From the NCBI RefSeq assembly GCF_037392515.1, contig NC_090287.1, positions 6,183,501 to 6,247,500 on the forward strand: a stretch of 64,000 bases of DNA, given 5' to 3'. How positions within the stretch are numbered: the first letter of the stretch is position 1; each line of letters opens with the position of its first letter. Positions 1 to 64,000 of the stretch are shown here, one piece after another. The DNA is from Haliotis asinina. Its lineage: Eukaryota > Mollusca > Gastropoda > Lepetellida > Haliotidae. A program made the translations under genes and the position numbers. Below the pieces are notes generated by a model that worked only from the letters and a program-made list of their open reading frames with translations, ran no database searches and had not been told where the DNA came from.

Positions 1-221
1 TAAGCAGTATCAGTATGGTCAATATATCAAGATTGAATGAAAGAGCAATCTTCCATTCCATGCTGGTACCATTGATATGTGATGACATGATAGCAAGTTG
101 TAGAGTCTGAACACCCACTGGCTGTTTAGGACCTTTTCTCACCAGCATCCAAAAAAGGTTTGAGTTTCTGGTACATATTTTATATTCTGATAACCTTCTT
201 TATATTGCTCTCATGTTTCAG

Positions 222-3200
222 ACAATGTGGGCAATGCTCTTGAGCGTTTGAAACCGGAGGTAAGTTTCTGAAAAAACTGAACAATAGTTTATTGTAAATT
301 GATCAGAACATTAGGTTTTTCTTTAAGTAATGTTCCCCTTCACCCATGTAATCAGTTATGGTGTCTACAACATTACCAATAATTTCAATATCATGATGTA
401 TCGCTACTTGCTACTTCACTCACAGTTAGAATCACCTTGTATCCAGTCTAACAATGATGTTGTTCATTGTTGCCATTCTGAGTGTGGTATAACTAGTGTT
501 ATTTGCTCTTCTCCAGTACATCTGCACCTGGCTGCAGGAGGTGATGAAGACTCACTTTGAGGTGGTGGTTTCATGTCTGCTGCCGCACCCAGTAGAGTAC
601 TCCCGTGTGGGTGGAGTCTGGTGAGTACTGATGGGGAGATATTGCAGCTCGGGTGATTTGTGTGTAATCTTGTGTTTCATTTCATATATCAGCTTCAACA
701 TTGCTACCCTGCTGTAAACAGGTCCATAAACAATAAAACAATTCTTTTTCTCAAATAAATACATCCGTAATTGATTCTAAGACGGTACATCATGGCTGCT
801 ACTATTTCTGATTTTTTTTCTACAGTATCATGCATATTTCTTATCCATACATATGACAATATGGTCCTTATCTGGAGCCCTGAATTCACTAATTTTCAGT
901 ATCACAGCACACAAAATATACTTCCACAACAAATTCATTGTCCAACAATTTTTTTCTATGTGATGCTCAGAATTTGTCAATCGGCCACATGCATTTGTTC
1001 AACCATTTGGAATTATGTTTGAGTGTGATGAACTTTATGCAGAGACGGAATAACTATGACAATTTCTGTTGTCAGAAAATTTGATAGAAAACATTTCATG
1101 ATAGAAACATTTCGTGTCAGATAGAAGTGTTTGTTACTTAGCATGATGTGGAAATGTTTATGACTGATTAATGTGTACATCCTCTAGGACGATGTATAAT
1201 CACATCTTTTTCACCGTAGGGACACACTGGCCACGCGGACCACGCAGATCAAGGAGGGACTCAATTGTTTCTTCTGTCTTGTGCCATACATTATTTCATT
1301 TGAGGTAACCAAATATATAAAATTATAATTTATACAGGACATTATGTAATATGAGGAACCTTTAGTCTTTAGCGACATTGTTTTGTTATCCATATTGTTA
1401 GATATCCATACATATTAACATCATCAGGAGTACTGTGATAGATTTTCTGTGATAAAGGTACAGGTGAAACAGACACTGCTTGCATGTTCTGAAGATTCAA
1501 CAAGTCAGTGACTTGTTTTACTGATTGTTTAGGACTAACATGTCTCTTTATCATCTTAGATGTCTTTCTCTATGTAAATATGTCATGCTCAGCAATATCA
1601 GTCAATATCAGTGATTTTGCATTATTAATGAAAGTTGGGGAAACAGCTATGTATGGCCTGTTAATGAGCAAGTTGTCATTGTAGATCTGGGACTATGTGA
1701 TGCCCTACTGGCTGGAGGCGATCAGGACTGAAGTTCCTGAAGATGAGCTGAGTAAACTCAAGGTGTTGCTCAGGTAAGGAGGAAGGGGACCTCAGGAGTA
1801 GACAGAAGTCATCTATGGTCATGGTTGAATGTTTTACTGGTTGAAACTATTGTCTTGAATGTCATTTATGCCTTATCTGTGACATGGTTGTATACAGAAT
1901 TTAATAAATGTTGATACATCATTTTCAGCAAAGCGTTTGACATCGACATGTGTCCCCTGCCATTCAGCTTGGACAAGATGTACCACTTTGTGACAGACCG
2001 CTTCAGTGATAGCAGCGCCTCGGTCCAGGAACAGGCCCTTCAGTGGCTGCAGGTACGTCAAGTAGCACCTGCGTAGACAGTTCGCAGCAGGTATTTTATT
2101 TAGCTCCAGTATGAACAAAAGGCTTCAGGTATGTCAACTAGCACATGTGTAGACTGAAGGTATGTCAACTAGCACATGTGTAGACTGAAGGTATGTCAAC
2201 TAGCACATGTGTAGACTGAAGGTATGTCAACTAGCACATGTGTAGACTGAAGGTATGTCAACTAGCACATGTGTAGACTGAAGGTATGTCAACTAGCACA
2301 TGTGTAGACTGAAGGTATGACAACTAGCACATGTGTAGACTGAAGGTATGTCAGTAGCACATGTGTACACTGAAGGTATGTCAACTAGCACATGTGTAGA
2401 CTGAAGGTATGTCAACTAGCACATGTGTAGACTGAAGGTATGTCAACTAGCACATGTGTAGACTGAAAGTATGTCAACTAGCACATGTGTAGACTGAAGG
2501 TATGTCAAGTAGCACATGTGTAGACTGAAGGTATGTCAACAGGCGTTTGCATGTAGACAATATGAAGGAGGTAAATTATCACAAAGTAATTTACTACGAT
2601 GATTTTGAGTCCATGTTAAAGTGTGAAGCAGTACTAGAGCCTTAGCTAGTGATGCATCCATGTGATATGCTTGCTTCTGCAGATCCTGTCCAGCCTGGAC
2701 ATAGTAATCCCCATGCACCTGCTGCTGAAGATGTTCAAGATGGGGGTGGAGCAGATCAACTCCGACCCTGAAGATGCCACGGAGGGCCACACCCACAACA
2801 TCCTGCCCTCCAACTCCCCCGTAGATGACTACCCACCTCCCCTGAGTCCTGAGCGGCAACCCCACTACAACAACTCGTTCGAGGTCTATGAGCGAGAGAC
2901 TGAACTCATCCTTCCATGCTTCATCATGCAGTTGGACATGTGTCTCAAACAGGTGGGCAGGGATTCTGGACAGTCAGGAAATAGTTTGTAGTATAGTTAC
3001 AGCACACTTGAAATAACTGGTCCAAGTCCAGACCAAATCTCAAAAGCTCATTTATCTGAGACCCAGTAAGTTTTATTTTAAGGGAGGGCTGAGGATCTGT
3101 TCAACCACTATGAGGATCTGTTGAACTTTTCATGGAACTTTATTTAGGAGTCTAAATTATGGCCTGTTTTGAGGAAAGGTCTTTAACTTGTTCAAAATGT

Positions 3201-6200
3201 GGATATTTTTAGTTTTCCATTTCTTACTTCAGAAGTATCTCAGCATCTATTTATTTCAAAATTACATTCAAAATATAATGGTCAATTGAGCAGTAAAACA
3301 TATTTTATGTCTTGGTTTTCCCTATGCCCCCATCAAAATCTGTAAATGGGGTATTGAAGTAACACTATCAGATCTCTTCTGTTGTTTACAGATGGAGCTA
3401 CAGGAATCTCCACCACATCTAGGTATCTATAATGAGATGAGCCGTGAAGTGATGCAGCTCCTCACAGGGATGTTGCGTAAGGAGTGGGATGGTCTGCACT
3501 CGTGCACGACGGAACAACAGCGTGTCAACTGTGTCTTCTGCCAGAACATTGCTTTGTGGCACCAGCTGGCAACTCAGCTGATGGAACACATCTGCCCTCG
3601 GGACCCGCTCAAGATACCTGCAAAGGAGTTGCCGAAAGTGGAGGAGATCCGCCATCAGACTATACCAGAGTCCAGTAAGTCAGGAGTGATGACATATAGT
3701 TATGGAAAAGTTTGAGCACCATCCCTTCTAAATTTCCATATTGGCCCAATTCCACATCTTTTTGAAGTATCTGAATATCTTATTTTAGAAAATCTTTCAC
3801 CTACCAGTTGACATGATATGTCATACTACTCATGGGTCAACTGTGAAGATCCGGCTTAGAACTGATCTTCAGCAACCCATACTTGTGGTTAGAGGCGGCT
3901 ATTGGGATCGGATGGTCAAGCTTGCCGACACATGTCATTAGTGCCCAACTGTGTAGATGCTCAAGCTGTTGATCAGTTGATTGTCTGTAAACAACAAATC
4001 AGTCGACCAGCTTACATACATGTCATGTTCTTTATCTTCACATTGAAGTGTCGGGGTAACTCACATAACAACCTGTGTCTCACTATTGATAATTGCATTA
4101 AGTCCTGTATCTTCACAGTGAAGTGTATAACTCACATAACAACCTGTGTCTCACTATTGATAATTGTATTAAGTCCTGTATCTTCACAGTGAAGTGTATA
4201 ACTCACATAACAACATGTGTCTCACTATTGATGGGTGCATTAAGTCCTGTATCTTCACAGTGAAGTGTATAACTCACATAACAACATGTGTCTCACTATT
4301 GATAAGTGCATTAAGTCCTGTATCTTCACAGTGAAGTGTATAACTCACATAACAACCTGTGTCTCACTATTGATAAGTGCATTAAGTCCTGTATCTTCAC
4401 AGTGAAGTGTATAACTCACTTAACAACCTGTGCTGTTACAACAGCTGACAGCAATGGTCAGGAGGAGCGAGAGACGAGGGAGCAGGACTTTGATGTGATG
4501 ACAATGCCGGTCTATCTGCAGCTGTATGACATGCTACTCAAGGTGAGTTCAGGAAACTTGACATCCCATAATGATTCCAGTATAGGTTCAGTTTTCAACA
4601 AACTTAGGTGCCGTTTGAACAGTACACTGTTTTCTTTGTGAGTTTGAAAAGACAAACAAAAGAGAAGAAGGTGTATTCAGTTTATGATGATGTACAAACA
4701 ATCCTTGTACACGAGTGACTGGGGACACAGTTTTTTGTCATCATGATGAAAGACTGCCTGGTCCCATGTTGCAGTATCTTATGGATACCCCACTCCTACA
4801 CCTTATACTTAGCCCAAGCTGACCAATTCTCCTTTTACCCCAGTATTCCAAGTTCCAGCCAGGCAAACAAATATGCTGTTTATTGTCTTTTGATATGATC
4901 CAGCTAGGACAAAAAGCACTCATCATCATATGCTTGGCTGTTTTGTAGAGTCTGTGCAGTGTGACTGATGTTGATGCTCTATTCGCGCTGCTGATGTCCA
5001 TGAAGTACCTGATCCTGCATGGCGAATGTCTGAACTACACCATCAGCCAGTTTGGGGGCTTCATCAAGTTCACATTCCGACGGAGGCTCATACCAAAGTT
5101 TGTGGCCTACAATACTTTTATAGTGTATCTCTGTGCGTATTGATAATGGAGTGCTTACTGTAAGGGGATGTGGGGCACAATGTTGTGTGGGGTAGCCTAG
5201 TGGTTAATCATTCACTTGTTTGACAAAGACTGGTTAGATTTCCCACATGGGTACAACGTGTGAAGCCGATTTCTAATGTCCCCCACTGTCATATTGCTGG
5301 AATACTATATTGTAGAACTAAACTAACTCACTCACTCTGACATTGATGGTGACATGTGTGCCTGTGAACCACTTGGATATATGTTGGTTTTCAGTGCTAG
5401 TCCAGTTAGAGACCATGTTTACTTCTGTCTTACAGCCTGTGGAAGCTGCTCCAGGCTGAACACTCCCAGCTGGCCACAGTCAGCGTCCCCCTCTTGTTGC
5501 ACAGTATCACCCTCCCGACCGGTGCCGACATCCTGTGGAGGCTGGTAGAGGAGGACTTTGGCAATGATGACTGGAGAGCTAGATTTGCTGCAGGTAATGT
5601 AATGCGAAGTAGGCAAATAGATGTATATATACTGCTCCTTGGGGGATATCTCTCCATGATCTCTATGATACATAAAACTGATTCCAACTAAACACTTCCA
5701 GGGAAAAGGTTATAACCTTGAAACTGTGCATGAACCTGTGTTGTAGTGGAGAAAGTGACTGTGCTGTCCCGCTGTCTAGAGACCGACTCCATTCGCAATA
5801 ACCAGGTGATCATGACCGGTCTGTCCCACGCCTTCTGTCATCTGATTGGCTCAGTGGAGGACATCAATGCTGCGGTGGCACAGAAGACCATCATGTTCCT
5901 AGAGACAATCAGACCAGTAGCACTCAGAGTGAGTTATGTTATCATGCCAACCTGTCTTCACAGCCTGTCTTCAACAGTGGAGACCAAACATTGGTTTGGA
6001 TGGTTTGGAAGAATAAGGAGGAGAGCTGTTTTGTTATATGGAATTACAAGCTTAGTTAGAATGAGATGGCGAATGACATGCTTTGTCAGTGGTAACTATT
6101 TTGATTAGATTAAAGGGCAGTTGGGAAGCCTAGTGGTTTAAGTATTTACTCGTTTGGCTGAAAGCCCAGGTTGGATTCCCCACATGGGTACAGTGTGTGA

Positions 6201-6762
6201 AATCCATTTCTTGTGTTTGATGATATTTCTGGAATATTGCTGAAAGGGGTGTAAAACCAACTTACTTTGGTTATTTTTCATGTCTCTGCGGTAAACAAGT
6301 TATTTTGTATTTGTGTTGATAAAATGAATAAGTGTTGCATACTTTTTTATAATACTTTTTGTGTTCTTATTGGTTGATAATGATTAATATTTTTTATAGA
6401 AAAGAATTTGACTAAACATGAATGTTTCTGTTCAACATTACCTTAATTGTTTCAAGGCCTCTTGCCTTAAAGATAATCTTAAAGTTTCTCAGGCCATTTA
6501 GGCACTGTGACAGGAATGTGAGATGGCTGCCAAATTCACCTGATTGTCCTTCTGTTTCAGTGTCTTTGTCAGTGTCTGGAGTTCCAGTTTGACTCAGTCA
6601 TCAATGACCGCAGCATGATACTCCATCGCATGCAACTGCTGGCATCGGTGCTACCAAAAGAAAATATTCTCTCATGGGAATTCTTCCTTAACCGTTTTGA
6701 CACTTTGTCCCTGGAGGCACAGCTAGACCTGGAAACAAGTGGTGATATATCTTGTCTTACAG
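222..6762 (+). CDS. UNC79: UNC79 exons 1-12 of the visible part
   Basis: Exons: 222-259, 517-620, 1220-1304, 1685-1773, 1929-2052, 2683-2952, 3392-3674, 4445-4542, 4949-5097, 5436-5593, 5747-5928, 6561-6762. They encode visible residues 1 to about 594. Recognisable blocks are KPEYICTWL, VGGVWDTL, WLEAIRTEVPEDEL, DIDMCPLPFSLDKM, CFIMQLDMCLKQMELQ, ILHGECL, GADILWRLV, AVEKVTVLSRCLE and FDTLSLEAQLDL, each with a clear vertebrate UNC79 counterpart. Exon 9 appears to use a weak donor (GTTTGT at 5098), chosen because it alone keeps phase with exon 10 and ends at the expected homology border. The linker in exons 6-7, rich in Pro and acidic residues, is where the human protein has a different Ser/Pro-rich insert. 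Confidence 0.92.
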
Positions 6763-9643
6763 GTTCCAACCCCTAGAAGCTACCAGCGACTTACCTCCGA
6801 CCATACCTCACCCTCACTGTCTGTCTGTCTTTGTGTCTGTCCATGCATTCCTAGAGACCTGTAGGAATTCCTACCTTGTGTAGCCTGTATCCGGGACCAG
6901 GGGAGTTTTGGCACTTTTAAAGACATTTAGTAAATTATAATTTTGTTGTAATAATTTTAAAGGACTACTACTTCTCTCTCTTCTATGTTAGTTAAGCTAA
7001 TAGTTTAATTAATATAATTTTATTATTGTCTTAACTGTATATTACGTATGTTGTCATTTAAAAAGAATCAAGGTTTTGGAAAATGTTTGCAGTTAACACT
7101 ATGAATTAATGAATGTAGTAATTTCTCTTTTACTGTCCAAGAAATATTCAGTGTAAGGATGTCACTTTCTAAAAATAATTTCTTAAATTTAAACTCCCCT
7201 GATCCCTACATAGCACCATTGCACTGGTACCCTGTGTTTTTTTGCATTGTTTATTTCATATCCCCTCCAGTTTGTCAACCTTTGTTGCTTAGCAATATGG
7301 CATCATCATCTTGGGTTCTAGTTCCCCAGCATCACCACTCAAATCTATAGAATCTCAGATGCTTCTCTTTTAATATTTTAGTATTATTTCTAACAGTTCT
7401 TAGGATAACAGATTTTCTAGGGTTTAGGTTCCTGAGGAAAGTTCATTTAAACGTTTTCTCCTCCTGTTAGTAATGGTGAATTTCTGAGTTGTCTGCCTGG
7501 TGTGAGCATGGTCTTCTAGCTTTGTCCTCAGTGAGGGTAATGCCTGCCTTGTCTGTGTTCTAGAGGGCGACGCTTCAGCTGCATGACCTCTCAGCATGAG
7601 AGTCTCGGCTCCGAGCATGAGTAGGGAATTAACAAATCAAGGTAATTCAGTATGGTTTCTTTTCAGATCTGAGTGGAAGCGATCGACAGAGTGAACACTT
7701 TCTTCGGAAACTGAATCGGGCGAGGTTTGCATTAGCGAGGACAGACAGTGTCCGGTCGGTCAGCGAAAGCTTGAGAGGCAAGCCTCCCTACAGGAGAGCT
7801 GTGTCAGTACCACTGCATCTTATTACCAAGGGAACAATTCCACCAAAACGTAAGAGAAGATGCAGAACTGCTTCATTATTTGTAAGCTTATGTAATATTT
7901 AGTAATGAATATTACAACTTCTATTTGTATTGTTGATCTGAGACCAGAAATCTGTAGAGATAAGAAATGGTGCATTATCTGTACTTTGTCTAAACATTTT
8001 GTTTGGTTGTGAGACAATTAATTGGCCCCCTTATGTCAATGAGGTTGAAACAGATATGGTAGATGGGAGGAGAGGTTTGTAGAAGTGATATGCCCAATAG
8101 GCCTAAGGTCATTTGACCAGTCTTGAATATATATTACTACCTGGATTATGCCTGTGACAAATACTGATGGTGCGTCAAGATGTAATTGCTTAACTGGAAA
8201 TGTGAATTTATTTTCATGTCCTAGATCAAATTCATGTTGAAGTTCGGTAAGATGTATAGAAAGACATCAGCAAGTGATACCAGTGTCAGACCACCAACTA
8301 CATCACAGCAACGTTAGTCACAGTACCATTGCAAAACCAACAGCAAGTAGATAAAGCAATTCAATATTTCTTGTATCTTTTCTGCTTTCCAAAGATCTGT
8401 TAAGGGCTGTGGTGTAGGAGAGGTATTTGTCTGCTCTGTGTATCAGAGGACTCTGAAACACTATAGGGCCATAGAAAGAAGTCCAACACTAATTGCTATT
8501 GCCGAAGACACAGATGAGGAAACTGTCTCTTGTTCTTCATATCGATGTATACTTTACTTACATAGTCCAACATTCATTTGAACCAAATCCTTTACAAATG
8601 AAAGCAAGGTGCTTTGGAGAGTGAGTTTAAGAATTGCGAAACAGCATTTGCCCCTTTCCTCATGTTTTATTAGAAATGAAACTGTATATGCTGTTGATAA
8701 GGAACAGTGCACTGGGAGTTAATGGTTGTCAGTCTCCATGTGTTTTCACTGACAGCAGATGCCCATGTACAAGCGTCAAGAAAACGACATTCTCTATATC
8801 CGGAATTATTTGTTGAAGGTATACGTAAGTCCAAACACAACCCCTAGTCAGTTTTGAATTTTGAAATTTCTGCTGAATGTTGTTGCTGTGTTTTTAAATT
8901 TGTTCATGTCTTTTGCTTACACTGTGGGTTATCAGTAAATTTGTCCCATTACCAGGGAACATTAGTAGCCCCTAGGTCTAAGGTGCCATAACATGCTGTG
9001 TGGAGTTACATCCCTTGACTATACTGGATCCTCTGGTCAAAGGTTTGAACTCGGACTATGATCCATAATCAATGCTTCTGTGCTTGCAGGTTATTAAGTC
9101 TTAATGACTCTTACCTGCATCTTCTTCTCTTCCTCACTGATTCAGCTGACACACCCTATATCACTGTAAAGTAAACTCACTCACTCACTCACTCACTCAC
9201 TCACTCACTCACTCACTCACTCACTCACTCACTCACTCACCATTGTGACTCCATTCCTCATTCAGCTAAAGCATGACAAGTGGTCCCATCACCATGCACT
9301 GTTTTATCTTTGTGAGGTCTTCATGTTGATCTAACCCATCACATTGTCAGAATAACAATAATACACATGTCTTTATATTAAATACTGTGTTACACTAGAT
9401 TTTGCAAGTTTTCTCTCGAGTTTGTGGATGATCTTATTGCACCACATGCACGCAACCACAAAATAGTGTACTACTTTTATAGTTTCTTTTTGCAAGTTAT
9501 ATGCATTAAGTATGAGGCATGTCATCATCGTCATTGTCATCATCATCATCATCATCACTGTACATTGTCATCATTATCGTCTTCTCCACCCTGCTAAGAT
9601 CATGCTTTAAATCAGTACACAACTATCTGTAGATTGTGAAATC

Positions 9644-9699
<56 letters not shown>

Positions 9700-12600
9700 T
9701 TCCACTTCGATGAAACCTGTCATGAAATCAGCATAGAGCTCTACTTAGCTTGTGGTAGCAGGAGAATAGGGTGGATTTGGTGCTAAGGATTGATGACTTG
9801 ATGTACTCTGTGTCATTGTACCTTAGTGGTGTGGCTCTCTTCAGATTGCATTATATATTTGACATGGCGGAAATAGTCCTCACTGGCATAAGTTAAAAAA
9901 AACAGGTTTAACTTTTATATTGCAGCATTATCATGCTTCTGCCAGAGAATTGTAAAACACATGAGGAGTAAGCACACTTTCTGTAATATTATACTGGGTA
10001 TACTTAAATAATATTTGTTTTCTCCATAATTGCCTTGTATGAAAAGTAACAGTTGTATCTGTCATGATGTATTTTTTTGACCCACTCACACCTGGTTGTC
10101 TCCTGCTAGTTGACCGGGAGAAGTCCTACATTCGTCAGAAGTCTGCTCCACAGTTTAGTCTGACCAGGCGGATGACATCAAAGATGAACCTTGGCTCATT
10201 TGGAGGCATGATGTTTCCAGGTACCACAGTCCAGTGAAAGATAAATACTAAGATAAATGCAGAACTGTTTAAGGGAACTTTAGCAATATGTGTCAGCCTG
10301 TTCCTAAGGTTACTGCATCCTGCATATTCTATATCATCTGTGAAGCAGAAATGTGTTTGGATGAAATTTGCAAGATTGCCTGGAGAATTCTGAACCTATT
10401 TCAGATATTGTTATCATTGTAGCTATATTGAAAATGACCATTTGTCCATTACTTGACTATTTCCTGTTTGTATTTTTATTTAGTATTTTAGTATTCTTGT
10501 TGTTTTGCTGTATCAGTTTTCCTTTATTTATATTTGCAGTTTGGCAAAGCTCTGTTATGACCATCACAGTTTAGAGTTCAGGACTATTACTGTGTAATAC
10601 AGAGTCTTTGGACTCTCTTCGTTTTCATCCACCCATGTTTATGTATGAATTCCATATTTCATTAGAAGAATGGTTATTGCCTGTTCACCACCTAGCATAA
10701 GCTGTTTGATCCCATGTAGAACATTGCCCCCTACAGGCGGCCAGTTGCGGGAGTTCACAGACGAGGAGAGTAACTTTGCAGCCCTGCTACAGCGAGCCAT
10801 GGACTTGGATGGGGTGGACCGAGACACTGTGTACCAGCTCGTGGCGCTCCTGATGAAGGTAGTGCTGCTCAGCATATACATTGTATAAGGTTGTATTTTG
10901 TGTGTGTCTGTGTTTTTATAGAGTTACTGTGAGATGCATACCCCACTCAGACACTATACTTGTGGGGTGGACCGACACTGTGTACCAGCTCGTGGCGCTC
11001 CTAATGAAGGTAGTGATGCTCAGCATATAGCTTGTATAGGGTTGAATTTTGTGTGTGTCTGTGTTTTTTAGAGTTACCCCCGTGTGATACCATACTCCAC
11101 TGACACTATACTGACTCTGAACATGCTAATTACTTTTACCCCATAAACATGTTATTGTGGAGCACAGGTTATGGTAAAATAGGGTTTAATGTATTTGGTA
11201 TGACATGACCAGTGATGATAATTAGGATACACCCATAAGGTTATCAGCACTGTAATTACACTGATGTTTGTTTCTGTTCCATTCTCTTCTCACATAGACA
11301 CAAATAGCTTTGAGATGTGAATGCAGTCACTCTTTAACTGAGGTTGATGTGATGTGTATGAATCAAACAGGGCTGATAATGGATGTACTAGTGATGTCAC
11401 ATGTCAGGTGCTCCATTGTCCAAATGCGTTAGTAGCAGGCGACTTCCTGTGGGCCTGACGATAAAATAGTAAGGCACATGTAGGTATTGAATTACATGTT
11501 GGTCTTGGGCACCTGTTGGTATTGGATCACCAGTTGGTATTGAAGCACTTGTTGGTATTGTCCACATGTCGATATTAAATTACATGTGTTTATCGGCACA
11601 TGTTGGTACTGAACTGCATGTTACATTGAATTACATATGTGTATTGGGCACCTGTTGGTATTGGGTGCTATTGAAGCAAATGTTGATATTGACACTATAT
11701 TGGTCATGTTGCGTTGCAGTTTATGGTGAAGGAGGAAGTGGATGATGCCAGTGAAGATGTCAAAGCTCAGGTAGGCAGTGGAGACTGGTGTGAGTGAGTG
11801 AGTGAGTGAGTGAGTGTGGACAAATGGTTTGGCCTTGCAAATGGGTGGCTGTCAGTGCTAGAATCCAACATTTTGTTGTCTGCAAACATCAAGGATCCTG
11901 GCATCCAAGAGGGAGACAACTACACACAGCTAACTAAATTCTCTCCTGATTCATGATTAACAATCAAAATTCGGATTCTAAAGAACACGCTGAAATTGAC
12001 CAAAACTAATAGTTTCACAGAACATTCCAGAAATCATTGATGTTGATTGGTTTGCCAGGAGCATGGCATGAGGTTTTCGTTATATGACTCAATACTGACG
12101 TGATTGTTACCATGGTTACGTGTTTCAGAATGTTGTCTTGCGACACTTGAATGTGCTTCTGGGATACAACCAGACCGAGAAGTCCTTCAGTGTACCACCG
12201 TACAAGCTTAGGTAACTCTGAATATAGCCTGCGTATTGCCTTACAGACTGTTTCCACTTACAACTGCTATTTACATACAGTGGTTACATTGTGTGTAGTT
12301 TATATCAGGCATAAACATTATATGTTCATTTGTCAAGGGGTAATTCATATTATTCTTTATGCTCCATATTGACTCCATATGAAAAGCTCTTTACCATATA
12401 ATGTCATTCTTACATATGGTAGTTAGAAAAAGATGTTCTCATCTATCACAATCAGTGCTTTAACCATTGCAAGTTCTTCAGGAATGTGTGCAGAGACACT
12501 TTCCTCATAGTGTTTTTGTTAAAAATACTTGTGAAACTTATGCTTTCAATGTTGCCCATGCTGAAGCTTAAGCAAGGCCTATGCCAAACACTGTCACTGA

Positions 12601-15600
12601 TGTGAGAAATCTTAGATTTTGAACTGGATAGTGATAAGAATTATACCTATAATTTGTCTGGACCATCAAAGGTCAATCTGAATTGATCTCTCATATACAA
12701 AGCAATGTTTGGTTGCTTGTGAACACTGAAAGTAGTTCCTACCATATGTATCTGTAACTTAACCAGATGGATACCATTTATATATGTCAAGAAACCTGCT
12801 TTTTATGTGGTGTATTAACCTTACCTATTGTCATTATGGCTGATATCTATTGTATCTCTTTTTCAGGTCTTCAGCAGTGTTCAATGCTTTCTTGAGTGGT
12901 GTCCCCTTTGTAAGTTCAGGAAAATTTGCTCTTGTTCATTGGCACTTGGTTTCAAAATACATGATGTTCAAAGTGCATAAAGCTGGACTGATTCTGCGAT
13001 AGCACCCTGTCTGGTGCTTGGATACTGTTGCAGTTCCTGCCTGTACAGCTCACTGTCATTATTGTTTCTGCTTCTTTCTGACTGGCTAGTTTGTTCTAGT
13101 TGTTAGAACATGAGGCACACTGGGTAAATTCCACTTTCTCATAAAAGAAACCAGTGATAGTATAAAGAATAGTGACTTGGAATTATGGATGATCTGTCAT
13201 GGTGAATTAATGTGGAAAGTTCATCAAAAGGGTTTGATCTTCACTTTTATTCTTTTGGGATTGACAGTTCATCATTTCTGGTAGCTCTTTAATTATTCTG
13301 TCACTGTTTCGCTCATCTGATGTGACTTGTCTACAAGTCATCTGTCTTTTCAAGTGGAAGGATCTGACTTTTGCAACTGATGATCTTATATATGTTATTT
13401 ATAATGTTGCTTCAGTTATTAATTACTGTTGTTGTGTTCCAGGTACTTGACCGGAACTTCAAGTTGGGCAACACCATCCTCCCGATCACCTTGCTACTGC
13501 TGCAGTACTGCCCCTCCCCCCAGCGCTATGCCTCCGACTACCAGCCCCCCAACTACACCCTGTGGTACCTGGAGCCCCATACACGCCTCTCTTGGCTCAG
13601 GGCACTGCTGGTGATATTGTATAAGGTTAGTGTGTCATGTTACATGGCCCTGGTGGGAAAATTTGTACAAGGTAGGTGGTCCAATTTGAGGGTCATTGAC
13701 AGAATTTGCTGCATAAAGTACAGGTATGAGGTTGACCCAAGTTTAAGTTCTTGTAAGTCTTACTTTATGAACATTGTCCTACTTGTGCCCTGTTGTCATA
13801 CTGTAGCTAGGTGGTGCTTGTAGGCTTGTAAGTTTCTGCTGATTACACTGTATAAAAGAGATGGGCCTCCTTGGCAGTTCACATAACCTATTTACTTCAT
13901 TTCTATATTTAGTTCCTGTATGTCTCTTGGTTCTTTTGGTTTCACATCCTGCCATATATCAACTTTAGTACAAACAAGGATACAACCAAGCATATCTTGA
14001 TTCAGAAGGAGTGATATTTCAGTGTCTTTCTGAATATTTACCCGCTTCAGAGGTGCATGATTCAGATTTTGTTTCCTGCAGTATCACATCAGCACATCGC
14101 CCGTGTCGGCCATCATCCAGACCCTGGTGCAGCTTGTCATCAACACCACCCAGGCCCAGCACCACCGCTGCAAGATCACTGAGGATGGCTTCCCCCCTCC
14201 CTCGCCCACTATACACCGCAACAAGGGTGAGTCTTATGCCAGTAACTTGTTCCATGCAGTGATCATAGGGCTGTGATGGCTGGATCTGTCCTACTTTACT
14301 ATGGATCTCTGTGAGTTGTCCTCATGTACCAGGTTGGTGAGAAACTGATAATACTGCTTCTACAACAAATACTGCAATGTATAGGTACAGGAATTCAGGT
14401 CGTTTGTACTAAGGGACTGTTCATAAATAATGGCATGGGGGGATGTGGAGGGGTGGGGTGTTCAAAACATATTTATTACAAATGCAAAACTGGTGAACAC
14501 CCCACGTCACCCCTACATTGTGGGAACAAAATGGGTGACAAACACACCCAGATACTATTTTTTACAGACTTCTAAAATATTGCAGAGTGCACCATTGAAC
14601 AGCACACAAGCAAAATATTATTGGCCTCCAATAACGACTAGATTATTTGTCTCTGCATTCTAATTAACTGCCTGTCCACAGATCTGAGCAAGATGTCCAT
14701 CAGTGACCTTGAGAACATCCAGGAAACAGACACTCCTCCCCAGAGTCCCTCGAGCTCCAAGTCTGTGCAGGAAGACAAGGCCACTGTCCATGTCCGTTCC
14801 CCACCTGGGGCCAGTGTTGTCAAGTACCTCAAGGGGCATACAGATGGTGCTGAGAGTAGCGAGGGGATGTTGTCCGATGCCGAGTGCACACCGACCCTGC
14901 CAGGAGCTAAGAAGGATGGTGTGAGGAAAGTCACCAAGTTCAGACAACCACGACGACTTGTTGAATATTCAGAACCAGATTCAGCCGATGATGAGGTAGG
15001 AGATTTTGCTGTTTGACACAACATACAGGGGCGGTTGCCATATAGTTACATGAGATCAGGAAAGACTACATTGATATAAATACAAAAAAGTTCAGCTTAT
15101 ATTAAATTGACTCACATCACAACTGAACCAGTCGCACATTGAATTACTGTACTGACCATGTCAGCAGACATTTTGTAGATTGTTGTCTTGTGGTAAATAC
15201 ATATTATAATTTTCATGAGCATTCCGCTTATATAATCCCATACACCTTCTAGTGATATATGATTCATTTTGTTGGAAAGACAATGCTGAAACTTTGGACG
15301 TCAATTGGATGTTATGGTACCCTGATAAGAGGGTTTATTGCATAGACTGTCAGGTTGTGGATTTTCTAGTTCTGAATCAATAATTCACAATCAGCTATGG
15401 CATAGCAGAAACATTTCTGTGTGTGGCATTAAATGACTAGCAAATGAACAAATAATCTGAGCTAGCCATTGGATTGCCGAAACTGTGTTATCATCTTTAA
15501 AACCAAGTTTTAAAATATTCAAGAAGCTTAGTTGAGTTAATCCGAATTGAATTCTCATAACACTACATCTCTTGTTCCACAGAAGTCTGACCACAGCAAG

Positions 15601-18600
15601 ATCCAGGCTGAGCCCAGTCAGCAGGGGTCACCAGCATATGCCTCCGCAGTGGAGAAGAAGATGGCGCAGCAGCTGAAAGAGTTTGCAGCGTCTCAGAGTG
15701 AGGCGCAGCGGCCAAGTATTAGCATGTCTGGGGCAGCCAGCAGCAGCACCACTGAGGGATCACGTGATGCGGGAACAGTGTCGGAGATCAGTCGAGATGT
15801 CCAGAGTGAGATTGAGAGCACAGAGGAGAGTGAGAAGACCCAAACGTCAGATTGTGAGTCGGAGAAGCATCAAGTTGGAACTGACTCTGGAGGGGACGGC
15901 CCACAGGAGGATGGCAAAGGTAATCTGTTAAAGTGAGGTGAAGACAGTTTATGTGTGTGCATGCTCATGGAGTGATACCATGCTATGGTAGATCATTGAT
16001 ATCCCACTAACTCATTCAGCTGACCAATGAAGCATTGGGAGCCTATTGCAAACTATATCATTACTATGAGTCATATTTCTTCAAATGCTGTGTGAATTGG
16101 GGCCAAGTATTTTCCTATTCATGTGAGCACCACACAGGGTAGTGATGTGTACCATTCTGGAATGTATTTTGGTGTGCTGTGGCAAGGATCACACTGACCT
16201 TTCTAATCTGTATCAAATTGATGTAATGGAGCTCATCATTGAGATCCACACCTTTTGCTTTCAAATAATACAAAGGGATAGTTTCCAAAGTGGAGTGAGC
16301 ATCTTGTAAGATGGTGGTGACAGCAACTATTTATCTTTGCTGCTAGATGAGAGCACAGAAAGTCGTAGGAGCAACGTTCTGAAGCCCAACTTCAGGCAGA
16401 GGAAGGCCAGGAGGACAGGGTTCACCACTGTGGAGCTGCAGAAGAAGTTCCCAGAGCTGAGTGAGAATGGGACAGTAACTGAAGAAGCTGTGGGCATCAC
16501 TACTCGTCATTCAGGGTATGGGACACTGCTTGGTAAATCTTTTAAAATTTGTTAACAGTGGTGTAATTTAGGTTTGTTTCTACTATGCCAGTGTTTGGTG
16601 CTTGTTTTCACCAAAGTGTTAAGATCTTTGTCACTTTGGGCTTTTCCAGTTGGAGGTGCTGTGATATTATCATGATAATGTTTCAAATGAGCATTCTCAT
16701 TGCAGTAACACAGCATCTTTAAGCTCCTGCAGATGAGAGTCCTGAGCATTGAACCTGATGGTCTACAGTGTAACTGTCAAGGTCGAGTTACCCCATCTGA
16801 GCCCTGTGACTAACCATTGTAGCTTGTTACTAATTTCAGACGTAAGGCTCGCAAGGCTGAGCTCCTGGCAAAGAGTCAAGCTGCCAAGAAGCAGACGGCC
16901 TCACGCTATGGGGAGAATGTGATGGTGGAGAGGTGTGCTGAGTGTGGGGCTGTGCTGGAGCAGTACGATGATGACACCATCGGCTTGTGCACCACTGTCC
17001 TTGCAACCTTCATTCACCGTGAACCAGCACTGGCAATGCCGATGTTGCTGGAGATGTTGCAGAGTGTCTCAAGGTGAGGGTTGTTCGTACCTCCTCGCTT
17101 AGAGGGGCACTCTACTGTCAAGATCCAAAGACATTAGTCTCAGCTGACATTTCTCTAATACTGCCACGTGTGATTTGAAAAGGTCTTTTCTTTCCATGAT
17201 CAGTGTGATGTGGTATTTCTGCTGCATATCTGAACTGTCTCAAAATGTTCCCAATTATGTTTAAGAATAGTCCTTTTTGTTATGTTTTTATCAGTCAGTA
17301 CTTTTTAAACATGTTTGAGAGTTTATTACCTGTAATGTTTAGAATACCACACGGTTGTATTTCAGTATATGTTTGATAGTCGTGGCTATTTTAGTACACT
17401 AATACAGTTAGCATTCACTTTCATGATGTTTTAACAAAATGGACACAGGAATCTTTTTTCTGGGTTCGAATTTCATGAGGTGTGTTTGGAGAAGGACTTG
17501 ACCATGAAAGCTTCTTTGAAAATATGGTGATGCTGTTTTACTCTGTGTCGCTGTAGGTGATGGTGTTCAGTGGTTTTCAACATGAGTGTCTTGTTTTTTC
17601 AGTATTGCATCAGGCAGTCAGTATTCCTGGCAGGCAGAAAGGTAAGGCTGATGGCATATGTTAGTGCATGATGTGTGGAACGAAACTTTCCAATCACAGA
17701 ATTTAAGAAGCTTACACTTCCAGTTGTGATTTCTCTAAACAGATGATGAATTTACGGCTCTGACATTAAGGCAATGGGTTAATACTTTGTCTGAAAGCTG
17801 TCGTATGTGTCTGTCCACAGTAGCGTGATGATGCCTGGCAACTGTGTGAGCATTGCGAGGCAGTTCCTGCGATGTGTCCTGCATCAGCTGGCACCAAATG
17901 GAATCTTTCCCATGCTGTTCACAAGTAACTTGGAAGGTGATAATTTCATCATGTCTGTTTAAACAAACTGGAGACTTTCCATTTCAGTTTGGCCCTGATT
18001 TCCTGATTTGTCCAGCCTTTTTTTCATATTACATAGGGACTACATACCAGCTAGTGGAGATTTTCACATCAGTGAAATGATTAGGGAAGATATTTTTATC
18101 ACTAATATTGCACAATATTATCATAAATCAAATGTTTCTTCTTGAATTCTGCTGATACAGTGAAGTGCTTGTACTGTTTTGCCTTAGTTGTATCTCAGAC
18201 CCTAAAAGTTGAATGGAAAAGGGAATTGAACTCAATCTAGAAAGACTTAGCATCAATCCTGAAATTAGGCATAGTTCTTATCCCCATTTGGAATAGAGCG
18301 GTGTCGGGTATTACCAAACAAAATTCCACATCCATATTGTATACTCAATTTACCGATCGCTACAGTATTTTTCATGTGCATGCATAGAAATGGAAACATC
18401 CTCTACCGGAAAAACAACTGTCTGCTCTTTAAATATATTTCAAAAGATGCTGAGTTGCAAAACTGATGAAAAGACAAGCCACTGGAATCACATCCTTAAA
18501 CCTTGTGTGTATATCGTTGATGATGTGGCTAAGCCAAACAGTCCTTGTCAGTACTGGGATACCCCATTCTGAATATAGCAACATGTCTGTTTAAGTGCAT

Positions 18601-21600
18601 TATGCAATTCCAAACCATAATAAAAAGCTTTGTTAGCCATATATGGACTGTACCGTCCGATCAACAGTAACTCATCATTGTGCAGACCTGTCGTCCTTTA
18701 CTGAACAAGCGCCATTGACCTCAGCAATTTTCCTTACTCTACTTTATGCCCATGGCCTTTTTTGTCCCTTATTTGTTGATACTAAAACAAACAGCATTAA
18801 TTACTTCATCTGGTTTATAAAGTGTCAAGACAAACACAAAACACGATCTTTATGCGAGTTTCCAGTCTCTGGTAGGTGTTAGAATTTAACTTGTCTTGTA
18901 TATAAATCGTTAACTTGGGAAACGTACCCTGCTGAAAAAAACACAATGATTGTTTGATAGAAGAATCGGTTTTACTGTACAAGCTATTGTGTTCTCCCAA
19001 GCCAAATCAGACATTAACTCCAAACATTAGTTCCTGGAACAACTTACTTTTACATGTGGAACATGTTTGTTGAGGCATGTCGATAAACGTTTGAGATATT
19101 CGACCGTGACCTAATAGGAACATCAAGGGCAGTTAATTTCACGACTTTGTTGAGAGTGGTTTCGCTTAGTCTGTGAGTGACGGGCACCTTGCATGTCATT
19201 TAATTACTTTCACCCTTGTCCCTGTTGAAATACGTGAATTGTGTCTCCAAGAAAATACGTCCACATATCACAAAGTGCATACACGTTAATCATCTATTTA
19301 TTTCGTGTAAATTATTTTTTTCTACTTTTTTATTTTGTTGATGTTTTTTTTGTATTTAGACGTGAAATAATGTCACTGACGCTGTATGAATTAATGCCCA
19401 TATGCTAAAAATGCTAAAAGTTAATTCAACACTCTATTTAAAGGACTTTCCTTTCGAGGTTTTTTTCTGCTGATGTTTCGAATTGTGACTGCTTGCTGCG
19501 TTTTGAACAAAAATGAAGGAATATTTCTGCTGTGTTTGGGCCTACTGTTTATCAAATCATTTAACTGACATCGTTAAATTATACGTAAGTTGAATCAGAT
19601 GTGCTTTTTTGTTAACATGCTACCTGTTTACCTAGCTTAACTGACCATACTTTATCAGCAGACTCGATATAGTCTGATTTATAGTTTGTAGTTCATTCAA
19701 ATTGCTCTTTCACATACCTGTATTTTTCACGTTTTACTATAGTGTAGTGATCATTGCCAATCAAGAAATTTTCAGTCAGGTGGTTTAGATCAATACTGAA
19801 AGGATTTTTGTATTTGTAATAACTGATGAACCCAAGTCCTCATAATCCCCAGCGTCGTGGCCGAACTTTGGTTGTGGTGGCTATATCCAGTGTCTTTCAA
19901 AGTTGTACATGGCACTGTCATGTGAAGAATCGTTCATGATAACTTTGTTCCAGAGAGAACAAGAAAACCCCTCTGCTGTACACACGTATTAAAGACATTT
20001 TATCTGGTATGTAGTTGCTCAGCACCTGACACCCGACAAGTACCTTTTGTGCCATGAGAAGTGTGTTTGACGCATGCTCATATGCATAAATTGCGCACAT
20101 ATACTGGCAAAAATATGTCATGTTATGCGTTCATGGCAGTATTTGAAAGGTACATGTGTGACGTGTTTTACCTGCATGCTTAGTGGAGAATCATCATCAT
20201 TAACTGGATGTTGATATAACACATCAAACAGTAACATATCTGACCTTGATTACAATGACATGTATGCTCTAATACATGTGTAATATATGGGTTATAGTAA
20301 CACTATTACACTATACCGTTATAGGACGTGTACCTGGCATATCAGTATATTGAGTGAAGACACTTTTGAATATTAAGACTGTGACAATCTACAACAATCT
20401 CTATATAGACTCCCCGATTAAGATAAGACCACACCACTATACACAGTAGGTCGTCTTTCATTCTTTCTAAGATTACAGTATAATTAAGTTTATTCGGAAC
20501 AAACTCTTCCTGAAATTGCAAGCAAATCTACATGAATTCCTTTTACTCATAGTGTCGAGTGAAAATAAATTCGCGGAGGACCTAAGTGCACGTTTCAATT
20601 ATTGGTGGTTTTTTTTTATGTTCAACACTATTCCAGCTTTATACTGGTACGGACTAAATTATACAATATAAATAAAATATAAAATACAAAATATGGATTT
20701 CAGCATATGCAATATGACCAAAATGACTGCACTTGAGCATAAACACTTATCACAGAGGTCGTCAGCCCGACAATAGCCCGGAATAGATCAACACGAGTGT
20801 TCGGAAAAGCATGACGACTGTTCGGAATAGCCCTACGTCATTGTTCGGAATAGCCCGACGTCACTGTTCAGCAGAGCTGACAAGACTGCAAAAACTGATA
20901 GTTAGATCGCGTCAAATGTTTGCCTGAAACAGGTTTACTAGGCGGGATCAACACATCTTCACACGTGAATATGATGCACATTGAGAGGTTCGATGTGTGT
21001 ATAAATTATTGTTATGTGTGATGAAACAGGGTAGGAATTGGGCTGGATGTGGTGTTAGCTGTTCGGTAATACCCGACACCGCTCTAAATTGTCTTATTTT
21101 GTACATCTTTCAGTGTAAATTTATATCTGTTTTAAGGATTTGATGTTTGTTTATATATGTACATCTTAAAAGATCAGCATGGATTTGAAAAGTGCATGTT
21201 CAAGTATCCCTCAAAATGTCTAGCATTACAGTTAAACCCTGCCCATGGGACATGTCTGATGCTTGCCTGTCTGTTAGCTGTTCCAAGAGTATAGGTATAT
21301 TTCTTATGAGTGCACATGATCTTTCAAAACAGGTTTTACTTGATGTGCTACTTACTGAAATTGTTCAGGTGTTATCAGCCATCAGAGCCCGTATACTCTT
21401 CATTGCTGTCAGTGTGTATACATTGTTGTAAGTGTATGCTGTCTGCTTCTGCAGATCCCCACTTCCTAAAGACAATGGCTGCTGCCTTGGTGGACTTCAA
21501 TGACCTGACCTCCCACGCCCCTCTGCAGTACCTCCTGGAGGTAGGTTAATATTTCACCAAGGTTCATGTTCCTTTGAGGTTCATGTTCCACTGAGGTTCA

Positions 21601-24600
21601 TGTTTCACCAAGGTTCATATTCCACTGAGGTTAATGTTTCACCAAGGTTTTATTCCACTGAGGTTCATGTTTCACCAAGGTTCATGTATCACTTCACACT
21701 CACTCACTGATACAGATTACTACTAGAATGGCAAGTAAAGGGCAAATAGGTCTGACTTTAGAGGAAGATCCAACTCTCTCATTCTGATTCAATAACAAGA
21801 CAAAGAGAATGAAGGTGAAAATGCTTCTGTTCAAATGTGGAGCCCTTAACTTTGCATTGTACATTTTATTAGATCTGTGACTTTTAGTCTAAGATCTTGG
21901 TGTATTTGGGCAAGGTGTGATGCCTAGCTTCTTCTGTAAGTGGGTTGCCAGAGTCAAACTCTTTAAAGCGTGGTGACCCCAGTGCTACAGTGACCACTCT
22001 ATATTTCTGAAGGGCCTGAATGAGAGGAAGAATTTGCCCCAGGAGAACATCATGCTGTTGCTGGGCAACATCTGCACCTACATGAACTGCATCACCCTGG
22101 AGAGCTCAACGCCTATGTGGACCAACATCCTCACCCAGTTCGACATCTTCTTCAGACGTCTGTTGACAGTCCTGCCCAACCCATGTGACATGTCGGGGCT
22201 GCTGAAGACCATCATCTCCCTGCTAAAGATACCCAGCATCTGTAATGTCAGGGTAGGTGGCAAGGGGGTGCCGAGTGTCTGTAATGTCAGGGTAGGTGGC
22301 AAGGGGGCGTGGAGTGTCTGTAATGTGAGGTAAGTGGCAAGGGGGTAATGTCAGGGTAGGTTTGATGGAAGCATCAATTTACTTGATGCTATATTTACTC
22401 AGTTTAGCCATTTGCAACTCTCCACAATTATAATGAAGCTGTCATCATGATGTTGTTGTCGATGTTTGAAGTGTTCCACACCAAGCAGGTGAGTGACAGA
22501 GCCTTGTCTTTTGCTGAAAGAGTTCACGGTAATTCTTTTCAGGGTATATTGGAGCCATTCTCAAAGCTTCTGAGCTTTGCCATCCAGAACTGTCCTTTCA
22601 AGCTGCAGCAGCTGTTGGATGTGTGCTACATGTGCAACAGGGCCTTTTCCAGGGTGAGTATCGTGTCAGTCTTAAGGGGGGATTCAGGGTTACAATAGTC
22701 ATAGCCTTAGGTTTTTGTCAGAGTTCACTTTGTGACTTGGTTTGTTCATTACACTATAAAGGCATGGATCATTGCTTATGAGGTCAATCACTGGTTTGTC
22801 TGGTCCTCAGTAGTAATCAGTGCTAGATTGGATTTGCAGTGTAACAAACAGACAAAAAACAAAACAAGGAACCTCATTCCTTGAAGATTTCATGAGCATT
22901 AAGTGAGTGACAGTTGTATCTCTGATTATGAGGATTTTGTTAAAGAATCAGCACTACTTAATCCTGTTATTAGAACTGTCTTTCAATTTGTGTTAGGAGC
23001 GAGACAAGTTGATCCTGACTCGTACAGTGATATATGAGTTGGTCCAAGCCCTCAAGTTCAAGACCAGTCTGCCGGACGAGAATGCCTTGCTTCTTGTGCA
23101 GGTAACATATGATTGCAACAGGAATACTGATGGGTGAAACTTTCTGTTTATGTGCCATGTCTTTCCTACTCTTTAGTCTTGTTATTGCAGATATCAGGGG
23201 TCAAACTATAATTGGTTTATGTCTGAGGTGGTCTGGTAGCGGTTAAAGAGTTTGCTTGTCATTTTTATTATTAGCGCCTCGTCTGTCCGTACGTCCATCC
23301 GTCCGTAATCATTTTGTTTTGGTAGCCCAACTCAGAAACCGTTCAATATTTTTAGACCAAACTTGATAGAAATAATAATCTGGAACTATGGTTGTGCCTT
23401 TTGCTATATACAAATTTTTGGCATTTTTATTTTTATTTACTTTTTCCATGGAACATTTTGGTGTTAGTCTAATGGTGGGGGGAGTTTGTTTCTGGAGAAC
23501 TGAAAAAAAACGTTATATATTTTTCTGCAAAACTTGGTAGATATATCAATCAGAACCTGAAGTTGTGGCTTTTGGTATTTACAGGTTTTTGTGATTTATT
23601 ATTTTCTTGGTTTCCATGGAAACGTTTCAGACTTTGTCTCAAAAGTGAGAGGTGTGTTTCGTTTCCATGGCACATCTCAAAAACTAATATCTGTCAGCAA
23701 AAGTTGTTAGATATGTATAGCAGATCCCAAAGTGGTGCCTCTTGCTCTTTACAGGTTTCTGTGATTTATTATTATTTTCTCGGTTTCCATAAAAACGTTT
23801 TGGACTTAGTCTCAAAATGGCGGGATGGGTTTCATTTCTGTAGCAGAACTCAAAACCGTTCAATATTTTTCTTGAAAACTTGGTAGATATGTATAGCAGA
23901 CCCCAAAGTGGTGCCTTTTGCTATTTACAGGTTTTTGTGATTTATCAATTTCCCAGTTTCCATGGAAACGTTTTGGACTTAGTCTCAAAATGGAGGGATG
24001 AGCTTCGTTTTCGTATCTTTCAACAGATCTTTGCAGATGTATGAGACAGATCTTGAAGTGGTGCCTTTTACTGTTTACAGATATATAGCATTTATATTTT
24101 TCATGACTTCCATGGAAACAATTCAAACATCTTCTGATGACTCCTGTCTACTTGTGTGACAGTTTCTGGTCCTGGACACTGGGGGCACGATCTGCTTGTC
24201 TCACTCCGTGGATGATGCAGCCATGTTGTACAACTACCAGTCCCAGTCTCTGGTCAGCACATGTGCAGCCGAGTGTATGCGGCAGCACCTTAATGATGCC
24301 ATGGAGTTCATCACTGATCTACACACACTCACAAAAGTCAAGGTGACTATATCTGTTAATTAAGAATCAAGATAATCATGTTTTGTGATAAACAAACTTG
24401 AGGATTAACCCATGCTTGAGTTAATGTGGATCCCAAGGGAGCAGTGTCTGATCTTGGTGATGGGGTGTCTTAGTCCTGGGTCAGATGGTTGTATTCATGA
24501 GCCATTGCATGCAGAAAAGTTTGGTTGACCTATCTTGAATATTGCTGACTAAACGTCCAACCTCTCATTTCAACAAGTTTTGAATCTCTTAAAAGACTAT

Positions 24601-27600
24601 TTTTACACTTTCAGAGTATAATGAAAGGTGGGGCAGCCAACAGCCTGAATGAAGACACTCTTGGCAGTCAACTGAAGTCAGGAATGGCCCAGTACGTAGC
24701 GCTGGAGATCACTCGAGGCAATGGCCGTGACAACCGTGCCATCTCACGTTACTTGCCTTGGCTGTACCATCCTCCTTCCGCCATGCAGCAAGGGTAAGAA
24801 CTACACCTGCTTGTCTGTGAAGCTAATAATGGGATTGGGTGCTCACAGATCCTGGTTGATAGTTGACTGTGTCATTATTGCATCAGTTAATGCTCCTGAG
24901 GTCAATCACTTGATTGTCTGGTCCAGCATATTATTTTCAGAAAACCATTTTACAGCTGGAATATTGTTTAATGTGGTGTTAGACGACAAAGAAACAAACC
25001 CGTCTGCCAGTGTTTAGCTGTAATACACAGTTATGAGATATGTTGAATAATGTGTTGATAATTCAAGGTGTAACGTAGTTGTACTTGAAAGCAAATGAAA
25101 ATGGAACTACTTTATTGCATAGAAAATTCCATATAAATCCAAACCCAGATTGGGAAATATGAAGATTGTTCTTCAATTGAATTGCATTTACATTTTGAAT
25201 AAGATTCTTTGGGATCAATTTATATCAGTTTTGTCAGATTGGTGAGTTTTGCATTTCTTGCCTGTAATGTCAAGTCTCATTTTCATCATTTAGACCAAAG
25301 GAGTTTATTGACTGCATCGGACACATTCGGCTTCTGTCCTGGCTTCTGATTGGCTCACTGACTCACACGGCTGTCACCGAGGGCGCTGCTCCTATATCCT
25401 GTCTTCCGGTGCCACTAGAGGCAGGGTGCCACATCTCAGAGCATGTCCTCGTCATTGTCACAGGCTTTGCTGAACAGTCCAAGGTGAGGACTGCTCATGT
25501 TAATTAAATAACAGTTATTTTTAATTCACTCTGTAAAGTTCCAAGCACTGTTATTACCTTGGTCTGTGAGCCAGTGTGTACTCAATGTTCGTTCTCAACT
25601 CCCCGGGTGTTCACAACCCAAACTACCTCAGGGCCGTCTGAAGGTTATCAGTCACATTGCATATCTCCTACTGGGTGCCCATGTACTGCATGTTAAACAG
25701 AGGCATATTACAAACAAAGTCACTTCACTTTGGAACCATCATGTGTGCTATGTGTCTTTTTCCCCTTCATTTTGGGCTAGAATTGGCACCCATCAACCAA
25801 TGCTGCTTTGTTAGGTGACCAAATAGATCAGAGTCAGACTCACTGAGCAGTTATCTTGTTCTCATACATCAACAGTATGGAAAGTTGCTCACAGCTTCTA
25901 TCACTGGGTTGTCTGGTCCAGACTTAATTAATTACAGGCTGCTGTTATACAGATAGCTGAGTGTGGTGGCAGACATCATTGTTGCCTTTATAAAATCTTT
26001 AACCTGAGTTATTTAGATATTTTCCTGTAATATGTTATGTAGGAATCATGAACAGTTTTCATGATAATGGAAAAGAAAACCCGGGACAGCTTCCTAAGAT
26101 TCTGTTATTCGTGTTATTACCTCATGTTCAAGGTGGTTACAAATTTGAATGTCCAGTCTGATTGTGATCCATGGTCTTTCCCCACCTGTGCCTTGTTCCT
26201 CAAAGCAACCATAGTGCTACCACTGTTGCAGATCTGTGTGTTAAAGTATGGGACTTACAATTGTCTTAGAGTTATGATTGCTTTGAGGATTGGGGCCCTG
26301 GTCATGCTTGTAGCTTGTATGAAAGCAAAAATTGTCCACCTCCAGGTTGAGTTGGGCAAGGCTCCAATATTAGGTGGGCCTTATAGTCAGCACTTGTTGA
26401 GGTCATTATAGGAAATTTGATGGTATGTTTGAAGATAATGTGTAGTTATTCTGGGGTACTTGATGAGGATGGATGTACTATAAGGTGTATTTTCTTCCAG
26501 GACACCGTACTGCACATGTCATCACTCTTCCATGCCTTCATCCTGTGCCAGGTAAGTGCATGTCATCACTCTTCCATGCCTTCATCCTGTGCCAGGTAAG
26601 CGCATGTCATCACTCTGCCATGCCATCATGCTGTGCCAGGTAAGCGCATGTCATCACTCTTCCATGCCTTCATCCTGTGCCAGGTAAGCACATGTCATCA
26701 CTCTTCCATGCCATCATGCTGTGCCAGGTAAACACATGTCATCACTCTTCCATGCCTTCATCCTGTGCCAGGTAAGCACATGTCATCACTCTTCCATGCC
26801 ATCATGCTGTGCCAGGTAAGCACATGTCATCACTCTTCCATGCCATCATGCTGTGCCAGGTAAGTACATGTCAACACTCTTCCATGCCATCATGCTGTGC
26901 CAGGTAAGCACATGTCAATGCTCTTCCATGCCTTCATGCTGTGCCAGGTAAGCACATGTCATCACTCTTCCCATGCCATCATGCTGTGCCAGGTAAGCAC
27001 ATGTCATCACTCTTCCATGCCATCATGCTGTACCAGGTAAGCACATGTCAATGCTCTTCCATGCCATCATGCTGTACCAGGTAAGCGCATGTCATCACTC
27101 TTCCATGCCTTCATCCTGTGCCAGGTAAGCACATGTCATCACTCTTCCCATGCCATCATGCTGTGTAAGGTAAGCACATGTCAACGCTCTTCCATGCCAT
27201 CATGCTGTGCCAGGTAAGCGCATGTCAACGCTCTTCCATGCCTTCATGCTGTACCAGGTAAGCACATGTCAACGCTCTTCCATGCCATCATGCTGTGCCA
27301 GGTAAGCGCATGTCAACGCTCTTCCATGCCTTCATGCTGTACCAGGTAAGCACATGTCAATGCTCTTCCATGCCATCATGCTGTACCAGGTAAGCGCATG
27401 TCATCACTCTTCCATGTCTTCATCCTGTGCCAGGTAAGCGCATGTCATCACTCTTCCATGCCATCATGCTGTACCAGGTAAGCGCATGTCATCACTCTTC
27501 CATGCCATCATGCTGTACCAGGTAAGCGCATGTCATCACTCTTCCATGCCATCATGCTGTACCAGGTAAGCACATGTCATCACTCTTCCATGCCATCATG

Positions 27601-30600
27601 CTGTGCCAGGTAAGCACATGTCATCACTCTTCCATGCCATCATGCTGTGCCAGGTAAGCACATGTCATCACTCTTCCATGCCATCATGCTGTGCCAGGTA
27701 AGCGCATGTCAACACTCTGCCATGCCATCATGCTGTGCCAGGTAAGCACATGTCATCACTCTTCCATGCCATCATGCTGTGCCAGGTAAGCGCATGTCAT
27801 CACTCTTCCATGCCATCATGCTGTGCCAGGTAAGCACATGGCACAGTCTAAGTAAACTGCTTGTACTGAGTCTAACAAACCCTAGTACAAGGTCACATCA
27901 GCTAACATTTTTTAGCACAAACACACAAACTGACACTCAATTCTTTTTATTTGCGTACCCATATGATTATTGTTTACAGTGATGAGTTTTAATACCTGTA
28001 AAATGTTACCGTTCTGTTCAAGACCGTATTGCATTGATGTTTCTATACTTGACGATTTTTTTGTACGTCTCAACCCATGAATACATAGTTCTCAAAGTAT
28101 ACGTTTAGATATGAAAACAAATTTGTCATTAGGTCTGAAACTGCTTTAATAAGTATAACATGAATAAAATTATCAAATAGAAATAGTGTCATTTTAGCAA
28201 ATTCTCATTGTACCTTTACACTATGACGGATTCGTTTTACTGCATAATAATACACTGACTGATTTCAAAGTTGTGCGTTGTGGGAAAAAGGAAGCAGATC
28301 TCGTATTCTATTTATTTGTGCTTTTTATTGTGAAATTTGATGAGCAGTTGTTAAACTGACAATGGGGCAGGAAACTGACAGATGAACTCACAAACTCAAG
28401 AGAATAAAGTATTGTGAAAAGGAACAATGTTCAGCAATTGGAAATTTGTTTGGGAGTGAAGAAGTGACATTGCCAAAATTGGGGTTACTTAAACAAGTTC
28501 GGTCCCAAAACTGGCAGAGCCATTTGCAGCAATATCATTGGGGTTCCTTGAAAACGAAGCAGAAATTTGAAATTAGGTTGCACTGGTGGGCATTTGTTGT
28601 CAAGCATGTTGTCAGTCAGATTTAGCAAAACTTTGCTCAGTTTGTGCTTTTTGTCATTTGAAATGGACCTATTGTATGAGCTATTATTGGGTTCATTCCT
28701 ATGGCCAAATAAATACATGATTTGCATGATTCAACATTTGCGTCTGCAAGTACCTGGATGACTGTTGTTCATAGAGAGTGTGGGCAATATACACGACTGA
28801 GGCCACAATCCTTGAAACTGTTTGGATTATTTGGCCCAGTTATATACAAAAACAAGTAAGAGACATGTTGAAATTGAAAGGAGTGTGGATACATATGATT
28901 TTTATTTTGGTTACGTCATGCTGGACAGAGAGTATCCTGGGGAAACCCGGAAAGTAGTTGCGGCATAAGTTCACATGATCGGCTTGAAACTGTTCACACA
29001 CATATGAATGATGTTTACGCATGTATGAACGATTTGAAGGGTTTAAGAGAAATTAGCCTTGAAATTTAGATCAGATGACTGCTCTCTCAGTCAACCAATG
29101 TTTGGGAATCTGTGTAAACTTGTGAATTTATGTGATCTTGTGGACTGTGATTCCAAGTCGACATTCACTCACTCAAATACACAGATGAGGAACCTGTTTA
29201 CCTGCTTGTGACATTGGGTACAGATGTGATGATATTGTAATTTCAACAACATTATTGCCTGTAGTATCCATCTGACTCCTTTGTGTCTGTTCCAGTTGTG
29301 GACGATGTACTGTGAGTCGGCAGCAGCCCTTCACCCCCAGAACAGCGAGCAGTACCAGTCCGCCTCTGCCCACATCATGGACTTTTGGGCTCGTGTGACA
29401 CCAGGCATCTTGCAGCTGCTGTCTCACTCCAAGGAGGTAGGTGACACCACTGTGGGTCTTCAGGTTCCCAATCTTTAAGAAAAGGAGGTGTTTATTTAGG
29501 AGACAAATGTACAGTATTTTCAGGTTACACTCCAGATTTAGCAGCTCTGATATTTAGTTTTAAACCAAACTACCTGCAGCAAATGGATTTGATCTGAACA
29601 TTCAGAATCAAGCACTCTTCAGTATCATGTGGGAATTGTATAAGTGCACATGATTTTGAATGAGTGATGTCAAGAGAATGGTGACATTATGTTCTTCGTA
29701 GCCTGCTACCATGGAGATGGTCTCTCGCAGAACTATGCAGCATTGTCTTCCCCTTTTCATATTTTTTTTTGACATCATTGTGCAGAGCTTGACGATGAAA
29801 TTTAGAGAGAGGTTTTTTAAGAGAATGATAATTAAATGTAATAAACTGTATTTCAAAGAGTTTGAACCGACTGGCCTGACCATGTTTCTTGGTATTATTT
29901 CATCGGATCTGAACAGTAACTTATGGACTTTACTAAATTTAAAGCAGAGTTGGTGGACAGCATCTTGCTTCTTGCATCTTGGTTGGTTCAGGGCTATACT
30001 GAATGGTGCCCTTTCTGCACGCTCGGCATGATTGAACGTTACCCTCTGACAATAAGATGTTTAACAGCTCTTACCATCTTATTACCAAGATTATTATCTT
30101 AAGAAATAATTTGCATAAGTATTGACATTTGTTCAGGTTGTTCTTGATGTAAACTCCATTATTTATTATGTGATGCCATAGATGTGAGCTAGTTATGATT
30201 TAGATATACTGAATAGCAAAAGAAAGGCGACTGTGTTTTTTTGTCAATTTTTTAAATAGAAGACATAAACATGAACACTTACTTTTATGAGATTTCATCT
30301 TTTTGAAACTTGCATTTCTCTTGCTGTTCCATTAACATTGGAAGGGCTCAAAACATCAAATATAAGTAATGAAGTCCCTGCTTAATTTAGGATTAGGGTA
30401 GGTGATTGAAATGACAACATTATGTAGTAACAAGTCTTTGAATTGATTTTTTTATAAAATTTGTCATTCCAGTAAAGAGAATTAAGCCATTTCATAACAG
30501 ATTTGGAGGAAAATACATATTTTTATTTTTAATATTTTGAAATTTGGGGTGACAGTGGTAAAGTGGTTAAAACAACCGTCTGTGATGGATAGAGTGTGCA

Positions 30601-33600
30601 TGTTGGTTAGCATGTGAGAGGGCGGTGAGAGGGGGTGATGGTTTGCTGGGTCAGGAGGATGGTGCTTTGGTCGTGGCAGGGGCAAGGATGGTAATGGCCT
30701 TCTTATAGGTCACAGAGGAACCATTGCAGAGGTCACAGAGGAAGAATGTAACATCATTCCATATGATTTACTTACTGACTTACTTATCTATATATCCTTA
30801 TAGATGTTATCAGTTCTTTTGAAAATTAGGATGGAATTATCATGTTAGTGAACTAATTTATTGGATTAATTTGGCAGATACATCTTGTATCTTATATTTA
30901 AAACTATGTCTATTTACTGCTTCAGTATAAAGGTCAAGGTCATATTGACTAAGTTATAATATACTGTCTGGTGATACACTTAAACATGGTTTAAATCTAC
31001 AATTTAAGTATTTCATCAGTATAAGTATATTAGAGTGTCCTTTTAATATTGTGATAGTGAACGTTTTTGGATCAGCGTAAAATGTATATCTTTTCAGACA
31101 GTTGAAGAAAATTATTGGCCCCATACAATTATACTGTGTCATACCAGACATGTATGCCGACACGCCTGACACATTATGCTCTGATATTTATAGTACTGTA
31201 TGGAATATGTATCAGCTGAACACTTACCTGTGTGGATTTGTTTAAAATATTTCGACAATATCAGTTTAGTGGCAAAAATATTTGAATCTACAAGAAACTA
31301 TTCTGTTATTATGTCAGTATATTTTACTAAAAACTATCAGTGTCAGTATGCCATTAGACTTTGGTGATAATGTAGAAACTATTATAAGCCATGTGTACTG
31401 CAGAATGTTGCTAGGCTTGGGTTTTTGACTAGTGCATGAGGTCACTGCAATGATTTCCCCAGTCCCATGCACCAACCTCCTGACTGCCCTTGTATAATTG
31501 TGGGAGGATGGCTAAATGTGAGGCACAATCTTTTTCTTTGTGCTCCATGACACACTGAAGGATAAACCGACACTAGAGGTTTGATATTGCTGTTATCACA
31601 CCCCCATTGTTCCAGCACCTCAGTCATATCAGTTTCTTTAGCATGACCTGTACACATTTGCACAAATTGATGCATGCATTTGCACGCTCAATTTTATCTT
31701 TTTCAACAATTTTGTCAACTTGATAATCTTTTTACTGAGTTACCAATTTTCTAACTCTCAAATGTCTGTTCTCACAAGAACTGTATGTTACCTTACCTTC
31801 CACATCTTTGTTGGAGTGAATAAGTTGGGTTGAATATCACCTGGAAAAGTATGTGACTTTGTAACAACAGTGATTATGGGAGGAAAGTTGACATAATGGC
31901 TCAAGTTATAGATGTTTACCTCTCTGGTGGATCTGGATTGTCCAAATGTATATAATTTGGGATAGGGCTACTTATCTTCTTTGCTATCAAGCTAAACCTA
32001 TGACAATCAAACTGGGAATTCAGAATTGCAGAGTTATCACCCTTGGGAGTGCTAGGATACTATGATCAATGTGAATCTTTGGTGCATGCAAGTACTGATC
32101 AGTTTCATCATTGTGGTAAATGTCTATGACCTGTGTTGATGCCAGGTTACCTCCCATAGCACAGTGACTCTTCAACTTCAGTTGTGTTCTGAGAATAACT
32201 AGACCCAACTCGTTGACTTACTGTCTGTGGTATTCCCCTAGAGACTACTAACAGTTTTGGTCTGCATGAGACATATATTGTAAGGAGATCATGCCAGTTT
32301 TAACAAAAACTTATACTAATTTGCTTTAAAAGGACAGTAGTGAAACATGAAGCTACCATAAAATGTCCGAGCTGTCATTATTTTATTATGTTTTATTGAG
32401 ATTTGCTTTCTCACATTTCTGTAGATCTTAGCCATCTGTTGTGGAGCATGTTTTCACTTCCATGGCATGGATCGTCTGTATTCTATTTCAGGGGATAGAT
32501 GCTGTAGCCTTTCCTAGTTTATCAGTATTTTTTTTAATTTCATCTTTCTTGTAGGTATTGTAGATTTACACAAAACTGTCCTTACCATTCATTTCCAGTT
32601 CTCTCCAACAAGGATTACACTGGGTGCCCCTCTCTGCCCCATGGTGTGTTAACCCGTGAAGGTCCCGGGGTAGAATAGGCCTTCAGCAACCCATGCTTGC
32701 CATAAAAGGCGACTCAGCTTGTCGTAAGAGGCGACTAATGGGATCGGGTGGTCAGACTAGCTGACTTGGTTGACACACGTCATCGGTTCCCCATTGCACA
32801 GATCGATGCTCATGTTGTTGATCACTGGATTGTCTGGTCCAGACTCGATTATTTACAGACCGTCGCCATATAGCTGGAATATTGCTAAGTGCGACGTAAA
32901 ACTAAACTCACTCACTCACTCACTCACTCCCATGGTGTGTTGTAACAGGCAATGAGATTGATGTTGCAGTAAAACTCAGTGGCATGCTTAGCGATGTCAT
33001 CATGCCCTGATGTTGTAGATGAATACTTGTGATTGAGTTATTGGTGTACCTTGTTCTGACCCTGGTCTCAGTGATGTGGCTGAGAAAGGTCAACAGCAGC
33101 GTGAGACAGTATTCATCTGTTCTGTCATCACAGTTCTTTGGGGGACTTGTTTAATTCTTTGGTTCAAGTCGGAAAGAAGATAATATTTACACTAAAATTA
33201 ATTTGACATTTGAAGAAAAAACATACTCTGATATTAAAATAATAATATCTTGCAGATATTTTGGAATTTTTTAAGATAAAGAAATCACAAACCAGAAGTT
33301 TGATAAAGAGTGTATAGTTGAGCTTCATTAAATATTTTAATAGGAACTTCAGTGGAGTCCTTTATGTGATTTGACCTCAGAGGACAATTTTGTTTTGATT
33401 CTGTGAGTAATAAGCTACGGATATAACAATTACTTTCAATTGGCCATTAGTGTCAAGTACAAGCATTGCTTACAGCATTGTCTGTTCATGATAGGCCAAC
33501 CATATGGCCATCAACTACCACCAGCCTAGTGTTAATTACTGTATTGCTGTATTCTCAAGGAGATATAGGTGCATATGCATACATAATGACATAGTGTGTG

Positions 33601-35446
33601 ACATTGTTGTGGCAGCTGGTGGAGATGGTCAACCTTCACTTTCTGGGACTCATGGAAGCCCTCCAGGAGTGTAACTCTTGTGTCCTTGCCAAGGTAGGTC
33701 CTGTTAAAGTTCATTCATGTATGTGGATGTGGGTGTGCATGCATGCTTGTCTTTTTCCTGTGTAGGAGCCAAACATTTCTTTCACATTTGATAACCATAA
33801 AGCTGGAATATTGCTGATTGTGGTGTAAAACTAACTCACTCACTCACTTTCACATTTTGATGCAGGTTATCGAGGTGTAATGTGGTAAATCCTTTCCTCG
33901 ATATTTCCCAGATTTACAATATTTTGGAAACCCCATTACCCAGTCAGAATAGTATCTAAATAGTTCCTGCGAACTTGTAGTGAATGTAGTGGATAAAATC
34001 TCCTGACTACATGCTTAGAAAAGGAAATGGGAAACTTTGTATTACAAACTTCTGTGCAATATGTTCTGTTCATATCTAAAGGTTTTTAATGATGGTAGAA
34101 TATTCATATTCAATGTGTTCCCTGTTTCAGCTGTTTCCGATGTGGCAGTGCATCCTCTTTGCATACCATGCACAGGTAATAACGTCCTTCTGTATCTACA
34201 CATCCCAGGCCTTATTTCACATTTCTTCTTTGAGAGGCATTTAGAACTTGGGGCAATAAGGAAGGATGACAATATGTGGACAAATGACTTCTCCATTGCT
34301 CTGAGAGCAATGTTTCGGTGTAGGTTCAAGCACTGTTATCAAGCAAGTGATAAACAATATAAGGATAGGCTTCACCATCCCTGTGTGTATTTTGCAGGTT
34401 TTATTTGTTACACTTTTGTCAAAGCCCATGTGTTGTTACTGTGTCTGGCTTCCTTATTCCTTGTAGTACTAAACAAACATCTCCTTTAACTTGTATATAT
34501 GCTTCTCTATCCTTATACTGTTCATCATGTGATAACGATGTTAGAACCTACTCTGAAACATTGATCTCATAGTAGTAAAGAAGCTGCTATCTATTTATTG
34601 TCATTCTTCCTTATTGTCACATTATTGTACTCATAATGAGCCTTTTACTGTACAAGGAATCCAATGGGGCATAGGCATTCTTGATGACTGGAAGACTGAT
34701 TGACTGCTGTTTCTGCAAACAGCATATGTCTCATGTGAAGGAGTGGGTGTCACAGCTCTGTCTGAAAAGTCTTTCAGTCATGGGAACTTGATGTAGGAGG
34801 CTTGATGTAGGGGGCTAGATGAAACTTGTCTTTGCTGTAATGTGGCTGGAATGTTTCTGACTTCACTCATTTTGTTTGTATGAAATACGTTAACAATAGA
34901 AGCAAGGGTCCTTGTCACAACCAAAGATGCCAAGATTGAAATCCTTTACTGCTTACTGGGTTTTGTAACACTAACATATCTAGCTGATCTCTTTTTTACT
35001 CTGATGATCTAGGTTAGAACTGATCTTGAGTAAACCATGATTGTCACACAAGACGATGAATGGTATCTTGTAGTCAGGCTCCTGGCTTGGTTGACGGGTC
35101 ATATCCCAGTTGTATAGATGGATGCTCATTATGTTGATCACTGGATTGTCTGGTCCAGACTTGGTTATTTACAGACCACACCCAAATAGCTGGAATATTG
35201 CTGAGTGTGAGGTTAAGAAACAAACCAACTGAAGTCCACGATGGTGTAATGTTGATGCTGTTACAGTTGCCGGGACATCTCCATGTGAGATTACAGATGT
35301 GCCAGAACTGGGAGCCACCGCACCCAACACGGGACCAACGCTCATTCAACTCCACCATCCTCCTCAACTGGCTTAAGAGGATCCAGTTCAAGCTTGGGCA
35401 GATCGAAGTCCAGTCGTCAGCAGCGACACAGTTTTACACTGTGTGA
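222..35446 (+). CDS. UNC79: UNC79 (NALCN channel auxiliary subunit), 3' part, 38 coding exons
   Basis: UNC79 is the large cytoplasmic HEAT/armadillo-like scaffold that, with UNC80, binds the sodium-leak channel NALCN and sets neuronal resting excitability. Joining 38 GT-AG exons gives 5,498 nt in one unbroken frame (about 1,831 residues) that aligns from memory with vertebrate UNC79 to its C-terminus. Matching stretches include EAIRTEVP, CPLPFS, LHGECL, WEFF.NRF.TLSLEAQL, RCAECGAVLEQYD, LPWLYHPPSAMQQG and the terminal QSS.A.QFY. The first visible exon starts with the last two bases of a codon, so the gene begins upstream; about 500 N-terminal residues are missing. All exon phases agree across the 37 introns, which strongly supports the model. 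UNC80 was considered, but the conserved blocks fit UNC79. Exons are listed in the four block entries. Confidence 0.95.
2126..2542 (+). repeat. 31-bp minisatellite copied from the exon 5 donor region
   Basis: About 13 full copies plus a partial copy of a 31-bp unit, one copy a base shorter and a few with single substitutions. Each unit reads CTGAAGGTATGTCAACTAGC onward. It resembles the real exon 5 end and donor at 2047-2080 (CTGCAGGTACGTCAAGTAGC onward), so the array appears to come from the exon/intron junction. Most units carry an AAG|GTATGT donor-like site. Confidence 0.93.
3838..4000 (+). mobile_element. SINE fragment in UNC79 intron 7
   Basis: Diverged 5' two thirds of the same SINE: AACTGATCTTCAGCAACCCA, GAGGCGGCTATTGGGATCGG, GTTGATCAGTTGATTGTCTG. 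The tail is missing. The 71-bp repeat array begins just downstream. Confidence 0.7.
4030..4436 (+). repeat. 71-bp tandem repeat just upstream of UNC79 exon 8
   Basis: Five to six copies of a 71-bp unit, with the marker CCTGTATCTTCACAG at 4104, 4175, 4246, 4317 and 4388. The array stops a few bases before the true exon 8 acceptor (AG at 4443-4444). Each unit contains a pyrimidine-rich run ending in CACAG, a plausible decoy 3' splice site. The unit length is not a multiple of three. Confidence 0.9.
5185..5340 (+). mobile_element. tRNA-derived SINE, second family, in UNC79 intron 9
   Basis: The head GGGTAGCCTAGTGGTTAATC resembles a tRNA A-box region, and GGTTAGATTTCCCACATGGG the B box. The body continues TATTGCTGGAATA and ends in ACTCACTCACTC. 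It is distinct from the other SINE at the 5' end but shares the 3' tail, as families mobilised by one LINE often do. Confidence 0.75.
6118..6272 (+). mobile_element. tRNA-derived SINE, second family, in UNC79 intron 11
   Basis: AAGCCTAGTGGTTTAAGTAT, GGTTGGATTCCCCACATGGG and ATTTCTGGAATATTGCTGAA match the copy at 5185. The TCAC tail has decayed. Confidence 0.7.
7667..16515 (+). CDS. UNC79: UNC79 exons 13-23 of the visible part
   Basis: Exons: 7667-7849, 10110-10220, 10737-10858, 11720-11770, 12129-12211, 12867-12909, 13443-13625, 14082-14226, 14682-14995, 15583-15919, 16347-16515. They encode about residues 595-1174. The start is basic (LNRARFALARTDSVRSVSES), matching the human RARFAR/SVRSLRDSV segment. 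It continues with YQLVALLMKFM, LNVLLGYNQ and WLRALLVILYKYH. Exons 20-23 encode a long Ser/Glu/Lys-rich, low-complexity region with little conservation, the equivalent of the disordered middle of vertebrate UNC79; here splice phase and coding openness are the main evidence. Exon 23 is cut at the GTATGG donor (16516), because that phase fits exon 24. Confidence 0.88.
9170..9241. repeat. (TCAC)n microsatellite
   Basis: About 17 TCAC units in UNC79 intron 13, preceded by a SINE-like tail (ATATCACTGTAAAGTAAACTC). It is probably an expanded SINE 3' end. Confidence 0.85.
9535..9700. repeat. (ATC)n trinucleotide tracts
   Basis: Two runs, 9536-9558 and 9643-9698, of CAT/ATC repeats with one or two interruptions, in UNC79 intron 13. 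The remainder of that 2.3-kb intron (7850-10109) shows no other feature I can support. Confidence 0.85.
10798..11068 (+). repeat. Duplicated 3' half of UNC79 exon 15 with its donor
   Basis: The segment 10811-10911 (exon 15 end, donor and first 50 bases of intron) is repeated at about 10966-11068 with few changes. The copy keeps GTGTACCAGCTCGTGGCGCT and the GTAGTG donor. It has lost two bases in the coding part, so it cannot replace exon 15 in frame. A partial duplication nested in the intron is the simplest reading. Confidence 0.85.
16840..25483 (+). CDS. UNC79: UNC79 exons 24-33 of the visible part
   Basis: Exons: 16840-17073, 17603-17641, 17821-17936, 21455-21540, 22013-22252, 22543-22653, 22997-23101, 24163-24342, 24615-24793, 25294-25483. 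They encode about residues 1175-1667, a strongly conserved helical-repeat half. Landmarks: the paired-cysteine motif RCAECGAVLEQYDDDTIG, FLRCVLHQLAPNGIFP, ILEPFSKLLSFAIQN, ERDKLILTRTVIYELVQALK, EFITDLHTLTKVK, RYLPWLYHPPSAMQQG and FIDCIGHIRLLSWLLIGSLT. The intron between exons 26 and 27 is expanded to 3.5 kb by an inserted 2.8-kb inverted-repeat element (18296-21084). Exon 28 has a weak acceptor (tract ending CTGAAG at 22012) but the homology border is clear. Confidence 0.93.
18296..21084. mobile_element. 2.8-kb inverted-repeat DNA element in UNC79 intron 26
   Basis: 24-bp terminal inverted repeats with one mismatch, GAGCGGTGTCGGGTATTACC onward at 18296-18319 and its reverse complement at 21061-21084, are flanked on both sides by TA (18294-18295, 21085-21086). 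Inside, near the right end (20765-20875), a related motif (TTCGGAATAGCCCGACGTCA) recurs about four times, like subterminal transposase sites. No transposase reading frame is recognisable, so it is probably non-autonomous. The superfamily was not identified; a TA target would fit several cut-and-paste groups. Confidence 0.8.
21541..21692 (+). repeat. Short tandem repeat starting at the exon 27 donor
   Basis: About eight degenerate units of 19-21 bp alternate between GGTTCATGTTTCACCAA-like and GGTTCATGTTCCACTGA-like forms. The first unit begins at the splice donor itself (GAG|GTAGGTTAATATTTCACC), so the array grows out of the exon 27 junction at 21540/21541. Confidence 0.75.
22214..22362 (+). 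repeat. 39-bp tandem repeat of the exon 28 end and donor
   Basis: Exon 28 ends in a segment coding SICNVR followed by GTAGGT. A 39-bp unit containing TCTGTAATGTCAGG then GTAGGTGGCAAGGGGG is repeated two to three times downstream, the last copy incomplete. The first two downstream units stay open in the exon's own frame (adding VGGKGVPSVCNVR-like blocks) before a stop. Each unit offers another GTAGGT or GTAAGT donor. Confidence 0.85.
23330..24130 (+). repeat. Degenerate repeat of about 185 bp in UNC79 intron 30
   Basis: Four to five diverged copies, each with the order AACTTGGTAGATATGTATAG, GTGGTGCCTTTTGC, TTTACAGGTTTTTGTGATTT, TTTCCATGGAAACGTTT, then ACTTAGTCTCAAAATGG. It fills most of the intron before exon 31. 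No coding potential was seen. The palindromic core CCATGG with flanking TTT/AAA recurs in each copy. Confidence 0.8.
24890..25010 (+). mobile_element. SINE 3' fragment in UNC79 intron 32
   Basis: Contains TCAATCACTTGATTGTCTGG and CAGCTGGAATATTGTTTAAT, the 3' half of the SINE found at 32651. A similar but shorter remnant is at 25888-25970 (CACTGGGTTGTCTGGTCCAG), and another trace at about 22785-22812. Confidence 0.6.
26501..35446 (+). CDS. UNC79: UNC79 exons 34-38, C-terminus and stop
   Basis: Exons: 26501-26551, 29296-29436, 33616-33693, 34131-34175, 35267-35446, with TGA at 35444-35446. They encode about residues 1668-1831: HMSSLFHAFILCQ, LWTMYCE, FWARVTPGILQLL, MEALQECN, LFPMWQCI, then NWLKRIQFKLGQIEVQSSAA ending FYTV. 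The vertebrate protein ends with a near-identical KWLQCTQFKMAQVEIQSSEA segment and FYPL, so the stop is in the expected place. All five exons are short (45-180 nt) and phase 0, so any could be skipped without a frameshift. Exon 34 is followed directly by a 1.3-kb array of copies of its own end. Confidence 0.94.
26508..27838 (+). repeat. 44-bp minisatellite copied from the end of exon 34
   Basis: About 29 extra copies of a 44-bp unit follow exon 34 without a break. The unit carries the last 35 or so coding bases of the exon (CATGTCATCACTCTTCCATG onward, ending GTGCCAG) and then GTAAGC/GTAAGT. Copies differ by a few substitutions, and some units are one base longer. Nearly every unit has a near-consensus CAG|GTAAGN donor; only the first keeps the UNC79 frame into exon 35. 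Confidence 0.96.
29437..33615 (+). other. UNC79 intron 35, no gene seen apart from one SINE
   Basis: A 4.2-kb AT-rich intron. Apart from the SINE at 32651-32929, I found no coding exon, inverted-repeat element or tandem array. Intron 34 after its repeat array (27840-29295) is likewise featureless. Confidence 0.6.
32651..32929 (+). mobile_element. SINE, full-length copy with 12-bp target duplication
   Basis: The element starts ACCCGTGAAGGTC, passes through GTAAGAGGCGACTAATGGGA, GTTGATCACTGGATTGTCTG and CTGGAATATTGCTAAGTGCG, and ends in TCAC repeats. The flanks CCATGGTGTGTT (32639-32650 and 32930-32941) are identical, which indicates target-primed insertion by LINE machinery and a fairly recent date. 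It sits in intron 35 of UNC79. Confidence 0.9.
35003..35222 (+). mobile_element. SINE, diverged copy directly before UNC79 exon 38
   Basis: Shares the TTAGAACTGATCTT head, TTGATCACTGGATTGTCTGG and AATAGCTGGAATATTGCTGA blocks with the full-length copies, but the TCAC tail is lost. It ends only about 45 bases before the exon 38 acceptor at 35266, so it forms the intron's 3' part and may supply the branch-point region. Confidence 0.8.
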
Positions 35447-36740
35447 AACAACTTCTGAGGGACTCTGAATATCACCTGTCCTGTTGGACAGAGAATCATC
35501 TGAAGGAGCAATACTTGTAACATCTACGATCCATATGTACTGATATACAGTTTGTGATCAGAAATACCCACATCATATCATATGATCACCCTGTTGTCAC
35601 ACTCATTTCATCATCTATTTATTAGGACATTGACAATTGTTATTATTTGTGATGTCATCTGTTGGGAACATCATTTGTTTGATATCTACAAGGTTATGTT
35701 TCTAGGTCAATGAGGTTTTACTTCTATGTTGTCAAAACAGAACTTATCAATATAAGTCAAAATATGTTCTGTCACTATTGGCCAAAATAATGTAGATGGT
35801 TTGACCAATACATTTGTTCTATTAATAATTCTAGTATTGTTCAATACTACATATTGTCTTAGGCCATTATTTTAACATTTGTTGGATCAAAGATATGCTG
35901 AACCTTTTTTCTTCCACACAGGGACAAAAAGAATAGTTCAAATTTACAATACATGTAGTGTTTTTCTCATGAATTATACACACCAAATTATTTTCAGCAG
36001 TGTTGTTTAAAATCTACAAAGATTTTTGATGATTAGTTTCACATCAATATTTTGCCAAATTGTTCAGTTGACACGTCACAGGAGATTTCCTTGCATAGTA
36101 AATGTAGAGTTGTCACAGAGTTTGCCAAAATACACTGTCAAAAAGCATATCCTCTTACCTCACCCTTCTTAGGCAATATTTGCAAGAACATTCCAGGATA
36201 AAGATTTTGAAAAAGGAAATTATTTCCCCATTCAACTTTGACTTTAACTTTAAAAATCTGTCAACAAATGTAAAATAATGGCCTTATATGGCATCTTGTC
36301 TATCTTAGCCAGTCAGAATATGTTGCTTTTATATGGAGCTTCCATGGCGTTGTTTTGAACCTCAATGTGAACTGTGATATTGCTGCTTTTTGGACATTGA
36401 AAAAGTTCTCGTTCTACAGATGTTTGGTGTTCTAACTATACTGATGTGTGTGGTTCTAGGTTAATAGTGGCCTGGCCAGAAGGTGGAGATGATGGGTGAC
36501 AGGAATGCTATGGAAGTGATTCTGATACATCCACTTTATGGAGGCATGCACTCCCCTGTCAATGAGGGTCCTGATGTGGTATACTGTTTGCCATGTGAAA
36601 ATATTTTAATTTTTTGTGTAAATGTAAAAACAAGGGATATTCAATTGTGTTAGCCATAGCTTTCATTGTAGAAATCAGCTGTGTGCTCACTGTCTTGTGA
36701 TCTTGTTAGATTGTAATAAAGCAAGGTGTAATGACTTGAC
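35447..36740 (+). other. Probable UNC79 3' untranslated region
   Basis: About 1.27 kb of AT-rich, non-coding sequence follows the UNC79 stop and reaches a canonical AATAAA at 36715-36720, the best candidate poly(A) signal. A 422-bp inverted-repeat element (35862-36283) lies inside it. The transcript end is inferred from the hexamer only. Confidence 0.5.
35862..36283. mobile_element. Harbinger-like MITE in the UNC79 3' UTR
   Basis: Inverted repeats of about 22 bp begin GGCCATTATTTTA at 35862 and close with TAAAATAATGGCC at 36283. Both ends are flanked by TTA (35859-35861, 36284-36286). A 3-bp TTA duplication with GG-starting ends is typical of PIF/Harbinger MITEs. There is no coding capacity. 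If transcribed in the UTR, the arms could form a stem. Confidence 0.7.
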
Positions 36741-37144
36741 ATCTGGTATGAAGAGTACTTTTGAGGTGATTTTTACTGATGTACATGTCTCCAGTGTCAT
36801 GGTTTGATCTGACTGTCACCAGTCGTTTGCCTTTGTTGACATGTTCGCAGAAAAACTTGAAATGATGACACAAAGCATTCAGTCATGCTGAGTGGTCAAA
36901 TGCTTCTATAAAGCTGGAGCTCACTGTATCAAAGACTTGTAGATGTATTACGTTACGTCTGATTGTCAGTCATGGTAGACTCGTTATATCATGATTATCA
37001 GCATTCATTTTCTTTGTGACATGGGTGACAATCAGCTGATAACTGCAAAATTCTCAACTCATTTGGACCAGTACTTCTATGAATCTATTATTTATCACCA
37101 CACTAGTCAGGTTTTCTACAGTGCAGACAGTAGTAACATCAACC

Positions 37145-37947
37145 ACAGGCAAACTGTAGCGCAAATGGGTTGCACAGCATAGATCGAGAGAATGACCAGT
37201 CTTCTTTCATGCGAGCGAAGCGAGCAAAGGTTGACAGCATACTTTCCTCGCTTCAGTTCGAAAAATATTTTTCATGTCAAAATAAAATATCGCTACTATC
37301 AAAAGTTTACACCTATTTCTTCACTTGGTTGTGCTCTCACGTTTTCAACCCCAATTACTCATGTGAAATATTTTATATTCAACATTTTAAGCGCAACTTG
37401 TGGTAGATCAGACCATTCTTCGCCTCCATTACCCCTTCCAGCGTCCGGTTCAAAGGAGTGAAGGAACAGGAGGGTATTATTCCACATGGAACACTTACAG
37501 TTACCTCCCCTGCTTCATTCGCTCATTACGCCATAAGTGTTTTTTATGTAGAATAAATGTGAAAATTCTAACAATAGCGACGACAGATAAGACAAATAAA
37601 CCCCAACAGGTTCATGATAAAATTAGGCAATATGGTATTCCTTTTCAATTTCTGCTTATTCTTGTTCCGTCACTCTGTTCAACTGGAAGTTGGCGCTTAA
37701 AAAATTGAATAAAACATATTTCACGTGAGTAATGTTAAACATGAGGTAGGAAATAGGAGAGCACAACTATGTGAGGAAATGGGAGTGTATCTTTGATGGT
37801 GGCAATATCTTATTATTAGATGAAAAATATTTTTCGATTCGAAGTGAGGAAAGTATGTTGCCAACCTTTGGTGGCTTCGCTTGCATATATGAAGACTGTC
37901 ATATTCTCTATGCTGCGCAACCCCATTTGCTCTACAGTTTGCCAGTG
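37145..37947. mobile_element. 803-bp MITE with long terminal inverted repeats
   Basis: Terminal arms of about 250 bp each (37145 to about 37405 and about 37690 to 37947) are imperfect reverse complements. Shared blocks include GGCAAACTGTAG, AGCAAATGGG, CAAAGGTTG and CGAAAAATATTTTTCAT. The element is flanked by an 8-bp direct repeat CATCAACC (37137-37144, 37948-37955), the target length used by hAT elements. There is no transposase. It lies in the convergent spacer between UNC79 and the SLC22 gene. Family assignment rests on target length only. Confidence 0.78.
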
Positions 37948-38381
37948 CATCAACCTAAATTACAGTATTCACAGTATTTTGGTGTGAGGAACCATAGCAT
38001 GTAAATAATAGACAGAATGTGGATGAATTTGTTATAATGTATACAGTCAAACATGAGGAATTTATTATACTTCCTCACAATGATGCTTCGGTATGTGTTA
38101 CGGGATGGTGAGGCAATGCAAGGTGTGTTGATTTTACAAGAGGTATATTTATACTATGTACCTTTAACAACTATTTACAGATGAGCTGGTTACTTTATAA
38201 GAAGAGTTTTGTATGTGTATATACAACTATATATGTTGATACAACTGTTGTTAGTATTTATTGTATAGCCTATTAAAACCAGTTGCTCCTTTGCCATACA
38301 CGTGTTTGGATTATTGACTGCAATATAAGCTTGACTTTTGGTGTATATGTTGTTTGGGTTACACTCTCTCAGTAAAGTATA

Positions 38382-38574
38382 CCCGTGAAGGTCTGGATTA
38401 GAATATTGACCTTCAGTAACCTAAGCTTATTGTAAGAGGCGACTAATGGGATCAGGTGGTCAGGCTCGGTGACATGTTTGCTGATCACTGGATTGTCTGG
38501 TGCAGACTATTATTTACAGACCACACCTAAATAGCTGGAATATTGCTGAGTGCTAAACTCACTCACTCTCAGCA
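38382..38574 (+). mobile_element. SINE, internally deleted copy
   Basis: Starts ACCCGTGAAGGTC, keeps GTAAGAGGCGACTAATGGGA, CTGATCACTGGATTGTCTGG and TAGCTGGAATATTGCTGAGT, and ends in TCACTCACTC. The middle is shortened relative to the copy at 32651. It lies downstream of the SLC22 stop codon, possibly in that gene's 3' UTR (opposite strand). Confidence 0.8.
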
Positions 38575-38755
38575 AAGTAATGATTCTGATATCTTTTAGG
38601 GTTGAGTCTAAATCTCGGATTCAAACCCATACTCAAAAATGAACCGTAATTGATTGGTCCAGACAACATGGATAATATTCATTTTTATGTGCATCAAATA
38701 GGTCTTGTGTTGCCAGGCAGCAGGCAATATATGGACAAGGCAGACTTCACATTCA

Positions 38756-41700
38756 CTAAGTGTTCGTTGGGGTGGTTTGGTTGCAATTCTCCACCTGTGA
38801 ACGTGAATATGCATCTTCAAGTGGTTTCTTGGCCGTTTCCTCCAACAGGAACGGAAGTCCAACGTTGGTCAGAATCAGGATCCCCATCACTGCATAAGGT
38901 ACAACCAGGCCATGCTCAGTCTGGGGAGAAAATCATCAGGGGATGATACACCAGTCCCCATGAACGGCTCCATACAACACCATGTAAATGGCTCTTCAGA
39001 ATAGAATTTGGTTGGAACCGTTGGTACCTTTGATTACAAGGAGCACGAACATTTCCTTCTTGAAGTCAGTATGACCAACACTTTAATAGGACAAGGTATT
39101 GTAAGGGAGCATGCACTATATTGGGGGCAAGAACACCCACCTTCAGGACTATATATAGGGCCAGACTCCTTTCCATCATGAGCATATTAGGGTAGCAAAA
39201 TCAGGATCACATTAAGGGCTAGGATACCTAACATCAGCACAATAAAGGGACATTTATATACGAGGCACATAAACTGTGCATACACAAATTTAAAATCTAA
39301 ATTTATCAAACCTGTGTAGACATATAAGGATTTAAAGTCGGTGATGAGTGACCTGTATCCGACATGCATGCACATGCCACGTTCCGTGACGTCAGTGGTT
39401 TTGTTCTTGAGACGTGCAATATGTTGTTGCACGTGCATTCCGGAGAGAGAAACAGAGCAAGTAAATGCCACACAATACTGGCACTTTGGAACGAGCCAAC
39501 CCCTGCCCTTGCGATCGTTAAAAAAATTAAACGGCTGTTGAAACAGATTGCATGCCGTGTCTAACTTCTGCACAACGTCATGAGGCCATTGGGATGATCA
39601 ATGGGGGAATGTCTCAAGGACAAGTGGCTGCGCATTTCAACTGCCACCGTAACAACATTTCTACACTGGTGAGACGCTACCAGAACACAAATGACGTCAT
39701 CGATCGGCCACGTTCTGGATGCCCACGTGTAACAACGCTAAGACAGGACAGGTGGATAAGGGTGACCCAACTTCGCCACAGGTTTCAGACTGCAGTGTTG
39801 ACTGTCCGGACCATTCCAGGATAGTGATGGACGTCAGCGTGTCTATAGACGCGTGAGAGAATGTTATGCACAGGCCTGTGTCTTGGAGAGGTGGTGGTTC
39901 CGTGATGATTTGTCGTGAAATAACACGCCAAAGAACTCCTTTGGTGATTGTTCAGGGCAGCTTAACTAGTGTTGGCTACAGGAATCAGGTTCTTCGACAA
40001 TTCCTTTTCTGCAACGCCATGGTTCTGGGTTAACATTCCAACAGGACAATGCCCGCCCTCATACGGCAAGGGTTTCTATGGATTTCTTGCAACACCACAA
40101 CGTTGACTTACTGCCTCGGCCTGCAAATTCATACAGAGCATAATTTGGGGCGAGATGGATCGACGTCTACGCCGTCTTCCTCATCCGCTAGATAACGTCC
40201 TTGACTTTGAAACAGAATTTGGCGTGACATCCCACAAGCCTTTATTGCACGTGTGATAGGCTCAATGCGTCGCCGATGCACTGCTGTTTCCAATGCCGAT
40301 GGTGGATACACCCGTTATTGAGCTTGTGACATGGTCGTTTGACCCCTGTCCCGCTTGTGGACTCGTGACGTCATTGTGATTGACTATTCAACTGAAACGT
40401 TTTATGGCCTCATGATTCCTCCATTAAAGTTTATAATTGTTATCGTGCTTATCAACTGGGATATTTTTTTGGACAACGCAGTTTCTTTATGTGACTAGTG
40501 TATGTACGACATGAGAACAAGCTATGGACAACGGTTTTCCCCTTTACCGAAATGGAGAAGAAATATCCACCATCAGGACCACAGAAGGAGCAGAGATACT
40601 CACCATCAGGACCACAGAAAGAGCAGAGATACTCACCATCAGGACCACAGAAGGAGCAGAGATACACCCCATCAGGACCATAGAAGGAGCAGAGATACTC
40701 ACCATCAGGACCACAGAAGGAGCAGAGATGCTCACCATCAGGACCACAGAAGGAGCAGAGATACTCACCATCAGGACCACAGAAGGAGCAGAGATACTCA
40801 CCATCAGGACCACAGAAGGAGCAGAGATACACCCCATCAGGACCACAGAAGGAGCAGAGATACACACCATCAGGACCACAGAAGGAGCAGAGATACTCAC
40901 CATCAGGACCACAGAAGGAGCAGAGATACTCACCATTATGACCACATAAGGAACAAGGCTACTCACCATCAGTACCATATATGGAGCAAGTATACTCCCC
41001 AGTCCAGCTGCTATGTTACATGCACTAAGACCAAGTGTCCTGAATGAAAAGAGAGATAACTCTATGGGTTTGACATTAAGCAAAGCAAGTGTGAGTGAGT
41101 CGGCACATGTATGGGTGTGTGAGTCAGTTAGTGAGTGCACAGTTTCCGAGTGTGTTTGTTGTCTAACTATCCAGACGATTTATCATGGCATTCTTGATTC
41201 AGCTGCATACGTAAAAGCTACACGGTATATAGTGTACAGCCCTGGCTTGTATAGGATCATCTGCATTCAAATGAAGTCTTGAAAGCCTGTGCAAAAAAGT
41301 AACGTGTCCGTCGGTTAGGTGAATTTGAGAATCTGTCAGTCCATGTTGAAAATAACCAGTCCCGAGTTAGGCAGGTATTTCGAACGCTGGTCGAGTCACA
41401 TCAGAATCGAAATCTCTCACTGAAAGTCAAAGCCTAACAGCCAGCACACAAAATCAGAGGTCTAAGCCACTCTGGAACTCATTGTTTTATTCATGTCTCA
41501 TTGTCTGGTCGCGTGTAGATGAGAGTGTGCTGACTGACCTGATAACTGTAGGGTAGTGTTCGGCAGTGAACACTTTCATGGCCGCCCAGGCAACCGTCAC
41601 CGACATCTGAGCAGTCAACGCCAGAGAAAAGTTGATTGTTGGCAAACCAGCAAGATCTGTTTAAACAACATTAACCTAAGTCAATATCTTTTCAGACAGA

Positions 41701-44700
41701 CTAGACCCATGTGCGAGTGACTCAATAGTTTTAAGCATTGCAATTCGTTGTGGTAAGACCCAGTGCTAGGATCCAACACTAGGTTCGCCCTTGCTGAGAC
41801 GACGTGTGTCACCAAAGTAGAATGTTTCTTCGACCTGCATCGGTTTGATTGCAATGGCATCTCGCACTACTTACAGCATGCAGTTACTTAAACACTTTTA
41901 TTATATTGTATGGCATATTTATACAAGTCTTGGAACTAGTATATGCTCAAGGCGCTGGGTTTTCCCCTCCATCACTGGATGTCAGTCAACGACAGATCGT
42001 ATCATCCATCTCAACTCTCTGGGTACGTACGACTCTTGCAGCCACTAGACACAAAGATTTATTGCGGCTTTCCAACCTTCTCGAGGTGCCCATTCACAGA
42101 TGGGTGGACTGAGACACAAAGTCACAGTACTTTGTCCCAGTTTACTGCACATTGCTGTGCGTTGACCCAATTTTAGTAAGATAGCCGATTGAACAAGGCG
42201 ACGCCAAAGGTCCAGCAGCCTCGGTTCCTTAAATGGGTACAATGTGCGAAGCCTATTTTTCAGTTGATATTGCAGTTGATAATACTCTCTGGCAACGGGT
42301 ACATTCACCAGGAAACGGTTGGTACACCGACAACAGGCTGACACACCGACAACAGGCTGGCACACCGACAACAGGCTGACTCACCGACAACAGGCTGACT
42401 CACCGGCAGCAGAGCAAGCAGCAACAGTGAAGCAGGCGACGGAACACAGCAGGTAGAAACAGAAACTTGTCCAGCGACGCCCGATCCTGCAACACGCATC
42501 ATATGGCTTTCTAATTTGTGAGAAGTGGGTCACATGATCACCTTGATCATGATATTTTATGTGCGCCGTCCGACATAATGCAAATGTTTGGATGGGGGAG
42601 CGTACCTGTCGTTTAAGTAAATGACGATTGGAATTCTGGGTAGGCCTGTAAGACCCGTAAGGGTGATGTTGAGGTAGACACTTCCGACCCAGGTCCGTGC
42701 GCCCAAAGACAACCCATAATACATCACACTGGAAATGAACCTGCGAAGATAATCCCATGTTACATTATGCATTTAAAACCCCTCTTCTAGTATATTCTTG
42801 GTCATTTAATATGACTGTATCTGAAAATTAAGTAGCGTAGGGCCTCGACCCTTATCTACGAGGCTGTCAGGAGAGAGAGAGAGAGAGAGAGAGGAGTGTG
42901 AGTGAGTGAGTGAATGAGAGTGGTTTTACGACGCCTTTAGCAACAGTCCATCAATAGCACAGTGGAGGACTCCGGAAACTGGCTTCACACTTTGAACACA
43001 TGTCGGGAATCAGACCCAGCATGAGGACAGAACGCTTTAAGCACCAGCCTACCTCAATGCTCCATTTTAGTTAGATAATGCTGTTGTATTAGTGACCAGT
43101 GAATTTCATTGATAAATCTGTTTTTCTTTTCTATCGCGACGCAGAAACAGAATAGCAATGTGCAAGTTGGCGAATATTAGAATATTATTTTATACTTAAT
43201 TGGGGCCAGCTCAGTTGTCACTTGTACCCTGAAATATCTCCATCATGTATATTTATAGCTTCCTGTCATGAATTAGTGAGTGCAACATTGCTTAACGACC
43301 ATACAAGCCGTTCATACAAGTGTTCAACTGCAAAATACTTGAAGTATTCTTGTGATAGTGACAGCAAGGCAAAGAAAACCAAACAAATTCAATAAGCATG
43401 CCACTTGACGGGGCTCCATACAGATTCCTACCACATTGCATGAAACACGGCAGCAGTTTTGATCTTCTCCTTAGAGTTAAAGAGGTGAATAAACGTATAT
43501 TTCTTCTGCAGGGCGAGCAAAGTCTGCTCATGTTCTGCTATCATTTGTAGCTGGCTCAGGTCCGGGGTTTGGATCTGGTTCATCTTTATAATCCTGTTGA
43601 TTGACCTCTTCGCGTCATGAACACGACCGCGGGATAACTGCCACCGAATACTTTCTGGAAAGAGTCTACAATGATAAAGCAATTTATTTTGTGTACCTTT
43701 TCAACCTTAATACAGGAGGGAAATGTGCGCTTGTTGGCTAACGCATCTGTCAGTAAATTCCCAGTATTAGCATCTCCCGTCAAATCTAGCTCAGGACCAG
43801 ACATGTCCTGACAATCACCCCGTGTCGTATCACGATATCAAACACGACCATAAGCTCCATCAGGTCACTTCAAGAGACCAACTCTAACCCAAATTATAGA
43901 CAAGGATAGGACAACGTTTGGAAGGGGCAACATTTAACAAGTTCCAAAACCGTAAGCTGAAAAACAATCGAGCTATTTAAATCGAGTTACATAGCTATTT
44001 TCCACTTTACCGTTTCCTTATCTACATAGTGATCTAACGACACAAGGGCACTTGGAGAACCTTTAGGACTCGATGGACAACAGTTTTTATATTTTCATTT
44101 CCAAAATTTGATCCCAGACGTGAAACCTGCACCTGTCCCCTGTCCACACGTGAATGAAAGCATGGACCTATTCTAAGGGGGTTAAAGGTGAATAAAAACA
44201 TTTTGTTTGTACATATATACTATCTCCAAAAGGAAACGCATACGCGATTTGTATTTTTAAAAATCTATTAATTACCTATTGTGTTCACTTAATCGTCAAA
44301 ATATGAAATAAAAGTGTTGATAACATACTTTTACACAATTGCACAAGTAAACAATCGATTTAACCAGAAAATGTTTATTTTGATGTAATTTCTGACAAGG
44401 ATTAGAAAGGCATCGCCACAACGCAACGGAAATCACCTTCTATTCGAAACTTTGCAGCAAAGAGCATTCACTGTCTGGCAGTAAAAATTCAGATTACGTT
44501 CAGAATTTGGCATTCATTGTGGAGGAGTTTTAAAGTCAAATCACTACGTCACGTATTGTCTCTGCGACGCGGAACATCGCCATTGAAAGAATACATGCTG
44601 AAGATTACCAATCTTCTGTTGCCATGCGTCTAAATGTTAGTCTGAGCAAGATATCATTGACTGCAGCTCAAACCAAACAGGCATAACAAATGGCCGTTGC

Positions 44701-46412
44701 CCCATACAGGCAGACCTCGAGTTACCACTGCAGCCTAAGATCGGTACATCCGGGTACTACATTTGGGTGATCGTACTGCCACGGATGAGACCACAGCAAT
44801 CAAGGTGCCTGGGCTTAAGAGGACATCCGGTCAATCTTTACTGAACAGGCTGAAAGAGACTGGAATCCCGACGTCGGGGTCGTGCTCCGTCGTCACCATC
44901 GCGCTCATCATCTTCTTTATCCAAAAGTATTCACTTGGTAGTAAAGACATTACCTTCTTCAAAGCTGGTGTACAATTTCATGCACTAAGGTCCATTTGTG
45001 GACGACTTATACATGTTTGAAAATGCAAAATTTCGCAACAGATTCTCGTCTATGCGTTTCTTATTTGGATAGTATATGTTTCTTACACAAATAATAGATA
45101 GCAAAAACTTATATCTATGTTGCTGAAACATTATTTCACTAACGGTTAAAAGACAATTACTTTTAAGAATGTTTTGGGGACACTGGAATCTTTTTTTAAA
45201 AAATGTCAACACCCACCCCTAGTATATCACAAGGCAGGTCCCAACAAAGAGAATACCTGTATGTGAGTAGAATCGGGGCCTCTATAGCCGCAATGAAGAA
45301 ACAGAAATGCCTAACATCGTGAATAATCCAAGCGACGAAACCAAATAAAACAAGCCCGAGCGTCCAGAATGGGAAGGCACCAACAGTCGTCCGCCATCTT
45401 GCTCGGACGAACTCAACAGACTGGGGATAACAGGTGACGAGGTATCCTCCACAGGCGATGCCGATGAAGAAGGAGCAGACAGTGAACATCTGCCATGATG
45501 TCGCAAAACCCGCGACGGTGCAGAAGACGGTGAGTATGAGGAGACACAGGTAGAGGGCAACCTTGCGTCCAAATGCATCTGAGATCTGACCAGACACAAT
45601 GGCACCCACCAGGTTGCCGGCCATCTGTATTGACGTCATTGTGGCGGTGACGGCCTCGCTGTCGCAGATGAGGTTCCACTAGTCAACAGATTGCAGAAAA
45701 GATGAGGTCTGGATAAGACAGTAATTGTCCCGTGGTACATCTTCTTCAAACTGTATATTACTGAGAGAGTTCGAAACTTTATTTGTATGCAGTGTAACGC
45801 CATTCAGCAAGATTCCAGCTAAATAACAACGGACTGAAATTAATAGAGTATGGATCAGAAAATCCAGGGATCACTGTTATTGCTCTGTATTGTTCAGTTA
45901 GGATGATGAACATCAACTGATCACTTGATTCCTTCTATTCTGATACTGCGAGAGCCATGACATATTAGAGAACTTTCCCTTATTTGGGTGTATGTGAGCA
46001 AACAAAATCTTTTCGTTACACGTATCATTACAGGAATCGTAAAGGAAAACGGAAGCTTTATGTCAGATGAAAAAACCCATACAATGTCATTCTCTGGCTC
46101 TGAGAGAACGAAAACACACTTCACCTCGCTGACTACCGTTGCCATCTGCGGGTCGAAATACGGATAGTCACAAGTAGTCTGGTTGGCAGGACAATATTGG
46201 TAGGTTTCGTTGGTGCAGTCGAAACATCCCGTTGTTGCGTTGAAGGCGCCCGGACACCACCAATCTGGCACTTTGGCAAAAACGGACATCATAAGCGTTG
46301 CCCAGGCTACGGGTATTTCCTGCATTTGGAGCATTAGTATCAGGACGACTTGGAACCGACCTGGGTTTCCAAGCTGCTCAATCAGATCCTCAAGTGAATG
46401 TACAGCGCTCAT
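38756..46412 (-). CDS. SLC22-like organic ion transporter, 8 coding exons, 505 residues
   Basis: A 12-helix major facilitator protein of the SLC22 (organic cation/anion/carnitine) family, expected in the plasma membrane. Exons in order: 46412-46125, 45678-45257, 43665-43432, 42740-42606, 42486-42404, 41656-41539, 41039-40967, 38920-38756, all phase-consistent. Family marks: LEDLIEQLGNPGRFQ at the start; an extracellular loop with five cysteines and three N-glycosylation sites; GQISDAFGRK between helices 2 and 3; SVEFVRARWRTTVG; PESIRWQLSRGR; VMYYGLSL; NDRIGRRWT; TAEHYPTVIR; ILAPYMVLM; LEETAKKPLEDA. The length is slightly below the usual 530-560. The ATG at 46412 directly follows a TTTTGCAG acceptor-like site, so an upstream non-coding exon is likely. 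The stop at 38756 assumes no further splice after CACAG (38793). The substrate cannot be told. Confidence 0.9.
39552..40322 (+). pseudogene. Decayed Tc1-like transposase in SLC22 intron 7
   Basis: Starts MPCLTSAQRHEAIGMINGGM, a helix-turn-helix like Tc1 proteins, then RPRSGCPRVTT and RWIRVTQLRHRF. After about residue 88 the frame is broken, but GGSVMIC, QQDNARPHTARVSMDFLQHH and IWGEMDRRLRRLPHPLDNV show the DDE catalytic domain in the right order. Several stops and frameshifts make it inactive. Terminal inverted repeats were not identified with confidence. It lies opposite in direction to the host gene. Confidence 0.88.
40567..40966 (-). repeat. 33-bp minisatellite copied from the end of SLC22 exon 7
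   Basis: Twelve units of exactly 33 bp (boundaries every 33 from 40569 to 40965). On the minus strand the unit starts GTGAGTATCTCTGCTCCTTC and ends CTGATG. It aligns over its whole length with the last 33 bases of the exon (GGGAGTATACTTGCTCCATA onward, ending CTGATG), so it is an exon-end duplication. Most units keep GTGAGT or GTGAGC at the boundary. Because 33 is a multiple of three, long open frames appear on both strands; those on the plus strand are not genes. Confidence 0.94.
42323..42404 (-). repeat. 19-bp tandem repeat at the SLC22 exon 5 donor
   Basis: Four units of 19 bp (marker CACCGACAACAGGCTG at 42325, 42344, 42363, 42382) follow the exon 5 donor. On the minus strand the unit reads GGTGAGTCAGCCTGTTGTC; the two copies nearest the exon keep GTGAGT, the outer two have GTGTGC/GTGTGT. 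The unit is not a multiple of three. Confidence 0.88.
42880..43066 (-). mobile_element. tRNA-derived SINE in SLC22 intron 3
   Basis: On the minus strand the sequence starts near GAGGTAGGCTGGTGCTTAAA (A-box-like), carries GGGTCTGATTCCCGACATGT (B-box-like), and ends in CACTCACTCAC at 42897. It is preceded on the plus strand by a GA dinucleotide run. Same family as 5185 and 6118, diverged. Confidence 0.65.
44600..44880 (+). pseudogene. Tc1-like transposase fragment in SLC22 intron 2
   Basis: In broken frames the sequence reads like the Tc1 DNA-binding region: GRPRVTTAA, then DRYI, HLGDRTATDETTAIKVPGLK and SLLNRLKETGI. Only the N-terminal third is present. Upstream 44220-44560 is AT-rich and may be part of the same element. 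Stops interrupt the frame. Confidence 0.7.
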
Positions 46413-46899
46413 CTGCAAAAACACACAACAAAATACTCATTTCTGACCTAGACTTTGGGGTAACGCTTTAAGAATAACAGATGGGACAAAACGCATGTCA
46501 TTACACGATTCTAACTGGATTATTATCAAATAGCGATACGTTCAGCGTGTTTACGAGTAGTTGAGCATAACACTTGTTCCTGTGGTCTAACACTGGAATA
46601 TGTTGTAACGGAAAAACTACATGCCGGGAACCATGATTTATGTATTAGAGTCAAGGTTAGCTAGTTTGTTAGAAACAGCAGGAGCGCGTAAACTAATCTG
46701 ATCGTTCCCTTCTAGTCTCTAGGTATTTCTTAAATGGTTCAGTCTTCCTCGTCTCTGGCTGGTCACCGACCATTCTGAACACAGCATGTCCACAAGAGTA
46801 GTATGTTAAGTGGGTAAGGTTGAGGTAGTATACCCTCTAAGTGTCTGGGTAACACCCTACTTCAAATAATTCCAATCAGTCATCGTATTCGTTGTAGTG

Positions 46900-47400
46900 G
46901 AAACTGTCGCCATCCTTGGTGCAAATCTGCTAATACATGCAGATATTAGAACAGGTGGTACACATGCTTGCATGTGTCACCGTATGAAATCTCAACTCTG
47001 CTCCAAGGGGTTCTGGTGGAGCCATGGGGAGAGGGGAGAGTGTCACTGCATTATTCTGAATGGAGGCTGTCACTGTGGCAGAACGGTGTTGCCTAGCGTT
47101 GTCATACATAGATATAGGTCGTAGCAAGAGTATGATTATCAGCACGGCTGACAAGATCCAGCACTTCCTGGACACACTGACCACCTGTTCCAATTACCTC
47201 ATCTGTTATATGAACACGGAATCGTCTTTCATCAGACCATTTGGCAAGGCATCATATTACATCGATACTATGGCAAACCCCAATGCAAGCAGGCGTGCTT
47301 GTTGGTGATTATCCCTCAATAGAGGTCCTTTCAAGGGCCAAAATTTTGCATACCAAGCATTTTGCATGCCATCTCTGGCCATCTGATCATCCTCTTCGTA
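46900..47400 (-). pseudogene. Tc1-like transposase fragment upstream of the SLC22 gene
   Basis: On the minus strand the stretch MYDNARQHRSATVTASIQNN then AVTLSPLP (around 47110-47020) matches the second catalytic aspartate region (DNARPH...) and following helix of Tc1 transposases. The preceding 47390-47120 has the sense of the same family in broken frames. It differs in sequence from the copies at 39552 and 44600, so they are separate insertions. Confidence 0.65.
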
Positions 47401-47607
47401 CCGTAGTCAGGTAAATAAAAGATTGAACATTGTAACCTATTCAGATTAAATATCAACATGTGGTACTTGCACAAACTGCACTTGTGAAATTAGTGGGTTT
47501 CCTTCTGGGCACGCTCCACAGTGTGTGTTTGGAAGACATTCTACATCAAGTAAACTTGCAGTAATTCCTCAAATCATGATCACACGATGCCATGTAGAAA
47601 GTGGTCA

Positions 47608-47666
47608 AATGCAACATATGTCATATACTAAGAAAGTGAAATCCCAAATATGACATATGTTGCATT
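47608..47666. repeat. Perfect 19-bp inverted repeat with 21-nt loop
   Basis: Arms AATGCAACATATGTCATAT (47608-47626) and its exact reverse complement (47648-47666). A direct repeat ATTCCTCAAATCA lies just before the left arm (about 47563) and just after the right arm (about 47664), so the hairpin may be a small insertion. No known gene is attached. Confidence 0.8.
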
Positions 47667-47939
47667 CCTCAAATCAGTCAACGTATTTAGATGTGCACCT
47701 TTTTCCAGGTGCATATTTGTGAATTATTTTACCAATACAACAATGTTCTACAATGTATGCATCCAGTCTATTGTACCATATGCTTGGTCATTATTGTAAT
47801 GCTCTGTGTATTATCATATAGATGGACGTGTAATAGCACCAGATATATTCAACAATTTACTAACGTCACAAATCAATCCAAAGGTATCACTATGGCAGTA
47901 CAAATTGTGTGGCATTACACATACATACATGTAGTTGAT

Positions 47940-49020
47940 TAAGCACCCCTATTTCCATATTATGTTTATTCTTATTTTTCGCTATAAAGTGTGTTATTTG
48001 GCACTTTCACCTACAACAAGAAAATCACCAGTCTATATCAGCAAACACACTTACAGAGATGCAAAGGCTCATCTCAATGCGTTGCTTCACAACCTCAGCA
48101 TAGCTAAATCTATGGCAGTAGATAACATGGCAGTAACTCAGGAACTGAATAAGGATAGTCTTGATATCAAAACCAAATGACGTTCATTTCAGGTTGATAT
48201 TTCATATCCATAGGGCCCACCCATATATTCAAACTGTGTGACTCCCAGAACAACAAGTCTCACAAATCCCTCATCCATGTCAATAGACTGAAACGTTACT
48301 ACCCTTCCCAAACCCAACCTTCTGATGATCCCGTTGACTGTCCCAACTTCCAGGAGACACATGATGACAAAATGTTCCAGCCTGTCAGTTTTCAACCACC
48401 CATACTACAGCCCAAAGAAATGGTGTTGACAGTCTCCGAATATCGGTTCTTTTCTTTTCTGTCATAACTGTCAATTGGCCCAATTTCACCCAACAAACAA
48501 ACTTACTCACCGCTCATATACTGTCCCAAACTCTTTTCGCTTATCTTTTCTGCCCACGAATGCAACGCCTATGTAGCCAGTCTTTCGCTGCCTATAGTCA
48601 ACTATGTCACCACGGCTATATAAGCATTGTCGACCCCACTGCTGTCATGTGACCATATTTGTATTTTTTGTGCAGTCCACTGAGATTGTCAGACGGTACT
48701 CAATACATTTCCATTCAATCCATGTCCGTCTGCTCCCTGCAAACTCGTCTGTATTATTGTATATTGTATTCTCTGCGGTATATTGTTGTCGAATACCTTT
48801 CATCTGTGTTACTTGCTATGTCTGACTCTCCTCACTTCTGAGGAAAAAGCTCCACGGCGCCCAGGGGTATTGTCACATTGTTAAAATTCCTTTATTTTAG
48901 TTTGAATAGTTCCACATTTTCATATTATTGTAATAGTTTTGGCTATAAACTGTTTTATTTGCCACTTTTACCTACAACTAGAAAGTCATGTCTGTGTCTG
49001 CAAATGCACTCGACATCAGA
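47940..49020. other. Intergenic stretch with two related segments, no gene seen
   Basis: 47985-48055 and 48940-49010 share the order TTATTTGGCACTTTCACCTA, AAAATCACCAGTC/GAAAGTCATGTC and CAGCAAACAC-like blocks, a diverged repeat of unknown type. I see no coding exon between them. Confidence 0.45.
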
Positions 49021-49027
49021 CAAAACA

Positions 49028-49657
49028 CAGTCTAAGTAAACTTGTCCTCAGTACCTTTCGTTACACTCCACTACTGAGTCCAACAACACCTTACGGGATT
49101 ACGCGTCAGGTAACCTTTGAGATTGATCAATCAGAACACACCTTACCAGATCGCGAAAGTGGACATTCGCACATATCTTTTGAACTTTTTATCTCGAATA
49201 AGGTTTCGTACCCGAACGATTCCGAATGCTATTTAACGTACGATCGTTTCCGGGTGATACACACGGCGTACGCACAACCATGACAACGATGAGTACACAG
49301 TCGCTGAAAATAGTGGTTTGGGCAATATTCAAGGATGTTATCTTGCGGAAATATTAGCTAATTGTAACCACTTCAACAGAAACCCCAAAGCGTATACACT
49401 GCAAGTCAAATAACTGTGTTATATGCGGATTTTTGTTTGTGGAGAGATCTGTGTCAGTGACCTGAATATTTTAAAAGTCCCTCCGATCCCCTAAATAGTT
49501 GCCGTTGTCTGATTGGTTAAATCTATTTAACCGTCTCGCGTTTGATTGGACGGTCATTGGTCGCTCAAAGGTTACCTGACGCGACCTTCTACTAGGTTTT
49601 GTTAGACTCAGTGGTGGAGTGTAACGAAATACACTGAGACTGAGTTTACTTAGACTG
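49028..49657. mobile_element. 630-bp MITE family, copy 1
   Basis: Ends CAGTCTAAGTAAACT (49028) and its inverted form closing at 49657; the inverted homology extends about 110 bp inward and includes TTTCGTTACACTCCAC and GCGTCAGGTAACCTTTGAG. CAAAACA occurs at both flanks (7-bp duplication). The interior is CpG-rich and holds ATTGG/CCAAT motifs near both ends. There is no coding capacity. Related copies lie at 59231-61120 and 61848-62423. Confidence 0.85.
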
Positions 49658-50769
49658 GTCAAAACAGGAAAGCTTACCAAATAAATTCCCTCATAGATCA
49701 GTGACGCTACTTTTGGAACCTGTCATAGTAACATTTAAACATGGAGTTATCTCCAAAAGAATGGAAGAGTTGCCCATTATTGTTTAACACCTTTGTTGGC
49801 AAAAGCAAGGTTTCTGTAATAAAAAGGGGCATTAATGATGCGCTGAATTCCACACCATGGAGGGGCATACTCAAAGCCCTACAGTTCAGATTATTGTTAC
49901 CCTAGGAAACCCAAGCTGTATGTAAAACGATAGAAGGTTAATAATCACATGACGTATCTCAAGGGTACCCGTTTTCTGCCGGGTGAACGGATGCAGTTGG
50001 TGTAATGTGCTCCGTTGTAGGGAAAGGACTGAAGTCCTAGATACTCTCAAGCTTTATGCACAGGATCACACGCCACCACGCGACACGTTCAGGAAGAACG
50101 GCAGTTTCCATCTCTGCTTCAACTTACTGTTTTGAAGGCAAGCCTACTTTATGTTTCTATATTTTAACGTTAATTGTAACTGTGACTTTGAGGTTAAAAT
50201 GTTGGACTCTGCCACTTTCATAGTTCCTCGCCTATGTTAGATATAGGTCTTCTACGTGTTGTTAAACTTCTCTTTCGACAATACAGTATTGGAGTCTTGG
50301 TCGTTCCTTGGACTCCCTTGCTATTTCAACACATTGGAACATGTGTGTATTTATGATGCATGGACACACCTAGGCAGGGAAATGGATAACATCTGATATG
50401 TTAATATGAAATACTACTAAAACAGTCATAAAACAAACACCATGTATCCAGGTTTCTCTGTTCTAGTGTACAACATCTGCATTTCATTTATGTATATTTG
50501 ATACACATCTATTCGTTTAGCAAGCAACCAATGCATACACTTACTTACTTAGGTTATAATTTGCCTGTCGATGTTTTTTCAGTATATAACGCACGCCTAC
50601 CTAATCATAGGTATCTTTCATCATGTTTGCAGGGTTGACGAACACTTGCTGGAATTCAGTAGCTACAGTTTAAGTGAGATTTGCGGAGTAATAATTATCC
50701 CGACCAGCTAAAAGTTTACTATCCGTTAGATTAGGATTCAGACTAGTCAGTAGCGTATTATCCCTAGCG

Positions 50770-51041
50770 TGAGTGAGTGAGTGAGTTTAGTTTTACGCCG
50801 CACACAGTAATATACCAGCTATAGGGCGGCGGTCTGTAAATAATCGGGTCTGGACCAGACAATCCAGTGATCAACAACATGAGCATCGATCTGCGCAATT
50901 GGGGACCGATGACATGTGTCAATCAAGTCAGCGAACCTGACCACCCGATCCCGTTAGTCGTCTCTTACGAGAAGCGTAGTCGCCTTCTATGGCAAGCATG
51001 GGTTGCTGGACGCCTATTCTACCCCGGGATCTTCACGGGTC
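50770..51041 (-). mobile_element. SINE, full-length copy on the minus strand
   Basis: Same family as the copy at 32651, reversed: it begins with GTGAGTGAGTGAG and ends in GATCTTCACGGGT. An exact 12-bp duplication TTATCCCTAGCG flanks it (50758-50769, 51042-51053). It lies between the SLC22 gene and the DUF4430 gene. Confidence 0.9.
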
Positions 51042-51267
51042 TTATCCCTAGCGCTTCCATTCAGCATTTTAGTAATTTTGAAGTGAAATATACTTTAGTA
51101 TTCCAGCGAAAGCTACCAATCGTCTCTATAACTGCAATGCAACGATAACCTAAGATCTCAAAAATGTTCAGCAAGCTAGCGGCCGGACAATAATATAATG
51201 TTTGTGAAGCATAGTGTTTGTGTATTGGATACTTTCCAACCACATATATCAATTACCGTTATCATTG

Positions 51268-51650
51268 AGGCGAAGTGAAGAGTTTCCACGGAGCAGATAG
51301 TGTTCAGGCATGTAGCGGACGGGTCATTCAAGCTCATTGGAAGTCCACTCGGCTACCTCCTCTCTTTCATCACGATACAAAAACGACATATATTGACTGA
51401 CTGTTTGTTGTTTAAGCCGCACTCAGCAATATAACAGCGCTAGCTGTATGACGACGGTCTATAAATAATTCTACCATCTTATGTCAGTATATATGTAATT
51501 ATTTTCAAACAATCTAGAACATTAGTAAAATCAAAATTTAAATAAATAGAGCGTTTCCTTAAAGAGTTTCAGCGGAGCAGATAGTGTTGAGGCATGTAGC
51601 TGATGCGTCATTCAGTGTCGTTGGGCGTCAGCTCGGCTACCTCCACAACA
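51268..51650. repeat. Two direct copies of an 85-bp segment
   Basis: 51276-51362 and 51564-51648 share GAGTTTC.ACGGAGCAGATAG, AGGCATGTAG and CTCGGCTACCTCC, separated by a SINE-tail fragment (51405-51470, GTTTAAGCCGCACTCAGCAA). Function unknown. Confidence 0.7.
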
Positions 51651-52318
51651 TAAGGACTTAATACACTCTCTCAAGCCATACGAATCGACAATCACAAACC
51701 TTTCTTCAACAGAGACCAAAGCTATTGAATATCGTCTGTCTTTGATTATCTAATTATCCACAAGACGTTTTAATCCGTATCCAGGCAACCGATTTATTGG
51801 CCATGATGTCATCCTCTGTGACAGTGTTGGAATATTCCTAGATGCCAAAGAGACATACTCTCTCTTGAATGAATTGGGCAAAGCAGCCATTAAACTACGC
51901 GCCCCTAGTGTCACACCACACCTCCTTTGCACTTCTCGTCTTGACTAGAGAATAATATTTGACTAAAATCTAATTTGTAAAATGAGTATGTTAAATATAT
52001 GCAATGAAGCCCGATCCCAATGTAATGCTTTATCCGCCAACAGTTACATCTGCTGTCTTGGACAGCTAACAATGGTAGTGAATGTTATTAAACTCACTTT
52101 AACCTAGTGATTCGTGACCCTGTTGAGTCCATATAAGCATTTCAATTTCAATCATAATCTAATTCCCTGGGATTGTTGAGAAGGAATAATACGTTCAGTT
52201 CTACGGCTCTAAGTCAGCAAATGGGGGTAAACTTGTGAAATTGTTTATTGACAATATACATCGAAAATCAACATGTATTGGTCTGCTGACTTAGAGCCTT
52301 GGTTTACTCCCATTCAAG

Positions 52319-52903
52319 AAAACTCCCAGTTGTGAGACTCCGCATTGTGAGACAGAAGAGTAGATAATTAACAAGGAAAACATACCACATCCACCTATCC
52401 AGTGGAATGGATTAACATTAGCTAATTATGATTCAGCTGTGTAACTGAACAAAACACACATTGTAATCTAAAAAATCACACATAGTGACACAGCATATCG
52501 ATACACATTAAAATATTAGGATGTTTGCAGAAATATTTGGAAAGAAAATGATGGACAGTAAATATAATGTGCAGGTCATCACAGACATGATGTATAAAAT
52601 TGGCAGATTCTTTTTCTTTGCTCTTTTCGATGACCTTTATATGGCAGGTCTTCAGCAAGTAACGACGTCGGCCTGGCCTCTCCATAGCTGTACCCCAATT
52701 AATTATTTCTGTATCTATCGATGTTCTTTATTGGAAACAAGAAATGCGCTTTCACAAACAACGTCTCCTGCACACATTAATGAACCATGAATCTGTGGGT
52801 ATTCGTCAGCAACTGGTGTGTTCCCACTTTCATTGTAGGGATGAGGAAGCACCACCTATATGCACTCAACCATTATGAATGTGTCTTACAACTGGGAGTT
52901 CTT
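52319..52903. mobile_element. Possible 585-bp inverted-repeat element
   Basis: AAAACTCCCAGTTGTGAGAC at 52319 is the inverted form of GTCTTACAACTGGGAGTTCTT (52883-52903) with few mismatches. CATTCAAG occurs directly before the left arm (52311) and again at 52916, 12 bases beyond the right arm, so a target duplication is unclear. A second hairpin (GCTCTAAGTCAGCA at about 52207 with its reverse near 52287) lies just upstream. Confidence 0.5.
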
Positions 52904-53094
52904 ACAAATGGACATCATTCAAGCGTAAACACAAGAGAATGATATCCGATGAAACAGATTTTAATGAGTGCAATGGACAGTGAAGGTAAGTATCCTCATC
53001 TATCCAGGTGGCACCCATAAGTCATATAATTTTGTAATAAACAGGACTGTTTATTTTTTTCATTGCAGCTGTTGCATTCGGCAACAGTTTAGTC

Positions 53095-53192
53095 TAAGCG
53101 GTTAGAATTGATCTTCAGCAAGCAGGCGAGTAATGAATCGGGTGGTCAGACTCAAGGTCCTGGTTGACACACGTCATCGTTTCACAATTCTG
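53095..53192 (+). mobile_element. SINE 5' fragment, separated from its 3' piece
   Basis: TTAGAATTGATCTTCAGCAA and GGTCAGACTCAAGGTCCTGG, then GACACACGTCATCG, match the SINE head. A short downstream match (GTTGATCACTGGATTGT at 53418) suggests about 220 bp of other DNA separates the two parts, by insertion or rearrangement. Confidence 0.55.
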
Positions 53193-53559
53193 CAGTTCAC
53201 TGCATGCTGCATCCTCGATATCTCCAGGGTATACGTTCCGAAAAGTCTCCACTATACCCTGGACGCATCTACGGGTCGGCCCGATAATTTTATTACCTCC
53301 CTTCCAGATGGCAATTGGTGCGATTGTTATTCTGAAACTTGACTGAGGTTTGAAGCCTTCAATCGAAGTTGTCGTCACAACGTCCATTAACAGCGCCGCT
53401 AGTGCTGATGCTAGTGCTGTTGATCACTGGATTGTGGTTGATATCAGCTGTCTGCGGGAGTTTGGGAACAGTCGTGTGTCGCTGCTGTCGGTACATGCTG
53501 ATTGGTACTGCGTCAGAGGTGGGTAAATTCTGCAGCGGAATTCTGTTTGAAAACAACTT

Positions 53560-54540
53560 CCACTAACACAACTACGAAGTCAACAAGCTATCACAAAAGA
53601 GTCTCAAATTTCAAATCCTTAAGGAACCGTCTTTGCTGTTTGTTAACTGAAATGGGCATCTAGCGTATGGAATTTATCAGTTGATCTCAGTTTCCAGGAG
53701 ACAAAGTGTCAGACTATCACTATGCATTACAGAGTGCATTGATCTTACAGTTTGAAAGCATAATTATCGCGATCGTTGTGTTACCTTCTTATATTTCTTG
53801 TTTTGAATGATTGCATTTCCATGTACAAATTAGTGACTCGGGCCTTAATGAATTTAACATTAGTTTTCACTATTTCATAAATTCCATTTAAATAAATAGA
53901 CGCATACGAAATTTTTATTAGATATAGGATATGTTGATCGTAAGGATATGTGATAATATTTTGAAAATTTTTGCTTTATCGTCTTTGAAAATATTTGTTT
54001 TAGGTTTGTCAGTCAGACATGAATCGCTACATCCCCATCACTACTCCCACCCTGCTATTTCCATTGCACATTCAACTCAACTCTGTAGGCATGTTTATGT
54101 ACGCGACAGCTTCCTGGTAGGCTGATTAAAGGTCAGCCTCATCTCTCTTGACGGTAAACTGCAGGAACAGAAATGTTCACTACATTAATGTTCGTTGAAA
54201 TACATAACCAACAAATGTTCACGTGTCATATATTTCTTATCCTGAAAGCTTAACTACGATGTTATGATCTCGAGAACCTCATACGGCGTTAATTATTAGA
54301 TTTCTAAACAGATAGTGACTTCAGATTAGTCGCAATAGTTGTTTACAACCTTTACATAAACTGTAGTGAACCCGGATTCTAGCTTGTGGAAAAAACAGGT
54401 TTTTCTTCTGAACGCGAAATGAAGAAACGCAATGCTGAAATAGCTTGTCATACGTTACAGTCAGTATCACGTGACCCGAAGACACACATATAACATAGGT
54501 TAGAGAGAAGGGCACAGGTGACATCGACAGAAGCAGGGTA
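53560..54540. other. Intergenic, likely upstream region of the DUF4430 gene
   Basis: AT-rich with no recognisable gene or repeat. A weak TATA-like CATATAACA lies at about 54486, some 55 bases before the start codon of the downstream gene; with no transcript data this is only a candidate core promoter. Confidence 0.35.
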
Positions 54541-54542
54541 GG

Positions 54543-57500
54543 ATGACACAGTGTAACAATGGTATCGCGGCGGGAGTGATTGCCTCCATACTGGTAGCGG
54601 CGGGTCTTGGAGCGTCTGTGTACATCACTACGACAGGCACCGACAGCAATGGAACAACGACGACGAGCACCCCGTCTACAGCAACAGGGTAGGGCGGATT
54701 TGACATTGCTAGGCGTCTCTCGAGACAGATTATGCTGTTTTATTATTTGTTGTCAGTTGGTTAAATGGAATTCCTCGGCGTCACAATAGCTGAAATTGTA
54801 TTCCTGTGACGGATTAACTGATTTTAAGGAGTAGCCTGGAGCTCATATCGTTTGATCACTATGAGTAAATCGCTTTTGTGTCCGCTAATTGCTTCGATCT
54901 TACTAACAGTGGCGTAAAACAATAGTCACTCAATGGGGGGATTTCCTCAGTAGGTACAACTCAAACACAAACTGGAATAACATACTCATATTTGAGTTAT
55001 ATCACACAGATGATAATTATACCAGCATAGTATAGCAAAAACCGCACTGCGCTAATGCTGATTCATTTTTTTGTCTCGAAGAGAAGCCAACAATTTGCTC
55101 ATAGACTGTAACGTTTAGTACTAAGCTGTCTTCAACGCCCTGGGGAATATGTGACCACGGACAGTGAAGACAGGCTATTCTGGGGCGTTAAGTCCAATAT
55201 TTAGATGACGTGAGGGGAAGGTTATACCAACTATATCATGAAATGTTTGTGCGTACGTGTGCGCACGCACGTGTGTTAGTGTGTGCGTTTGCTCGCGTGG
55301 TTATTAAAGGGCTATTTCTGTGTTTTAATGAACAACATACTGATACTGGCATTATTGCGCCTGTTACTAAAGAGGCTGAACTGAAAACGATTAATAAAAA
55401 TGCCAGTCATGACCTGACACTCACGTGGTCATCTTTTTAAAGGTCACATGCAACGTAAAATACAACTGTCTGGGCCTTTTTTCACTAAGCATCAAGGTGA
55501 CTAAGATAACCTTAATGTAATGTTAAAGGTCACATGCAACCTCAAACTTTGCAGATTCTGATACCTTTCTGCATGCACTCACCGAAACAAATCATCATAA
55601 ATGCCAATTCAACATATGAAGTTGAAAAAACACGATGAAAAAAAGCCCGCGAAATCGGAGTTCAAACGATTCACTATCCCCCCCCCCCCCCCCCCCAAAC
55701 ACTGGGGGAAAAACTGGTTTCAGCAGCTATGCTGCGCCGAACTCATGACGCATGCTCAGGGAATTAGGTTCGCAGAGCTTGAAAGAGTATGCTCGCCCGG
55801 AGTATGCTTCCCTCCCATGAGTATCTGACTGATGGCATTCTCTGTGTGACACTGCTCTGTTGGGTTGCAATTGTCCAGCCTTATTCTTTTGCACGGGACT
55901 CGTACAGGCTGCTCTTGATACTGTAGAAGGTTGGTGTGGTACACAAGATTCTGACCGCCATGCTTGTTAGGAACAAACTCAAGTTCACCTGTACATTTGC
56001 CATTTTGCATTTGGTGGTGTGGTACACAAGATTCTGACCGCCATGCTTTAATTAACGCGTTAAAGGCCAACATTGCAATCCGCCAGGTTTCATTTTATTG
56101 TGTTATATCAACTTCCAGATGAGAACTGGGAATGCCAAAGTATTCTCACTAACTCGCTATTGTTGCAGCAACGCCTACCAGACGCCGTGCGGGGTGTGTG
56201 GCCCTCGGATTGACGTGGCGTTGAGTGTTGTAAATACTCTGGTTGAACCACACTTCAATCTTTCCGTTGAACTGTACGGGATGAGACAACAAGAGCTCAT
56301 CGTCTACTTGGCGGAAGCAGCCACAAAGAGAAAAGAGTTCAGGTAAATGATTGATAGACAACATACGTAAATGCAGGGCCATCTTCGGTAGGACATCGTC
56401 CCTTCATTCGAATCACAACACTATTGTGCCTTCGTTTCCGTAGCGATATTCCAGGTCTTGGTTATTTACCCATGTTGACCACTCTCTGACACTCTGCTTC
56501 ACAGCTGGACGTGACGTTATCACCCCCCGTTTACTCCACATGATTTCTGTCGCACACGAACGTAATTTGATTGCTGATCTGATTCGCCATTGATAGTTCA
56601 ATGACTTCTTTCTTTCTTGTTGATCTTATTATTTGACAAAACTGGAAAGCTGTCCAGACCGCTTTGTGGGAGTTTTACACTTTATTTTTGAGGACAGCGT
56701 CAGTTTACATTTTGTCCATTTCCCCACGTGCAATAAGATATCTGAATTAATTATTGATTAAAAATATGTTTCAAAGTAGATGTTAACACGTGTTCTCGCG
56801 ATACTTTTGCGTTGCTTAACATGTTTTGGGAGGGAAGGCCGCGGTGTATCATTTATTCTTTCATTCATTCACATATGTACTTCTTTCTTTTATTCTTTTT
56901 TCTTTATTTCGTTCATTCATTCACATAATTCTTGCTCTTAATTCTTAGTATAATTCTTTCATTCATTGTACAATTCCGACTGATACAATAAACTGGCTGA
57001 AGTTCTGTTAAACCAGGGATAATCTACAACGTATATACTCTATATAGTCTCCCTGGTTAAACACAACTGAAGTTGCACTGGGAACAAGTCAAGTCACTGT
57101 GTGCGTTGGAGTATGACGAGCCACACGTTAATTAGTACAAATGGTAAAGAAAGCAAGCGAGTGACCTATCCCTGTTGTAGAGTATCCCTGATACAATCAA
57201 AAGCATTCAGCACACTGATAAACCCTGATGGTGCAAATACATTGAATGCACTGGATTTGATTCTTAATGTCTATGTGCTGAAGAACACGCACTTTTAAAA
57301 TCATGCGAGAATGTCGGCAACTCAACCGAAACCCAGACTTTGAATAGCGTTAACACCCTTTTTCTGTGAATAATAGCGACAACGATCGTTCATTCGACAC
57401 ACGATAGCGACAACGACTGTTTATTCTGAGGATGTCGGCAACTCAACCGAAACCCAGACTTTGAATAGCGGCAACACCCTTTTTTTGTGAATAATAGCGA

Positions 57501-58558
57501 CAACGATCGTTCATTCGACACACGATAGCGACAACGACTGTTTATTCTGAGGATGTCGGCAACTCAACCGAAACCCAGACTTTGAATAGCGGCAACACCC
57601 TTTTTTTTGTGAATAATAGCGACAACGATCGTTCATTCGACACACGATAGCGACAACGACTGTTTATTCTTACAAATAATAACGACGATTGTTTATTCGT
57701 GTAAACAATAGCGAAAAATCATTTCTGTAATTATAAGAATTCTTTGCTGAAAACACATTCAGTGTCAGAGTTGGTCTGCAACAGCTCCATTTGTGCATTT
57801 TGCTTTCTTGATGTGCAGATTTGCCGGATACTTTGGCCAGTTTGGCTTTTTCATAGACACCATCAATGGACTGAAGGCTGACTTCAAATTGAATAAGACA
57901 TGGTGGAGGATTACAGATCAGGACATGGTGGCTCTCCAACTAGGTAATGTCATGTATATATATACCAGACGATTGATATGTAGACTGGTACCGTAGCCTC
58001 GTTGCACTGCGCACACTACGCAACATGCATGATAGGCCAAAAGCATGTGGTTTCCCTTTTCAAAATCCTAAAGATACACAGCGCTGAGGGAGGCATACCA
58101 CATGAAACTTCTGTAGCACGCAAAGAAAGCTGTTAAAGGTCGAAACACAACCTGAGACGCTTGGTTCGTATGTTTTTGAAGGCAAAGTATATGTTGACTG
58201 AAAGAGGGCAGGCAAAAAGTTGCATGCTCACCGTCCAAGGTTCATCTAATCGACTAAGCATCCTGATACTGCCAGTGGATATAATTCTGCACAGTTGACG
58301 ATTGTTGCCCTTAACAGAAAGGAAATGTAAAGGGGTCGATAAGGGCTATGTGGATTTGAATGCATGCATCATAAAACAGTTCTATAACCCAGGTGTCATT
58401 GATGCATAGGCTTCTATAATGCCTCTTAAGGTCAAAATATTTTTTGGGTAAGCTGTGAAACGTTCGAGTGCGATCCTTTTTTTTCAGGTGTGAGTTCCTA
58501 CGTTCCTGAACACCAGGAGACGCTCATCTTTACCTTTGTGCAGGGCGACGGTCACTAA
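54543..58558 (+). CDS. Small membrane-anchored or secreted protein with DUF4430-like domain, 4 exons, 171 residues
   Basis: Exons 54543-54688, 56169-56342, 57819-57943 and 58488-58558 join in phase and end at TAA. The protein has a short N-terminus, a hydrophobic helix at about residues 8-28 (IAAGVIASILVAAGLGASVY), a Thr/Ser/Gly linker (29-49), a CGVC pair, then a C-terminal domain of about 110 residues. Its pattern LIVYLAEAA, GQFGFFIDTINGL, NKTWWRIT, LGVSSYVPEHQETLIFTFV matches my memory of DUF4430, the beta-rich domain at the end of transcobalamin and gastric intrinsic factor. The helix may be a signal peptide or an anchor. The first B12-binding alpha barrel of those proteins is absent, so cobalamin binding should not be assumed. 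Start: the first ATG, with the anchor right after it. Confidence 0.8.
55441..55835 (+). mobile_element. Truncated Kolobok-like fragments in intron 1 of the DUF4430-like gene
   Basis: Two starts of the same element, each TTAA followed by AGGTCACATGCAAC, at 55441 and 55527. The second runs on through a body matching the reverse complement of 60790-61061 (GCCAATTCAACATATGAAGT, CGCGAAATCGGAGTTCAAAC), with an 18-base C run in the middle. The opposite end is absent. Confidence 0.75.
55931..56048 (+). repeat. 33-bp direct duplication in intron 1
   Basis: GTGTGGTACACAAGATTCTG followed by ACCGCCATGCTT occurs at about 55933 and 56015, 82 bases apart. Origin unknown. Confidence 0.75.
57309..57671 (+). 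repeat. 121-bp tandem repeat, three copies, in intron 2 of the DUF4430-like gene
   Basis: The marker ATGTCGGCAACTCAACCGAA occurs at 57311, 57432 and 57553. Copies are nearly identical (differences mostly in a T-run and one TT/GG change), suggesting recent expansion. Each unit contains sub-repeats of the type ATAGCGACAACGATCGTTCA. The array ends about 150 bases before exon 3. Confidence 0.9.
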
Positions 58559-58798
58559 CTCAAGACGGACACAGGCAGTTATATATTAACTGGATCTGTG
58601 ACATCTCCACATCTTATGGTCACAAGGGAAACAAGGTTACACATTTTGTTCATGTTTACACCTTATATATATATATATGTATACTATATATTTTTAAGCA
58701 ATACAAATGTTCCTTCTACATCTGTCTTCAACTCATGCTTTTGGGGCGCCAATAAGGTTACAGCTCTAATCCCCTGTGAACACCAATGCAGAACAGTG

Positions 58799-58804
58799 AA
58801 TAAA
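58799..58804 (+). promoter_or_regulatory. Candidate poly(A) signal of the DUF4430-like gene
   Basis: AATAAA lies 241 bases after the stop codon, within the distance expected for a short 3' UTR. Confidence 0.45.
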
Positions 58805-59230
58805 TGAATTGACTGATGGATTTGTGAATGGGTGAATGAATGGATGTGTGAGTGAGTTGATGAATGAACGTTGTTTGACACCGTAGTAAACAATAACCAG
58901 TTATTATGTCACGACTGCGAGCATGCTACCGAATCTGACCCCGGAGAGCCACAGACTACGCCAGCTGCCTCACTATGGCAGGATGACTCACACACAGCAT
59001 CACCGTGTAAATAGCATTTGTCAAGCGGGTCCTACAGGACTACATGATCGTCGACCCGATAGACTTTTTCGTCTGATGGTCATTTCAAATTCCAAATGAT
59101 TCAGCCCCTTCCCTGAACGTAAAGCGAATGAAGACACATAAACAGTGCCACCACTGACCAAATGCGATCACATCTAGTCGCCGGTTACGTTGGGTTGGAA
59201 CTGTCGTCGTATATGTGTACTCATATTGCC

Positions 59231-61121
59231 CAGTCTAAGTAAATTTACTCTCAGTATATTTCGTTACACTCCACCACTGAGTCTAACAAAACCTAGTAGA
59301 AGGTCGCGTCAGGTAAACTTTGATGGACCAATGGCCGTCCAATCAAACGCGAGACGGTTAAATAGATTTAACCAATCAGGCAACAGCTACTATTTAGGGA
59401 TCGGAGGGACTTTAAAAAAATTCAGGTCACTGACACAGATCTCTCCACACACAAAAATCCGCATATAACACAGTTATTTGACCTGCAGTATGTACTCTTT
59501 GGAGTTTCTGTTGACATGGTTACCATTAGCTAATATTTCCGCAAGATAACATCCTTGAATATTGCCCAAAACATTATTTTCAGCGACTGTGTACTCACCG
59601 TTGTCATGGTTGTGCGTACGCCGTGTGCATCACCCGGAAGCGATCGTACGTTAAATAGCATTCGGAATCGTTCGGGTACGAACCTTTTCGAGATAAAAAA
59701 GTTCAAAAGGTATTGTGCGAATGTCCACTTTCGCGATTTGGTAAGCTGTGTTCTGATTGGTCAATCTCAAAGGTTACCTGACGCGACCTCCCTTAAAGGT
59801 CACATGCAACCAAAAAATCAAACATAATTAAAACACATTTATCACTTATTCATGACGTATAATATACATTGCTTCTTTTAAAAAACAAATAAACAAAATT
59901 ATAAGCGTACAATCGCGATTCAAAAGTGCAATATTTTGTACTTGGGCTTACTTCCCCCGAAACGAAGCCCTCGGGAGACCGAACCCAGTCATAGCGGATG
60001 GATGTGCACTCAAGTGTAACGACGGCCCCTGATTGGCTGTTTCAATTGCTGATATGCTGAGGGTTCATTGTGTGTACAGAAAGGTGATCTGTTTGATGGG
60101 CATTTTAGAAGTATGGTCAGTCACATGAAAGTAAGATTCTTTATGGATAACAACTTGTATACTTGATGCGTCGTTTCAGTATGGATTCATATACTGTTGT
60201 CAAACAAAATCATAGACACTAAAAGAAGTCGTTATCCAGAAAGAATGTATATAGAGATGCTGGATTTTGAAAATACATGTTCTCTGAATTTCCGCTCGAT
60301 CCAATCAAAAATCATGTCAGTAAAGATGGTAAACTACTGCGTGGCTGGAATCTGTCATTCGTCCAAGTGCAAAGCAGGACTTGAAACTGACAAGAGTTTG
60401 CACCAGTTTCCGTCAGATCCAGTCATCCGAAAAAAAGTGAATGTAGTTTGCTTGCAACCCACAGACATAAAAACATGTCATGTGTATCACACGTGCCTAA
60501 TTACATAATGTGGCAGAGACGGGGCTCGGGTGCACGAGTCATAAATCAACTCATTTTCTTTATGTCGTATAGTCTGATAGGTGTTAAGTTCAAATTGCAC
60601 GTGGTCAATGATTGAAGCTGTGTACTGCATGTTGTCTTTAGCAGACAGGCAGGCAGACATATAGGTGTGAATAAACCAGACACTGAGCTTTCTCTGTGAC
60701 AGAGACTGCTTACCACAATCAACAAGATTTTTTACGTAACGAGTAGATTATTTACTTGTTTGTGTACACAACCGACCTCACGACCTCAGACGCTGAGCAT
60801 GCATACTGTTTCAAGCTCCGCGAACCTATTCACTGCGCGTGCGTTATGGACGCAGCGCAGCACAGCTGTTGAAACCAGTTTTCCCCCCAGCGCTGGGGGG
60901 AATTTAGTGAAACGTTTGAACTCCGATTTCGCGGGCTTTTTTTTCATCGCGTTTTTTTCAACTTTATAGGTTGAATTGGCATTTTTGATGATTTGTTTCG
61001 GTAAGTGCATACCGAAAGGTACCAGAATCTGCAAAGTTGTATTTTACGTTGCATGTGACCTTTAAGGTTTTGTTAGACTCAGTAGTGGAGTGTAACGAAA
61101 AGTACTGAGGATAAGTTTACT
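59231..61121. mobile_element. MITE family copy 2, split by a Kolobok-like insertion
   Basis: The left part 59231-59792 and right part 61066-61121 together match the reverse complement of the copy at 49028; they are separated by the element at 59797-61061. CATATTG flanks both sides (about 59222 and 61122), a 7-bp target duplication as in copy 1. The right terminus lacks about six bases. Confidence 0.8.
59797..61061 (+). mobile_element. Kolobok-like DNA transposon remnant with THAP domain
   Basis: The ends AGGTCACATGCAAC (59797) and GTTGCATGTGACCT (closing at 61061) are inverted repeats, flanked by TTAA on both sides (59793-59796, 61062-61065). On the plus strand around 60327-60450 a reading frame gives MVNYCVAGICHSSKCKAGLE then TDKSLHQFPSDPVIRKK, the C2CH start of a THAP zinc finger. 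TTAA targets, AGG-starting ends and THAP together fit the Kolobok superfamily. No catalytic domain remains, so the element is an internally deleted, non-autonomous copy. It inserted into an older MITE. Confidence 0.8.
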
Positions 61122-61847
61122 GCATATTGACAAATCTCAACTATTGTGATGACAGGCAAATATCGTCCATCTGAGGAGCACGTAAAATCTCCCAAACTTC
61201 CCACTTGGCATTCTCTTAATACAAGAATGTTCAACAAAACATAGAGAAACTGATCCATAAATGGCCTTGACCTTCAAGTGAGCTGAAGAGATCTGCACTA
61301 ACCTATCCGGGCCATCCGATTGGTGGAAAATATGATACACTGTAAGATGTTGACAGTTTACTAGTGGTTGCGAAATGTGAACTTTGCAATATTCCTTCTA
61401 TTTTGTATGATGTACCTAACAGTACATTGTAACTGTTAGTTTTGATGAAAGAATTTTTAGAACTGACCCAGTTGTATTAATGGTGAAGGCAGCAATCATC
61501 GCTGCCTTATGTAACTCATCAACCTTTTGTTCATCTAAGTAAGTCTTAAGTACAGAATGAACACTCTGCTTGAAATCTTCCATCAAAACTGACTGTCTCA
61601 AATCATCAAAATTTGTGACTTTCTTAGACCCACACCACCTATCAAACAATGTTTCTTTTCTCTAGCAAACTCTACAAAGGTCCCCTAGTCCCTTTTGCAA
61701 TCATTTCTGACCACGTGGTGAAATCTAACTTTGACTGAGGAGGGGATGGTTTCCCCGTTACAGCCCTTTCCTTTTATATAGAACTAGGATAGGGCCTATA
61801 CACCTATATGTCTTTGTAACACCGTTTCTAGGCGATACAAGCCCCGG

Positions 61848-62423
61848 TGAGTCTATTAAACCCGAGTAGGAGGTCGCGTCAGGTAACCTATGTGCGACCT
61901 ATGACCGTCCAATCAAACGCGAGACGACCGCACGGATTTGACCAATCAGACAACGGCTACTGTTTAGGGTTTGGCGGGACTTACAAACTTTCCTAGTCAC
62001 CGACACTGATCCCTCAAGAAACCAAAATCCGCATAAAACACAAATACTTGACCTGCAGTCTATACGGTTAGGACTTTCTGATGACATGTTTATGAGTAGC
62101 CAATATTTCCGCAAACTGACGTCCTTGAATACTGAGAAAAATATCGTTTTCAGCGCCAGTTTACTCACTGTTGACAGTGTAGCTCCATGTGCGTTACCCG
62201 GAAGCGTTCTTATGGAAAATAGCATTCGGAATCGTTCGGATACAAACCTTTTTGAGTTAAAAGTTCAAAAGGCATGTGTGAATGTCCACTTCGCAGTTTG
62301 GTAAGCAGCTGTATTCTGATTGGTTAACCTCAAAGGTTACCTGACGCGACCTCCAACTAGGGTTTGTTAGACTCTGGAGTGTAACGAAAAATGCGAGAGT
62401 AAGTTTACTCAGACTGATCGATG
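61848..62423. mobile_element. MITE family copy 3, diverged
   Basis: Shares GAGTCTA.TAAACC, GGTCGCGTCAGGTAACCT, CCGTCCAATCAAACGCGAGA, ACCAATCAGACAACGGCTAC, ATAGCATTCGGAATCGTTCG and TCAAAGGTTACCTGACGCGA with copies 1 and 2, in the same orientation as copy 2. The left terminus has decayed; the right ends near GTTTACTCAGACTG (62423). Confidence 0.8.
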
Positions 62424-64000
62424 TTCATGATGTAACTATTCATGATGATGACTGTAACAAAAAACTGATACTACAATTTGAGAGTATTACCGGCTTTTTC
62501 ATTTTTTCATAAGTCAAAGACATCCTACTATCTGAAAATAGTGGCAAATAAAATCAGTACTGGGAGGCTGCGATTTCAAACGTTTGAACTGCCTCTTCCT
62601 GAATTAACACATAACTGGAATACTGCCGAGTTTGCCATTAAAAAACAAACATTGTCTAAAACACAGTAACCTGCCGGCTACGTCAAACCGCGTTACAGTT
62701 CTCCCTGGTGTAGTCTTTCCCATATATTTCAAGTCACATTTCCTGTACATCATTTCAGTACATTCACATAAAATCTGAACACCTATATCAAATACAGTAT
62801 AGCAAAACCGTCAATGGCTGTACTCCACGTGTCCTATGTGTGTAGGATGATGCTCGCTGACAGGGACAAGAGGTCCTTGTACTTTGTTGACTGAATGAGT
62901 GGCGTGAGAAACGAGGCTGACGTCCCGGGGATAGTATCCAGCAGCCACGAACAAACATCCGTGACGTCACATCCGCCTCACACCACAAGGAGGACATGCT
63001 GCACCAAGGTCGCTGTCGTCTTGACCGCCGGAAGTACCGCTTTTACTGTTGTGCATGGTCGCCGAGGTCGCTTAGTCTCACAGTGTTCAGGTGTCGTAGT
63101 CACTGGTTATGCTTTCATGTGTTCTAATGTAGAAACGCGTGTAAGTGGCGAATTCCGTCTCGATAGTGTGAGTCTGAAGATAAAATGATAAACAAGAAAC
63201 GCTGACTATGAGTGCTTAAATCTAGGAGACGGTTTTGTTAATCAAGGTGTGTTGCTCAGTGGAAGGAATTAGCTTATCTGAGCGCCATTAAATGTTCTGA
63301 ATCAAGCAGAAAATTCATAGTGATGCCTTAATTTCTCAAAGTCAAAACATTGATTACAGAACAGTCTTGTTTCTTGTTTACTGGTTTTCGTCCTATTGCG
63401 CAACTCAGTGCGATAACCAGTCCAGACTCCTTCTACTCCTTGCAAACACGTCATACAACGTGCTCTGTTGTACAGCGATCTCTGCTTTTCGGGAACAGTG
63501 AAATCTGAAGACGAGACTCTGATCCTAGAACACTTTGGCGGTCTGATACGAAAGTGATTTTATATCAATCTCATTGTGCGTTACAAAACTACACCGAATA
63601 AGCGCTAAACCATATAACACGTGTAACCAGTGGGTCAGATTCATTGTGAATCATTTTACGACCTCATCAAACTGGGACAGTCTGTGATGTCTTAGTTCAG
63701 GTATGCTGCCTAAACCTTGACATAGAATATAAAAATACGGTGTTATTAAAGTTTAAAATTAAAATTCAAAATTGTAAATACCACTTTCTTACGAAGCAAG
63801 AAATTCGGTGTAACCAGAGTTGTTTGTGACAATTCGGATCGGTTGAATAGTAGGTCACTGTCTAAATAGATTAGTGAGATTCATGTTTCTGTGTGGAAGT
63901 CCACAACCGGTAACACCCGTACAGATACATACATTGTATATGGACGTGCAAATCGTTATTTTAACGTAAACAGTTACAATTATTCATGTCTGTAGTTGTA
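62424..64000. other. 3' end of window, no gene recognised
   Basis: An open frame at 62895-63188 (97 codons) is moderately GC-rich, but I recognise no family and see no supporting splice structure. A full CRE-type palindrome TGACGTCA is at 62962-62969. The remainder is AT-rich with no repeat or coding signal I can support. Confidence 0.4.

Follow-up and report, generated by a model that had tools for sequence, protein, structure and literature searches.

Two genes in the window

We analyzed a window of 64,000 nt (the whole stretch of DNA under study, from one haplotype) that contains two genes, UNC79 and a SLC22-type transporter gene (Table 1). Exon models were built by seeding a gene finder on clear exons, after which exons were set by hand and checked for frame; a gene finder trained on long ORFs was rejected because of heavy overprediction. 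When only the first donors are used, the rebuilt UNC79, with 39 exons in the window, comprises 1845 codons and 0 stops, and the SLC22 model encodes 505 aa with a single terminal stop. Because frame-keeping steered the choice of exons, the open frames are partly a result of construction, and homology serves as the independent check. Homology covered UNC79 except for exons 13, 14, most of 21–23, 25 and 29, with exons 18 and 37–39 left out of the queries; the introns at the uncovered exons were placed on the basis of coding potential, splice signals and frame. In total, 45 introns were placed in the two genes, instead of the roughly 47 given in an earlier sequence-only reading of this DNA, whose UNC79 exon 34 is exon 35 here. 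Rfam and tRNA scans of the window gave no matches. An interspersed repeat with the tail GCTGGAATATTGCT..GTAAAAC..ACTC, for which no match was seen in papers or contig collections, is presumably a gastropod repeat and suggests that the species is probably a gastropod.

Table 1. Genes of the window and tandem repeats at their 5′ splice sites
Feature	Position	Strand	Remarks
UNC79 gene	222..35446	+	39 exons placed; 5′ part beyond window; stop codon 35444-35446
UNC79 exon 5	1929..2052	+	placed by homology and exon model
Diverged copy of 31-bp unit on exon 5 donor	2047..2078	+	27/32 identical to array
31-bp array, UNC79 exon 5 intron	2127..2540	+	13.4 copies; units begin AGGTATGT
~155-bp duplication, copy 1, UNC79 exon 15	10803..10957	+	56 nt of exon, donor, 99 nt of intron
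~155-bp duplication, copy 2, intronic	10958..11112	+	exonic part lacks two 2-nt stretches
17/34-bp array after UNC79 exon 27	21543..21692	+	AGGTT units; no additional strong donor
39-bp array, UNC79 exon 28	22239..22346	+	first unit is 14 nt exonic and 25 nt intronic
44-bp array, UNC79 exon 35	26512..27840	+	30.2 copies; final 40 nt of exon form most of first unit
SLC22-type transporter gene	38756..46412	-	8 coding exons, 505 aa
33-bp array over SLC22 exon 7 donor	40554..41001	-	13.6 copies; exon end 40967
19-bp array over SLC22 exon 5 donor	42320..42412	-	4.3 copies (19-bp TRF row); exon end 42404

Tandem duplications at seven donors

At seven donors among the 45 introns, the exon end and/or the 5′ splice site is tandemly duplicated, and the sequence-only reading, which had named these seven sites, was borne out at each of them. 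The units measure 31, ~155, 17/34, 39 and 44 bp at UNC79 exons 5, 15, 27, 28 and 35, and 19 and 33 bp at SLC22 exons 5 and 7; the lengths reported earlier stand for six sites, but exon 27 has a 17-bp unit (dimer, 34 bp), not one of 20 bp. The arrays do not begin exactly at the junction, as had been claimed, but mostly straddle it, and exonic bases lie inside a repeat copy at six of the seven sites (UNC79 exons 5, 15, 28 and 35, and SLC22 exons 5 and 7). Measured from the first intron base, the 5′ edge given by TRF is at −40 for exon 35, −35 for SLC22 exon 7, −14 for exon 28, −9 for SLC22 exon 5 and +2 for exon 27, where the array starts 2 nt past the junction and holds no exonic bases. Exons 27, 28 and 35 end at 21540, 22252 and 26551. 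Exon 15 ends at 10858, and the 5′ edge of its duplication is at −56 (10803). At exon 5, the diverged donor copy is followed by 48 bp of other sequence, and the array starts at 2127, 74 nt into the intron. Unit edges are thus spread from −56 to +2, with no fixed breakpoint. At exon 35, the 44-bp unit lies between the copies of a 7-bp direct repeat, GCACATG; of six arrays examined, one showed clear microhomology at its edges.

The description of these introns as ladders of donor-like sites is apt for UNC79 exons 5 and 35 and SLC22 exon 7, where the ladder is strong, and for exon 28 and SLC22 exon 5, where it is short, but not for exon 15, which has one repeated site, or exon 27, which has none. 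The proposal that the arrays arose as independent events is supported, since no significant relation was found among 55 pairs of the 11 array units (best shuffle p = 0.01, about the chance level for 55 tests), and the comparison gave no sign that the units share an origin, although one 8-mer is common to three arrays.

Probable use of the exon-proximal donor

Protein homology fits the first donor at six of the seven sites, with the join after exon 28 unsettled. The mammalian UNC79 chain (PDB) has no extra residues over the joins after exons 5, 15 and 35, and past the end of exon 27 its residues match the first ones of the exon that follows, GLNNKKNLP. When the SLC22 joins 5/6 and 7/8 were compared with a mammalian PDB chain of carnitine transporter 2, there was no insertion at either join, and gaps of 2 and 3 residues were seen near 5/6. 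In a PWM scan, the first donor scored at least as high as every other scanned site at six of the seven sites; at exon 28, a downstream site outscored it (8.1 vs 5.8). Extension of the exon to later donor-like sites (PWM cut-off 3.4–5) met a stop in 14/14 cases at exon 5, 2/2 at exon 15, 28/29 at exon 35 and 3/4 at SLC22 exon 5, and the absence of the two 2-nt stretches from the exonic part of copy 2 at exon 15 breaks the frame. These comparisons of sequence suggest that the exon-proximal donor is probably the one in use. Later donors were open and in frame at SLC22 exon 7 (9/9) and exon 28 (2/4), so that longer isoforms are possible at these two sites.

Arrays relative to donors and acceptors

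TRF arrays with a score of at least 80 and a period of at least 7 were counted, contact with a donor being defined as the window −50..+5. Ten arrays were intronic, of which five touched a donor and none touched an acceptor. Four intronic arrays lay off donors (4057, 11472, 20798 and 23506), slightly more than the 'two or three' comparable ones noted before, and two arrays were intergenic (55932 and 57307). The five contacts compare with an expected 1.12 (p = 0.0014) or 0.73 (p = 0.0004), both values being nominal and post hoc; wider contact windows gave p values of 0.001–0.011, and the count stayed at five at all six TRF thresholds from 40 to 140. Within up to 20 nt, five arrays were at donors vs one at acceptors, and within up to 80 nt, six vs three; the arrays near but not over acceptors had edges 12, 56 and 61 nt away.

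By alignment at a score of at least 30, the donor segment recurred downstream in 6/45 introns and the acceptor segment matched the preceding intron in 0/45 (best score, 18). Among random intron windows, 3.1% of 7413 recurred when the seven donor arrays were masked (donor excess p = 0.0026) and 5.9% of 1320 when they were not (p = 0.048). The p values for segment repeats were 0.003–0.013 with masked controls, and 0.048, 0.089, 0.17 and 0.30 with unmasked controls at scores of 30, 34, 40 and 50; at a score of at least 50, 3/45 donor segments recurred vs 4.2% of unmasked windows. By TRF, donors exceeded acceptors 5 to 0 (sign p = 0.06), and by alignment 6/45 vs 0/45 (Fisher p = 0.026). All of these p values are nominal, from two genes and for a pattern picked after it was noticed, and the donor excess over random placement in this small sample is suggestive, not firm.

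Relation to amphioxus mirages

This kind of structure is already known and named, as the 'mirages' of amphioxus. In the available text of the lancelet papers, mirages are minisatellite-like tandem duplications over exon-intron boundaries, with units of 10–160 bp, found in Adh3, the globins BflGb6 and BflGb9, troponin C and PGBD5; splice signals are kept in many but not all copies, and boundary copies escape homogenization (PMC3087553, PMC3902484). As far as that text goes, the anatomy is the same: the unit spans the boundary at six of the seven sites here, and the copies retain splice signals as strong ladders at three, as short ones at two, as a single repeat at exon 15 and not at all at exon 27. 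RT-PCR and Adh3 data in one of these papers (PMC3087553 or PMC3902484) are described as showing regular splicing to be undisturbed. In the present genes, frame and homology fit first-donor use, with exon 28 unsettled. The seven arrays differ from the mirages described there in reaching up to 30 copies and in lying all at donors, whereas lancelet mirages also occur at 3′ boundaries (BflGb6); the species here is, moreover, probably a mollusc.

Origin of the arrays

We consider it likely that the arrays are ordinary minisatellites of the mirage kind, which arose from donor-spanning duplications and were tolerated since the first donor works and the extra copies are intronic. Slippage or repair involving short direct repeats would probably have produced a small tandem duplication that captured the exon end and the 5′ splice site; with the exon-proximal donor still in use in vivo, the mRNA would be unchanged and all extra copies would be intronic. 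Free of coding constraint, these copies could expand and, through unequal exchange, be homogenized, and the copy at the exon would persist as the conserved, diverged edge of the array. The first AG past the branch point is normally used as acceptor, and an acceptor-spanning duplication should therefore lengthen the mRNA and hence be lost. Such a filter accounts for the asymmetry between donors and acceptors, but not for the excess over intron interiors, because under a neutral filter by itself about one in 10 arrays should touch a donor, and five did.

The excess would be explained if, in this lineage, the rate of tandem duplication at 5′ splice sites were raised by an R-loop, polymerase pausing, bound U1 snRNP or AGGTRAGT acting as microhomology. 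The contacts at half of the ten arrays, against 0.7–1.1 expected, the seven affected introns among 45 in only two genes and the seemingly independent origin of the unrelated units are in keeping with such targeting, which we nevertheless regard as unlikely: the sample is small and post hoc, the excess is weak against unmasked controls (p = 0.048 to 0.30), the edges lack a constant breakpoint, and, with some arrays also close to acceptors, general proximity to exons may be what matters. Chance combined with hindsight, by which a few striking arrays near donors caught attention, seems rather improbable. None of the nominal p values (0.0004–0.011 by window, 0.003–0.013 masked, 0.048–0.30 unmasked) is corrected for the choice of pattern and the sample is two genes only, which leaves room for it, but the stability of the count over TRF thresholds and the report of a like structure in another animal group, amphioxus (PMC3087553 and PMC3902484, in their accessible parts), argue against it.

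It is very unlikely that the ladders are under selection as extra U1-binding sites at the intron start that boost splicing or guard against premature polyadenylation. Strong donor-like sites are indeed kept in many copies at exons 5 and 35 and SLC22 exon 7, but mean conservation of the donor motif and of the rest of the unit was 0.995 vs 0.931 at exon 35 (29 units), 0.981 vs 0.987 at exon 5 (13 units) and 0.861 vs 0.962 at SLC22 exon 7 (12 units), so that constraint on the motif is inconsistent among the three arrays, and exons 27 and 15 have no ladder. That the introns were born when an AGGT-containing exon segment was duplicated in tandem, as in the Rogers model to which the sequence-only reading had tied the arrays, is highly improbable, since several units do hold an exon end and AGGT but the acceptors, which the duplicated segment should supply along with GT (PMC4974935, as far as its available text goes), lie outside the arrays, 61 to 1633 nt past their edge, and none of the 45 acceptor segments resembles the preceding intron (score ≥30). 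That reading was essentially right in its observation and partly supported in its interpretation.

Should the species indeed be a mollusc, mirages would also occur outside the lancelets. It is conceivable, though doubtful, that 5′ splice sites are hot spots of tandem duplication in this genome, with a sizeable share of introns starting in a donor-derived minisatellite, and that this recurs over animal phyla through transcription- or U1-linked mutation and is not lancelet-specific; in-frame units could then lengthen exons, as they might at SLC22 exon 7. A donor excess holding genome-wide would suggest that splicing signals and tandem duplication are linked, by mutation or by selection, and would offer many natural test cases of donor choice among near-identical competitors. 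Among the literature matches listed, in which subscription papers are thinly covered, there was neither a mollusc case nor a survey of donor arrays across a whole genome.

Other repeats at or near exon boundaries

Three further systems can be set beside these arrays, each as described in the available part of its source. The intron-gain cases of ATP2A1, potato RdRp and fission yeast, as told in PMC4974935, likewise involve tandem copies of AGGT segments, but in the present introns the acceptors fall beyond the arrays and there is no sign of a new intron. In human segmental-duplication genes, internal tandem repeats also lie at exon-intron boundaries and can shift the exon/intron limit, and at least half of the variable repeats alter the coding sequence, whereas here the extra copies appear intronic (PMC2812944). 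Finally, intron 3 of the abalone TSSK1-like gene contains a polymorphic minisatellite with a 27-bp unit, an intronic array in a gastropod gene (PMC6905558).

Tandem repeats straddle donors in two genes

We rebuilt the genes from the sequence by seeding a coding model on clear exons and comparing the joined proteins with PDB chains. Three parts of the joined plus-strand protein matched 'Protein unc-79 homolog' chains (E 1.5e-120, 1.5e-47 and 1.3e-118), and the minus-strand product matched carnitine transporter 2, OCT2 and other SLC22 members (best E 1.6e-43) as well as the Pfam family Sugar_tr. UNC79 and SLC22 together contain 45 introns (35,824 intron bases in total, median 500). The sequence-only reading had described seven tandem repeats in these genes as starting exactly at donors. 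Analysis by TRF and alignment revealed that the repeats are real at all seven sites, but that most straddle the donor instead. The clearest case is UNC79 exon 35, numbered 34 in the sequence-only reading; among 31 donor-like sites listed for its array, 26 have the sequence CAG/GTAAGC. At SLC22 exon 7, a diverged copy of the 33-bp unit forms the last ~30 nt of the exon itself. The independent origin proposed for the arrays agrees with the lack of significant relation among their units in 55 pairwise tests. An 8-mer, GCACATGT, is common to arrays 2127-2540, 11472-11663 and 26512-27840, with two plus-strand copies outside the arrays; the unit comparison was not significant after the 55 tests.

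Genes and repeats of the window, with coordinates as window positions
Feature	Position	Strand	Description	Basis or remark
UNC79	stop codon 35444-35446	+	39 exons, 1845 codons, no internal stop	PDB homology, open frame
SLC22-type transporter		-	8 exons, 505 aa, one terminal stop	open frame, PDB and Pfam matches
UNC79 exon 5 array		+	one diverged copy on donor; homogeneous 31-bp array from 74 nt into intron
UNC79 exon 15 array		+	~155-bp block, two copies, 56 nt exonic	no TRF entry
UNC79 exon 27 array		+	17/34-bp units, start 2 nt inside intron
UNC79 exon 28 array		+	39-bp units, 14 nt exonic
UNC79 exon 35 array		+	44-bp unit, 30.2 copies; first unit mostly the last 40 nt of exon	TRF
SLC22 exon 5 array		-	19-bp units, extending 9 nt into exon
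SLC22 exon 7 array	40554-41001	-	33-bp units; edge 35 nt inside exon	TRF
71-bp array	4057-4432		5.3 copies; ends 12 nt upstream of exon 8 acceptor	acceptor excluded
83-bp array	55932-56095		two copies	stretch without recognised gene
121-bp array	57307-57714		three copies	stretch without recognised gene
(ACTC)3+ dispersed-repeat ends	5326, 32906, 33834, 38557	+
(ACTC)3+ dispersed-repeat ends	42911, 50786	-

A suggestive excess of arrays at donors

Among the 10 intronic TRF arrays with a score of at least 80 and a period of at least 7, five contacted a donor (5' edge at -50 to +5) and none an acceptor (3' edge in the mirror range). Random placement predicted 1.12 donor contacts within each array's own intron (p 0.0014) and 0.73 over all introns (p 0.0004), all enrichment statistics being post hoc and drawn from two genes. 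Wider contact windows weakened the excess (p 0.001-0.011); donor versus acceptor arrays numbered 5 and 1 at 20 nt, and 6 and 3 at 80 nt. Six TRF thresholds between 40 and 140 all gave five donor contacts, with the total number of arrays falling from 16 to 8.

We also compared the 45 nt around each donor with the next 300 nt, and the 45 nt around each acceptor with the preceding 300 nt. At a score of at least 30, the donor segment was repeated downstream in 6/45 introns (every named site except UNC79 exon 27), whereas no acceptor segment was repeated upstream (0/45; Fisher p 0.026). Random intron windows recurred in 3.1% of 7413 cases when donor arrays were masked (donor excess p 0.0026) and in 5.9% of 1320 when they were not (p 0.048). 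At a score of at least 50 against the unmasked control, donors gave 3/45 versus 4.2% (p 0.30).

The first donor is probably used at most sites

Joining exons at the first, exon-proximal donors kept both reading frames open. Homology fitted the first donor at six of the seven sites, all but exon 28: UNC79 exons 5, 15 and 35 and SLC22 exons 5 and 7 aligned to PDB relatives with no extra residues at the join, and at exon 27 the UNC79 chain runs from the exon end straight into next-exon sequence. Extension of the exon to later donor-like sites met a stop in 14/14 cases at exon 5, 2/2 at exon 15, 28/29 at exon 35 and 3/4 at SLC22 exon 5, but in only 1/4 at exon 28 and 0/9 at SLC22 exon 7. From 40554 to 40967 the SLC22 exon 7 units are open in frame and code for VSISAPSVVLM-like repeats; splicing from any later donor would therefore extend the transporter by 11 mostly hydrophobic residues for each unit included.

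Origin of the arrays

At exon 35, a 7-bp direct repeat, GCACATG, flanks the 44-bp unit with one copy exonic and one intronic, as slippage or repair between short repeats would be expected to leave. The arrays are homogeneous at their centres and diverged at their edges, the exon copies at UNC79 exon 5 and SLC22 exon 7 included, in the manner of ordinary minisatellites. A duplication crossing a donor would leave the mRNA unaltered provided that the first donor is retained, whereas one crossing an acceptor would usually alter it, because the first AG past the branch point tends to be chosen. Such a filter would account for the contrast between donors, which are crossed, and acceptors, which are not; taken alone, it leaves the donor excess over intron interiors unexplained. 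Selection for a ladder of donors is without support, since within units the donor motif shows no consistent excess of conservation over the other positions. The suggested link to intron gain by duplication of an AGGT-containing exon segment (the Rogers model, as set out in PMC4974935) is not supported, because the acceptors lie outside the arrays.

The seven arrays fit the description of amphioxus mirages, minisatellite-like tandem duplications across exon-intron boundaries. The interspersed repeats suggest a gastropod rather than a lancelet as host, in which case these would be mirages in another phylum; the literature matches listed included no report of such a case.

Other repeats in the window

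The unit of the 71-bp array contains an acceptor-like TTCACAG. Six of the eight (ACTC)3+ loci terminate a dispersed, SINE-like repeat, probably of a kind typical of abalone, whose common tail reads GCTGGAATATTGCT..GTAAAACTAAACTCACTC and has diverged at some of the loci.
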